This document shows positions 1-64,000 of a stretch of 64,000 nt of DNA, one piece after another; within the stretch, counting starts at the first letter, position 1; every line of letters begins with the position of its first letter. A program made the position numbers and the translations under genes. Below the pieces are notes generated by a model. It saw nothing but the letters and a program-made list of their open reading frames with translations. It made no database searches and was not told the DNA's origin. The DNA comes from Perkinsus olseni. Its lineage: Eukaryota; Perkinsozoa; Perkinsida; Perkinsidae. The stretch is taken from positions 310,001 to 374,000 of the forward strand of contig JABANP010000001.1 in assembly GCA_013115135.1 (NCBI GenBank), in the 5' to 3' direction.

Positions 1-28
1 TAATTTTTTTCTGTATTTCTTTTCTCAG

Positions 29-277
29 GATGATGATCTTATAGAAGACGCCCTCGACACTGTCAGCACGGAGATGGGAAGGTCCAAGTCGACTTCTCCG
101 AGGAGAAAAGCACAGTCGGAGAGGAAGAGCAGCAGCAGTTCTTCGATCGGGGGCGGCATCCCTCAAGAGAAAGAGACACCGCCATCGACCACTGCCAGCT
201 CGGGGGGTGCAGGGGAATCCAAGAACGCCAGGCGCCGACATAACCAACAGAAGCGCCATAAGAAAGGAAGGAAATGA
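29..277 (+). CDS. C-terminal exon of an unrecognised protein (5' truncated)
   Basis: An intron ends at 28 (pyrimidine tract then ctcag). The exon that follows is open in one frame to a TGA at 275-277 and codes about 82 residues. It begins with an acidic stretch (DDDLIEDALD), passes through a Ser-rich run and a Thr/Ser/Gly spacer, and ends in a strongly basic tail (KNARRRHNQQKRHKKGRK). There is no recognisable domain. The basic tail would suit a nuclear or nucleolar protein, which is inference only. The rest of the gene lies outside the window. Confidence 0.6.
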   Translation, partial: DDDLIEDALDTVSTEMGRSKSTSPRRKAQSERKSSSSSSIGGGIPQEKETPPSTTASSGGAGESKNARRRHNQQKRHKKGRK

Positions 278-500
278 TGATGTTATTGATATTTAATAAT
301 CTTTAAATGATTAATTATTTCAATTACCGACAGCAGTTGCGTTCCGTAGTGGCCGGGAACCTCTTTCGACCAGTACTACGCCCACAACCGTCATTGAACC
401 AGGAAGTACCGTGTTTCATGAACGCAAGAGAGGGTTAATGACGTGATTTCACGGAGTTATGGTATAGAAGGCATGCAAATGATGAACATCATCACCGTCT

Positions 501-1051
501 TCACTCATCCTGTTCCTCGCACCATTGTTCAATAGCTGTAGCGAGCTCTTCAGCGGTTTGGGGCGTGAAGGGTTTGGTGCAGAAATGATCGAAGTTGTGG
601 GCCCAGCTTTGGGATTTGAGATCTTCGACACGGCCGGCGGAACAGCAGACCAACATAACGTTCCTGAGGGGAGCAAGCGGGATTCGAACCCACGACCTTC
701 CGCATGGGAATACCGAGCTAGTTCCTCGTTGCCCATCATCGTTCGGATCCTCTCGGCAGCTTCAGCGCCGCCCATCTTTGGGGGCATGTTGAGATCTAGA
801 AGGACGATTACCGGGTCGTCTACATCGTCACTCTCCTGCAGCTCCAACTGAGAGAACAGAATCGCGAGTAGGTCGATTTATGGTAGGACTGCTACGACGT
901 TATCGATGGCATCTTCTCCGCAGTTCACTCGACTGATCCGATCCTCATCAAAACCATGACAAGTTAGGCTCATCTCGGCCACGTCGAGATTGTCGTCCTC
1001 GTCATCAGCCAGCACCAAGTCCACGGCCTCAACTCCCGAGAAAGTGGGCAT
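501..1051 (-). CDS. Stand-alone response-regulator receiver (CheY-like) protein
   Basis: Three exons (1051-899, 847-714, 663-501) give about 149 residues, almost exactly one receiver domain. Visible landmarks are the acidic pocket (ADDEDDN near residue 17), the phospho-acceptor Asp in LLDLNMPP on strand 3, the small-residue position in VCCSAG after strand 4, and the conserved Lys in CTKPF on strand 5. Such domains accept a phosphate from a histidine kinase. There is no output domain and no kinase in this window, so the partner is unknown. ATG 1051 is the Met directly before the domain; an upstream in-frame extension looks like leader. The second intron (664-713) carries a tRNA T-arm; removing it restores a clean strand 4. 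Short receiver-only proteins occur in protists, but I cannot say which pathway uses this one. Confidence 0.85.
664..713 (-). other. 50-nt intron containing a sense tRNA T-arm
   Basis: On the minus strand the intron runs from gtattccc to ctcag. Its 3' half is ggtcgtgggttcgaatcccg (plus positions 677-697 hold the motif), a T-stem/T-loop with a full B-box. The flanking exons join as ...NEELA-R-NVMLVCC..., which continues the receiver fold, so the intron call does not depend on the motif. Confidence 0.8.
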
Positions 1052-1292
1052 GATAAATAATCTCTGGCCGTAAATTGCTACCTGCTGCGTAGCTATCATT
1101 CCAAACCCATTGCCAAGTCGGTTGGGAAGCAGATTCACAGCAACCGTAAGATACCTTGAACGTGTCAAGAGCGTTAGGAAATTGCAAGATTGCAAGATGG
1201 ACAGAAGTCTTTCCTTTTGCGCGTGATCGATTTCGCTATAGCTTTTCCCCCTGTCTTGGTCTTCCTTTACGGAGAAGTCATCAACTGCAGCG

Positions 1293-1852
1293 ATGCCGTC
1301 TTACAACCGTTTCGTGGAGCCTGGCCGCTTCTGCACCGTCACCTACGGTCCCGATGAGGGCAAGCAATGCACCATCGTGGACGTCATCGACCACCGAAGG
1401 GTCGTCGTTGACGGACCTAAGAACGTCACCGGTAATAATCGCAGGGAAACTCAGGATGGATGGTGATTGCTGAATGTGAATTTGGAATGGTGTGGTATCA
1501 GGTGTCGGTCGCCAGCAGATCCCTCTCCGCTGGTTGGCTCTCTCCGATTTCGTCGTCCCCAACACTTTCCGTGGTGCTCACGGCCCCACCGTAGCCAAGG
1601 GTCTTAAGGAGGGTGATGTCCTTGCCAAGTTCAACGCCACTAGATTCGCTCGCAGGCGTGTCGCCCGCAAGAACAAGCTCGCGTAAGTATCTTTAGGTCG
1701 CGCTGGCATTTCGTAAATGCACGCCCCAACCGGAGCATTGTTCTCTTTCTTTCAGTCTTACCGACTTCGAGCGTTTCAAGGTTATGGTTGCCAAGAAGCG
1801 CATCGGTCAGGCTATGCGTGCCTCCATCAACAAGATCCGCAAGCAGCACTAA
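1293..1852 (+). CDS. RPL14: 60S ribosomal protein eL14
   Basis: Three exons (1293-1431, 1502-1682, 1756-1852) encode 138 residues. The N-terminal half is the KOW/SH3-like eL14 fold (RFVEPGRFCTVTYGP, then IVDVIDHRRVVVDGP), and the C-terminal half has the family signature LTDFERFKVMVAKK. Introns are 70 and 73 nt with GT-AG ends, phases 1 and 2. It is a structural protein of the large ribosomal subunit. Codon choice is rich in C-ending codons, as expected for a highly expressed gene. Length matches lower-eukaryote eL14 proteins. Confidence 0.95.
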
Positions 1853-2229
1853 TCGGTGTATGATGCTGATGCTCCCACCATTCACCTTGTTGTTGATCGT
1901 ATTAGCACCACTGTGGATGATGACGACGACTGAGGCTGTATGATGATGACCAGGCTGCATATTATAATGAGTTGCGTTTCACGTGATGGGGAAGTATCGG
2001 AAATATCTTAGGTTGGTTCTGGTAAGATGCAAAATAGGTGAAGCTGGAGACTAATGTTTGGGCTCACCAGAAGTTATTCATGCTGGGGCCCAAGATACAC
2101 ACGCATAGCGCGAGCTAGGACAGGGCTTACGACGTTAGACATCTGAATTTTCAATCATGAACCGTCCGTCCTGACTGTAATCGGTTTGGTTATTGTTCTT
2201 CTCCTTTCGCAGCAGTGGTTGTAGTAATA

Positions 2230-4610
<2,381 letters not shown>

Positions 4611-5325
4611 TGTCCAGTAGACAATTATCGCAGCATGACCATCATCATTACGAACTCGTAGACTATTCTGGTGAGCCGCCGCCATCCGACACATCTTGCT
4701 CTTCCTTACTCTCTAGCAGTCATCTGTACCTTTTATTATCATGTCGTCGTCATAATCCTCGTCGTCGGGCTGTGCTGGTCTCATCCACTGATCATGTAAT
4801 CGATCGTCTGGGCGCGCGCTTTTGTGGCTGCCGTCGTTGTATTATCATCATCATAATTATACCGGCTTCGTAGTGAGCGGAGAATCGTTGTGGAGGCATA
4901 AGTTACCTTGCAAGCGTTTGTCGACGGTGTTGGTAATTTTGTGGCGCGTGACGAAGTCCAGGCTCTTAGCGTGCTGCGAGACGCTGGACGTGCATTGTCT
5001 CTCTTCTCCTGTTTTCTACTTGTATAAAAGATTTTGCACTCGATCCATGGTCACGGTAAGATCAGCTACTACTACTTCGGTGATTGTGATGATGATGTTC
5101 TTGGTTGCGGATCGTCGTTGTTTCGATCATCATCGTGAAGCAGTGGTCGGAGGAAGCACTTGTCATCATCATCATTATTATCATCGACGCCTACTAGCCT
5201 CTCATCATTCCCGCAGAATAGTTGGTAATAATAATAACAACAGCAGCACCATCAACCATTATACTGATTTCTCCTTGGCGTTGAGTTCAAATTGAGGATT
5301 ACTCGGAGGAAGCGTTGCCATCGTA
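4611..5325. other. Non-coding stretch between PP1 and the EF-hand gene
   Basis: Long open frames here are His/Ser-rich readings of repeated catcatcat and cgtcgt runs and show no domain or splice logic. I see PP1 3' flank, short trinucleotide runs and then the 5' leader of the next gene. Confidence 0.5.
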
Positions 5326-6303
5326 ATGTCTGAGGCCTCGGGCGAAGCGAAAAATCGACAGTCCGTCGACCCCGATGGTTGAACAGGAAGAGACCGGGGA
5401 TCGAACCTCTGCGGGCGAAGACGCAGACAAATCACGCAAAGACACTCAAGAAGAGAAAGAGGAGTTGACAGAAGCCGAGAGAACGATTATCGAGCTGGAG
5501 GGTCTCGGGGTAGGGGATACGGAAAACGTCCAATATCGTATCAGAGTGAGCAGGTCAAGTTCCCGACAGTCTCCGAGCTCGGCTACGACTTCTCCCTTCA
5601 GGAAGCTCATGGCATTTGTGAGAAAGTAAGGCAGCAATAATTTCCCTCAAGTTACGATTGGTGGCCTCATTGGAGTCGGTCCCCGCAGGATATCGCTGAA
5701 CTCGCCCGGGAATTCCAAACCGTCAATGTCGTTGGCGACGGCGTGATAACTTCAATAGAGGCTCGAGCTGCATTCAACCGGTGAGCGGCATGCTTGCAAG
5801 AATTCTGCTGATTTCTGTCGTCAGGGCGGGTGGGTCGAGCAGTGACGACGAGTTTGCTGATGTATTGACGAAATCTATTTTCATGTCGATTACGATCCTT
5901 CCCTAGGCACTCAATCAGGCTGACCCGTCCGGCAAAGGGCTACTGAATTTCCAGGACTTCATGAGGTGGGCACCCGTCGATTAAGCAGCTGTGAGGGGTC
6001 TGTGGTATCAGGCTCGTATCCTTATTGAGAAGAAGCGTCATAACAGAGCAAGAGGTTATTGAAGCCTTCAAGATCTTCGACAGAGATGGTTGTGGCAAGA
6101 TAGATGCAGCTGAGCTCATCAACGTGATGACGTCGATGGGAGACGCGTTGACCGAAGAAGAGGCGGACGGGATGATTCGACAGGCCGATGCAACGGCCAC
6201 CGGTGAGGTTATCATCTCTGTTGTTTCCCGAGTATGATCGGCTTTGCCATCAGGGACGGTGGACTACCACATTTTCGCCAAATCAGTTCTGCACATGTTA
6301 TGA
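5326..6303 (+). CDS. Centrin/calmodulin-like four-EF-hand protein
   Basis: Eight exons fit one frame: 5326-5377, 5427-5509, 5554-5625, 5689-5780, 5825-5861, 5907-5965, 6012-6202, 6254-6303, about 212 residues. After a charged N-terminus (MSEASGEAKNRQSVDPD) come four EF-hand units in the usual spacing: a degenerate first loop (VVGDGVITSIEA), a second with DPSGKGLLNFQDF, a canonical third (DRDGCGKIDAAE) and a weak fourth (DATATGTVDYHIF). Only the third loop has a full set of calcium ligands; loops 1, 2 and 4 lack key acidic residues, notably Glu at position 12. The order and the long N-terminus resemble centrins (basal body or contractile fibres), but a calmodulin-like role cannot be excluded. 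The start at 5326 is preferred because it lets the 49-nt intron at 5378 be spliced in phase. Confidence 0.85.
5378..5426 (+). other. 49-nt intron containing an antisense tRNA T-arm
   Basis: The intron begins gttgaacagg and ends gacgcag. Between them ggggatcgaacctctgcg is the reverse complement of a T-arm (ggttcgatcccc). Splicing joins codon GA.. of the first exon in phase to DKSRKDTQEEK, and gives exactly 28 codons in the next exon. Confidence 0.65.
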
Positions 6304-6370
6304 TAGTAGTTGTACTTCATCAAGCGTTGCGTTGAAAGTCCTCACTTAACTAACCCAACGCCACTCACAG

Positions 6371-7537
6371 TTAACCAAAAAATCGTCCAGCCAAGTCGGC
6401 GATGCCCGACTGCGCGCTTATATTTTGCACACGATTTTTCAGCTGGGACCCGATACTCGTAGCAGCCGCAGCACGCTCGTCCTGAAACCGAAACCCTCGC
6501 TGCCTCGGCCAAGGTATCGAGGAGGTTACCTGGCTTGCCGTGGACGACGGGCGTGGCTCCCTTCCTAATGCCGATGATGACTCGGTTGATAGTTTGCCAA
6601 TTCTCTCTGTCAGTCGCTCTATTTGCTCGACAAGCTCAGTTTCTCGAGTCTGAGCTCGGGCACGCTGACGATTCAAAATTTCCAGAATCACCTGAAAATA
6701 TTCTCCAAAACGGTGCTCGGCCGTCCGCGGTACTTTCGGGTCATCCGAGGCCTCAGCCAACGAGAGCTCCTCTTCGTCTTCTTCGTGGATGGGCCGGCCA
6801 CCAAAACTTCCTTCGGAATCTCCACTCATGACTTGCATCAATTGCGACGAGAGCGCCGTGTTGGAGCCTGTGATGGATGATGTGGCATCAATCGACAGCA
6901 GCAGCTGCTGCTGTTGTTGTTACTCCGCAATCTGTTCATCTCTTGCTCGAGTTCAGTGTTGCGTCGCTTCAGCTGATCATTTTCCACCTTCACTGTCTCA
7001 GCGTCTGCGGACAGGAGGGCCATCCGCTCGTTGTCGCCCCGAAGCGCCGAGACTTCTTGTAACAAATTATCGACCCGATCGACGTGAACCTGAGGAAAAC
7101 CTATCCACTTCTCAGTGGTCTCTTTCGACAGGCCACCTTGTCTTTGGTGGCTAACACTTGCCGCATGGCATCGATCTCTTCCTTTAAGTCCGTAACTGGA
7201 AGAAGCATTCCGCCATAGCGCCAGCGTAATCACACCTGAGTCCCTCAGCTGATCGGCCTCCCTTTGAACGGTCTCCAAGTACTGACGTAAACTGAGCTAA
7301 AGAGAACGTGCAGACACCACCAAAGGCTGCGGCCGTCAACTTACATTCTCACCCTGCAAGGCTTCGACCTGATTCCGGTGTACCTACTATCCACAAAAAG
7401 CGGTGGATACCAGCTGATTCATTCACTACTGTTGTTGCTAGCGCCTCGGACGTAGCATTCTTCAAAGCCCTCTCCCAGGCGTCGAGGGCTGCTACGTCGT
7501 CTTCTGTGCTCTGATGCGATGAGGCAGACGAAGCCAT
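6371..7537 (-). CDS. Coiled-coil protein of unknown function
   Basis: The frame runs from MASSASSHQSTEDD at 7537 through several small introns to LAGRFFG at 6371. The middle is a long heptad-like coil (QYLETVQREADQLRDS, then LLQEVSALRGDNERMALL, then KVENDQLKRRNTELEQEM). A second coil lies near EILNRQRARAQTRETELVE, and an acidic linker sits between them. Supported splices include a 58-nt intron that removes a CAG/CTG run near 6900 and an in-frame 48-nt intron (gtaacctcc to tttcag, near 6490-6540) that could be retained. Coil length and a short basic C-terminus suggest a scaffold or tether protein. I do not recognise the family. Confidence 0.6.
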
Positions 7538-8024
7538 CGTTGAGTCTGATCGCCGCTAAGTCCCCTCCGTACTGCGCAACTCAACAGGCCACTGAGTCCA
7601 ACCCAGACGGCTGCCAGAAAAAATTGTGCCTTCTGCAGATCCTGCTTTACAACTTATGACGCTACTACTAGCATGAAAAGACTAATGAGGCAGATGACAG
7701 AAATGAGATGACCGGATAGTCAGACCAACGTTTTTTACGATGATCATCGTTGTAATACACGAAGGGGAGTACGACAAGCAGCGAAATACCAAGTGATTCT
7801 GCTGCTCATTATGTTAAGTCAAGGTGGTGACTAGGCCTCCCTAATGGGAGAGGTCCCCTCGAGAGCAGCAGCAGCAAGGATAAAAATGCTCATAACTAAT
7901 CTACCTAAGGTTATTCGAGTTAATATAAACTACGTAACAACAACAGCTGCGAGCCTTCCCCGAGAAGCAGTGCTGAGCCAGGGCAATGTTTGCGGCTGCC
8001 TGGATAGATGGAGCGGTATCATCA
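7538..8024. other. Intergenic stretch, about 490 bases
   Basis: Both neighbours are on the minus strand: the coiled-coil start is at 7537 and the Mei2-like stop is near 8025. No convincing exon, RNA or repeat is seen here. Confidence 0.5.
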
Positions 8025-10695
8025 TCAGGACCCAGGAGAGAAGGTCACTCCCAAGGTGCCATGACCGATGCTGCCGCCGCCGCCCTCAGCGTCCCGTATG
8101 CTGTCAGGGTAGTCAACAGACTTCTTAAGTAAAGTCACTGAAGTTGACGAGGAGGAGAGTGTACGTTGCCGAAGAATCGTAGAGGCAACTGCGCCACTTT
8201 GAGTTGGGGTAGTCGATTCATTCTCAACATACATGGTTGTCTCGGAAGGAGGGGGCCTGACGCGCACAGGTCGATCGTCAGCTCGTAACCCGCACTCCTA
8301 CTACTACTACCCGAGATCCCCAGACAAATGCATCACGCTCGACTCGAAGCCAACAGCGCTGAGGTCAGTCGTGTAGGCCCGCCGACGATTCCCATTTCGA
8401 TCTGCGGGAAGTGTGGTACACCCTTCCCTCGAGTGGGCCTACGGTGGTGGTGATGGCGATGTGCGCGGCCGTTCCGCATTGAAGCCGGAATGAACTCCGG
8501 GGTGGTCAGAAGTCCCCCTTCAGGGCCGACAGCGTCTAGTGGGTCTGGTCTCCTAAGGAGGGAAGCTCCGAGGAGACCGATCCGAACACAGTCCTATCGG
8601 ACATGAGACGAGAGTGACAGGTGAATCGACGGAGCGAAGGCATGCTGGCGACCGCCACGTGACACAACTTCTACAACCACTCACCTGCCAGCTCGACTGT
8701 AATACCGTCGTCTGTCTGTAGCGTTCACGCGTATGTTAGTTGAGGGCCAGTTGCTAGGCTCGGGATAGGTAAGATACTGCTGCTGCTGCAGGTCGCCGCT
8801 GCAGGAGGCTTCGCAAGCGCGGACTGGGGTTACCGCGCTCGTCTCTGGAGTCACGGGAGAGAAAATGTCCTTCAAAGTCTCATCGCAGCTCCGATCACGA
8901 TGAACGTAAGTTGTGTTGCTCAGATAGTCTTGCTGGTGATGATGGTGATGGAATGTGGCCCGGCTGCCGCCATCGTTGATGACTATCGGACGATAGCCCT
9001 CCGGCATGTCAATGACGGGGGAGTTGTGGTAGTGTTCCACATTTGCTTCGAAGCCTACGATAGAGCTGCTGGCCCGGCGTGATGGTCACACCTTGGCAGA
9101 CCCACCTTGCACGCGAGCCCAACAAACTTGCAACCTCTTGACGTTCCACGCATCACCCAATTGAGACAGGCACACGTCTGAGGGACATCACAATCATCAT
9201 CATCAGCAGCAGTGGTGGTGGTGGTGGTGGTGATTATCACCAACCCACAGTCCTGGCCGCCTTACCGTTAAGTCTATTGTAAAACTCATCAACATACTCC
9301 GGCCTCCGTAAATTGACGAAGGCGTACCCGAGGTTGTTGCCCGAGGAGAAATCCAGAGGGGCATAGAAAAAGTCGATCTTGGACCTGAGCAGGAGGGGAC
9401 AGACTCCCCAGCGAAGCAGCCGAGGCGTTACTGAAATCCCAGTGTGAAGAGGGCGTCCAGAACCCTCGACTGTCCCATGGAGTAAGGGATGTTACGGAGC
9501 ATGACGGTAGAGCGAACATCTGAGGGCGGTTGGGGCTATCACGGCAGCTAACCTAGTAGCTTCCAACGCACACATACCGGCCGGTGTGGATTCGTTGGCG
9601 TTGGAAATTTTGTTGTAGTTGCTAGAGAGCCCATTGGCCGGCCGGGCGGCGGCGCCCAGGTTGAGGCCACGGGATGAACGGCGGTTGCTGTAGTCGTGGT
9701 TGAAGCTGCCCTGCCTCCGGCCCGGAGTGTACATCAGCGTTGGAGCTGTGCTTCTATTGTCGGCCTTGAAGGAGGAGCCCCCTGAGAAACAAGAAAGTGG
9801 TGGGCACCTTTGTTAGGTTGAGGACGCGATAGCAGTGAAAGAGTGTCCCTACCAACCGCGAACTCGAGTACCACATTTCGCCGAATAATTGGGCCCGAAT
9901 TACTATTCCCTTCGCTAGAGAGATCAGTTTCACAAGGGCACATCGCGGAGTTGAACAAGTGCTCGACTGTGGGGGCAATTTCACTCAAGTTGATGTTGGC
10001 CGTAAAGACATCCGTAGCAACTCCCACTGGGGCAGTAGATGCTAGGTAAACGGTGTGGGTTCCTCAAACGTCTCACGTCCTTTCCTTGGTGATCTTCTTC
10101 GCTTAGTAAGCTGGTAGTCGTGTTTCCCCTCAGCTGCATCGTCGGCCGTTCCTCCACAAACCATCGTTCCGTGACCTTCTTCGAGATCTGAGAGGGGCTT
10201 CTCAATTGCCGTATCAAGCAGCCAATGTCGGTCATTCGCCTCTTCTTTCTCACCATTAAACTCAGGATCGGTGGAGCCCTGGTGTTGGGCAAGTTCACAG
10301 ACTCCGGCCTTCATGGCCGCAGGGCAGCTCCGCTCCCGTCTGTACGTCACATTGCCTTGCAACGACTTGCGTACTCGGGACACCGTCCGAAGCAGGCAGG
10401 TCGACTCAGGCACGCATTCGGCATCGTCAGCATCATCATCCACAGCAAAGTCCGGCGGGTTCCCTTCCTCCTCGGAATCAGCGTCGATGACTCCCTTCAC
10501 CGGGTCCAGGAGGCGAAGAGAGATGAACGTATTCTTGAACTCAAGGGTGCCCACGCCATCTCGCCAGGAACTCGGGCTGACAACCCTCTTCTCGTCCAAG
10601 CCACCAGCGTCGCACCTCTCGCCGTTGGTGTGGATGCCTCCCACTCGGGGATCATCGACAAGAGAGGGGCTAAGGGGGTCCCCTTGAGGGTACAT
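8025..10695 (-). CDS. Mei2-like RNA-binding protein (C-terminal RRM_2 domain)
   Basis: The start is ATG 10695 and the last exon is 8256-8025, joined through a 428-nt intron (8684-8257) that completes an Arg codon. The N-terminal 200 residues are acidic and low-complexity. The C-terminal third carries the Mei2-type RRM: STVMLRNIPYSMG, then KIDFFYAPLDFSSGNNLGYAFVNLRRPE, then DAWNVKRLQVCWARVQG, then a tail with MPEGYRPIVI, the usual order in Mei2/AML proteins. His- and Gln-runs follow the domain. In yeast and plants the family controls meiosis by binding RNA; the role here is inferred from the domain only. A 35-nt splice is needed near 10040-10075 to keep the frame, shorter than other introns here, so that junction is tentative. 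Confidence 0.8.
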
Positions 10696-10977
10696 AACGA
10701 GTATAGGGAACGCTTCTTGTCACTTGATAATAGTCGGCGGCGTCTTGTGATATTGTGAAAAATGTGATATTATATCAAGCACGCCCAACAACTGTTCTTC
10801 GCCGCCGGCAAGCAGGGAAACTCTGAGAATGGACGGAAAGTAGGAAAGAGAGGGTGACTCCGCAGTCGGACCAGTGTCACTAACGCAAAGCGATTGGGGA
10901 CAAGGAGAGGTGAAATGCTGATCGAAGACATAAAATAAAATCTGCGGCGGTAAAGCATAAAAGCAGCAAATAGTAGT

Positions 10978-13538
10978 CTATAGCGATGGGGGCGTCTTGA
11001 GCCTTTCCGGAGTGGGAGGGTGGAGTAGGTCGTCATGGTAGGCGGGGACTTCTTCCGGGGTGTTGTAAAGAATAGGGGGATGACCTCGTGGCCACCAGTT
11101 GGCCTTGCCTAGTAATGATACAAGCGAGGGGGTAACTATACCCTGCATGATGAAGGCATCCAGAACGATAGCTGTGACCAGTATGAAGCCAGTCTGGTTA
11201 ACCATCGGGGTTGATGAAAAAAGTAGTCCACAGAACGTGATGGTCATGACAGCGCCCGCTAACACAACGACTTTACCGGCCTTCCACACACCGATGCGGA
11301 CAGAGGCCCTGTCGGCCACACCACGATCGTGCTCCTCGACGATGCGGCCCAGAAGGAAGATGTCATAGTCGAGGCTCAGTCCGAGGACGACAGAGAAGGC
11401 TAAGGGCAGAGCTATCCAGGAGAGACCGTCGGAGGTCGATTCAGAAGACACCGCCTGCCAGTTGAGGAAGTCTAGCCAGCCGCGTATGTAGACCCCCGCA
11501 GCGAAGCCGAAGGAGAAGACGAGGGTGACGGCGATGGTGAGGACTCCCCTCAGGGCAATGAGTACCGATCTATAAACCACACCCACGAAGACTAGGCAAA
11601 CAGCAGCGGTGGCGGCGACGAACTCCGGTAGGCTTCGTACGACGGCCGCCATAGAATCATGTGATGATACAGAGACACCGGTGAGCCAGACCAACAGTGT
11701 ACCATTGCTGTCATGGACTGCAGTGGTGATGACATCGCGGAGGTCCTGCGTGAACTCGGAGGCCTTGAGAGAGGTTGGGCTATCGTCAGCTATGAGGGTG
11801 ACCTTGAGGGCACTACCGTCGGGGCTCATACTCTTCTTCAGGCCGTCTTGGTACTGCTTGCAGCGAGCATCAGTACATAGAGGGGAGGTCAGGAATTTGG
11901 CGAGGTTAAAGTCGATCTCAACCGCCGCTTGTCCGGGCACTTTGACATACATCGAGCTAAGTAGCGATCCCCTAGGGTGCTGCTGCATCAATTCTTGGTT
12001 AATCTTCCTGCACAGGTTCAACCCAGCCGTCCAGTATTCTTCTGAGAAGACGTCACCACCGGTGGCTTCGAAGACCAAGTTGAACGGGCCGCTCATACCC
12101 GGGCGTGAAGGCCGCTGAAATCCGAGCTGATGTCTCGCCAACAGGGGAGTCTCTTGGGCTGGCCGTGGAGACATTGGAGGTGATCGTAAGGAAGGAACAA
12201 GCCCATCCAAAAACCGCGACTATGGCGCACAGCAGAATGATAGAGACGACAGCAGCCCAACGGGTTGTGACGAAGCCACCCCATCTGTACCAGAAGCGAT
12301 GACCGGACCAACGACTGCACCTAGCGGAGCGAGGAGGGCGGACGGCCGGGGTGCCTTCAGGGGAGGGACTGGGTTCAGACCGACGACGATGACGACAGGA
12401 GCACCAGGACCAGCAGCGGCAACAGCAGTTGTTGTTACCGAACGAACCGAAAAACTTCGGAAAGGTGATGATCAAGGTAGGGCCAAGCGTGAGATTGACT
12501 GATACTGCGCAGAGAGCGGAGATCATGAGGGCTAGGCCGATGCTCCTGAAGAGGCCAATGGGGATTATCATGAGCCAGACAAAGCACACGAAGAGGATGC
12601 TTCCCAGAGCTGAAGACAACATGGCCGCTGTGTTGCAGCATTTCCTTGCAGGCTTCATAGGGCGACCTGTGGTGCACTCCGACGATCTCCTCTCTGAACC
12701 TTGTTAGGAGTATCAATGAATAATCTATACACAGGGCCATGAGCAGAAAGAACATCATCACCGGTGCCCCAGTGTTCACGGGCATGAACAATGATAGGAT
12801 ATAAAGACAGGATCCACAAATCGCTATTGAAAAAAGTAAGCATGTTAATGGTAACAGAAGAAGACGCCACGACCGCAGCGAGAAAGCCAACAGAAGGAAG
12901 GCGAGAGGCAGTACGACCGCGTGTGTTATACCCAACTCTCGCTCAGTAACTTTTGAAGACTCGTCGCCCAAAGCCAGTATGCCCGCCCAACCCACAAACA
13001 ATCCACGATCGCCGTACTTCGTAACCACAGCATCAGTGGTGGCCCTTTCAAGGCCTCCAACCTTAGTGAGACCAGCCTCGAAGGCGACGGTAAAAAGAGT
13101 CGTCCTATTATCAGGGGAAAGGTACAAACTCGTCGGCTCGCCTGACTGTTGAGCCCCTAAGAAGTCTTTTATCTCAACCTTCGTACCGGCCGGGAAGGAG
13201 GTGCGCACCGTCTCTGTGAGGTTGTTCAACAGACCATCGTCGAAGAGGTTCCCTGGATGCCCTTGGTTGAGCGATACAAGGAAAACCTCTGGTGAGCCGA
13301 ACTTATTCTGCGGGAAGAGGTCGAAAGTCCTTTGCGTGGCTTTGTACGCTGACGACCCAGCCGGTGCATCGAGGGCGCTGGTCATGTAGTCAAACATATG
13401 GACGACGCCCACAACACCCAGACCGAATAGGATGAGCCAGAAGGGTATGAGAAAGTATCTTAATAGGTGGAGAATTTCAAGATACTTGCCAACGAACACC
13501 GCATGCTGCTTGATGGGATTCCCGCAGATTCTACTCAT
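10978..13538 (-). pseudogene. MMPL/RND-type membrane transporter with two +1 frame breaks
   Basis: This is a paralogue of the next gene, with the same order of features: an N-terminal membrane helix (LRYFLIPFWLILFGLG), a large soluble loop, a helix bundle with LCIDYSLILLTRFREE, a Cys-rich cytoplasmic linker, a second loop, and a second bundle with LSLDYDIFLLGRIVEEHD. It ends in a NWWPRG motif typical of MMPL proteins. The reading frame shifts by +1 at 12603-12605 (after SSG) and again near 12098-12100 (after FTPG). In each case dropping one G from a GGG codon restores perfect alignment to the intact copy. It could be a decaying duplicate, a consensus error or a gene using frameshifting. Start ATG 13538 gives the short basic N-terminus MSRICGNPIK. 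Confidence 0.75.
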
Positions 13539-13709
13539 TTGACAGTTGCAGAAGCAACAACAACAACAAATACTGATGGAGATTGAGGTGCCATTGAGGG
13601 AACACAACACGGTAAGGCTGAGCGGCAGGGCCTACCTAGCACCCAGGAAACCGGGCACCATTCACCAACTCTCAAGAAAACCAATCAGAATGAACTAGGC
13701 GGAAATACT

Positions 13710-16199
13710 TCAAGTTTTAGGACTCTCCTTGTCGTAATGATCATCGCCAACTCTCTCAACGCCTTGGTCTCGATCCAGAATTAGCTTAGCATCGGTACAG
13801 GTGACCGGAGGGCAGCGCTTGGGCCACCAGTTGAGGCGACCGATGACCCTCAGCAGGGACGGTGTTATGATGGTTCTCATCACGAATGTGTCAAACACAA
13901 CCGCAGTGACCACCAGGACTCCCGCCTGGTTAATGAGAGGTACCGAGGAGAAGAAGAGGCCCGAGAAGGCGACCGTCATGATGACGCCTGCCATGGTGAT
14001 AACAGGCCCGGTCTTCCAAACTCCGACGAGAATCGCTGCCTGGTCGGACAGACCATTGTCGTGTTCTTCTACCACTCGACCGAGGAGGAAGATGTCATAG
14101 TCCAGCGCCAGACCGAGGATGACTGAGAATCCTAGAGTGGCAACCATCCAGGAGATGTCGGTACTGACCGCAGGGGATATTGGCTCAGCGTGAAGGAACT
14201 TGAACCAACCCAACTGGTGAGACCCGACCAGCATGCCAAACGCCACAATGACAGTGAGGGCGATGGTGAAGATACTCCTCAAAGGTATCATCACCGATCG
14301 ATAGGCTAGCCCTATGACAAGCAAGCATGTGGCAGCAGAAGCAGCAGTGAACTGAGGGATGCTGCTGACCACGGCCGCATTGACGTCGCCGACCAACGCG
14401 CTGATGCCTGTTATCCATACTCTAACGGTACCACCATGGACTTCGTTCAGCTGAGCGACGAGATCTCGCAAGCGGGCCAAGAAGACGGAAGCGTTGTGAG
14501 AAGTAGGGCGTTGGTCCGATATGAGAGTGACCATCAGCGCCGTACCGCCCGGGCTCTCACTCTTGTCAAACGCCGACTGGTATGCTAGACAGATCGGCGA
14601 CGTACAGGACGGGTCCAGAAACTGCTCGACGAGAGGCAAGGGGGGACTGAGGGGAGCCTGGCCAGGCACCTTAGTGTACAGGGGCCCGACCAGTGACCCG
14701 TACTCCTGGTCGGCCAGCAACTGTGTAGCGATGGTTTGACATACTCCCTGGGCGACAGACCAGTAGGGCTCCGACAGCACAGTCGCCGACGTCGAAGACT
14801 CCAAGATCAACACGTAAGGACCGGTTATCCCTGGTGGGAAGTCCTGCGATATGACGGTGGAAACCCTTGCCAAACTGGAGCCTCGAGGGTCGTAGTGGGA
14901 GATATCACCGGTGAGCTGAAGGTGCGCACTGGACCAACCGAAGAAGGCAGCTAGAGCCATTGCGGCGATGAGAGACGGGACAAACGCCCATCTGTTGGTC
15001 ACCATTCGACCCCAGCGAAACCACAGGGGTGGATCGAAAGTACAGCATCTTTTACGGTCGCCGCTGACGCGCCTTCCGCAGCAACAGGAAGGACAGTTGG
15101 CGAAATTAGCAAAAAAATTGGGGAATGTTATAATGAAAGTTGGAATGACCGTGAGATTGAGTGATAGTGAGCAAAAGACCGAGACCATGAAGGCCAATGC
15201 TACAGAGGTGAATGATGGTATAAGAAGAATCCATAGAAAACAGGAGAATAAGACGCCTCCTGAGCTGACTATGATCATACCGCTAGAGCAGAGCATGTCT
15301 ATACAGGCATCCCGCACGCCCTTCTTTCTGACAAGGAGCTCTTCGCGGAAGCGGGTAAGGAGAATAAGGGAGTAATCGATGGACAAAGCCAAGACGATCG
15401 CAGCCATCATGATCGGAGACGCCGAGGTGGTCCGCAACAACAGACTTATTATATAAAGCGCTGTGGCGCAAATGGTTAAGGTCATTACCAATGTACACAA
15501 TGGTAACAGTAGTAGTCGCCACGACCTCAGGGCAAATGCTAAAACAGCAAAGGCAAGAGGAAGAACGAAGACGTGGATTAACAACAAATCACGCTCGAGG
15601 ATCATGGGGGCCTCCTTGAGGAAGGCCCGGGGACCACTGAAGTGGGCCACGAGACCGACCGAGGAGAACCGCCGGTCGAGCAAATCAACCACATCCTGCT
15701 CCTGTTCGTAGACGGCATCAATGCTCCAATCAGGCGGGAATATTACGGTAATAATAGACGACCGATTAGATTTGGACATAAAAAATGTCGCCACCCCGGG
15801 TAGAACCTGTGCGGAAACATAACCTTGGATTTCAACATCTGGCCAATCCTTCCAATAATCTTCGACTGTTTTTGTGACATCATCTATCAGACCATCAGTG
15901 AACAAGTCGCCTTTCGCGTCAGCCGGCAGCTCCACCAAAAGCACCTCCGGCGTGAACTCTTGCTCTCCGCCGTAGAGTCGTACCATCGCCCGATACGCCC
16001 GTGCACTCGGGGAGTCCTCTGGTGGATCGACCCCGTTGTCGATATTATCGTAAATATGTAGCGTTCCAACAATACAACCACCGAGAAGGACCAACCAAAA
16101 GGGTAATAGGAAATAACGGAGCCTTCTTAGCAGGTCGACGTATACCTCGCCACACTTCCTCAGAGTGGGAAAAGATATTCGACATCGTGCCGAACGCAT
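13710..16199 (-). CDS. MMPL/RND-superfamily membrane transporter (intact copy)
   Basis: A single 829-residue open frame without introns, unlike almost every neighbour. It has two repeats, each with one helix, a large soluble domain and a five- to six-helix bundle. Motifs are LSIDYSLILLTRFREEL in the first bundle and LALDYDIFLLGRVVEEHD in the second, the Asp-Tyr signature of MMPL proteins, with NWWPKR at the end. Members move lipids or small hydrophobic compounds using the proton gradient. The substrate cannot be told from sequence. It lies 170 bases upstream of its frame-broken paralogue on the same strand, so the pair arose by tandem duplication. Retrocopying or acquisition without introns are both possible. 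Confidence 0.88.
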   Translation of the reverse strand: MRSARCRISFPTLRKCGEVYVDLLRRLRYFLLPFWLVLLGGCIVGTLHIYDNIDNGVDPPEDSPSARAYRAMVRLYGGEQEFTPEVLLVELPADAKGDLFTDGLIDDVTKTVEDYWKDWPDVEIQGYVSAQVLPGVATFFMSKSNRSSIITVIFPPDWSIDAVYEQEQDVVDLLDRRFSSVGLVAHFSGPRAFLKEAPMILERDLLLIHVFVLPLAFAVLAFALRSWRLLLLPLCTLVMTLTICATALYIISLLLRTTSASPIMMAAIVLALSIDYSLILLTRFREELLVRKKGVRDACIDMLCSSGMIIVSSGGVLFSCFLWILLIPSFTSVALAFMVSVFCSLSLNLTVIPTFIITFPNFFANFANCPSCCCGRRVSGDRKRCCTFDPPLWFRWGRMVTNRWAFVPSLIAAMALAAFFGWSSAHLQLTGDISHYDPRGSSLARVSTVISQDFPPGITGPYVLILESSTSATVLSEPYWSVAQGVCQTIATQLLADQEYGSLVGPLYTKVPGQAPLSPPLPLVEQFLDPSCTSPICLAYQSAFDKSESPGGTALMVTLISDQRPTSHNASVFLARLRDLVAQLNEVHGGTVRVWITGISALVGDVNAAVVSSIPQFTAASAATCLLVIGLAYRSVMIPLRSIFTIALTVIVAFGMLVGSHQLGWFKFLHAEPISPAVSTDISWMVATLGFSVILGLALDYDIFLLGRVVEEHDNGLSDQAAILVGVWKTGPVITMAGVIMTVAFSGLFFSSVPLINQAGVLVVTAVVFDTFVMRTIITPSLLRVIGRLNWWPKRCPPVTCTDAKLILDRDQGVERVGDDHYDKESPKT

Positions 16200-16504
16200 A
16201 GGGAACCGAGGGGCAACTGAAAACCGCAGCCGCCATCAAATACCATTTTTCCTTAAACTACTACTGCGACAAGGGTCGAGCCGAGACGAAAAGATCTACA
16301 AACAAAGTTCGCGGTAACCAGCAGCGAACCAAGACTCTTGGTCCAAGAGATCAGTTCAACCCCCTCAGCCGAAGCTTGCAGTAATTTAGATCCAACCGTA
16401 ACAACTACTGAAACTAGCTTGAAACGATCCTCGATAGAGCAATGGTAGTGCCCTCACAATCAAAGAAACCTGAGTCTTAGCCTCATCGTTATCACATTAC
16501 GTCT

Positions 16505-18345
16505 TCAATTCACTGGTAAACCATTAACCTTCTTCACAACAGCCACCTGAGGAGATGCAGGGTCGTCCGAGAGGTCCGTATGGCGCCGAACCCAACCCCC
16601 ACCGCTTTGGACCAATCCTTCCATGCAGCCACTTTGAAGTAGACATCCGGTTTCAGACTGATACCCTTCTTGGTCGCGTTGCCCCTGAAAATCATCATGA
16701 CCTGCGCTGCTGGACAGAAGCAGGAGGGCGTACTTGAAGTAGGAGCGTATGTCCACGAGGTACAGGCCCTTGAAAGAATACCTGACGTAAGGCGTGCACC
16801 ACCTCGTCCTCGCAAACCCATACGTGTCCATGAGAGCCAGAAGCGCTCGCCCAATGCCTCTCACTAAGCAAGGCTAGAGGTAAAGTTGCTTAGTGAATTC
16901 CGAAAATTACTACGGACGAATGCTCTGCGGAAAAGCTTAACCGGGATGTGTCCGCACTAGTACGCCGACTGCTGCGGTTGTACGGTATGATTACACTTTC
17001 ACTTTGAGTCCCTTATCAATCTCCATGATGACCGCGCCGTCGGGGTCGATGAAGGTAGAGTCATTTCGGAGAACTCCAGTAAGGACGGACGACTTAGCTC
17101 GGCCACCTTCCTCCAACCACCTAAGAAAAACCAACTGCATCGGGGTCTCCTTCGCCGAATATGGACTCAAGCGTAGTTCCACATGTACCACACCAACCGC
17201 AGTTCTCGCTTCTCAACTTCAATTTAGAATATACCACCACACTTTCGCTTGTCCAGGCATCAATCAGCGAAAGGAATTCACCGTATACAATCCGTGACGC
17301 ATTTTTTACACGAATACGCGTGAAACTGATGGGTGACCGAAGACTCACTTCAAAGCAGCTGTGACCATCTCTTGCCTTGCCATAACCTTCTCGTACTTCT
17401 CCACGTTAAGGAAGACCCCCTTCTGTGTAGGTTTACGGCCTTCATCGTAGTACCTGATAATAGACTACTGGTTGCTGCTGGTAAAGTAGCATAGAACCGT
17501 ACTTTCTTATGTCCATGAATACCATACCCTTCCACAGCTTAGCCTTCACCTTCACGTCATCCGTCACTCGCCACACAAATTCTTTCTGGTCACCCTCTCC
17601 CGTCGCAGCCACATACCTAACCATCCCGAACTCCTACAACATTCAACCGAGGCCCACTATATCCTCTTTCAATGGTCACCACTGCACAGGACGAGCCTTG
17701 CCACTACCCCGACTCACATGGCCTTCTCAGGCTCCTCGCCAGGCTGCACCACCTCTACCGTCGCTGAGGAAGGGCGGGCCTTCTTCTTGGTAGGAGAAGC
17801 AGCCTCCTCCGCCTCGGCTTCCGACTCCGACGAGTCCGAGTCGGAATCGGAATCCGAGTCGGATTCAGAGGACGATGACGATGATGACGACGATGACTCG
17901 TCACTTGATGACGATGAGGCATCTAAAGGAGACGCCACAATCTGCGCCGCCGGCTGGTGGCACTGCCGAGATCCCGAAACGTTCGGGGCGAACGTATCTA
18001 GCCCCCCACAAGTTCCGATCTTTCAGCTGTAGGTGCGGCGTAAGAAGCGGGGGACGCCGCCTACTGATTTCCGAGGCGTACACTCATAAAACACCTTTGT
18101 CCACTGTAACTACACAGCTGGCAAGAACTCTCTGGCGATCCGAAAGTGCTTCTATGGTGATTCCATCGCAGGCCGATACCACAACTCACACACTTCCACG
18201 CCTGGGCCAATCCCTACGCCCGGAGGCGCCGCCCCGAACTACCTTCCTCTCCTCGCTTCCGCTTGGTCGGCTTCACCGGTCCTGTTGGAGGCTCCACGGC
18301 CGTCGTGGGCGAAGTATCCTCATCATCAGGGAATATATTATCCAT
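16505..18345 (-). CDS. Transcription coactivator PC4 (p15/Sub1) family protein with two PC4 domains
   Basis: The predicted protein starts MDNIFPDDED, passes through a Ser/Asp/Glu-rich region (17720-17935) with a basic KKKAR patch, then carries PC4 domain 1 (DDVKVKAKLWKGMVFMDIRK, GRKPTQKGVFLNVEKYEKV). Domain 2 follows (IDKGLKVKVYSFKGLYLVDI, KKGISLKPDVYFKVAAWKDW). The Ser-rich acidic N-terminus resembles the SEAC region of animal PC4. PC4 binds single-stranded and promoter DNA and normally acts as a dimer of one domain per chain. A tandem pair could form the dimer within one chain (inference). Introns of about 200, 200, 49 and 56 nt are supported by phase. The junction from the Ser-rich exon to domain 1 near 17630-17710 is not settled. 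Confidence 0.8.
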
Positions 18346-18359
18346 TCCAATTGACAGAC

Positions 18360-18384
18360 GTTGGGATCGAACCGGGGTCGATAG
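18360..18384 (-). repeat. tRNA T-arm just upstream of the PC4-protein start
   Basis: The minus strand reads accccggttcgatcccaacg, a complete B-box and T-stem, ending about 14 bases before ATG 18345. It may lie in the leader or in an unrecognised 5' intron beginning at gtactatcg. Confidence 0.55.
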
Positions 18385-18591
18385 TACGTATGCGAAGGCT
18401 GGTCGACGGGGACCACACCAGTTGAACAATCAAACTGCCCACCATCGATGAATCATCTACCTCCACCCCGAAAGCGCACTCCCGCAAGTCGATAAGAAAA
18501 TATATGCAAGATAATGTACAACAGTTGATGAAGTATTCTGTTATTGCTGATCAGTGAAAGTGCGGCTCAATTACAATACGTCTCATCATCA

Positions 18592-19013
18592 TCATCCGGT
18601 CCACTCCTCGTCATCGCTGTTATGCTTCTTTCTGCCATACGAAGGACGACCGCTGCTCTGCGGCCGTGTGTTCATCGTGCTCTCGGCTTCCGACTCAGAA
18701 TCGCTGCTGCTCGCCTCGCTCTCAAATTCGCTTTCTGATGACTGGTCCTCTGACAGAGACAGACTCGACAGCGTAATCCTGCCAGGATTCCCCTACCAAT
18801 CCTCCGGCTCCTCCTAGAAGCTTCTCTGGGTGGTTGATGCCGGACAGGTAGTTGCTGATGTTGGTAGTGAGGTTCACTCCGCAAGGCCACCCCTGCCTGT
18901 TGCTGGAACATCGCCATTGCCGTGGCGGGCATCATGTGCTGTAGTTGGGCCACCAAGGCAGGCCTGCTAGATGCAGCCGTTGGAGCGGGCGCAGGAGGCT
19001 GTGGTTGAAGGAC
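18592..19013 (-). CDS. C-terminal exons of an unrecognised protein with acidic Ser-rich tail
   Basis: After an acceptor near 19014 an exon reads VLQPQPPAPAPTAAS and continues to a Met-rich segment. The final exon reads SSLSLSEDQSSESEFESEAS, a long Ser/Glu/Asp tail, then a short basic patch (GRKKHNSDDEEWTG) to a TGA at 18592-18594. The joining introns between 18780 and 18870 are ambiguous. No domain is recognised. Whether these exons belong with the gene upstream (19248-19746) or with another is unclear. Confidence 0.4.
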
Positions 19014-19247
19014 CTACACGACAGACTGCTAACTATACCCTACTAGCGTCCTGCTTTAGCGCTCAGAGCCAACGCCCCTGGAATGTCTCGAAATGGACCC
19101 GAGCCACTATGACCAGTTCAGCAGGTAACGGGTGTCGATGATGGGAACGGAACGTAGCAGCTATCTTCCATCATCTTCATTACTACCCTGGTGAGTATAG
19201 CACCCGTGAGTTCTCTCGGTATCCAGCTCATAGACTCACGGCACTCC

Positions 19248-19746
19248 TTAGCAAATCTCATCCACGCCGCCGATGACGCCGCTACCCACTGGAGGACTAT
19301 AAACCACGATCATTATCACCTCACGAACACAGCACACAACGACCCCACCTGCCGCTTGGCTGAACTTCCCTGTGGCATCATTACACGCCACTATCAGCGC
19401 TTGTGGTGGTCTCCTGAACGAGGACTGTTCCTTCAGTCTCGACCGATTCTTGGTAGCTCACCCTTCAGCTTGGGGTTGCTTGTCGTTCGGGCCACGGGCA
19501 AAGGCCGGATGAGCAATCACCGCTCCAGGCGATCCACTGGCATCGCCAAAAACCAAGCACGAGAGATTCCGTTCAAGATCCTGAGCAAGGCCACAACTAT
19601 TGTGTCGTCATCATTGAGACTTGACTCACCGTCAGAGGCGCCCATGTGGCAGCATAGCAGAAAGTCTGGCAAAAAGTCTTAGCGTTGGGTATGAGGATGA
19701 ATCTCTCGTCGACAGTTGAGTCAGCTGGGCCCAGTAGGACGGACAT
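19248..19746 (-). CDS. Small conserved-looking protein, function unknown
   Basis: Proposed start ATG 19746 gives MSVLLGPADSTVDERFIL. Small GT-AG introns then join DLERNLSCLVFGDASGSPG, AVIAHPAFARGPNDKQ and GKFSQAAVGSGVIGGVDEIC before a TAA at 19248. The splices are all in phase and free of stops, which argues for a real gene of about 110 residues. I recognise no family. It could also be the 3' part of the gene starting at 21422. Confidence 0.4.
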
Positions 19747-19875
19747 CGGCCCAGCCTGAGGGGAGGGGCAACTTCAGCGGGCTATGAGGGAGGTGATCGG
19801 CCCACCTCATTGCGGCTGAGGTATCGCGGACAGAAGGGGTTTCCATCTCCTTGTGTCAAATACTCAGAGAACCTC

Positions 19876-21422
19876 TTAGCCAAACCTTTCTCCCACTGAA
19901 GAAGGATTCGGCTCCGTGACGAGACGAGACGGCGGATTCCAGCCAGGTTCAATTCCCGCACCCTGCACTTTTATCACCTTCATTCCCTGCGACTTTAAGT
20001 AAGCCAGTACATCATTGAGGGCTGCCTGAGTTATCGCGTCGAGCCCACCAGCAGCCACCGACGTTCCCGCGCTGGGCTGTGTGCTTCGCTCCGCCTCCTT
20101 TTCCTCCGCCGATTTTTGCTTCTCTTCTGCATCTGCCATCTCCACATCACCTCCCTCCTCTTTCCCCTCCCCTCCTTCACGCGGATCCCCCTCCTCCTCT
20201 TTTGTCTTCGTCCCCATCTCATCCTTGCTTTCCTCACCACCGCCCTCTTGCTCCGCAGTCGTCCCTCCGGCAGCCTTCTCAGACGTCACCTTCTCAGAGG
20301 CCAGACTGAAACCAACACACCTAGCCAGTCAACGACTGGACGGTGGCATCGACCCTCTACAACGGATTGCGCCTCGGTCGTCTATCCAAGCGATGAGTTA
20401 CCTGAGCAGGCAGGCCGCCACCTCTCCCCTTTTGCTGAAGAAGTCCGCTAGGAGCCATGTACCAACCAATCGCTGGCCGAGGTTCAAAAGCGGAATGCTC
20501 AGGCCACGCTTTGTGAGAACTGTCAGAGCCATGAATCTGGAGGTAGAAGCGACACTTCTGGGATTCGAACCCACGACCATTCGATTCTCTAAACTGAAGA
20601 CTGCAGCAGTGCGTGACCTGTGCAATTGATCACAGTCCAGAGTCTCCGCAGTAGCCGTCGAAACGTCAGCACAGCCAGATATCTTCTGTGCGATAGCCGA
20701 GGCCCCGCTCGAAGGCACTGGTCGCCGCGTTGTGCCCTGCTCCCGCTGTTGCTGCTGGAGAGTGGCAGCAGTCTGCTGATGTTGCTGACCAGTAACCATC
20801 CTGACGGACAAGAAGGATTCCTTCTGCCGTACCGACGTCTATACTCGACGAGAAGATCTACTTCCCAAACCGTATTCCGGGGAGGCCGGAGTTGACTAGT
20901 TTGCCACTTACCGTTGTTGTTGCAATTGCCGCAACTGTGCCAGCCTGAGGGCTTCGGCGCTCCGATCAACCTGACGATGGAGAATACTTGAAACTGATGA
21001 TAATGCAGACGGGGCATCACCTGTGCCGGCGCTTGCTCTACGTGAGTGGTGGTGTAGGCCTCTTCCGGCACCTTCGCGCCGGCCTTGGCCGCTACCTGTC
21101 ATAGATCAATGGTGCGAGGGTGGACGGGTCCTATCCGCACCTTCAAAACATCTGAACAGTATTCCTCGAACTTCTCTCTATCCCTGACGAAGAGGCCGCT
21201 GGAGAAGTCAGACCAGGCCGACAGGAACTGCGCGGCAAAGGCCGTATTGAGAGGAGGTAGGGGAGGCCGAGACTGGGACGGTTGGGCCGATCCTGACGGG
21301 GGCTCGGCTGTTACCTCCTCTCTTCGACGCCCTCACTCACCGGTCTGTGTAGAGCCATTCACCGGCGCTGAGGGAGCGGTCGGTGACGATGAGGACCCTG
21401 CGGATGCAGGGGCGGGATTCAT
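19876..21422 (-). CDS. Gln- and Glu-rich protein of unknown function
   Basis: It starts MNPAPASAGSSSSPTAPSAP. A Pro-rich linker leads to an ordered stretch (FAAQFLSAWSDFSSGLFVRD, then REKFEEYCSDVLK), a short coil (DRSAEALRLAQLRQLQQQR), a Gln-rich segment, a hydrophobic block (FMALTVLTKRGLSIPLLN), a long Glu/Lys/Gly run, and an Ala-rich helix (ITQAALNDVLAYLKSQGMKV). It resembles components of transcription or chromatin complexes in composition only. Two segments derived from tRNA T-arms (20537-20617 and 19896-19961) are bounded by GT-AG but are also multiples of three without stops, so they may be introns or exonised insertions. Confidence 0.5.
19896..19961 (-). other. In-frame 66-nt candidate intron with antisense T-arm
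   Basis: The minus strand reads gtgcgggaattgaacctggc at the 5' end and ends cttcttcag. The first 20 bases are the reverse complement of a slightly decayed T-arm. It is open in frame (reads ...GAGIEPGWNPP...), so splicing and translation through are both possible. Confidence 0.45.
20537..20617 (-). other. In-frame 81-nt candidate intron with sense T-arm
   Basis: The minus strand runs from gtcacgcactg to ctacctccag and contains ggtcgtgggttcgaatccca. Splicing joins HR to FMALTV in phase. Read through, it is also open for 27 codons. Confidence 0.5.
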
Positions 21423-22372
21423 AGGGCTGAACACTACGAGAGCCCCCAGCACGCATCGAGGCGCAGTTATAACGCAAAGTACGCGGTGTAATCCTACTGA
21501 GCCTACTCGTCTAACGTGGGTAAGTGATGGTAATCAGCAAGGCAATTTGCTGCCATCAACGACTCCTGTACACTGGGCCAAGAACCACAATAATGGCGAG
21601 ACTGGCCGGCAGCAACAACAGCAGCAACAGCACTACTACGAAGACACGCAATGATAATAAGAGTAAGAAGTAGTACGACACAGACAAGCGAGAAGAGCAG
21701 ATAGTAGTGCTCGTGCTGGTGATGGCTACCAACGCTGTTGATGATATCATGGATCAACGGCCCGTTGCGACAGGGCTACTCCAGTAGAGTCTGCCAGCAT
21801 CGGTACACCTATTTAAGGACGGCCTGCAGTAGCCAACACGTAGAGCTGAACAACCGGGCATCAGCAGAAGAGATAGACCACAGGATGATGATGGGGACGA
21901 CGAAGAAGAGAATTGTGATATTATGATGATCTCTACCGGTGAAACTAGACAAGAATACAACCTCATTACGTTAAGTCAACGAGAGGCTAAGCAAATCCTC
22001 CTGGCAAGTCGAAGGAACAGCAGGCCAGAGAATGATAGGCTCAGCCACGGTATGACTGATAACAATCAAGCAAGTCGTGAGGAACACTTAGGTGAGTGAC
22101 ACGACGTATGCTATAATTTGTCTAAGGGAAGAGTGGAGGAACAACAAGAAGAATATGGTGTCGCCTGACATGGTATGTTTGCGTGAATCGTGTCGTCGAG
22201 GGACACAAGTTGTACCAGCAATGATGATGACAACAACAGCAGGGCAGTAGTGGCGAGGTGATGGAAGAGCCCGTTGTGAAGCTACGGTGGACCGATAAAG
22301 GCAAACGAGGAATAATGACCTCAGGCCAGATTGGCCCGTTGGTGAGAGTCCTCGTAGACAATCTGATAGAGC

Positions 22373-22407
<35 letters not shown>

Positions 22408-22665
22408 CCCTCCTAGACGGAAGGTAGACTCGGAATCCGTAGCTTCAGCACTGCCACTGATGAGGGTTTCAAGATGCGGTAAGAGGAAGAATAGAGGGAA
22501 TAACGTAGGGAGGGACAGAGAGTAAGACTAAGCACGACGCTCCTCAAAGGGAGCCTCTCGAGGACATAGAGAACTTATTACAGACAGAGGAACTGATACT
22601 AAATAGCGACTGCTGTAGTATGCCAAGATAGGGCGGAATAACAACTGATACGAACAGAGGGGACG
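21423..22665. other. Intergenic stretch upstream of two minus-strand genes
   Basis: No supported gene. Open frames here have no domain or splice logic. It holds a CAG-rich run near 21610 and the ATG trinucleotide run at 22373-22407. Confidence 0.5.
22373..22407. repeat. Trinucleotide microsatellite (ATG)n
   Basis: About 11 uninterrupted ATG/GAT repeats in the non-coding stretch 5' of the Gln/Glu-rich gene and 3' of the phosphodiesterase. Confidence 0.95.
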
Positions 22666-24792
22666 TTAGTGCTCCCATTGGGCAGCAGCAGGAGCAGCAT
22701 GCTTCTCTTCCTCCTCGTCCCTGTCGGATCGAGGACCCCTTGGAGTAACAGCAAGCTCAGCAACACTGACAGAAGAAGTCCGCTGCCTCTGTTCTCGGTC
22801 CTCGACTTCCTTCATACGCTGGAAGTTGTCATCCATCACCTCCACCCGCTCATGGATGCCGTTCAACAGCCCATCGAGTGTGTTCCACAATGGGCTCACG
22901 ACGAAGCTTATGAACCCAACCTGAAGCTTGGCAAGCTCCAATGTGTCGTCGGGTCGATGAGCCATGAAGGGTGCGAAGGGCAGGCCTTCCATCCTCTCAG
23001 CCTCGGCCTGGCGGTAGTACTCAGAGACCACACGATAGCTCCAGTTGTAGTACTCATCGTACGGCATGAGTGGGTTGGAGATATCAGCAGCATGCACGAT
23101 GCCTTGGAGCAGCGTAGGTCGGCTCTCGGCCAAGGCCCCGTCGATCCACTCCCCTGCTTGACCGTGCCTCTCCTCACTGGAGCCGTTGTAGTCCAGTAGT
23201 AGTTCCTGCAACTTGATGGTTATGTCGAAGTGGACCTTCATGTCCGTAGCCAGAATGACCGAGATAACGGTCTGACGGAAGAGCTCGTAGTCGCTGGGCT
23301 CGCCAGGCTCCTCAGCTGCAGGCCAGGACGAAGTGAAGTCAACAGCACCACCAAGAAGAAGTTCGAACGTCCTCGCAGCATGCATGTTCTCCAGCACAGC
23401 AGTGTCGTTGTATCGCACAGCCAGATGCCTTCTCCCCTTGATGAAGTAGTCGTTGTTGAGTCCAGGGTGATTAACGTCATGGCACAGTGCTCCGATTAGG
23501 AGACTGAACTCCTCCAGAGGAGTGCAAATAACGTCACGCGCCCCAGCGGGTCCCGGTCGGGCAGAGCAACCCGCCTTGTACAGAACGTAGCCCACGCAGC
23601 TCATGACTTGGTAAGCGTGGTAGAAGTTGTGGTACGGATTATCAGCATGATAATCAGTGGCGATTAGGTTAATGAACCCCCACAGCTTCGAAGCCTCCAC
23701 CAGCTTGCCCTCGCCCACGAAGCCCCATCGGTCGAATACACTGTAGGCCCGACGAACCATCTCAGAATGGTCTATATTGAACAGCTTGACGTCCCAGCTG
23801 AGCAGATCCGGCAGCTGCAGGCTCTCCATCACAGGTAGCTCGAGTATCTTAGCCGTGAACTTCGCCTCATCGTACGCCACCGAGTCGCTCGCCCTTCTCG
23901 AGGTGTCGCTGACGGAGCCCCTGCCGGTGCTGGTACTGTCCCTAGCGCCACCCATGCCATCCCGCATCCACTGCTGGACGAAGGCGTACACACTAGGGTT
24001 CTCATTCTGCAGCTGCCTGGACACTCGCCGGAGTATGATACTCCTGATGGCGGTACTGGTAAGGTCATGACTCCAGCGATGGGACACATGCCTGGCCACA
24101 GTGAGCTGTGGTGGCGGCGGCACACTATCACACTCTTCCTCCTCGTCAGCGCGATGCATGACCTCCCCAGCCTGGATGCTACGACGCCGACTAGCCCGAC
24201 GCCCCTTGGTCCCACGCTTGAGCTCAGGAAAGTAGATGTAGGCATCGTCGTCGTCCTCGTCGCTATCATTGGCTGTGTCGTAGTACTGCGGGCGCCTCTC
24301 AGTGAGGTTCTCCCGGATGTAGTCACACATGAACTCAGCAGGGTTGCAAGGCGTGTGGATACCCAGTTCAATGAGCATCATAGTGAGGAAGTTCTCCAAG
24401 TCAAACCGTCGGAAGTAGGCCAGGACGTCCTTAGCGCAGACCTTGTGACCATTAGGGCTCTCCTCTGCCGCCGCAGCAGCACAGGCCGCTACGACCTCGG
24501 CAGTTGACGGAGAGGTAGGAGTACTGGCAGCATCACTCGGAGAACCATGGTGATGATGATGGCGATGGGTGACAGAACTCGGTGAAGTGACAACCGACTC
24601 AGGCCTGGCTACCTGGAGGAAAGGTGAGATGGTCGGCGCATCATCCGAAGCATCATCATCCTCGCAGTCGTCTAAGGTGGAAGCCGTCGCAGCACAGGCC
24701 AGCGGTGACTTGGTGACCACGTCGTCTTCTGCTTGGTCGTTCTTATCGTTCTTGTCATTCTCCTGCGTAGTCGTGGTGGTAGTAAGGCTCAT
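22666..24792 (-). CDS. 3',5'-cyclic-nucleotide phosphodiesterase (class I, PDEase_I)
   Basis: A single-exon frame of 708 residues. The catalytic domain fills the C-terminal half, with the metal-binding His/Asp set visible: YHNFYHAYQV, ALCHDVNHPGLNN, the downstream HAADISNP and the invariant-Gln region (LAKLQVGFISFVV). Upstream is an acidic, Ser/Thr-rich N-terminus of about 330 residues with no membrane segments, and an Arg-rich patch (RGTKGRRASRRRS) that could be a kinase or targeting site. It should hydrolyse cAMP and/or cGMP to the 5' nucleotide; specificity cannot be read from sequence. Lack of introns sets it apart from its neighbours. Confidence 0.93.
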   Translation of the reverse strand: MSLTTTTTTQENDKNDKNDQAEDDVVTKSPLACAATASTLDDCEDDDASDDAPTISPFLQVARPESVVTSPSSVTHRHHHHHGSPSDAASTPTSPSTAEVVAACAAAAAEESPNGHKVCAKDVLAYFRRFDLENFLTMMLIELGIHTPCNPAEFMCDYIRENLTERRPQYYDTANDSDEDDDDAYIYFPELKRGTKGRRASRRRSIQAGEVMHRADEEEECDSVPPPPQLTVARHVSHRWSHDLTSTAIRSIILRRVSRQLQNENPSVYAFVQQWMRDGMGGARDSTSTGRGSVSDTSRRASDSVAYDEAKFTAKILELPVMESLQLPDLLSWDVKLFNIDHSEMVRRAYSVFDRWGFVGEGKLVEASKLWGFINLIATDYHADNPYHNFYHAYQVMSCVGYVLYKAGCSARPGPAGARDVICTPLEEFSLLIGALCHDVNHPGLNNDYFIKGRRHLAVRYNDTAVLENMHAARTFELLLGGAVDFTSSWPAAEEPGEPSDYELFRQTVISVILATDMKVHFDITIKLQELLLDYNGSSEERHGQAGEWIDGALAESRPTLLQGIVHAADISNPLMPYDEYYNWSYRVVSEYYRQAEAERMEGLPFAPFMAHRPDDTLELAKLQVGFISFVVSPLWNTLDGLLNGIHERVEVMDDNFQRMKEVEDREQRQRTSSVSVAELAVTPRGPRSDRDEEEEKHAAPAAAQWEH

Positions 24793-24966
24793 GTAGGGAT
24801 TAGCAGGCCAGTGCTTATCGATAGAATTACAACCAACTGAACGAAGACGACAGGAGAATCACTCGGGAACCCCACCCGAAGCACAGCTCGGTTGCCATCG
24901 AGAAACTGCGCAAGTGATAATAAATATTGACGATGTTGATGCTGAAACAAATATAGCGGTCCCCGA

Positions 24967-26858
24967 CTATTGCTGCTGCTGCTGCTGGCCCGACAACGCT
25001 CGTTCCGGACTGGAAGGGGAGCTGAACGAGAGAACCACGTGTGGCGGTGTACCGACCCCGTAAGCCCGTACTACCTCAGTTGTTGTTGCTGCCCTTTGGC
25101 GTCGGCCAAAGGCTGGGCAGGTAGCTGCGAGGCAGGAGTATAGGAGCCGTAATAGTAGTACCCCGTCTGTGGTGACGGCCATTGCTGCTGCTGTTGTTGG
25201 TGAGGTTGAACCGTACGCGCCGAGTAAGGGCCAGGCTGCTGAGCACTAGGGCTCTGCTGAGGCATCAGCGGTGGGGCACCGTACGGCTGTGGTGCCTCGG
25301 TAGGATACTGGTGTTGGTCGATAGCCCCCTGAGGTCTATAGTATTGGGGCTGCGCCGGTACTGCACTCGAAGGGGCACCCGCCGGAACAGGCTGTCCTTG
25401 ATGGACCACAGGGGAAGCGGTGATGGGGATTGACGAAGAAGCGGATAGCTGGCTGGCTGAGGTCTGGGGACCCACAGGGGAGCCCTGTATGATGGCCTGT
25501 GGACTACTAGCCTGCTGCAGTGAAGGGACCGATGCCGCCGCCACCTGCACTACAGGGCCTGGGTGGTACGGTTGCTGGAGATTAGCCTGGGCACCAGGGA
25601 TCATGCTTGCTGAGCCCATGTCCGCATGTAGAGATCCCACCGGGGATGAGGCGTTAGCGGCCGGCGACGAGGCTCCTTGTGGCTGAGCCACACCTAACTC
25701 CTCCTGCCCAGCTACACCTTGTACAGCCATAGGCGACTGCTGCTGTTGTGGCGGTGCCCCTTGTACAGCCATAGGCGACTGCTGCTGCTGCTGTTGTTGT
25801 GGCGGTGCCCCTTGTACAGCCATAGGCGACTGCTGCTGTTGTGGCGGTCCTCCTTGTACAGCCATAGGCGACTGCTGCTGTTGTGGCGGTGCCCCTTGTA
25901 CAGCCATAGGCGACTGCTGCTGTTGTGGCGGTGCCCCTTGTACAGCCATAGGCGACTGCTGCTGCTGCTGCTGCTGTTGTGGTGGTCCTCCTTGTACAGC
26001 CATAGGCGACTGCTGCTGTTGCTGTGGCGGTGCTCCTTGTACAGCCATAGGCGACTGCTGCTGCTGTTGTGGCGGTGCCCCTTGTCCAGGCATGGGCTGT
26101 TGTTGTTGATAATAATACGCTTGCTGCTCTCCAAGAGCCCAAGCCTGTTGTTGTTGTCCACTATAAGCCCCATACTGTGGTCCCCAGAGCTGGAGGGATA
26201 TACCCCTGCGGCAGACCACTGGTATCGCCGCCTGCTGGAGCCAGTGCATCGAATGCCTCGAACGGGTTGCTATCACTATCGCCACCCATACCACTCCCTG
26301 CCCCCATCTGCCCTTCATTACCGCCCATACCAGCCCCTTGCTCGGCACCTCCTTGGCCAACAGCTGCACCAGCAACACCGCCGGCCGCTGCTGACCCCCA
26401 GACATCAGGGCTATCGAAAGATATCATGTCCGGTGCGGCGGGCTGGGGCGCCGCACTCGTTGAGGGCTCGTCAGGGAACGTCGGCATTTGTGTGTTAAAA
26501 AATGCGTTCTCAGCAGCATCCACTTGCTGCTTATAATCGTCCCGGTGACCCATCCTAGCCGCCAAGTCTGTGTGCGGCGGGATCTGTGGGTTCTCGTCTT
26601 CGCTCTGACAGAAGATTGTTCGAAGTTGACCCATTTTGCATCTTGCCAGCTTCAACCTACAGATTCATCTTCACTGGAGGAATCATCATCGACTCCAGCT
26701 TGAGCCCGAAGCAGCGCGACTTGCTTTTGCATCTCCCGGTACCTAATAGGCACACCCCGATCCCACAGTTCTGCATGATTTCCGGAAATTTTGGTATGAG
26801 ACCTACTCATCATCATTCGTCTCGTTAGCTTTTCTCTTCTCCGCCATTCGTCTCTCAT
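24967..26858 (-). CDS. Gln/Pro-rich tandem-repeat protein
   Basis: It starts MRDEWRRREKLTRR with a charged N-terminal helix (RYREMQKQVALLRAQAG). An acidic exon follows and then a Gly/Ala-rich region holding an NPF motif (SNPFEAFDAL). The second half is a repeat array (QSPMAVQGAPPQQQ units) followed by Tyr/Pro/Gln-rich sequence. The array frame ends near 25071, and a last exon (SPERALSGQQQQQQ) can be spliced in phase to stop at 24967. Between the NPF region and the array the frame moves by one base near 26205; a 58-67-nt in-phase intron (donor after GGDxx, acceptor near 26221) could explain it. NPF motifs bind EH domains in endocytosis, so an endocytic adaptor is possible but unproven. Confidence 0.55.
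25721..26090 (-). repeat. Coding minisatellite, about 8 units of 39-51 bases
   Basis: Each unit is a fixed core (ccataggcgactgctgctg on the plus strand, with ttgtacag before it) plus a variable number of CTG triplets. Size changes are in steps of three, so the protein repeat (SPMAVQG, then A/G-PP, then a Gln run) stays in frame. Confidence 0.95.
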
Positions 26859-26905
26859 AGTACCTGCATAACCCAGTCACTATCAACAGGAGAATCTTAG
26901 GTCGA

Positions 26906-27440
26906 CTACTGTCGAAGACGGATGGCCTGCTCTCGCTTTCCCCTGGCCGTGTAAGCGTAGAACGGCACCGTGTCGATGAGCAGGTCCCATCGATCAGGGT
27001 ACCGAGATGGGACTATCTTGAAGTAATGGCCCTGGAACTTGAAGGCGTAACTGCACAGCGGCCGTTTCCAAAGCCTAATGGCCCGTCCACGCAAGGGCTA
27101 CCTGAACTTGCCAGACTTCTGAACTTGCATGGTTTGTTCGTAGCCATTGAGGACGACTCTGTACTTGTCACTGCGCCACGAAACGAACAGGTTTACCAGG
27201 TAACTCTAAGGATAGCGACTACTGACTGTACTAAACCGGACCGAGTGGCCCCTACAGTACTACCTGGCCGCCTATCTCGAACCGCCAAGTGTACCTGCAC
27301 GGTGCGGGATGAGGGAGGACTCCCAAGGGGCCAGGGGACTACTTGGTTTTGGAACTGGATATGACCGACCCGACGTCCTCAGTCTCGTAAGATACCGCCG
27401 TAATCTCATCATCGGCGGGATTGGCGGTGGGCGATGACAT
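26906..27440 (-). CDS. FAIM-like protein (Fas apoptotic inhibitory molecule fold)
   Basis: Four exons fit one frame. MSSPTANPADDE begins at ATG 27440; then YTWRFEIGGQ, then SYLVNLFVSWRSDKYRVVLNG, then the last exon SYAFKFQGHYFKIVPSRYPD, ending IRLRQ at 26906. The WxFEI-G...V.L..SW.S.K..V..NG...GHxFKI pattern is that of the FAIM beta-sandwich repeat. Animal FAIM1 is cytosolic and linked to stress tolerance and prevention of protein aggregation; other eukaryotes keep it without Fas signalling. The fold assignment is by eye. At about 130 residues it is shorter than human FAIM1 (179). Confidence 0.6.
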
Positions 27441-27830
27441 TGCTGGCCCTCAAACAGGAACAAAATTGGACCTATCCGAGTTTGGCAAGGACGATGGAAA
27501 GATACCCCAACACCTCCGTTGGGTCCGATAAGTTGAAAGCACTACAACACCACAATCGTTTAATGGGAACGAACATCTGTTTCGCGGCGCGCGGTCAATC
27601 GTCCTGCAAGGCTGTCGCAGGCAGCCGCCGGTACTACCCCGAACCGGCTCCGTATCTTACTCCGACCTCTCCTTCAACGGCTACCGGTTTATCGTCGCAG
27701 TGGACACCAACGCCTTACGAACGCCTCCCAGAGAAGCGGCCCGTCATTCGCCTACTGATGGCTTCTCACAGACGCTTCAGCTCGCCTTGACCATAGCGAC
27801 CAGCCCCAACGCCTCTACCCGGTTAGAACT
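27441..27830 (+). other. Possible degenerate plus-strand frame
   Basis: A frame on the plus strand reads GTKLDLSEFGKDDGKIP, meets one TAA near 27525, and continues through SVSYSDLSFNGYRFIVAVD into the inverted-repeat element. The composition is protein-like, but there is no domain, start or splice logic. It may be the broken host sequence of the element that follows, or antisense noise of the FAIM-like gene. Confidence 0.2.
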
Positions 27831-28907
27831 GGGGCCGTATGCGGATACTGATTCGAGGGGTGAGTCAGATTTTTTCCTCAGAGAAAAAAATCACACAGTG
27901 AGTAATACGCCGTGATTCAGTGATTTTTTACTCCAGAGTACGAAATCAGAATCTTTCGAGCTTGAGTTGAATCTCGACCGTGATTCAAAAATCAGAAGCC
28001 GATTTTTTGCTTGATTTTTACTCAGAACCTCTGATTCAAAATCAGATGGTCAATTCGCGGTATCGCTCGATCACTAAATTGAATCACCCACTTGAGGCGG
28101 AATATGGGAAGTGGGTTAGCGCTCGCCAAAACGAGCGATCCAGCGACTTAGACAATTTCGTTGTTCATTGCCCAAAATGTCGGATGGCGGAAAGCCCTTG
28201 GGGCCTTCTTCCGCGAATCACGACTCTTAATGCCTCGGGGAATTTGGTGTAGCGGATAACAACTTAAACCGTTGTCCACTCCACCCATGTTCAATTCTCA
28301 GAGCGACCATTACCGATGCCAAGCCAGTGCGGGAAAATTGCATGAATACTCAGCCTGGAGAATCTGAATCAGCCTTCGGTACCGGGGGTCCGGACCCCCG
28401 GTACGAATCAAGCGAAATTAACGTGCAAAAATGGGGATACTCAAGACGCGAGTATGATTCGGCATCACACGCTGAGTAAAAATGTGATTCTGAATCTGCG
28501 GCGTTCTCGAGTTGAGTAAAATACTCACGAGTATGAGTTTTGAATCACAATCACCTTGAAAAAATCTAGGATCATGATTCTTACTCACTGGGTTGAGTAA
28601 ATACTCTGACTCATTGATTCAGAATCAGAATCAGTGGCTGAGTATGATTCTGAATCAGGAATCATGATTCTGAATCAAGAATCAGAATCAACGCTCGAGA
28701 AAAATCAGGAATCAGGAATCATACTCACGAATCCTGAATCTGAATCTGGAATCAGTAATCATACTCACGAATCATGAATCTTACTCATGAATACGGAATC
28801 TGAATCAACACTTGCGAATCATGGTGTGAGTTGAATCAAAATCGGAAATCAGATAGTGAGTTGAATCAGTGCCTGTGATTCTCGAATCAGTATCCGCATA
28901 CGGCCCC
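27831..28907. mobile_element. 1,077-bp element with perfect 27-bp terminal inverted repeats
   Basis: The left end 27831-27857 (ggggccgtatgcggatactg then attcgag) is the exact reverse complement of the right end 28881-28907. The interior has no coding frame. Most of it is short runs built from GATTC, GAATC, ACTCA and TGAGT, with a perfect 26-bp palindrome near the middle (28379-28404). This fits a foldback or MITE-like non-autonomous DNA element. No clear target-site duplication is seen at the ends. Confidence 0.7.
28379..28404. repeat. Perfect 26-bp palindrome
   Basis: Symmetric about tccgga, reading gtaccggggg on the outer arm. It lies 22 bases from the exact centre of the inverted-repeat element. 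Confidence 0.9.
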
Positions 28908-29028
28908 TGTTTGGATGACCCAGAGGTAAGGGTCACAGATAACGATCGCGCCCGCCATTCTGATCGATTAGGTTTCACCGGACAGTGTAAGTACAGTGAT
29001 GACCATGACTTCCCAATAATTTGTCATT

Positions 29029-30645
29029 ATGTCTAGTACAAGTACTAATAAACGTACCCGTCACGTCCCTGAGTACATATGGTTCCTGCTGTATCGGATT
29101 GTGAATGCTCTATTAATAAGCACCTACAGCAGCGCTGATGAGTACTGGCAGTCCATAGAGGTGTCCCACTACCTTGTCTTTGGTAAGGGGTACCTCACTT
29201 GGGAATGGCAACCTGAAGTTGCCTTAAGGTCCTCCTTAATGCCCCTCTTATATGTGCCTTACTACTGGGTGTTGAAGGTAACGGGACTGGACGGCCGTTG
29301 GCTGATAGCCTACGGGCCGAGAGTCTTCGTACAGGCCCCCTTGGCAGCATTAGCCGACTTTTGCTTCTCTAAAACCGCATCGATCCTTCTGGAGCCAGCA
29401 CTGGCAAGGACTGCCTTGGTACTGTGGCTCAGCAACTGGTTCATTCTCTCGATGCTAACCAGGACCTTCGCCAACAGCGTCGAGACCGCCCTTTACTGCA
29501 TTATAATGTACGCTTTACTCCAATGGACCAGGCAGCCCAGAAAATACCAATTTCTCTTCCTCTCAACGGTCCTTTCGGCGGCGTCAGTGCTGATACGTCC
29601 GACCAGCGCTACCTCTCTGGCGCCCTTGCTGGCGTTTAACTGCGTCTACGTGTTGTCCTACACCAGGCAATGGTGGCTGCTTCCGGTATGTGTTGGTATT
29701 GGCCTGGGGACCATGGCGTGCATAGGATATCTTGACAGCGTTCTGCTGTATAATGGGAGCCTGCGAGGAGCTCTTACTTGGTTCAACTTTGCGGAATTCA
29801 ATTTCATCAACGACTTTGGAAAGCTGTACGGCGATGATCACTCTTGGCTATGGTAAGAAGCCTCTCCGTCGTGAGTCTTCTTTCCCTTATACTGCTTCAG
29901 GTACTTCGTTGCTGGCATTCCTCTATTACTGCTCAACCACATAGTACCGTTACTTCGATCGTTGTGGGAGGGTACCTACCGGCCCCTTATGGACAAGCGT
30001 TTTACGCTCTCACTGGCCCTATCCTGGTTGGTATCTTTACCGCTGCTGTCCTTGGCAAGTCACAAGGAGCTACGCTTTATTATGCCTACTGTACCAGTAT
30101 TGTGTCTAGTGGTAGCTCCTGCTGTTGGTCCTATTAGAGGTGGCATTCAAGGTCTGTTCAAGAAGACATGGCCGCACTTACTGGTGGCCTTGGTAGCTCT
30201 TCGGTGGCATCAGTATGGTCCTGATGTTGTTATGTCGGAGCTGTCGAGGCAGGTGGCCCCTGGCGATAGCGTGAGGTTCCTTACGCCGTGTCACGCGACG
30301 CCGTTCACAACGCACGTGCATGGGACTGGGATATCGTCGATGGACATACTCGACTGTTCTCCGCCATTAAAGGAGTTGGCTGCGGGGATCGAACCTGGGT
30401 TGAATGAGCGGGACGCCTTCTTCGCGGACCCTCAGGCTTATGTGGAGAACAAGACTCGTGGGTACGACTGGCTGGTTGTGTGGGGTGGTGCTGTTCGTCG
30501 AGAGGACAACGGTCTGGCGCGGTGGTTGGAGGAGGACGGCGACTATGACTTCGTAGAGAGCATCGGTGATGGTATGATCAATGATGGTCCTTATGGCTTC
30601 GAGTTTTGGCCGACTTTTGAACTATATCATCATCATAATGACTAG
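29029..30645 (+). CDS. PIGB: GPI mannosyltransferase III (PIG-B/GPI10, GT22 family)
   Basis: Two exons (29029-29852, 29901-30645) with a 48-nt phase-2 intron give about 522 residues. The GT22 signature is clear: SADEYWQSIEVSHYLVFG with the catalytic Asp-Glu, then GYLTWEW, several membrane helices, HKELRFIMP, and the PIG-B type C-terminal lumenal region (FLTPCHATPFTTHVHG, then DCSPPL and YDWLVVWG). The enzyme adds the third mannose to GPI anchors in the ER membrane, so the organism makes GPI-anchored surface proteins. Part of the region after DCSPPL (30378-30398) is an exact B-box match read through as AAGIEPG; see findings. Confidence 0.92.
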
Positions 30646-31104
30646 CAGCATCAGCAGTAGTATTCCGTGTCCTGTAGGGCTTGTTGTTGACTTTCATGTT
30701 TTCCGTGATGACAGTGCGGTTTATAGTGGAGGACGCCAATGGAGGGTAGGGAGGGCTGTCGTTTTCAGATGGCGAAGACATACCGCGACTGGTCGGATAG
30801 CGCAATACGGGTTGCATAGATGGTGATATTATTTGGTGGATAGTATTTCGATAAGGTGGCTCTTGATGATTCCAGAAGTCAAGATACCATGCCGTAGGTG
30901 GGTGTATGGTGAATAGTCCTTCTGTGCTTGTTGGGGTTGTCTTCCTAGATGCTGTAGGTTCCCCAGCATGTAGGATTTTTCCCTTTTTCATCAGAATCGG
31001 TGTCCATCGCAGTGCGTATTACCGATATATGATGGCGTGATTGGTCGGTTAAATACGACATTGACCTGTTGCTCGGCAGTTTGATTGTGTCGTCTGTCCC
31101 CTTA
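30646..31104. other. Intergenic stretch, about 460 bases
   Basis: It lies between two plus-strand genes. Open frames here lack domains or splice support. Confidence 0.5.
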
Positions 31105-32752
31105 TGGATGCATCAGAGGAGGCCCCTCCAGCAGAGACAGTAGACCAAGTGGAGCCGGAGCGGCCGGCGAAGAAGCCGCGGAAGAGTTGGAATGAGCTAG
31201 CAGTAAAAACGAAGAGTAATCCGAATGAAGGTGGCGGCCTTTTGGAGGTAGGTAGACGGATCCCTTGTTCTTAGCGGAGCGAAGCAGGATTCTTTTTTTC
31301 AGTTTACCGGTCTCATGCCCCATTTATCAGCGACAGCATGCGCTGCGACCACTGAATACGTAGTGGGCATGGGCTCTCGTTATTGCCATAGTTGTGGAAG
31401 CTTGCTGGCGAGACACCGTGTCGGCGTGAGGGGAAGTATGCGACCGGTAGGGGCTTCTTCGATCTTCGGTGGGGTCGGTTTGGTATTCATTGTCGCCTGT
31501 TTTCAGCGGCCAGCAGGTGTCGAGAAATTCCTGTCCCTCTTCTGTCGATTGAGGAATGCTCGGGTGACGGTTATGGCGCTGGCACTGGGCGAGCTTGTGA
31601 AGGGCAAGGACGAGTATAAGATACTTAGAGAGGTTAAGCGTCAACTGAGCGACATCTCGCGAGAGGTCGAAGATTTGCCGGACAGTAAGATTCGCTTTCG
31701 GCCGCCTTCCTGCTATGACTGAGGTTCTTGTTAGCTAACTCCAAGCCGAGGCTGGTGAGCGCGTTGAAGGAGGCCTTAGAGCCTTTGGAGGAGATGCCCG
31801 CCAGAAAGGAAGATGACGACGAGGAGGAGGACGAGCAGACTGGTGGCGTTGATATTGAATGCGTGAAGAAGTCGGTGGAGGTGGCCCTCAACCTTGACGG
31901 AGCTTACTTCTGGATGTACTACATGTGCACTATGGTAGGGGTGGTTGACGGGGTTCGATAGGGGAGGATGGCTCGTCTGTTAGTCATTCGAGCACGGTCA
32001 TCGCTTGGCTTCCGGCGGCCCGTCTTTGGCGTTGCCGCCGCCATTGGAGTACTACACGGTATGGTGTCTCCTGGCCGAGGAGGATGTCGACAGACAGGAG
32101 AAGTTGGGCTCGGTGTTGAGCCAGTGGACTGAGAAGAAACAGCGGCATCTGGGTGATGCTGAGAGGGGTATTATCGAGGAAGCCAATCGTAAGTGGGTGC
32201 CTGTTGTATAATGCGATGAGGATTTAGACAAGCGCTGAGCTCATGCGTTATCGTCGTTATTGGACCTAGATAGTCCGGCAGTCCTTCGAGCTGGCAGTCT
32301 TTTCTGTTTTGTAGGTATCCTTGATGGTCCGTCGTTCGATACAGCGACCTGTAAGAATCCTCTCTGGTCTATCCAGTGCATCCGCTGGGTTGAATCACAA
32401 CGTGTCTCGCATGCTTTGATGCAGGGCCAGAAGCTGGATACCTGGGACACACTTGTAGGGTTGGGATGTCGACTTGCGAGAGGTGCTAGCAAGATGTTGC
32501 CTTGGCTATCAGCCAGAATATGCGGACACTGCCGTTGGTCGTCCGACTCTCGCCGTGTAGGGTGATTGTTGCTCAGGTTCCATCTGGTATGGGTACCCGC
32601 TCGGGCGAGACACAGACCCTCAAGCAGGGAGATCCTCTCCTGCCTAGCAAGGTACTACACCAATGCCCTGGTGGCGGCCGGTGACCTCCTTCATGTGTTA
32701 GATTCTGTCGGACTGGGTTGATGCTACTCGAGACTACATGTGCCATATGTAA
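31105..32752 (+). CDS. Multi-exon protein of unknown function
   Basis: It starts MDASEEAPPAETVDQVEPE with a Lys/Arg patch (ERPAKKPRKSWNEL). In-phase exons then include EFTGLMPHLSATACAATTEY, RPAGVEKFLSLFCRLRNARV, a helical block (ALALGELVKGKDEYKILREV, then KRQLSDISREVEDLP), an acidic stretch (KEDDDEEEDEQTGG), LEYYTVWCLLAEEDVDRQEK, and a Trp/Cys-containing exon (NPLWSIQCIRWVESQ). The proposed end is SDWVDATRDYMCHM at 32752. Intron ends after 32000 are uncertain and the last exons could be a second gene. No family recognised. Confidence 0.45.
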
Positions 32753-32798
32753 TAGTCAAAGCTGTTTCGCTTCGCTCCGCTAAGTTTTGTTTCCCTCC

Positions 32799-34014
32799 AT
32801 GGCCGACCTTAGATACGCCTATGCAACTCCTACTGAGTCAGCCTTGGATCTCCTTTCCGACTTCGTGCCCGGAGGTGTCGTGGAGGTTGGCAGTGGCACT
32901 GGCTACTGGGCTAAGCTACTACGAGATCGTCGAGTGAGTGCTGTTTTGTCCGAGGCCCTCGGTAGAGTTGGTCTCTGTCTAGGTAGAGGTGCTGGCCTTG
33001 GATAAGAACCCTCCCGATCATCAGGCCAATGCCTATCACGGTCGATGTAGACCTCACACGGAGGTCAAGAAAGGCGTAGGCTCAGCAGCACCTGTCCTTG
33101 CCTCTATCAACGTTTCTTTGCCTTCAGAACGCTACGGACCTGGAGTCCCTGTCGCCGATGGAGTACCCTAAGCTCATGCTGTGCTATCCGCCTCCTCAGG
33201 AGCACATGGCGGCCGAGGCGGTAGGCGGGGAGGGAGGACTGGTGGCATGGATGGAAGCTGTTGTTACGTGTCAGATTGGCAACTTTAAAGGGGACTACGT
33301 CTTCCATATCGGCGAGTGGTTTGGTGACACGGGGTCCTTGGCGATGCAGAAGGCTTTGGGCCAAAGCTTTAGGATGATTAGAAGAGAGCCTCTTCCCAAC
33401 TGGCCCAGTAAGCAGGCCACTGCTGATATGGGTGTTGGAAGAGCTTATGGTCGTCAGGCACTAGCTATGAGATGACTATTTGGAAACGGAGGTCGAAGGA
33501 CGACCAAGGCGAGAACGCCCTCCCAGCAGTAGCATGTAAGCCCCTTCGTAGCTGGATAAGACTCACTGTTGGCTCTGTCGACAGGCTCCCATTGTGGCGG
33601 CAGGGCACAGGTCCGGTGTCGAATCACATGCGAGATAGCGTAGGTTGGTTTGTATGGTAGTATCGGGCTATCTGCCTTGTAAGGTACTGTAACAAGGAGG
33701 AGTGTCTGGATGCCTGTAGGAGTAAGCATCGGACCTTGATGGCGTTTAAGATGGTAAGGAGGGCGGCGACCATGCTCCAAGTAGCATGGCCGTAGTACGT
33801 CTTAAGTCCGGCCCTGCAACTAGTGTTGGTGCGATTTATCCCGATGTTAATGCGGCCATGACTGTTCGTACATTAGCAAGTCTAGTTTCATCTCCTCTGC
33901 CTTGTAGATCGGCTGTGGTGTGATTTCCCTTCCAAGGTACCGGTACACAAGAAGCTGATGGACAGTCTGAAACTGAGCAACAAGCAAGTACTTCGGAAGC
34001 TGAGACGCCGCTGA
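32799..34014 (+). CDS. Methyltransferase-like protein with C-terminal MYND zinc finger
   Basis: It starts MADLRYAYATPTESALDLLS. An SAM-type glycine loop follows (GGVVEVGSGTGYWAKLLRD), split by an intron from RRVEVLALDKNPPD. The LMLCYPPPQEHMA and YVFHIGEWFGDTG blocks are typical of a protist methyltransferase-like family. Small introns then assemble a MYND finger: C-S-H-C, GGRAQVRC, TCEIAYCNKEEC, then DACRSKH, with all Cys/His ligands present. MYND fingers bind Pro-rich peptides, so this may recruit the enzyme-like domain to partners. The end is unsure: either a TAG at about 33797 or a further exon (KVPVHKKLMDSLKLSNK) reaching 34014. Catalysis is not proven. Confidence 0.65.
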
Positions 34015-34184
34015 CTCTTACCTTCCAGTGGGTCGCCTTGATGGGGCCTGCGAACGTAAAAGCAATTTACCATCACCCTATACGATGTACATTAACGATG
34101 TTTTCTTTCTGAGCCGTGTGAGTCTTCCGCTGCTGTTGGTGAAAGGGCGGTTCGTTAGTGTCCTGGTTAGTGTTAGCTGCCCGT

Positions 34185-36279
34185 ATGGCCACCAACCTTG
34201 CTGACCAACCGCCCAACAAGAAGACTAAGATCATGACGGCTCAAGTCGAACAGCTGGCTATTGATACGATCAGGTGAGGGGATGGTACTTGACAGGAGTC
34301 TCGGAGACGACGTCCTTCCTTGCAGAGTTACTGCGGCAGAGATGGTCCAGAAGGCCAAGTCTGGTCATCCCGGCGCCCCAATGGGTTGTGCTCCGATAGG
34401 CCACGCCTTGTACGCTCACGTTATGAAGTACAACGCCTCCAACCCCCACTGGTGGAACAGAGATCGATTCGTCCTGTCTAATGGCCACGGCTGTGCCCTG
34501 CAGTACGTGCTCATGCATCTTGCCGGCTACAAGGACGTCGATGTGGACCAGCTGAAGAACTTCCGTCAGTTGGGCTCGAGGACTGCTGGCCATCCCGAGC
34601 GGCATCTTTTGGAAGGGGTGGAGGTCAGCACTGGTCCTCTCGGTCAGGGTATCTCTAATGCCGTTGGTCTCGCCATTGCCGCTGGGCATATGGCAGCTAG
34701 GTACAACCGTGAGGGCTACGAGATCTTCAATAACTACACCTTCGCCATTTGTGGTGATGGTTGCCTTGAGGAGGGGGTCAGCTCGGAGTCCTGTGCCCTG
34801 GCTGGTCACCTTGGTCTTGGTCGTCTTATTGTGTTGTATGATGATAATAAGATCACTATTGATGGCACCACTGATATCGCCTTTACTGAGGACGTTAGTA
34901 AGAGGTTTGAGGGCATGCATTGGCAGGTCCTTGAGGTCGCCAATGGGGACAGCGATCTTGCCGATATTCTGGCCAAGATCGAGGAGGCTAAGAAGTGCAC
35001 GGACAAGCCCACCATCATCAAAGTCAATACCACCATCGGCTTTGGCTCCTCTAAGCAGGGTACCTCCAAGGTTCACGGTGCCCCTCTAGGTGATGACGAT
35101 TTGGCTAATGTTAAGAAGGAGTTTGGCTTCGACCCCGAGAAGCATTTCGAGATTCCTGCCGAAGTCCTAAGTCTGTACAAGAGCGTTCTGGCTCGCGGCC
35201 AACAGGCCAACAAGGAGTGGGATGCCCTCTTCGCCGAGTATGGCCAGGCCTATCCCACTGAGCATGCTGAGCTCGTCAGGCGAGCTAAGGGCGAGCTGCC
35301 GATTGACTTGGACGAACACGTGCCGAAGTATCGGGTGGGTGATAAGGCGAAGGCTACTCGTGTGACCAGTGGTGAGGTCCTGGATGCTCTGATGAAGCGC
35401 CTTCCGGAGATCATCGGTGGCTCGGCTGACCTCACCGCCTCTAATATGACCAATATGGGCAAGCTCCCCATCATGAGCAGCAAGGCTATGCAAAACCGTT
35501 ACATTGAGTTTGGCGTCCGTGAGCACGGCATGGCGGCCATGCTCAACGGTATCCACGCCTATGGTGGCTTCCTTCCCTTTGGTGCAACCTTCGTCAACTT
35601 CATTGGGTACTGTTGGGGCGCCATCAGACTGTCCTGCCTGTCGGAGCAGCAGGTTCTCTATGTGATGACGCACGACTCTATCGACCTGGGTGAGGATGGT
35701 CCGACGCATCAGCCCGTCGAGATCCTTCCGCTGCTGCGCAGTACTCCTAACATGACCACCATCAGACCGTGTGATGGTCGGGAGACTGTTGGGGCCTACA
35801 TGGCTTACTTGAAGAACAAGAGTGGTCCAACTACTCTCATCCTTAGTCGTTCCGGTCTACCTACTTTCGACCACTCCTCGCCCGAAGGGACTCTCAAGGG
35901 GGCCTACATTATTGATGATTTCACTGGTACGGGCGGTAAGAAGGTGATCATCATCGCCAGCGGCACTGAGGTCCTCCAGGCAGTGGAGGCTAAGAAGTTG
36001 CTCTCAGAGCAGGGCGTTGATGCTCGGGTTGTCTCCATGCCCTCCTGGAACCTCTTCGACAAGCAAATAGACGACTATAAAAAGGTGGTCTTCCCTGATG
36101 GTGTTAAGCGTTTGATGGTTGAGGCTAGCAGCCCTCTCGGCTTCGAAAGATACGCTGATGACTGGATCGCCATGACCACCTTTGGTGCCTCGGCGCCGGG
36201 TAATAAGGTTAAGGCTCACTTTGGGTTCACTGCTGAGAACATCTGTATGAGGGCCAAGAGGCTTGTCGCCTCCTCCTGA
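34185..36279 (+). CDS. TKT: Transketolase
   Basis: Two exons (34185-34273, 34326-36279) encode about 680 residues. The thiamine-diphosphate domain shows KSGHPGAPMGCAPIGHALY, EVSTGPLGQGISNAVGLA and the cofactor loop CGDGCLEEGVSSE...DDN. The pyrimidine domain shows GVREHGMAAMLNGI and HDSIDLGEDGPTHQPVE, and the C-terminal domain ends HFGFTAENICMRAKRL. It moves two-carbon units between sugar phosphates in the pentose phosphate pathway. No organelle-targeting peptide is visible, so it is probably cytosolic. The only intron (52 nt) lies right after the N-terminal helix. Strong use of C-ending codons suggests high expression. Confidence 0.97.
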
Positions 36280-36515
36280 GGAGCACCGTGCTGAGAGTAT
36301 CATGTTAAAGTGTTTACATGTCGTCGAAAGCTTATGATGATGATAACCGACTGAATATCCATCACTACTACTACTGAGTGGCTCAACGCCAGTAATGTTA
36401 TTTTCAGAGAAATGGTTTTTCGTTGGCGACCTGGGATGAGCACGGTTAGAGCTGTTGCTACTTCTCTCAGTTCCACTTCTGTTGCTGTGTTGCTCTTGTT
36501 TATACTACCATCATC

Positions 36516-38591
36516 ATGTGCACTGACACTCCTGCTGCGACCGCCTCGGTCTATGACCTCTTCGTCAACGACTCAACGTCTTGCGATGTCTGCGAGAAGC
36601 TCATAACCTACCTCAGAGCCGTTTCTGGCAAGGTGAGCTGCGGCCGCCCGGAATCGAACCCGGGTGGTTCAAAGCCTCTCTGTTTGCTCCTACCCATATG
36701 ATACTGTTCACTACTCGTCCATTTTTTACAAAATGGCATCCCTCTCTGGTACTCGCCTGTCATTCTTTTCTGAGTCAGGGCGCTCGTCCCAGCGGCACGA
36801 TCATCCGGGCCACGACCAAGCCTGGCAACTCGGCCCTTTCCGCTGCTTTCGACCAGCGACTACCCGTCTATGCCAGCCAGAAGAGGGAGGAATCTTTTGA
36901 GGGCGCCCTCAAGGTGGGGGACAGCTGAATTGTGTGTTGGTGTTTTGAATGTCGTGTGGTCTGTCAGGCATTGAAGGCCATCGCCGAGGACTCCGGTTTT
37001 GGTTCTCTCCTCCTTCCCTGAGGGCGGTGAGGCTCTTAAGTGGGTCGAGTGGTGTCTCAATGAGAGTGAGGGAGCGTTCAAGCTGAGCAAGCAAGGCGTG
37101 GAGAAGCTCAACAAGACGCTCGAGGACAGAGTGGGTTCCTCGTCCTTTCCCACGGCTGGTTGACGGACTTGGCATGATGTAGGTGTTCTTGCTTGGCGGC
37201 TCGAACATAACCCTAGCGGACTTCGTAGTGGCCCACGCTGCTGAGCGATGGGCCTCCAAGGCTTCTCAGAAGGAGCTTGCTCAGTACTGCAACATCACTA
37301 GGTAACGTGAATTCGATGCCGGCCGGTGAATGTCGAATCTTCCCTTTAGGTGGTATCACCATATCAGCACTCTCCCTGGCAGCCCTTACCCTGAGACCGT
37401 TATCGATCTCCATGCGGTGTCGCGGGCTCACACGAACCTCCATAAGGCCGATGCTGCGGCGCCTGGTGGCAAGGGGAAGGGCGGCAAGGGCTCTCCCCTA
37501 AGAAGGGTAGGCTATTGGGTTGTGACAAGAGGACCCTTGCGGATGTGATTTGGTCTTAGGCGAGGCTGGTGATGCTGATGCTGCGGCTAAGAAGAAGGCT
37601 GAGAGGAAGGCAAAGAACAAGGAGAAGCAGGCTAAGGCACAGAAGGAGACTCGACCAGTCGAGGATGTCAGCCGACTGAATATGATTGTTGGTAAGGTTT
37701 GATGACAGTTGACGGTGGAGAACTCTTTGATGGCATCTCTGGTGGCCCGTCAGGCAAGATCAATAAGGTTTGGGAGCATCCGGATGCGGAGAAGTTGTGG
37801 TGTGAGGAGATTGACTGTGGCGAGGCTTCTGGTGAGTGGCGATGGGGAGAATATGGAGGGATATCTTATCTCCGATAATTTCGCGAAGGGGCCGCTTTGC
37901 CTTGCAGTCGTTCGGGTTAGCTATATCTCGGCGTTTCGATAAGTGCCGTGAGCCATCAGTGCCGGGGCTTCTACGACCTTTAGTAGTCGCGGGTGCGCCT
38001 CGCTGTCACTTGTGCTGCTGCGTGTGGTCAGGTCCCCGTCAGATCGCATCAGGCCTCCGCGACTTCTACAAGGAGGCCTCTGATCTCGAGGGCCGCAAGG
38101 TTGTCATCCTTGCCAACCTCAAGCCTCGTCCTCTTCGTGGATTCGTCTCTCATGGTATGGTCATGTGCGCCTCTACCGGCGACCACAGCCAAGTTGAGGT
38201 CTTGGACGTGCCCAAGGACGCCAAGCCTGGTACGCTCGCATCAGTATGATAGCTCTTGGCAATCGTGTCTTAGGTGACCGTATCACGATCCCTGGATTCG
38301 ACGGTGAGCCTGATGAGGTCCTCCATCCCAAGCATAACCCCTTCGATGCTGTCAAGGGTAGGATGATCTTGGAATCTTGAGCTCTCTTGCGGTTTCTCCA
38401 CGCTTGTGTTCAGGTGATTTGAAGACTGTGAAGAAGGAGGATGGTGTCATTATGGCGACCTACAAGGTAAGATGAGCTACTACTCACTCTAGGACCAGCC
38501 AAGGGGCATCTTATTTCAGGGCAAGGCGTTCACTCTCCCTAGTGGTGAGATCGTCACCGCCCCTGGCCTTGCCGATTGCGAGATCTCCTAA
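36516..38591 (+). CDS. AIMP1/Arc1p-like tRNA-synthetase cofactor (EMAP-II tRNA-binding domain)
   Basis: The N-terminus has a GST-C-like helical part (GGEALKWVEWCLNESEGAF, then NITLADFVVAHAAERW). A Lys/Ala-rich linker follows (AKKKAERKAKNKEKQ). The C-terminal half is the EMAP-II/tRNA-binding OB-fold: NMIVGKINKVWEHPDAEKLW, RQIASGLRDFYKEASDLEGR, VVILANLKPRPLRGF, SHGMVMCAS, then a C-terminal extension to TAA 38589-38591. Such proteins deliver tRNA to Met- or Glu-tRNA synthetases in a cytosolic complex. Ten or so introns are in phase. The first (36633-36778) contains a tRNA T-arm. Near 37020 either an alternative acceptor (after ctccttccctgag) or a one-base slip is needed; the acceptor is favoured. 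Confidence 0.85.
36633..36778 (+). other. 146-nt intron containing an antisense tRNA T-arm
   Basis: The donor is gtgagctgcg and the acceptor tgagtcag. Positions 36645-36668 are the reverse complement of cccgggttcgattccgggcg, a T-arm with one stem mismatch. The flanking exons join in phase 0. Confidence 0.8.
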
Positions 38592-38866
38592 GTCGCTGAG
38601 GGTGTCTATGATGATGATAAGTGCCTGATTAAATTTACAAGATTCACAATCACTGTATAACGACTTGATGCTGGTGGTGGAACGTATACCTGTCAACAGT
38701 TTCCTCGCGAACTCAGCCATACCTTGTGCTCTTCGTATCAATTAGGGGCTCGGCGGTCATGTCATGATCAATGCGGAATCATAACGGACTTCTTAAACGC
38801 GACCTGAGATGGCACTACAGGCAAGTGAGGTGAAGGCTTAGTGCTGGGCTAGTAGTGATTCCTTAT

Positions 38867-39996
38867 ATGGCGGAAACAAGTCCCGCGGCCAGCAGCAGTG
38901 AAATGGTGGCGGGATCGCATGGTGAAGAGGTTGATGGGGATGATCGAGGTAATAGGGTCGCTTTGTTCGCGGTGGATGCTTCATCTCGGTCTGCACCAGG
39001 CTCAGTGGTTGTGAATCCTCTTTCCTCGGGCTCCGGACTGGAGTGCCCGTTTGGATTTGGTGGTAGCTCGGCAGAGAAGTGGGAGCAGGTGGCGGCTCGG
39101 CAGTCATCGGAGGCGGTCAACCCGAGGAATATGATGCCGACCTTCAGTCAGGAGAGAGCTCCGGATCAGAAGGTTGATCTCAGTGTGGAACGGGAGAAGA
39201 GTAGGCAGCTCGAGTATATGTTAAGACTGATCCGCTGGGACGAGTGTCGTTTGTTTTAATCATCCGGAGCTTTGTATTTAGAACTCCTCCGGAATGTGGG
39301 CATCTGTATTCCGGCTACGGTTGTAGTCGTTCTCGACTATTTCTCTCTGTAGGTACGATACCTAAAACGGGAGAAGATGCAACTTGGGTGTATCCATCCC
39401 CTCAACAATTCTATCATGCTTTACGGTAATTGAAGTCGTGGTGGTAGCGAGGCAGCATCCGGATGGTCTGATTTTGTAGGCGGCGTAATAAGAGCGCAGA
39501 AGCGGAGAGCATGGACGCTGTAGTGTATATCCATAACAGCGTTAATGAGCGTACATGGGAGGGCATACTGGACTGGGAGAAAAAGCTCCATCCGGAATGC
39601 ATTCAGCCATCCTTGCAGCGGTAAGGTCGGTCAGTCCAGTGCTCTGTGACCACGTATCCTCGCTCCTCCGCCTTTAGGTTTGTCGGCCGTTTTAATGACC
39701 TTTCACTCCGAGCCCAGTTGCATGGATGGCTGTACAGTCGCGCCCGGCCATTTGATCGTCATGATTGGTTCATTGATCGATGTGGGCAGAGGACAGTTCG
39801 GTATATAGTGGATTACTACGACGAGCCTACAGAGGAGGCAGACGAGCGAGGCTTCGATGTTGTTATCGAGTCTCGACCAGCCGCTCTGGACAGCTTGGGG
39901 AATTTCTGGGATTGTGTAGTACTGGGGTCTCTCGATGTTGGTAGCAGCTTGATGTCCCTTAGGTTCGGATGGGTGCACGGCGGTTATTCAATATGA
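38867..39996 (+). CDS. HCCS: Cytochrome c haem lyase (holocytochrome c synthase)
   Basis: Four exons: 38867-39200, 39353-39425, 39480 to about 39622, then the last to TGA 39996. The family order is clear: a Cys-Pro motif (LECPFGFGG), NPRNMMP, APDQKVDLSVEREKSTIP, WVYPSPQQFYHALRRR, YIHNSVNERTWEGILDWEKK, FVGRFNDLSLRA, and the signature RPFDRHDWFIDRCG followed by VRYIVDYYDEP. The family's haem-ligand His is usually placed in the His-Asn motif seen here as IHNSVNE. The enzyme attaches haem to apocytochrome c in the mitochondrial intermembrane space. ATG 38867 is the first Met in frame. The protein ends with an unusual hydrophobic tail (SLRFGWVHGGYSI). Confidence 0.92.
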
Positions 39997-40123
39997 ATTG
40001 AAAGTCACTGGTCTTACTGTAATTGACGTGTTTTAGGAGTCTCGGGAGTGGTGTTTGCTTGGGGTATGGGGGATAGCATACTCATTGCTTTCGGAGTTGA
40101 CTTCTCTTTTGCTTCTTACGGTA

Positions 40124-42588
40124 TGTCAGCGACTGCAGGGAAGTTCGCCTCGTCAGGGCTAACGGCTGCAGGAGGATTCGGGACGTTACAGAAGCAATGG
40201 TTGCTATATATGGGCCTGCCGTGGTGAGTTACTATGACAGGGCTTTTCGGGTATTTCATGGCTGTGATGTCTAAGATATTCTCATGGTGGTGCTCTTCGA
40301 TTGATGTTGGTCGACTGGTCGGCCTGGTTTTCCACTTATGCGTTGTTATTGTGGAAGGCTGTCATCTGTTCAGGGCAGTAGGAGGCATGCAAGCGATGGT
40401 CTATGTCTTCGTAGCGACACAGCCAGTGTTAATGATATCGGTGTGCACACTAGAGACGGCGAGGCTGGGATGTCGACCGCATCCGATTGACGAGTGCCCA
40501 ACAGACCCTTCCCTCTATGAGTTTGCTGGCGATATCTACAAGTCTGTCGTCAGCGAATTTGGGCTCGCCTGTGAGAACAGGTAGGATGATTATCGCCACC
40601 TTGTCGTATTGGTCATTGTTGTTGCAGCTCATGGGCTGTGGCTTTGCAGTCCGAGCTCTTCTTCGGCTTCCTCGTGGGCGTATGGGCCATTGGTTGGATG
40701 GGTGACCGCTTCGGTCGTAAACCAGCGTTGTGGCTCAGCGTCATCACCACGCAGCTCTTCGGCCTCCTGTCGTTTGTTGCTCCAACATATCTTGCGTAAG
40801 TCCCTTCTTCGGCGTCCTTCGCATGACTCGTCGTTGTCCAGATATGCAATCTCGAGGCTAGGGGTTGGGCTGGGTATCGGTGGTCTGGGTCTTTCCAGCT
40901 ACGTCCTAGCGACAGAGGTCACAGCTCCGGAGTGGCGTAGTCTAGTGTGCGTAGTGACCAGCTCCATATTTGCTCTTGGTAGTACGGGATTGTGATGGGG
41001 ACCAAGGCCAACCTCACTCATTCATATATCTAATCCCTTGGTTTCACAGCTTAGTGGCAGGGCGGGTTCTGTCTATTCATATCGCTGACTTTCATTGATA
41101 TGAATTACAACGGTGCTCCCTCTTGAAAATGATTACCGAGCAGCGAGTTGAATACGCCAAGCTTCTGAGGTGTCGCCTGAAATCAGGTATCGTAGCGGTA
41201 TCCAGTCTAGCGGCTATACCCAACATCCACTGGCGGATGCTGTCATTCGGCGTAGGTCATCTCCGTTTCATTCGATGCAGGCTGATATACAGGCCTTTAG
41301 GTGTGGATGCTGAGCTGGGCATGTGTGCTCCCGGCCCTCCTTTTAACTCAATTTTTGGAATCCCCTGTGTGGCTCGAAGCGCGAGGTCGTCACGCTGAAG
41401 CCGAGGCGGGTTTGCGCAAGATCGCCTTCGTCAACAACCGACAGGCTCAATTTGATTCTTTTTTGAAGAAGTGGGATGATCAGTAAGAGGGGAGTTGGGC
41501 GTTTTTCGAGCGGCTGGGGCAGTTTTGTCATCAGACACATGCCGGACGGTGATTTTTCGATAGAAGATGGTGACAAGAAAGACTCTTTGCCGGCGTCAAC
41601 GAAGGAGGATGATAGTTTGTGGGGTCTTTTGGTGACGAAGAGATGGAACATAATACAGGAATTCATGGCTGTGATGGTGGCCGCATGGTAAGCGAGCGGT
41701 CTAGAGAGCCGTAGGCCGTGAGCTCGAACCCGGCAGGTTCGCCTCGAGCCTCGGCTATTACGGATTGTCGATGAATGTCGGAAACCTCGGTGGATCTATT
41801 TATCTGAACTCTATACTCAACGCTTTGGTAAGAGGGCCAATAAGCTGCGTAGCATCAGCCAGTCGAGCCATACTAGTGGCCTCCTCCCATGAGACGTATC
41901 CTTCCAGGTTGAGATACCTTCCTACGGTATGATGTACTTCATGGTTGACAATGCCATCACCGGCAGGAAGCTCACTCTGTAGGCTGATCGTCTCCCACCT
42001 CACTCGGATGTGCCTGATATCAGGACCATATATCTTCTAGCAGGGGGCATTGCTTGTGTCATTGGCCCTCTATTCACCTGGCTCCATTGGCTTTCTCTCA
42101 CCATTGCCCTCCTCGGCAAGTTCTTCGTCTCTGCTGCCTTCGGAGTATGCTATATGTAGGTCTCTCCGCTCCCTTCCTTCTTGCCACACCGTCGACACTT
42201 CACCCTTAGTTACGGTTCAGAGCTATTTCCCACAAGCATCCGCAGCTCCGCGTTGGGCATCCAATCCCTAGCGGCTCGTATTGCTGGCATCATCTCGCCA
42301 CTCGTGCCACCCCTTGGCGAGGTCTGGTCGCCTCTACCGAATCTAGTAAGTCGGCTGCTGTCCCGGCTCGGTGCCAACGGTTACTCTGTACTTGCTCAGA
42401 TATTTGGAATACCTTGTATCGTCGCAGCTGTCTTTATTCTGCGTCTCTTACCGGAAACACTCGGGCGGAGCCTTCCGATGACAGTGGAAGATGTCCGGGC
42501 CCTCCGGCAATACTCGGTGGGCAGTGCCGAGCCTCCCCGCCCAGGACACGGGCAGACCGGCAAATACGAGATGCCTCTTGATGAGTGA
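40124..42588 (+). CDS. Major-facilitator transporter (organic-cation/SV2-like, SLC22 type)
   Basis: About ten exons join in phase. A long first extracellular loop (DECPTDPSLYEFAG) ends in FGLACENSSW. Then come the MFS motif GWMGDRFGRKPALW between helices 2 and 3, helices 4-6 (LGIGGLGLSSYVLATEV), a PESPxWL-like motif (LESPVWLEARGRHAEAEAGL), a large central loop, helices 7-12 (MVAACLGYYGLSMNVGNLGG, VEIPSYGMMYF) and YGSELFPTSIRSSALGIQSL. This is the order of SLC22/SV2 carriers of small organic ions; the substrate cannot be told. The intron 41688-41748 carries a tRNA-like sequence. Start ATG 40124 gives a short cytosolic N-terminus. Confidence 0.88.
41688..41748 (+). other. 61-nt intron that is largely tRNA-like
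   Basis: It runs from gtaagcgagcggtctagag (A-box-like) through gtgagctcgaacccggc (B-box-like) to gcctcgag. Splicing gives MVAAC-LGYYGLSMN in phase, as MFS proteins require. The T-loop core is near-palindromic, so orientation is ambiguous. Confidence 0.7.
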
Positions 42589-43769
42589 GTGGGGCGACTT
42601 CTACCGACTTTTCCTCCCATTTGAGTGGTTCTGGACTCGATATCGTGTCAGATTTGACACCGACTCCTCCAATGACTCAGAAGCGGAAGAAGAGGAGCGA
42701 CGCGCTAGAACTCTGCGTGACGTCTTCGGCACTGAGTTCGGCCCCAAGGCCAATGAATAAACAGGTTTCTTGATAAGCATAACCATCTCAATTCACTATA
42801 TCGCCAGCGACAGCAACAACAGCGGATTTTCATACTTCCTTGGCGTAGTGTTCATGTAGTGGACTGTGGGGGTGTGGAGATGTTCATGATCTCGGAGATG
42901 TGTTGTAAGCTACGTGTTGTAAGCTATATAGCTACGTCGTGCTCGGCGGTTGTCATTGATGGTGCGTTATTGGTGATTTGACAACTGAACAGTGCCGTCA
43001 CAGAGCCGGCTTCATGGCGAAACAACTGTAGTAGCTTCGATGAGATCCTGGCGCCAGCTTCCTATCAACTCAATGCAAACTACCAATCGTATATCGAGAC
43101 ACTTGGCGCAAGCAAGGTAAGATTCTCACCTGAATGCTCTGAAGATTCCCACTCTGTTCGATTCTATACCCTTGCGTAAGGACCGCGGCTGAGCACAACG
43201 TCAGTAATCCCAATGAGCTGAAAACGAGTAAAGTCGTACGCGCATTTATGGGAGTAATGCGATAGCCTGATTGGATGTGTCGAGATTGGGAAGAGGTGAG
43301 TTCGCTCGATGAAGACCGCACCGGGATAACTTGGAAGGCATTGCAGATATCTGATGGCGGGCGTCTTCCGCTGAAGATTATATGAGAGTTGATGTTATCA
43401 GCTCTTGCGACCGTAGGCTCTGGCGGACCAAGATGGCCTAGAGTCCGACGAATCCTAGTGCAGCATCGAGGCGACAAGTGATTTACAGGAATTTCTACTA
43501 GTGGTGACAGAATCTTGTTGCTGCGGAGGTACAGAAACCTGGGCGACGCGCTCGCCAGAGAATCTTCTGAATATCTTCCAGTTTTCTCGCTTGCATCACA
43601 AAGGCTTCAAAGATGGATATGTTCTAAGCTCATCTTCGGTCAAGTTGAGGTTCCCCTAAAACGTTCGACTCTTGTGTAAGTGTACAGGCTGTGCAGTACT
43701 CGTACAGTACAGCTCCGCGGTAGGGGATACGGGGTTTCCTAGTAGCTCTGCATTGATTGTGATTGCGTG
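42589..43769. other. Non-coding stretch between transporter and secreted protein
   Basis: A minus-strand frame (43477-43070) contains one plausible membrane helix (TTLLVFSSLGLLTLCS) but no ATG. I see no firm gene. Confidence 0.4.
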
Positions 43770-44615
43770 ATGTCCTCCTTCCTCGCCTCTGTTCTGCTTG
43801 GCACTCTCCTGTTAGCGGCTGTTCAGGGTCAATCAACCACTGGTCCCGGCACTGCTGTCAGCACCACTACTTCTGCACCGTCTACCAGTAGCACTCCTCC
43901 GGTTACCACGCCCGCCACTACCACCGTCAGTAATGATGTCGTGCAGCACACATGTGACCTCTACTGCCAAGGCCTTAATGGTCCCGAGTCTTTCTGTAAG
44001 AGTTGGCTCGATAGTGCTGTCTGCCAAATTGGCAATCAGCCTTGCGGTACTCTGGACATCTGCGGTCCCGCTGTGACGACCCAGGCTCCTGCTACGACTG
44101 GTACTTCTGTCTTCAATCCTCAATGCGATGAGATGTGCCAGAGCCTTAATGATGCCAACTCTTACTGCAAATGGTGGAAGGATGTTCCTGTCTGCAGCGG
44201 TGGTGATCAGCCATGTGGTGACGTTGCTATGTGCAGCTCCCAGACGTGGCCTCCTGCTAGTACGCCCTCTGCCGTCAACGGTCCCCATCAGTATCACTCG
44301 CCCACCTGCGACGTTCACTGTCAAAGCCTCAACGACGAGGGCTCCTACTGCAAATGGTGGATGTCTGAGCCCGTGTGCCAAGGCGGGAACCAGGCTTGCA
44401 CTCCTGATGATTGTGGTGCCGGGGAGTCCACGCCTGCGGTTACCACTGATATCTTTCATATGGGCCAGAACGCTAACTGTGACGCGTATTGTGAGGACAT
44501 CAATCCCAACGTGCCGGGCGCCCACTGCAAGTGGTGGCTCCATATTGCCGTTTGTCACCAGGGTGATCAAGTATGCACTCCTAGTGTCTGCGAGACCTAC
44601 ACCTCGTCTCCATGA
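43770..44615 (+). CDS. Secreted protein with four Cys/Trp repeats
   Basis: Single exon of about 281 residues. A signal peptide (MSSFLASVLLGTLLLAAVQG) is followed by a mucin-like Thr/Ser/Pro stretch. Four repeats of about 45 residues share C-x3-C, then [FYH]CKxWW or CKSWL, then VCxxG(N/D)Q, a Cys, and a final Cys, so six Cys each. Ser/Thr/Pro spacers separate them. Repeats 2 and 3 are the most alike (DMCQSLND-type core, SYCKWW). The protein has no transmembrane or GPI signal at its end, so it is probably released or wall-associated. I do not recognise a named domain; carbohydrate- or host-binding is speculation. Confidence 0.8.
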   Translation: MSSFLASVLLGTLLLAAVQGQSTTGPGTAVSTTTSAPSTSSTPPVTTPATTTVSNDVVQHTCDLYCQGLNGPESFCKSWLDSAVCQIGNQPCGTLDICGPAVTTQAPATTGTSVFNPQCDEMCQSLNDANSYCKWWKDVPVCSGGDQPCGDVAMCSSQTWPPASTPSAVNGPHQYHSPTCDVHCQSLNDEGSYCKWWMSEPVCQGGNQACTPDDCGAGESTPAVTTDIFHMGQNANCDAYCEDINPNVPGAHCKWWLHIAVCHQGDQVCTPSVCETYTSSP

Positions 44616-45066
44616 TTCTATAATCCATGTATATTCCTCGTCTTGTCTCAACCAGTAATGGCTGGCTCTCGATAGATATATATCTTTCTCCGTACGAGAG
44701 TGGTGTTTCGTTGAAGAGTAAGCGCGGGTACTCAAGATGGAGAGGATGGAAGCTCGGCGATATTACTCTTCGCTGTGTCGCCGCACTTTTGGACTTGGTT
44801 TGTGCTGGAAACGCAGTTTCGATGAACAAGTGCCACTAGACAGGGGAGGGGCGGACAAGAGTGAGGAAGCGTTTTGAGGAGAAAGGATACCGGCGATGGT
44901 AAGGAAACGGTCATGCCGCCGGATGTGACGTCGAAGTTGCTAGATCTATTAGAGCAGATGACGTACCGAGTCGTCATCAGCACAAAATGGTCCACAATTA
45001 GAGTAGTTACGTTTACGCGTGCTTCACAACGAACCTAAATGAGTTACGCAAGGGGGTAGTGAGTGA

Positions 45067-45147
45067 GAGGACACGCGGTTTCGAGCCGCTGGAGCGACCA
45101 CACGCGGGGAGCGATCACATGGCGCTTTCTCATTGAGCCACGTCCTG
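45067..45147 (-). other. tRNA-like remnant
   Basis: On the minus strand caggacg near the 5' end can pair with tgtcctc at the 3' end in six of seven positions. An A-box-like tggctcaatgag and a good T-arm (gcgg, ctcgaaa, ccgc) are present. No convincing anticodon arm can be drawn, so a working tRNA is doubtful. Confidence 0.3.
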
Positions 45148-45165
45148 GCGCTGCTTTACTTAACC

Positions 45166-45185
45166 GGATCGAACCGGTTCGATCC
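45166..45185. repeat. Perfect 20-bp palindrome of two head-to-head T-arm halves
   Basis: The sequence is ggatcgaaccggttcgatcc. Each half is the T-loop core seen in the T-arm introns. Confidence 0.9.
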
Positions 45186-45494
45186 ATGCTGCTTCCGGAT
45201 ACTGAATCTTGCGCTGGGGCGTGCGCGATTGATGGTGGCGGAGCGAAGTGATGCAGGAATGCCACTTTGTAGGAATCGATGCTTTAGCTACGTAGGAGCC
45301 ATGTAGTACAGTACGCAACGCAGGGCTAGTCGCTGTTATTGCGCCTTTCGCACAATGGCTTTTGTCGTCATGGACTAAGCGCGTTGTCTCGTTTGTCGTT
45401 TGTACTGTTAGAGGGAAATACCTGTGGGGAGGCCGGGCTGCTTTCGAGGATGGCATTGGAGTGACTCAGTTCCCTTTAAGAGTTTCCTTCCACC

Positions 45495-47539
45495 ATGCCT
45501 ATTGACGTTAATAAGCTTCGCGCAGAGAAGGGCGGCGACCCGGAGGCTGTCCGCGCTTCTGAGCAGAAGAGGTAATGTAGCAGTGGGCGTGGACGCTTTA
45601 GGTCTACTTGACGGTGATGATGATGTGAATACAGGTATCGCGACTCTGATACCGTGGGCACCGCAGTTGAACTCGATCAACAGTGGCGGAAGGATATGTT
45701 CGCATTGGACAAGCTCCGTGAGGAACTAGGCAAGGTAATGAGGGCATCTTAAGATCGAGCATGGAAGATGCAAAAGAGGTTGAATAGCATCATAATAGCA
45801 TATATCCTCAGATTCAAAAGGAGATCACTCAGAAGAAGAAGGCCTCCAAGGGTAAGGATCCTTGCACTGAGGAGCTCGCCCGCAAGGCCGAGGGTGAGAA
45901 GAAGGTCCAGGAGCAGGAGAAGCTCGTTGCCGAGGTTGCCAAGTCCCGTGATGCGGTAATATCATAGGCCACTGCTTCGGGGGTGATGGTATTCGCCAGG
46001 CCGTTCACTCCATCGGCAACATCATCCTCCCTGACGTCCCCGTCAGCAGCGATGAGGACAACAACGAAGTTTACAAGAAGTGGGGACAGCCCAGGTACTA
46101 ACATTGGTCATGATTTTGACCTGATGGGGGAGGCGTTGTCGTTGGCAGGCAAATCTTTGTCGATGGAAAGACCCCTGGTCACCTGTACCATCACCAGATC
46201 ATGTACATGCTCGGTGCGATGGACCAGGAGCGAGGCATCAACATCGTCGGCCATCGTGGATACTTCCTTCGTGGCGTCGGCGTCCTCCTCAACATGGCCC
46301 TTGTTAACTACGGTATGAGCATGCTCGTCAAGAAGTAATAGAGAGCTTCATCTCGGAGCGGCTCGCGGTACCCGATGTCCTTCAGGGGCTACACCGCCCT
46401 CCAGCCCCCCTTCTTCATGAAGAAGGACATCATGGCGGAGACTGCCGAGTTGGGTGACTTCGATGAGCAACTTTATAAGGTAATGATTACTACGAGTGTC
46501 GCGAACTTAACAGTGTTGTCGTCTAGGTTAGCGAGTACTCTCAACAGAAGAAGGAGGAGAAGGGCCTTAAGGAGAACGATGGCGAGTATTACCTCATCGC
46601 CACTTCGGAGCAGCCCATCTCTGCCTATCACCGCAAGGAGTGGATCGATGAGGACAAGCTCCCTCTCCGTTACGCTGGGTAATAGGAGGCTGGGCCACTC
46701 ATGTCATCACGCTATGCTCTTCTTCTCAGTATCTCCACTTGCTTCCGTAAGGAGGCCGGCTCTCACGGCAAGGAGACCTGGGGTCTCTACCGTATCCATC
46801 AGTTCGAGAAGCTCGAGCAGTTCTGCATCACCTCTCCTGAGGAGAGCGTTGCCATGCACGAGCACATGCTCGGTAGGATGCGTAACCTCAGCCTCCCTCA
46901 AGCCAATGGGCTTCCCTTCAGACGTGGCTGAGGAGTTTTACCAGTCCCTCGATCTGCCCCTACAGGGTTGTCAAGATCGTCTCCGGTGCCCTCAATGATG
47001 CGGCCGCCAAGAAGTAGTGTTATCCTTATGTCCTCGACCCTTCCGTCTCATCCCGTTCCCCCAGGTACGACCTTGAGGCCTGGTTCCCCGGCTACAACAT
47101 GTACAAGGAGCTCGTCTCTTGCTCCAACTGCACGGACTACCAGGCCCGTGCCATGGAGACTCGTTGCGGCCATGTGAAGCAGGGCGAGCGCGAGAAGCGA
47201 TATGTAAGTGGAGGCTGACCCTTAGCCGTGATAGTCAGCTGTCGATCAACAGGTACATATGCTCAACTCAACTCTCTGCGCCACTGAGCGTGCCATGTGC
47301 TGCATCGTTGAGAACTACCAGGAGGAGGAGGGCGTCCGCGTCCCAAGGGTTCTGGTAGGTTGTGGTGGGTGATATAACGGTGGGTCTATTATCACCCCTA
47401 GGTGCCCTTCATGCACGGTATGGAGTTCCTTCCCTACGTTAAGCCTGTCCCTAAGAACCCTGACGAGGGCAAGAAGGTAGTGCTGGGCACCGGTATGATG
47501 GGGGATGAACTGCTGTCTGCTCAGGCCGAGAAGAAGTAG
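45495..47539 (+). CDS. Seryl-tRNA synthetase, cytosolic
   Basis: About 13 exons. The N-terminal tRNA-binding coiled coil starts [20 protein letters not shown] and runs through [19 protein letters not shown]. The catalytic core follows: [40 protein letters not shown], motif 2 region [20 protein letters not shown] and [12 protein letters not shown], and motif 3 region in [19 protein letters not shown], ending [14 protein letters not shown]. It charges tRNA-Ser. The frame is intact except at CCCC 46957-46960, where one C too many separates [10 protein letters not shown] from YRVVKIVSG; see findings. The Lys-rich C-terminus ends at TAG 47537-47539. Confidence 0.95.
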
Positions 47540-47860
47540 AGTGGCGGTCTTCATGGTTGAAGGAGACTCGTAACATTCCTGTTGCTGCAGTTACTGCCCC
47601 CTTGAATGACTACTGTTTCGTCGCCTTAACAGGCTAAGTTCACACAAACTCTATTCTGTCGTGTTCATCAGTACTACGGGCAGGGGCGGAATTGGTGGTA
47701 TCGGTAGTACCAGGGATGCTGCTACAAGGGCAAGGTTTGATACGTTACGGATACGAATTCTCCCGGCGAGCCAACTACGTCCTCACTGGACTAAAGGTGC
47801 CGTAAATATGCGACTTGGCGCTAACTTCCCGACGTGGAAGTCAGATTACATTCTCTTACT
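47540..47860. other. Intergenic stretch, about 320 bases
   Basis: It lies between two plus-strand genes. Nothing beyond flanking leader sequence is seen. Confidence 0.5.
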
Positions 47861-50648
47861 ATGAACATGCGCACGGCATCGCACCTGCTGCTGCTGCAGC
47901 TGCTCTTACTGGCGTTTGCCGTGAATGTGCATGCCTGGTCAATACCATGGTTCGGAGGAAAGAAGGTAATTACATTCTCGCCGTGGTCTCCGCGGCATCT
48001 ACGGCTGGAGTTACTACACCCTCTTCAATCTCAGAAAGTGCTGGGGGAGGTGGCAGAGTTGGATGAGACGTCCTTGGACGAGCTGCTCGCTACCGAGTCT
48101 ATCAGTGCTGTCCTCTTCTATGCCCCTTGGAGTCCCTACTCGCAGCAGGTCCTATTCATCGAGAGGCCTCTGCGTTGCTCAGCTGCTCATCCTCGATCAG
48201 GCCCTACCAATGTGGCAGGTTGTGGCAGAGAAGTTGGCCCTGAGCAATCCTCCCATCCCAGTAGGGCAAATCGATGCCGCCAAGTACCCTGAGGTAAGAT
48301 TATGGGTCATGGACTTCCCTCTTGGTACGCTGAAAAATGGGTTCAAGCTCGAGTGGGCTTCATCACATGAGTGTTGGTGGGGTCTTGAAGCGTTGCCACT
48401 TAAACAGGTTCGCGTGAAGCACGAGATCATCGCCAACCCGACGATCAAGCTGTTCATTGACGAGGAGGCATTCGAGTTCCCTCTGCAAGAGGAGAGGACG
48501 TGGGATATTCTCTATAGTGGTGAAGACTGAGCTCTTCGTCTTAGGTGGGCCAACGCGGTGAACTGGATCAACGAGCGGACCAATAGGGAGCAAGTGGTGA
48601 CCAATACCGAAGAGATGGATGCCTTCTTGGATGAGAACCCCCTGGCTGTCATCGGCCTCTTCATGTCCGAGCGAGACTCACAGATGTACTACAATAGCCT
48701 GGTCTCCCGCTTTCCTCTTCACCTTCCAATCGAGGAGCTCAGCCTTTCCTTCTTCTAGTCGCTAATAAGCTCGGGTTCGGGCTCGATCGTACCTGCACGC
48801 CTATGGATGCAGGTTCAAGAAGACTTCACGCCACTTTGATGACGTTTCCTTCGCCGTCACGTACGGCAGCAACTCCCGAGAGATGGCCCAATACTTAGTC
48901 AAGCTCGGGTACTACTACCCCTCCGCAGAAGTCTATGGACCGCGAATTCTCTCCTGTGTAGGAAGATCGCGGACACTCCCACTCGGTTCCCAACTTTAGT
49001 GATGCTTTACCAGCACGACGAGAAGGCCGCTGTCTATGACGGCGATATGGGTGACTATCATAAAGTAGGAGGCCAAAGAAGACCTGATGAGAAGGTTATC
49101 TGTCTCCGTCAGGTTGATCAGTTCATCCTTTCCCGTCGAGTACCAATGGTAACGGAGTTCTCCGCTGAGACTGCCGACCAGGTAAAATGCAGACTGCTGG
49201 GATCGAACCCGCGACCATCTGCAGTAGCGTGCCTGTTATGTAGATCTTCTCGAGTGGTATGCCTACGATATTCCTCTTCCGCGACCCCGGGTCTGAGGTA
49301 GGGTCAGCAGGCTGAGGCTGCACTAAGAGAGGCCAGCACAACCCTCAGAGGTAATCACCGGGTGGCTGTGCAAAAACATCGTCTGGGAAGTCGCCGCTGA
49401 AACCATAGCGACTCTTGAGTGATGTCAGAGATGCATCTCACCACAACGCATAGGAACAGGAATCCGCAAATAGTCGTTAGTCGAAGAAACATACACTCAA
49501 GCGACTTCACTTAGCACCTCGGACAACTCTGTTGACCAGTACACAGTAGATGCAACAGTTCGAACTGAGCAGGCAAGTTTAAGCTCCCTCTCAGGCTCCA
49601 TCGTCTTCGCTCTCGCTAGTGATAAGAACGAGCCCATCCAGCAGCAGCTGTTCCATGAGTTGGCACTTGAGAACGTAAGTCCAGTCGACCCTCTCAGCCT
49701 ACAATATCCAACGTTATCAGTTGGAGCCATCGGATTTCCCCACTACGCGTTTGGTGTATCGCTCGACGCGTTCTCATCAACATCGCCAATACATGGACGT
49801 GAAGGCTCGAAAGTACCGCATAGATGCCGGCTACGGCGCTCGAGCATGCCCCCCAGGTGAGGGTCCCATCATGCTGCTGCCATACAGTAAAAGTTGTTCT
49901 CTCGCAGTCACCTCTCCCGACCACTACAGATCATTCGTGTATCAATATTCCAAGGGGATGATCAAGGCCTACCAGCGTTCAGAGCCCCTTCCTGTATACT
50001 ATGGCAACGAGCCCGTTGTACAGGTAGGCCGTGTCTCGCTCCTGCCGAATGTGATCCTGAGCCCTCAGGCGGTCGGCAGCAACTTCCAAGAACTTGTCCT
50101 GAATTCACCGCAAGACGTCCTTGTCGACTTTTACGCGCCCTGGTGCGGTCATTGCAGGAAGTTCGAGCCCATCTATCAGTCCCTCGGGGAAAGTCTGAAG
50201 CCCCTGAGGAATACGTAGCATCTCTGCACCGCCTTGGACGCGGCCCCAACTGCCTCTCAGGTTGCGAATCGTTAAGATCGATGCGACCCAGAATGAAGTC
50301 CCTGTACAGATCACTGGTTTCCCTACGATTCTCCTCTACCCCGCTGGTAAGTCCTCTCGCCCTTCTCTCACCCCTGTACGCCTACTGGCCCTTCCCAGGC
50401 AAGAAGGATACGCCGGTAGAGTTCCGTCAGCAGCGAACGGTCCCCGTCTTGACGAAGTAGGTCTGGGGCCCCCTCTCAGCTTAGCTGATTGCTGCTGTCC
50501 TCAGGTTCCTTAAGGCTCACTGCACTAACCCTCTCACTCTTTCTCAAGAGGACCCCAACGCTCGGTGGCAGGTGAGGCAAAGTCTGATCATCTCTTTGTA
50601 AATGCCCATCTCAATCTCTTTCAGGGACTCAGCCCCGATGAGCTGTAA
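47861..50648 (+). CDS. Protein disulfide isomerase-family protein, ER lumen
   Basis: A signal peptide (MNMRTASHLLLLQLLLLAFA) and a C-terminal SPDEL, a KDEL-like retrieval signal, place it in the ER. The first thioredoxin domain has FYAPWSPYSQQ, so the active site has lost both Cys. The middle b-type domains include DSQMFKKTSRHFDDVSFAVT and VFALASDKNEPIQQ. The last thioredoxin domain is active-type: DVLVDFYAPWCGHCRKFEPI followed by VPVQITGFPTILLYPAG. Expected role: disulfide formation and shuffling in new secretory proteins, with one redox-active site. The intron 49182-49243 carries a T-arm. One +1 frame break sits at GGG 49301-49303. Exons between 49683 and 49860 are not fully resolved. Confidence 0.9.
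49182..49243 (+). other. 62-nt intron containing an antisense tRNA T-arm
   Basis: It runs from gtaaaatgcag to gttatgtag. Between them ctgggatcgaacccgcgacc is the reverse complement of ggtcgcgggttcgatcccag. The exons join as ETADQ-IFSSGMPTIFLF. Confidence 0.8.
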
Positions 50649-50943
50649 AGGCGCGATAATACTGTGTTATTTTCCTGTGTATTCTCAGCTGTTCTAGCCC
50701 GAGGGCAATTCACCAGTAAAACCTGAGTGCTCATTTTCGATCTGCTTGCGAGTATTTGCGTTACCCTCAGTGAAACACTCCATCAGCGCAACAGTCATCG
50801 AACAGGAGCTGCATTGAATGATAAAAGGAAACATGAAGGTGCATGTCGAGGTTCAACAGAGCGAAGAGAACCCCTCGAAGTGCCACTCGCGATCTGCATA
50901 TCTGAGCGCCTTGTGTTGCCGTAAAATTGTGAGGAGCCAAGGC

Positions 50944-53043
50944 TCACTTGATAAGACCAGCCACGGTGACCATGATAGCAGCAAAGGCTATGATCCCGGC
51001 TAGGAGGAGTATGAGGAGGGCGGTCAGCCCTCGACGTCTCACGATAGTGTCGATTATGGTCTTGCCCACCAGAGTGCCGACGAAGGCAGCGGAGAAGTAC
51101 ACAACCTGGGAAAGTCGAACTCGTGTAATGCACTATTGGTGTCCTCACAGCGTAATCCCAGGGGACAAGCCCCGCCATGATGAAGACCAAAGCGGCAGAG
51201 GAGGAGGTGAAGACGATGAGGGTTGCTGTTGTTGCGGTGGAGACCTGCTCGGGTGTTCCAAGACTCGGATATATCAGTGGTACTTGCCTGCGGAAGGACT
51301 CCAAGGTTGAGCATGAGAGGGCCGAGTACCATACCACCACCAATTCCTAGGAGGCCTGCCATAATGCCTGCTGCAAACGTAGCCAGAGAGTAGAAGATAA
51401 AACTAGGGTATGTCCAGATGACATCGCCTAAGGGGCAGTGTTTACTCGTCGTGAGTGGGGAAAAGTGTGGTACCAGACACGAAGGGGTAGTCAACCGTCG
51501 CCTTGGCTGCACTGTCCATCACCGCGGACCGTCCCATGCACAGACCGAAGAGGATAAGCCAAGCCATAACCACCGCGGAGAGGGCCCAGTAGGCCCAGCC
51601 ACAGTACGGCACAGCATCAGGGATAACAGACCTTCAAAGGAACCGGGTATTGGGTACTTCTCAATAGTGTCTGGTAGTAGTACGAGGACCTCACTCTGTG
51701 CCCTTGCCTCCACGGAGCAGTAGCAGTAGAATTATTGTAGCCCAGACAATGGTGAGCTTCCAGTATTTCTCCAAAGGGTACTGAAGGTTGCCGATGGTGT
51801 GGTGTATGCGGTCTGATCGCAAGTGGCACCAACCTGCCTTGCATCTCTGTCCATCGACTGCTTCCTCACAACGGCGCTGTCACTGGCAGCGTCATCAGGT
51901 GGCAGCCTACAAGGAGAGACGCTGAGGTCTTCACAACCTCCCCTGCTGCAAGGCACTAGAGATGGCAGAGGCCCTTCATCACACTCCTGGGCGGAGGCCA
52001 CGTCCTGCTCATTCCTGAATCCTTCTGGCCGCCCATCGCCAGTACACAGCTGGACGCCGTGGCGGGTGTTAACTGACCTCAAAGGGGCATTGAATGGACG
52101 ATGAGCATCCACCGCGCCCACCTTCAGGACCATCCTCTCTTGTCGGAAAAGTTCGACTCTGCCGCTCCTCCTGATACACTCTGATGCCTCTCGCAAAGGT
52201 TTTGGCGGATGTGAGGCCCAGAACCAGAGACATGATTATTATGACCAGCCAGGTTGGGAGGATCTACGACCGAGGGCGATGTCCGACGAGGGCAGCCGGG
52301 CGAACGCGACCATTTGGATGAGGGCCCCGAGAAGAGCTCCTGCCATCTCCATTGGGGCAAGGAATAGGGCCATATCGAAGTCGATGAGGGGCCTCGGGGC
52401 CTTGGGGTGCCGGGCACGGGAGTTTAGGATGAACCCAGCCAGGGATGCCCCGAAGATACTGGCCTAACAGAGGCAGCGTGGACTTCATGCGAGGTGGAAT
52501 CTCGTCCTACTTGTGAGAGACCAGTCGACGCTTTGGTGGAGAAACGCAGGAGTAGTATGCCCAGAGGAACGAAGATACCACCACCGCCCACCCCCGCAGA
52601 CACCGCCAGGCCTGAGGTCCACCGTCCCTTGGAAGCTGGCCAGCATCTCTCACCCGAGGAGATGAACCAGATGAAGAGGGCCGGGATATCGTTATTCTTC
52701 CATTCACCAAAGATGCGCCTATCGACGCACTTGTCCTCGCGGACGTCCTGACCACATTGAGCAGTTAATCAAGTTATTGTCTTCTCAGGGCCTACCTCCA
52801 CTCGGAGGCCCGGACATTCTTTAGGGCACTCTCCAGTGGCAAGGCAGACCGTAGCGTTGGACGACGGTGCAGCGCAGGCTATTGGGTAACCCTTATCCGT
52901 GCAGACCGAGGTGGCCGCCGCGGATGCCGCCGGTATCTGCTGACCTCCGTGCTCAGTGTCTCCTCGAGAGGTGTGCTCACTGCTGGTATGACGATCAGTA
53001 GGAAGTGCCTCGCTAGGAAGAGCGCGGTGAGTCCTGAACGCAT
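50944..53043 (-). CDS. TauE/SafE-family membrane permease
   Basis: About nine exons in phase from ATG 53043. A signal peptide (MRSGLTALFLARHFLLIVIP) is followed by a short Cys-rich lumenal or extracellular domain (CTDKGYPIACAAPSSNATVC, GECPKECPG). The first permease repeat has SAGVGGGGIFVPLGILL and KASTGLSQASIFGASLAG. A hydrophilic loop of about 130 residues follows (EECDEGPLPSLVPCSRGGC). The second repeat has MAGLLGIGGGMVLGPLMLNL and VSTATTATLIVFTSSSAALV. The paired G-x-G-G-G motifs are the TauE/SafE hallmark. Bacterial members export sulfite or sulfoacetate; eukaryotic ones are little studied. One intron (51245-51287) uses a GC donor. Confidence 0.88.
51245..51287 (-). other. GC-AG intron, 43 nt
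   Basis: The minus-strand donor is cag-gcaagt, the classic GC donor context, with acceptor cgagcag. It is needed to join GVLPQ to VSTATTATLIVF, a conserved part of the permease. Confidence 0.8.
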
Positions 53044-53387
53044 GATTATCAAGGTGATTGAATTCAACCGTGGTTTCCGTCGTGCGTGACCGAGTGCTTG
53101 TGTATGGTATAGCTGATGATGAACTCAACAACGGCCAAGGAGGGAGAAGGCAGTAGTAAGTGGGCAGCCTCGATGGGAGCGCAACCAGCTGCCGCTTAGT
53201 AATCGAGGTAAAAAGTGGTCTCAATAACTACAGCGGCAACAACAACAAGGCCTCATACAGCAGAGGAGGACGACGACCGCTACATTCAACTAGCGGAAGA
53301 CGACGATCAATTCGCCATGAAGATGCGGGTTGTTGTGGTCCACATGAAGACTACTCTAGTCTGGGGTCCCCAGGCTAGAAACGGCTA
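53044..53387. other. Intergenic stretch, about 340 bases
   Basis: It lies upstream of the permease start and downstream of the next minus-strand gene. No feature recognised. Confidence 0.5.
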
Positions 53388-53765
53388 TCAGGCTACGAGG
53401 TACCCGCTACTACTGTCGTCACTACTGCGACGACGACCAGCGTGATTATTACCACCGAGATAGAGTATGGACATCACCAACAGCAGCAGGAGGGACGGTG
53501 GGAAGTCTGAAGGTGATCGGATGACGACTCTGTCCCGACCATCTACCGCCGTATCATCATCCATGGTGGTGGGGAGGATGATGTCCTCGTAGAATCGTTG
53601 TTGCTGTTTTATTACAGGCTGCTGGGAGGGGGAGGTAACGGGCAGAGACACAGCTCCAGACCTCGTACCAGATGAGGAGGCAGAGAACGCAACGCAGGCG
53701 ATTATAGATACCACCAGAAAGAAAGAGGGCCCGAAGGGGCGTCGTAGTAGTAGAAGTCGAGACAT
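53388..53765 (-). CDS. Small membrane protein, unknown function
   Basis: Single exon, 125 residues from ATG 53765 (MSRLLLLRRPFGPSFFLVVS), which reads as a signal peptide or anchor ending near AFSASS. A polar Ser/Gln/Asp middle follows, then a second helix (FPPSLLLLLVMSILYLGG) and a short Ser/Arg-rich tail. The layout matches its neighbour at 54219-54815 (signal, polar domain, Pro-Pro-Ser then a helix, short polar tail), so they may be diverged copies. No family recognised. Confidence 0.5.
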   Translation of the reverse strand: MSRLLLLRRPFGPSFFLVVSIIACVAFSASSSGTRSGAVSLPVTSPSQQPVIKQQQRFYEDIILPTTMDDDTAVDGRDRVVIRSPSDFPPSLLLLLVMSILYLGGNNHAGRRRSSDDSSSGYLVA

Positions 53766-54218
53766 TAATAATGGCAACTGAGGGAGGGACGCTTCCGGGA
53801 ACGATGGTTATGATGATGGTGAACTCAACACTACGACGATTCTGAGGAAAATGCCTCGAAATGGATGATGGGGGTTGACCGATAACCCGCTGATGAGAAG
53901 ACCTTGCCATCGACGGCAGGATGTTGAGGGACTTCAACAACCGCTGGACACTGAGTGCCAGGAGGGAGCTTCGGGTGGGGTGTAGCCAGATATGGAGCTA
54001 CTACTGAGGTTGTACATTATCAGAGAATGGTATCATCATAGAGCACGGAGCTTATTACAGCTCATCGGAAGAAAAATATCACCACCGGTAGCGGCAGTAT
54101 GAAGATAAATGTCACATTTGATACTAGACACCTTAGTGTGGGGAAAATAAGAGGAAGGAGATGAAGAAGAACGACAACAGCTATCAAGGTTGAGCTTGCT
54201 ACTCAGAGCTTCTCTCCT
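53766..54218. other. Intergenic stretch, about 450 bases
   Basis: No supported gene. Some GATGAT/ATCATC runs. Confidence 0.45.
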
Positions 54219-54815
54219 TCACCTAAAACCGAAAAGGATGATGATGATATGACCGAACCCCATACCCACACTATTACCATGGCCGAGGGCGCTAAAGTAT
54301 CCGTTGGTATCTGTTCTTGCCTCGGTTGTGGCTGCCAGCTGCCAATCACGGTGGCTGCTGCTGTTGTTGTCGTTACTCCATCCATAGTTACCAGTCCGAC
54401 TGCCTTCCCCTGTCGAGTTGTACGTATCACCATCTTGAGCCACACTGCCGCTACTGCTGTCCACCGCTCCCTTCTCCTCCTCTTCCTCATCCTCAGCACT
54501 CCCTCGTGAATAGAGGAGCACCGCCAAGGCCAGGAAGAACATGGAGGGAGGTGTGTTGAGGATACCCCCGGCAGCAGCACTGTAAGGCCCCTCCCGACCC
54601 AATCGCCCGACTGACGTCCCATCCAAGGCATCCATTGCTGGACCATCATCAGCAATAGATGAGATCAGTGCGATCGCTGGGTCAGCCTCCACGCCTAACC
54701 ACCCGGAAGCCGGGGCCACGGCGAGTAGGAGAGTTAGGAAGACCAAAGCGAAGCAAAGAGAAGATCCTCGTTTTCGACTACCACCAAAAATTATTTTGGA
54801 TGGCGCACCGGACAT
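54219..54815 (-). CDS. Small secretory-pathway membrane protein, unknown function
   Basis: Single exon, 198 residues. The start MSGAPSKIIFGG is followed by a hydrophobic signal (LCFALVFLTLLLAVAPASG). A short lumenal part, a helix after PPSMFFLALAVLLYSRG, and an acidic run (EDEEEEEKGA) follow, then a Ser/Asn/Gly-rich tail and a hydrophobic end (GFGHIIIILFGF). The terminal hydrophobic stretch could be a GPI-attachment signal, consistent with the PIG-B gene in this window (inference). Confidence 0.5.
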   Translation of the reverse strand: MSGAPSKIIFGGSRKRGSSLCFALVFLTLLLAVAPASGWLGVEADPAIALISSIADDGPAMDALDGTSVGRLGREGPYSAAAGGILNTPPSMFFLALAVLLYSRGSAEDEEEEEKGAVDSSSGSVAQDGDTYNSTGEGSRTGNYGWSNDNNSSSHRDWQLAATTEARTDTNGYFSALGHGNSVGMGFGHIIIILFGFR

Positions 54816-55532
54816 TTGCGGGGGAACTGTTAAAAATCGAGCTGAAGGCCTATAAAGATCGAAGTATCTTGACTTGATGCGCGCAAGATAGAGAATAAGT
54901 CAAGTTCATCGTTGAATTCCGCGTCGCATTCATAGCTTTGCACATGCAGCGTCCTCTCCTCATCCGCTAACTGTGTAGCTCATGCTCGACGAACATATGC
55001 TAAATGAACATCTCCTACAGCTCGTACGTCAATTTCCCATGCGACCAGCGCGAGAATAATCCACCGAGGGGATGCGGTCTCCCGTCCATGACGGCAGGGA
55101 GAGCTGTGACGTTCACTGGGCGCGCGCTTTTTCTTTTTCCCGGTGCTCCGGTGCTCACGAAGGGAAGCTTTCACTACGAGCTTTGGTTCTCTGTAAATAC
55201 TCGTGAGACGAGGGGTCGTTAAGGTGAATAGTCGCCGGTAGCACTACTTCCAGTCTTCCTCGTGCTGCATGGACTAGAAGAAAAGTGCACGCAACCGGGA
55301 AGATCGTGTGCGATGAGCAAGCTGTGGTACGACTTGTTCTAGTGGTAGAGCGTCGATATGGAGTTCCGAAGGTCGTGGGTTCGATCCATGAGAGGTCCAT
55401 TTTCAAATAGGTCGAGACATACACCCAGTCAAGAACGGCCTTGATCAGCTCCGTCCAAGTCCGGTTGGGGAAGTCCTCGAGTTAGCGTACCGTGCCCCCG
55501 TTCAGTTCCCCCTTCTCGTTGAATCCCTACCA
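54816..55532. other. Intergenic stretch between divergent genes
   Basis: It separates the minus-strand membrane protein from the plus-strand decarboxylase, so both promoters may lie here. It holds the tRNA-like sequence 55328-55398. Confidence 0.5.
55328..55398 (+). other. tRNA-like element with A-box and B-box
   Basis: Its length (71) is that of a tRNA. The D-arm ttctagtggtagagcg is excellent and the T-loop gtgggttcgatcc is good. The anticodon stem pairs only partly (loop atggagt), the T-stem 3' side (catga) is broken, and the acceptor ends (tacgact, gaggtcc) pair poorly. It is best called a tRNA pseudogene or the head of a tRNA-derived SINE. Confidence 0.6.
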
Positions 55533-58500
55533 ATGCCAGAAGACCTGTCACCCGCCCCCACCCCTGCAGAGGAAACCGACCTGGATATCCTCACCAGAGT
55601 GAATGCAATGTTAGAAAGTACTACCATCTTGTAGGGAGCCTGGAGTCAGCGTCGCCGCCGTCCCTGAAATCGTCGAAGCAATAAGAGCATCTCTAGTGTG
55701 TCATGTTGTGGCTCCTGCAGACTACGTCGCGTCCCTTGATGACCGGCATCATAAGGTTGTCCAATTCAAGAGCCCCGAGGAGATCTCCAGGATATTTTCT
55801 GAAAAAGCCTGTGATCTCTCCCTTAAGGATGGTGAGCCGACTGGACGAAGAACGTATGCTTGGAATCATTGCGGTACAGGTCAGCCTGCTGGCGAGGAAC
55901 GAATCCTGAAGGCCTGTGAGGCTACTCTGGCGCTCTCTGTGAGGACCGGGCACCCTCATTTTTTCAACCAGCTCATTGGCCGTGCTGATGTTACTGGTAG
56001 TACTTGGGAATTCATTCCGTAAGGGCGTGGGTTCGATCCCTGGTCTGGATTACCTATCTTTTGCATCTACGTCATAATTCTACGTTGCCTCTCGAGGCTA
56101 TACCCTCTGCGATCTTGTGGGGCCGTTACCTTTCAATACCTCTGAGTTCCCTCGTCAAACTCGTGGACTTACCGAGCTGGCATTCCAGTTTGGGAACGTG
56201 AGCAGCCCTAAAGCCGTTGGTATCACCATCTCATTGAGAGGCCTCTTGAGCAGGTATCGCCGGTGAAACGCTCGTCGCCGCTACCAACGGTTCGGCATAT
56301 ACGTACGAGGTGGCACCGGTGTTCTTGCTCGTCGAGCAGGAGGTCATGAATAAGACCTTCGACCTGGTGGGGTTCAGTCGAGATACCGCCGAAGGTGAGT
56401 CCATCCTAAATGCTCTGTGCGCCGCGAGGGCACTGCCACCGGACTCCTGTCGTCCGCTGCCCCCTATGAGAATCGAGGCTTGTGTTGCCCAGGCCTCACC
56501 GTGCCAGGAGGTTCAATCTCCAACCTCTATGCGCTCCAGACTGCGAGATACTATAAATTCCCCAAGGTTAAAACCGAGGGCATCTTTGCTATTGGAGGCC
56601 AACCTGTTGCGTAGGACTGTTCCCGTCTCATTGAAGTCGAGTGTTGTCAGTACCTTCCCAGGTACTGCTCGGCAGGAGCTCACTATTCCTACACGAAGGC
56701 GGCTCTAGTGGTCGGGCTAGGGTCCAATAATATGGTTGAGGTAGTACCAAGCAGACGGGGAAGCTGTTGTGGCGTTCGGAGTGGCCTCCTGTACTAGTTT
56801 GAAACGGTTGCTGTCCCGCGCCAGGAGGCTAGATCCTCGAGAGGCCTTGAGTAGGTCGTAGTAGCCGCTTCCATACTGCGTTCGGGTGACCTTCCTTCGT
56901 CGTGTTATCATGCTCGTATTAGATACCGATGGACTCTCGAGGCCGCATGCGGGCTGATCTTCTCGAGGAGAGAGTGGCAGAGGACCTGGCGGCCGGCAAG
57001 AAGCCCTTCTTCGTTGGCGCCACTGCTGGCACTACTGTCATGGGTGAGGGGCAATAGCTCGCCACAATCGCTATTCTCTCATAGGTTCCCTGTTCTCGCT
57101 CCGCCTCGGGAACAGCAGTGCTCTGTGGAGGTTTCTATGCTTCTTTTCAGGGGCTTTTGACGACGTCGAAGCCCTTCGGGAGGTTTGCGATAAATTCGGC
57201 TTGTGGTTGCATGTCGATGGCGCCTGGGGTAGTACAAGATTGCCTGACCCGCACCGCTCCGCTAAGGCGAAATGTTTTTTTCCGTCGTAGGTGGGGCCGT
57301 ATTGTTGTCACCGAAGTACAAGAAGGCTCTGCTGTCGGGTGTTGATAAGGCCGATTCATTCTGCTGGAACCCCCATAAAATGGTAGCCTCGCGTCCTTAC
57401 TATCGCCCGTACCGTCTGGTTAGGTGGGAGCTCCGCTCCAGTGCAGTATATTCACGCACAACAAGGGCCATGGGCTGGTAGGTGGTGAGGCACAGTAACG
57501 TTCCTGGATCTTGCTGTCCTGCTAGCTGCAAGCCTGCAATGGTACTTGCGCGAATTACCTCTTCCAGAAGGACAAGAATTACGCTTCCTATGATAAGGGA
57601 GACTGGACCATACAGTGTAATACCAGCGCCCGGGCGTGGGGTTGTCGTCGATTCATGTCACCTCAGGCGGACGGAAGCCCGATGCTTTCAAGACGTGGTT
57701 GGCTTGGAAGAGGCTCGGTGACGATGGCATCAGGCGCAGGGTTGAATACGGTACTGAGGAGAGGTCGTGACGGTGGTTCTGATGGTGCTGATGTTCAGGC
57801 ATCGAGCTGGCGAGATATGCCGCTGGTGAAATTAAGAAGTCGTCTGCGGAGTCTAGTCGGTTCGCTGGTAAATTCGTACTGTATCGAGACCCTGAGTACG
57901 CTAACGTGTGCTTCTGGTGAGTTGATGGGAAGAGGATACAGGGTTTCATGGGGGCATCGCAGGATGAATACTGAATGGAAAATCCCAAATGTTCATACCA
58001 AATTTTGGTGAACGAGCAGAATAATAAATGAGACAGCAGCATACGAACGTTAACAATATACCGACGACTCAGTGAATTGACCTATCACCACCCCCTATGT
58101 GAAGAAGTGAGACCTTGATGGTGGAGTGAAGGCGTTTGTGGTGGTGCAGGCTTTCCGTATTACCCTCGGACCGTTGGGTTACGACAGATTCCTTTGTGGT
58201 TGAAGATTTGCTGGGGGAGCTCGCTGCTACTCTCGTTGATGTTTAGGTATCTTCCGCCCTCTCTTTCCCACTTGGAGCCGTTAGAAGGCCTCAATGACGA
58301 GGACGCTGCTAAATTGACGAAGGTGAGAAATTCGAGCTTGATGAGAGGATACGGTGGAAGCTTTCAGGTTACACCTTACATCAAGGACAAGATGCAACGC
58401 GAGGGCCTTGCTTTAATCACTTTCACAGGACCCTACAACTTTTTCCGGTACTATTGAAATGCCGTCGGTGGGATTCGAACCCGGGTCTTCTCAGATGGAC

Positions 58501-58593
58501 CTTCACCTCCCCACGAATGTCCGCTACGATGACGTCGACATAGTGCTGAACGACATCGATCGTATTGGCCGGGATTTCGTGTACTCTGATTAG
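55533..58593 (+). CDS. PLP-dependent decarboxylase, glutamate/cysteine-sulfinate type
   Basis: About 15 small exons give the group II decarboxylase order: KVVQFKSPEEI, SVRTGHPHFFNQL, ATNGSAYTYEVAPVFLLVEQ, GGSISNLYALQTARYYKFP, AHYSYTKAALVVGLGSNN, FFVGATAGTTVMGAFDDVEA, the cofactor Asp in LWLHVDGAWGG, and the PLP lysine in FCWNPHKM. Then come VGAPLQCSIFTHNKG, GRKPDAFKTWLAWKRLG, YANVCFW, ITFTGPYNFFR and DVDIVLNDIDRIGRD. Substrate could be glutamate, aspartate or cysteine sulfinate. Two introns carry T-arms (55997-56253 and 58448-58494). The last junction appears one base short for the conserved C-terminus. Confidence 0.9.
55997..56253 (+). other. 257-nt intron with a sense tRNA T-arm near its 5' end
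   Basis: It runs from gtagtacttg to ttgagcag. The T-arm is gggcgtgggttcgatccctg at about 56023-56043. The exons join as DVT-G-IAGETLVAATNG in phase 1. Confidence 0.7.
58448..58494 (+). other. 47-nt intron containing an antisense tRNA T-arm
   Basis: It runs from gtactattg to cttctcag with ggtgggattcgaacccgggt between them, the reverse complement of a near-perfect T-arm. The exons on each side are conserved (TFTGPYNFFR and DVDIVLNDIDR), but the join is one base short for the conserved downstream frame. Confidence 0.7.
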
Positions 58594-59051
58594 TTTACAA
58601 CGCCGAGGCCTTCCGTGTCGGTTGTCCCCCTATTCGGATTTTTCCTCAAGAGTCACTGTAACACACCTCCTCTGTGTTCCACCCGTTACTAAGGGTCATT
58701 AAGACGTTTCTGTACATCTCGCGTTGCGGTCTTTTGAGTTCACGTATGTTCAATTCAGCTGTGATGGTGATATGAGGCGATTGTGTCGGACTTCTGTCGT
58801 CGCACAACTCCAGTGACGTGCACTAGCCTGCGATCTATCTGCTTTGCGTTGCTGTTAGAGTGAGATCGGTAAATTCTTTACCTTGTTCGTACTGATTGCA
58901 TACGGGCGAACTGCGTCCTGAGACTGCATCCAGCGGAGGTGGGCGGGAAACGCAACCGCCATCTCATGCGAGCTACGCGTCGGGAAGAACTCGGCCGGGT
59001 TAGCTCGGTGGTCACTTGCCCTCTCTGTGTCAGTGAGGACTCTTTCCGCTA
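58594..59051. other. Intergenic stretch, about 460 bases
   Basis: It lies between two plus-strand genes. No feature recognised. Confidence 0.5.
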
Positions 59052-60971
59052 ATGGGTGCTTATCTATCGGCTCCCAAAACAGCCAAGGTGATGCTGCGGC
59101 CTCCGTTCCGTCGCCACTGGAAGTATTGCTGTTAGGAGTCGTCTGACGGCGGAGGAAGCTTCCATTCTTGGGGGTGCTCCGAGATGCAGGGGTGGCGTAC
59201 GGAGATGGAAGATGCTCATATAGCGATCAGCGACCTGCAGGGTAGTTGGGCCGCGTCCGCTAACGGAAGCGTCGAGCTTCGCCCATCTCTGTAGGGCAGA
59301 ATGAGGGAGTCGCCATGTTTGGCGTGTATGACGGCCACGGAGGCTGCGAGGTTGCCAAGTTCGTTCAAAATCACCTTCCTGAGGAAGTAGTTGAGGCGGT
59401 CACGCTAGCAGTTTCTGAGACGTCTGCTGCTGCCGCCCCAGATGTCTAATGGAAGGTCGGATGCGATCACCAGTGGCGACATGTTAGTGGAAGGGTATCA
59501 CAAAATGGACGAGCTGCTCCGTGCCTCGCAGTACGCGGAAGAGCTCGCCGGGTATCGTCGAGCGGGCAGCAGCAATGGTGCCGGCGGTAGTGATGGTAGA
59601 CCGCTTGTTACTGTGGGAATGGGAACGACCTCAGGGAAGTCGAGGTTCGTGTCGCTCCTGCAGAGTTCTATTGAGCAAGATCTTGCCGAGCTGCGCGATA
59701 GGAGGGCGGTGTCTCGGCAGGACACGGCACCAGTGAGAAGGGTGCTAGAGATAGTGCTGTGGGTTCGATGCTTGGAGGCAGGTTATGATGAAGATGTTTG
59801 TTTTGAAGAAGTTGGAAGCATCAGAAGCAGCGGCTGCTGCTGATGCATCATCGGCCGCCGAGACTCCTCCCCCGCGTCATAATCCATCAGGGAGATCTTG
59901 CCGGAGCTGATGAGTAGAGGTAGCTGGGACGTGGCGTTGATGACGGCGCTCTTCCTCAGTGGGAGCCAGAGCAGTGGCTCGGAGAGTACCACTACGGAGG
60001 GTCGAGCAGCACTGGTAAGGAGCGCCCTGACGACGTCGCGAAGGGCATTCTGGTTCAGTTTGGCTCCCCTTCCAGTGGGGTTTTGAATGTCGGCTGTACT
60101 GCAGTCACTGCACTTCTCACTAAGACCCATCTCGTAGTTGCTAACGCAGGAGACTCGAGGGCAATTCTATGTGAGTGCATCATCACCGCAGTTGTGGTAG
60201 CAGAGGGTCATCAATAACGAGCAGCAGGTAGAGGTGGACGTGTCGTAGAGCTTTCCCACGATCATAAACCCAACTCGGATGAGGAGAAGAGGCGGATAGA
60301 GGCCGCTGGCGGATACGTCGAAGAGATCACTCTAACGTCCAAGTATGCTGTTGCCATCGCTGCGTCGTGCGATCTTGCTGCTGCTATCGCTGCGTCGTGT
60401 TCTTATGATCAGAACACAGTACCGTGTGAACGGTAACCTGAACTTATCCCGGGCAATAGGAGATCATGAATATAAGAAGAGAGATGATCTCAAACCAGAG
60501 CAGCAGATTATATGCAGCACGCCCGATATAATTGTCGAGAAGTGAGCGGTCATCATCGTCATTACTAGTGCTCATGTTGTGAATAGAATCTTCTCTGTTT
60601 TCAGACTCACTCCGGAGGACGAGTTTTTTGTCTTGGCCTGTGATGGCGTTTGGGATGTACTCTATTCTATGCTGTTGGAAGGTGGTCATTACTGTGTTTA
60701 TGTCAGGTGATGAGTAACGAAGATGTTATCGAATTCATCCGCCCGCGTATCGCTAATGGTCAGAAGAAGCTTTCGGAAATAGTAGAAGAGCTGTTGGATC
60801 ATTGCATGGCTGATGGTAGGCGGCTTCTCAAGGGGGCTCTATATTGATTCATTTTTAGATCCAAAATTGTCAGAGGGCATAGGAGGAGACAACATGACTT
60901 GTATCCTCGTGAAGTTAGATCATGATGAGCTATCGTCAACCTCAGCATCTCCTGCATCTCGCAGGGTTTAG
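59052..60971 (+). CDS. PP2C-family protein phosphatase (PPM)
   Basis: It starts [19 protein letters not shown]; the Gly-2 start suits N-myristoylation. Then [38 protein letters not shown] with the metal-binding Asp and Gly, a Ser/Gly/Ala-rich insert, [109 protein letters not shown] and [15 protein letters not shown]. All PPM metal-ligand motifs are present. Introns are mostly 43-75 nt and in phase; exons between 59782 and 60060 are not fully settled. The 49-nt intron 59733-59781 has a partial T-arm. Confidence 0.92.
59733..59781 (+). other. 49-nt intron with a partial T-arm
   Basis: It runs from gtgagaaggg to ggaggcag with gtgctgtgggttcgatgctt inside. The B-box matches to gggttcga but then diverges, so it may be an older copy. 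Confidence 0.5.
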
Positions 60972-62598
60972 TCACTCACAGGCATATGCGTTTTTGTATA
61001 TTTATCAATAGCCGTTAATTCACCCTTTCTGGCTATTGTTATGCAATGTTGTTAGTGTCGTGACGCCTTTTAGCGCCACTGCTGCTCCTAGAGAGCATCG
61101 TGGTGATGCTTCGGTCTGCACATTCCTTGGTCGTCAGTTATTGCAAAGCATATCCATCCACCAACGGTGTTTGACTTTGAGTCGGGAGAAGGGATGTTGC
61201 GGACTATGAAGCGGAAATTTTCGTTCGGACCACGCGGGATGCTCGGCGGCATCGCTCGAGCTCGATACCTTTCCACGGCCAGCATCGGATTGACTGGCTC
61301 AAGTGTGATCAATACCGCGTTGACCGCGAGCTTGCAGTGCCCCACAACGGCCATTCAAGTGAGGAAAAGTGAGACGGACTGTAACAGATGGTACACAGCA
61401 GCCAATGGCTTCAGATTTCCTGCCTCACACCCCTTCAGCGTCTAGCGATGTGCCGACGAGTCGTTGGGCCGATAGAGATTTCCTATCAGAGACTGATGTC
61501 TTTGATAAACCCGCTTTCCGGAGACTCCTATTATTCAGGTTGGGCTCAAGTGACTGTTCTTGCCAATACATGTTGATATCCGCCTTTATTGACATTCATC
61601 CGTCCGCGGCGATGTTTGACCGCCCACTGAGACCACTCAGTGCTCCTTAGTGGTAATTATGAGCACATGCCGTCATTAGTAACCCGGATGTAGACAGGAA
61701 AGTGTATTGTTACAGATATCATCTCTCATTGACGAACGACAACCTGAATCTCATGAATAAGCTCAAGTTCCAAACCTTACACGGATACCAGGCACTGGTA
61801 CGGTCGGAACATGTATCGGACCATGACACACGCTACGATGAGATAAGGTGGCTGTGGTCAGCGAGGACCGATGGTAGGCGACCAAAGCAATGGACTCAGA
61901 GACTCAGCTATACATGGGGCTGAGAGCTCTTCTTGCTATCTTGCAACAATGCAATAGTCTCGACGATAAAACTAGCGTCAAGTGATTCAATAGCTTTGCC
62001 TGGGATACTTTCTGTAATACCCTCGGTCGCTTTCAAAATCAGAGCAAAGAGAAGGACGAGGATTTGACAGTTACATGCCGTCGAGAGGCGAACGAAGATA
62101 GACACGCTCCCTGGCACCACGGACGGCCGACTGTCCAACGACGTGACACCGACGTCACGATCGATTCCCACATCGTCTGTAGATGGGGGTTTCGAACTGG
62201 AATAGCACTTTGTCTAGCAGGGTGTCTACAGTATTCTCAGTTTCGTATTCAGTCTTCAGTTGTCTTCAGTAGTTTCGGAGTCGAGCAAGCGATCGTTGTT
62301 GTGCACGTGCCTTGTGGACTCCGACTGGATGCTTTTACTTGTTCGAGGCTGCTCAAGTTCAACGCTTTCTTAAGTTAACGAACAGCTCGGAACTGGGCGC
62401 ACAAAGGAAATCCGACTGCTAAAGCGAAACGAAGCATCGTGACGGCGTGAAGAGGTGCTGGCGCGATGTGGTTTCCAGTGCCCCCAGAGTCACTGTTCTG
62501 CACGCAGGCTGCCTCCCTCGTGGCAGCCCTTTCTCAGGCTCTCACACCGGAGTCGATCCCTAATTCCCCGTTACCCTTCAAAACCACAGTAGACTCAT
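60972..62598. other. Unresolved stretch, no firm gene
   Basis: A plus-strand frame at 61167-61445 (FDFESGEGMLRTMKRKFSFG) and a minus-strand frame at 62171-61908 (LVLLFALILKATEGITE) look weakly protein-like. Neither shows a domain, and splice partners are unclear. Confidence 0.3.
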
Positions 62599-62700
62599 AC
62601 CCCGCCCGTCGTAGCTGATGGGTCACCCCGCCGGTCGTAGCTGATGATAGGTCACCCCGCCCGTCGTAGCTGATGATAGGTCACCCCGCCGATCGTAGCT
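62599..62700. repeat. Tandem repeat, four units of about 29 bases
   Basis: The unit is approximately ggtcaccccgcccgtcgtag then ctgatgata, with single-base variants (cccgtc, ccggtc, ccgatc). It is non-coding. Confidence 0.95.
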
Positions 62701-63788
62701 GTATAGGTCAGAGATTTGAATGGTCCATCGCCGGATAAGCCGTGCGATTCGCCCGGTCGTCACGAATCACCAACAAGGACTAGGCGGAGACATCGCTCTG
62801 AAAACGCTGACGGCGAATCGCATAACTTACATTTCAATATGTTCTAGTGTTTGGTGGCTGCCAAATTGGTCAGCGACGAGTATTTCAATATTTCGGAGGA
62901 CGCATTATATCGCGAGATCTAAGACTCTGTGCTCGAGTCCAGACTGCTGTGATGCTGTTGCCTTCGTTGCTGTGATGTCTCGACCATGAGGACCGTACAG
63001 TGTAGTTGCGTGTTGCTACATTTTTATAGGTCACCCACGTGATCTATTTCCACTAGCGAATTTATTTCGGTATACACAAGCACAGCCTCTCGGCGCAGTC
63101 TATGGTCCTGTGTTAGACACAGTCGGATGGTGACTTTTCAAAGGGCATCTACAATGTAGATGACATCTACGGCTAGCGCAAGCACATTTACTAGATGTCC
63201 CCGCGCTCACCTGAAGACGATGTCCCAAAAGGCGTCTCGATTAATTGTCTCTATTGCTGTCTCCCAGTGCTCTTTCTACAGACGTCTTTATGCTATGGTA
63301 TCAGCATAGTGATAGTGCTGCTTGTGAGATGCCACAAGTTTCACGTTCTGCGCCCAGACGATCTTTCATCATTATTCCAGTCGATGGGTCCAAGAACGGT
63401 CGGAATGTCGCTCCATTGCTATGACTAGTGGCGCACAGTGCATACGTGCGACTTGGTCCGCATTGAGTGACGCGAGCGATTTTGGTATAGCTGGAAATGG
63501 GGCAAAATTTGTCCGGCAAATCACCACAAGCGTTGAGAGATCACCACAAGCATGGAGAGATCACCACAAGCGTTGAGTTGAACTATGTGATATAGTCTAT
63601 ATCGCCCATCAGAGGAATCAGCAGGCGTTCACGGTATCGATGGAGTTCGCTCGACAACGTCTCAAGTCGCCTTAATACACACACGGTACAGTTCTACCGC
63701 CGCCGGACGCGACCACCGGTCTTATCGTTGACCTGATCGTCCCGTTCGTTCTCTCCTCGCATGTAATTTGGCGTCCCCTTCCCCAACA
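62701..63788. other. Gene-poor stretch before the last gene
   Basis: No supported gene. It holds the 20-base tandem repeat at 63520-63579 and the leader of the secreted protein at 63789. Confidence 0.5.
63520..63579. repeat. Tandem repeat, three units of 20 bases
   Basis: The unit is atcaccacaagcgttgagag; the middle copy has catgg in place of gttga. It lies about 210 bases upstream of the secreted-protein start. Confidence 0.95.
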
Positions 63789-64000
63789 ATGACCTTCCGT
63801 CTCGTCGCCTATCTCTCTATCGCCTCACTGGTGACAGCTTTCCGCCAGGTAGACTACGGTACCTTCATCTATGAGGTCAAGAAGCCGCATCCGTTCAAGT
63901 TGACTTTGACCACCACTCACGACCATTATGGTCTGCTCTCCATACAATGTGGAAAAAAAGCATTCCGAGATAATTGGTTGAAGCTGACTGTACCCGGAGG
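63789..64000 (+). CDS. Secreted protein, N-terminal part (runs off the window)
   Basis: An open frame from ATG 63789 to the window end. It begins with a signal peptide (MTFRLVAYLSIASLVTAF), followed by RQVDYGTFIYEVKKPHPFKL and a Thr/His stretch (TLTTTHDHYGLLSIQCGKK). At least 70 residues are seen, with one Cys so far. No family recognised. The absence of a stop and a good signal sequence support a real gene. Confidence 0.6.
   Translation, partial: MTFRLVAYLSIASLVTAFRQVDYGTFIYEVKKPHPFKLTLTTTHDHYGLLSIQCGKKAFRDNWLKLTVPG

Follow-up and report, generated by a model that had tools for sequence, protein, structure and literature searches.

Recurrence of a tRNA-3'-end-like element

The stretch of Perkinsus olseni DNA analysed here (64 kb, referred to as the window) raises the question of whether a tRNA-like sequence has supplied introns to genes. 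All nine exact matches to the B-box word GGTTCGANNCC reported in the first-pass annotation are present, where 0.52 are expected, and none of 100 shuffled sequences reached nine; the window was picked for its sites and is therefore favoured in this as in any other count. The matches are located as follows:

680-690, 5397-5407, 18363-18373, 20561-20571, minus strand: exact B-box sites
30385-30395, 36650-36660, 49199-49209, 58471-58481, minus strand: exact B-box sites
56030-56040, plus strand: exact B-box site

The excess of T-arm-like sequence holds genome-wide. In the 61.5-Mb assembly the word occurs 4458 times compared with 602 times for the reversed word, corresponding to roughly 3,900 element copies above this control (exact excess 3856). 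The genome-wide excess for copies with one mismatch amounts to about 3669, spread over 27 variants. Likeness to tRNA extends from the variable loop to a T-run, such that about 35 bp are conserved and variable loop, B-box T-loop, acceptor strand, A73 and T-run follow each other in the exact spacing of a tRNA 3' end. The extended pattern GGTC-N3-B-box-N9-CANTT was found 219 times and never in the control; with a spacing one longer, even when GGTC was not demanded, 21 matches were obtained versus 2 in the control. It might be argued that the resemblance to a tRNA end arises by chance or from base composition, as the B-box word is almost palindromic and some matches fall in predicted exons, but this explanation is refuted by the shuffled, reversed and extended-pattern controls.

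The 3' blocks of the element (positions 63-71) are common to separate loci above chance, with 5 identical pairs compared to 0.4 and 26 pairs differing at one position compared to 6.0, local duplicates not being fully excluded. Left and right blocks are hardly linked (P=0.09 and 0.29), which is unlike the expectation for simple copying. Neither palindromes nor hairpins are in clear excess within the 3' block.

Introns carrying the element

Introns were predicted with a custom-built gene finder trained on sampled sequence, the first settings of which were too strict and were replaced. Element copies and B-box sites in the window are:

664..713, minus strand: response-regulator receiver gene (predicted at 501-1051, minus strand), interrupted by a 50-nt intron; sense element at about 664-700
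36633..36778, plus strand: gene encoding a tRNA-binding domain, interrupted by a 146-nt intron; antisense element at about 36634-36670
49182..49243, plus strand: protein disulfide isomerase gene, interrupted by a 62-nt intron; antisense element at about 49183-49219
55997..56253, plus strand: decarboxylase-like gene, interrupted by a 257-nt intron; sense element at about 56020-56056
20537..20617, minus strand: 81-nt intron predicted by the gene finder; element sense, about 20545-20581; profile score 27.7
19896..19977, minus strand: predicted 82-nt intron of the same gene as the preceding one; element antisense, about 19936-19972
58448..58494, plus strand: candidate 47-nt intron with GT..AG ends; element antisense, about 58455-58491; profile score 35.9
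18347..18383, minus strand: element in DNA without gene assignment; exact B-box; profile score 23.4
5381..5417, minus strand: B-box site, exact, called exon by the gene finder; profile score 17.5
30369..30405, minus strand: B-box site, exact, in a predicted coding exon (open frame 29875-30645)
55368..55404, plus strand: element outside predicted genes, repeat D8; profile score 25.9

Five of these introns had been regarded as fixed by their flanks. For two, orthologous proteins agree: intron 36633-36778, also predicted by the gene finder, is skipped in five predicted Perkinsus orthologues, in which VSGK or VSSK runs into GAR.. or AS.., and intron 49182-49243 is skipped in the predicted P. marinus protein P0121 (..ETADQIFSSGMPTIFLF..), with the join lying between ETADQ and IFSSGMPTIFLF. 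For two more, reading frame and paralogues speak for splicing. The receiver-domain frame continues across intron 664-713, which the gene finder predicts as well; this intron is missing from a paralogue on C334 that codes straight through and appears to carry an intron of its own ten codons further on. A conserved decarboxylase-like frame is joined across intron 55997-56253. The paralogue on C734 has both intron and element, that on C112 has an element-free intron at the same site, and the diverged, stop-containing copy on C106 has no intron there. DNA searches for paralogues of the introns at 664, 36633 and 49182 matched only the window itself. The fifth case, 58448-58494, is weaker and is not called by the gene finder.

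At two loci the gene finder's ends differ from those fitting proteins or paralogues: its version of the 49182 intron is longer (49182-49301) and the stretch around 55997 was parsed differently. GT..AG ends are imposed by the program, yet they fit both protein-supported introns. A sixth intron proposed at 5378-5426 finds no support, being called exon, nor do the supposedly decayed copies in 41688-41748 and 59733-59781, with profile scores of 6.8 and 1.5, below the cut-off of 11. Introns are nonetheless predicted by the gene finder at 59733-59781 and, in shorter form, at 41688-41736. Two predicted element introns had escaped the first-pass annotation, namely 20537-20617 with the site at 20561 and 19896-19977 with the copy GGTTCAATTCC at 19946-19956 (gene finder; profile score 25.6).

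Concentration and placement in short introns

The test sequence consisted of the window and C1:1-200000 (264 kb), and a profile was trained on 37 sites located elsewhere; regions C1b, C1c, C5a and C5b, originally selected for their density of B-boxes, were left out of the count. At the same cut-off, 26 sites were obtained compared with 1 in the control. Predicted introns contain 0.29 such sites per kb, coding DNA 0.02 and other DNA 0.10. Predicted introns make up 14% of the sequence and harbour 11 of the 26 matches (P=0.0005), the remaining 15 lying outside; when only non-coding DNA is considered, the share is 11 of 24 (P=0.014). The window contributes 12 matches, 6 of them intronic, and C1:1-200000 contributes 14, with 5 intronic. 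In an unbiased count, GGATCGAACC emerged as the top intron-enriched 10-mer (11 introns compared with 0.2 expected), so that introns of several unrelated genes have a sequence in common. As proposed earlier, compact introns hold the T-arm-like sequence in both orientations. No clear preference is seen among the intron rows (13 sense, 10 antisense, one near-palindromic site being counted twice).

Placement was analysed for 19 hand-listed introns, the ends of which stem partly from the gene finder. Compared with the 23 intron rows, this list drops C1a 54860-54962, window 59733-59781 and C1b 748-802, 5128-5174 and 10687-10733, of which only that at 54860 measures at least 60 nt; it adds 58448 and 19896 and takes, for 49182 and 55997, the ends that agree with proteins or paralogues. 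The element takes up most of many 45-55-nt introns, and its 37-nt window comes within 10 nt of both intron ends in 7 of the 19 cases and, in 10 of the other 12, within 10 nt of one end. Among the eight listed introns of at least 60 nt, the T-run end lies no more than 8 nt from an intron boundary in six, where a uniform distribution predicts 1.7 (P about 0.001).

Three unrelated words without tRNA likeness are also enriched in introns, each with a strict core and random flanks. Word B has 19 exact copies and 14 with a single mismatch (control 9); for word C the figures are 16 and 8 (control 7) as an 11-mer and 13 and 6 (control 0) as a 13-mer. A role of the B-box as branch site was considered and rejected, TCGA being equally frequent on both intron strands and TTCGA occurring 38 versus 25 times.

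A strict core with random flanks would fit protein-binding sites as well. The element could then be a selected DNA-binding site, an extended, extra-TFIIIC-like B-box, the other words would be sites of other factors, and the introns would not derive from the element at all; its intronic location would follow from introns being non-coding DNA inside genes. The strict B-box core, with its mismatch excess thinly spread over 27 variants, the few single-mismatch copies of words B and C, the unclear orientation preference, the absence of a folding constraint on the T-stem and the sites outside predicted genes all agree with this. We regard this as the main rival explanation, though one less probable than our own reading. 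Against it, a 35-bp site would have to arise many times within introns of about 50 nt; the position of the T-run end at intron boundaries in either orientation and the 3' blocks common to separate loci also speak against it, and we know of no B-box requirement for GGTC and CATTT at exact tRNA spacing.

Relation to tRNA genes

Few element sites represent tRNA genes; among 73 exact sites sampled, 5 were called as intron-less tRNA genes. In the window, no full tRNA gene or Rfam RNA reached the gathering cut-off, and a lax Rfam search returned eight weak matches, one of them at 677-694 to the T-arm part alone of the tmRNA model. Split tRNAs or tRNAs with long introns were likewise rejected; ARAGORN with introns allowed reported a single tRNA-Pro at 668-1036, with a 280-nt intron and acceptor mismatches. 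Its permissive mode yielded 14 gene calls in 314 kb, of which two lacked an intron.

T-stem pairing is no better than in shuffled sequence (36, 52 and 39 of 86 sites compared with 41.8, 53.9 and 39.8), and all three outer pairs are present in 3 of the 86. There is no excess of A-boxes ahead of the sites, upstream scores about equalling downstream ones in 49 sites. Exact acceptor partners do not exceed swapped controls, except for three tRNA-Ser copies (upstream); counting G-U pairs, full matches show a mild excess (9 compared with 5.3 expected in 48 sites). Permuted tRNAs were dismissed, with one exact downstream acceptor partner where 0.4 are expected. Three acceptor-T-arm minihelices were noted by eye. 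Descent from intact tRNA genes is not supported.

These data also bear on the idea that old tRNA pseudogenes or fragments of tRNA-derived SINEs were secondarily inserted into introns already in place. A few copies retain A-box- or D-arm-like sequence (55340-55390, C1:101448, C5:79553), among them element 55368..55404, which is preceded from 55340 by D-arm-like TAGTGGTAGAGCG and is not called as a tRNA, and the element-free C112 intron points in the same direction. Still, decayed paired ancestors should leave some covariation in the T-stem, the B-box is too well kept for old neutral relics, and the element occupies most of many 45-55-nt introns. We consider such an origin improbable.

Possible mobility of the element and a proposed origin of the introns

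Short repeats directly at predicted intron ends showed no clear excess in 46 motif introns (four word classes) relative to 655 others; combined repeats of at least 4 occur in 17% versus 13% and of at least 5 in 2% versus 4%. Five C8/C134 pairs were tried, and in all four that could be aligned the element is common to both members.

Taken together, we propose that a tRNA-3'-end-like element supplies introns in both orientations, a reading to which we assign a probability of about 0.5. What speaks for the suggestion that the element supplied the introns is the T-run end at their boundaries and one intron-free paralogue; descent from intact tRNAs and an excess of end repeats are not supported. 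One copy often fills most of a very short intron, and the element may therefore give rise to new introns. Copies that have a fixed 3' end but vary at the 5' end would have entered genes and been tolerated as introns because they offer splice signals that work in both directions. With the element in sense, the T-run would serve as a polypyrimidine tract ahead of the AG; in the antisense case, it would provide A-rich sequence at the 5' splice site, with an AG usually a few bases past the variable loop. Their source might be a diverse pool of tRNA-like sequences rather than functional tRNA, with B-box and terminator kept and the fold lost, and they could have spread by reverse transcription of Pol III transcripts or by repair-patch insertion. 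It is possible, though on balance doubtful, that such mini-elements of about 35 bp, with B-box and terminator-like T-run and devoid of a tRNA fold, are mobile creators of thousands of Perkinsus spliceosomal introns in both orientations and represent one of several introner families, each with a short strict core word.

Comparison with known systems and implications

Extra-TFIIIC (ETC) loci are dispersed B-boxes lacking an A-box or tRNA gene. The element resembles them in these traits, binding being putative here as judged from sequence, and differs in its often intronic position and its extended tRNA 3'-end sequence. Transfer RNA-derived SINEs are dispersed, multi-copy and equipped with a Pol III-type B-box, as is the element (its sites were selected by the B-box); unlike them, it shows no A-box excess and has only about 35 bp in common between copies.

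According to the survey by Gozashti et al. (2022; PMC9860276), introners place one common sequence into many unrelated introns, are short and abundant, and differ in presence between paralogues. The first two traits are matched by our element introns; a paralogue without the intron is seen in one case. In that survey, most families bear at least one sign of DNA transposition. The Perkinsus introns deviate in having no clear end-repeat excess (checked at predicted intron ends), in a likeness confined to about 35 nt, which in 12 of 19 listed introns leaves a gap of over 10 nt to at least one splice site, and in a common part resembling a tRNA 3' end. The main text of the survey mentions neither Perkinsus nor SINE nor tRNA. 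According to PMC7789003, introner elements of Amoebophrya, a dinoflagellate relative that likewise has repeated introns, carry 8-20-nt inverted repeats, 3-5-nt direct repeats at their borders and non-canonical splice sites, whereas we find a tRNA-like core and GT..AG ends. Dinoflagellate introners are the subject of Roy et al. (2023), as cited in PMC11453091. Among the matches listed in a search of the open-licence literature, none concerned tRNA-derived or Perkinsus introners.

How new introns originate is an open question. If our reading is true, a tRNA-end-like sequence that can be spliced either way would constitute an intron source other than DNA transposition and would explain a ready-made origin of very short introns. 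Should the sites instead be retained because proteins bind them, a large hidden layer of DNA signals would lie in the short introns of this lineage of shellfish parasites.

Abundance and layout of the tRNA-3'-end-like element

All nine exact matches to the B-box T-loop pattern GGTTCGANNCC that the first-pass annotation had claimed for the window are present at their places (0.52 expected; at least nine in 0 of 100 shuffles). Across the assembly (61.5 Mb, 968 contigs) the exact pattern occurs 4458 times versus 602 for the reversed control pattern, and with at most one mismatch 22142 versus 14617 times. The B-box core is well kept, because the single-mismatch excess of about 3669 (27 variants together) does not exceed the exact excess of 3856. 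In the window (C1:310001-374000), identity to Perkinsus olseni FOZ61_007920 is 98% for the transketolase frame (34237-36276), and the gene after it reaches 92% with FOZ61_007921; the DNA is from P. olseni or a close relative.

Information in an alignment of 40 sites is limited to about -10 to +25, with the consensus order (A)AGGTC, three bases, B-box, three bases, six variable positions, C, A and a T-run. The conserved blocks correspond to tRNA-gene positions 44-48, 52-62, 72 and 73 plus trailer. The extended pattern GGTC-N3-GGTTCGANNCC-N9-CANTT has 219 copies versus none for the control, and 21 versus 2 are found when the spacing is lengthened by one base and GGTC is no longer required. The 3' block 63-71 is common to several loci beyond chance (5 identical pairs versus 0.4, 26 pairs one difference apart versus 6.0, local duplicates not being fully excluded), and left and right blocks of the element show little linkage (P = 0.09 and 0.29).

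The likeness to tRNA covers the 3'-end layout at exact spacing, but neither folding nor an A-box. Among 86 distinct extended-pattern strings, T-stem pairs 49-65, 50-64 and 51-63 can form in 36, 52 and 39 (shuffle means 41.8, 53.9 and 39.8) and all three together in only three; A-box scores are about equal upstream and downstream (49 sites). The 7-nt acceptor strand is nearly always distinct (51 different among 54 tRNA-like sites), and at these 54 sites an exact upstream partner was found only for three tRNA-Ser copies. Intron-less tRNA genes were called at 5 of 73 sampled exact sites, and an Rfam search of 20 of the loci returned tRNA only at three of these five. The element is not a folded tRNA. 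Genes for tRNA-Ile(TAT) and tRNA-Arg(TCT) are multi-copy in sampled loci L034-L053, some in tandem arrays (contigs C778, C823), with acceptor-stem variants that by eye appear compensatory.

Other features of the window are:

45166-45185, two B-box-like words that overlap to form a perfect palindrome, GGATCGAACCGGTTCGATCC
57991-58048, dispersed repeat related to sequences on contigs C146 (89%) and C357 (84%) over 57 nt; by eye, the likeness extends further
62509-62718, minus strand, degenerate eukaryotic small-subunit rRNA piece (40.1 bits, E 2e-7; below the Rfam cut-off of 50)
62607-62701, 29-nt tandem repeat overlapping the rRNA piece

Association with introns

Intron predictions come from a gene finder whose training sequence amounted to 314 kb; it converged on CAG/GTAAG-like 5' sites, pyrimidine-rich CAG/G 3' sites and an intron length of about 50 nt. 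Its products include receiver-domain, disulfide isomerase, PP2C-like, decarboxylase-like and tRNA-binding-domain proteins (PP2C, receiver and decarboxylase being our reading of the predicted proteins). An element profile built from 37 sites, all outside the window and C1:1-200000 of the same contig, was tested on those 264 kb and gave 26 matches versus one when the sequence was reversed. Of these 26, 11 lie within predicted introns (0.29 per kb; 6 of 12 in the window, 5 of 14 in C1:1-200000), two in coding sequence (0.02) and 13 elsewhere (0.10), the last including two tRNA genes, one reverse strand of another match and the candidate intron at 58448. Exact GGTTCGA[AT][TC]C lies in predicted introns in 21 of 41 cases over all sampled regions, a count that two palindromic places enter twice and that includes some regions chosen for site density. 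GGATCGAACC ranks first among 10-mers in 690 intron segments (11 versus 0.2).

In sense introns AG often closely follows the T-run (intron ends ATCTTCTCACAG and CCTTTCAG); in antisense introns the T-run adjoins the 5' splice site (GTAAAATGC) and AG often lies a few bases past the variable loop (GACCTCAG at one intron end). The T-run ends within 8 nt of its boundary in 6 of 8 listed element introns of at least 60 nt (1.7 expected, P about 0.001), in a list of our own choosing with some predicted boundaries and with T-runs favouring 3' splice sites anyway. This placement counts as support, though not as proof. The element lies within 10 nt of both ends in only 7 of 19 listed introns.

Three introns proposed earlier are borne out by comparison: 36633-36778 is skipped by five predicted Perkinsus proteins, 49182-49243 by the predicted P. 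marinus protein P0121, and the site of 664-713 in the receiver gene is coded straight through in a paralogue on contig C334, which has an apparent other intron ten codons further on. Near 49300, just past the exon 3' of the element intron, the disulfide isomerase frame shifts relative to the P. marinus protein, possibly an assembly error. At 55997-56253, one paralogue (C734) has intron and element in common, another (C112) an intron without element, and a third (C106), a diverged copy with stops, no intron. Between homologous contigs C8 and C134 the element is common to all four aligned pairs; a fifth pair tried did not align, its location perhaps misguessed. That the elements are relics inserted secondarily into old introns appears unlikely to us.

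Other intron-enriched words

Introns are likewise enriched in the words AGCGGAGCGAAG (B), AATTTCGTGGCGC (C) and GATACCACTCC (D), each in both orientations, C chiefly in one (7 of 8 introns), and GCGGAGCGAAG has 2295 copies versus 54. Single-mismatch copies are few above control for B and C's 11-mer, 6 versus 0 for C's 13-mer and 19 versus 12 for D; flanks of the three words lack conservation. Of 701 predicted introns, 46 contain at least one of these words or GG[TA]TCGANNCC. B and C occur in unrelated short predicted introns (window 31276 and 32778; loci L021-L022), seven of which are clustered at C1:127976-130542 (L021-L022). The predicted intron L033:7030-7211 (C5:117030-117211) consists of a unit of about 36 bp repeated in tandem; most of the units carry word C and inverted AATTTC/GAAATT ends.

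These words speak against a purely tRNA-based account and favour a collection of introner cores or, alternatively, of binding sites. B-box sites under selection that are tolerated in introns are a possible but less probable explanation. We give a probability of about one half to the reading that tRNA-3'-end-like elements supply introns. It would be premature to call the element a "tRNA-derived introner", since both tRNA descent and mobility are still putative; the connection of T-arms with introns merits follow-up.
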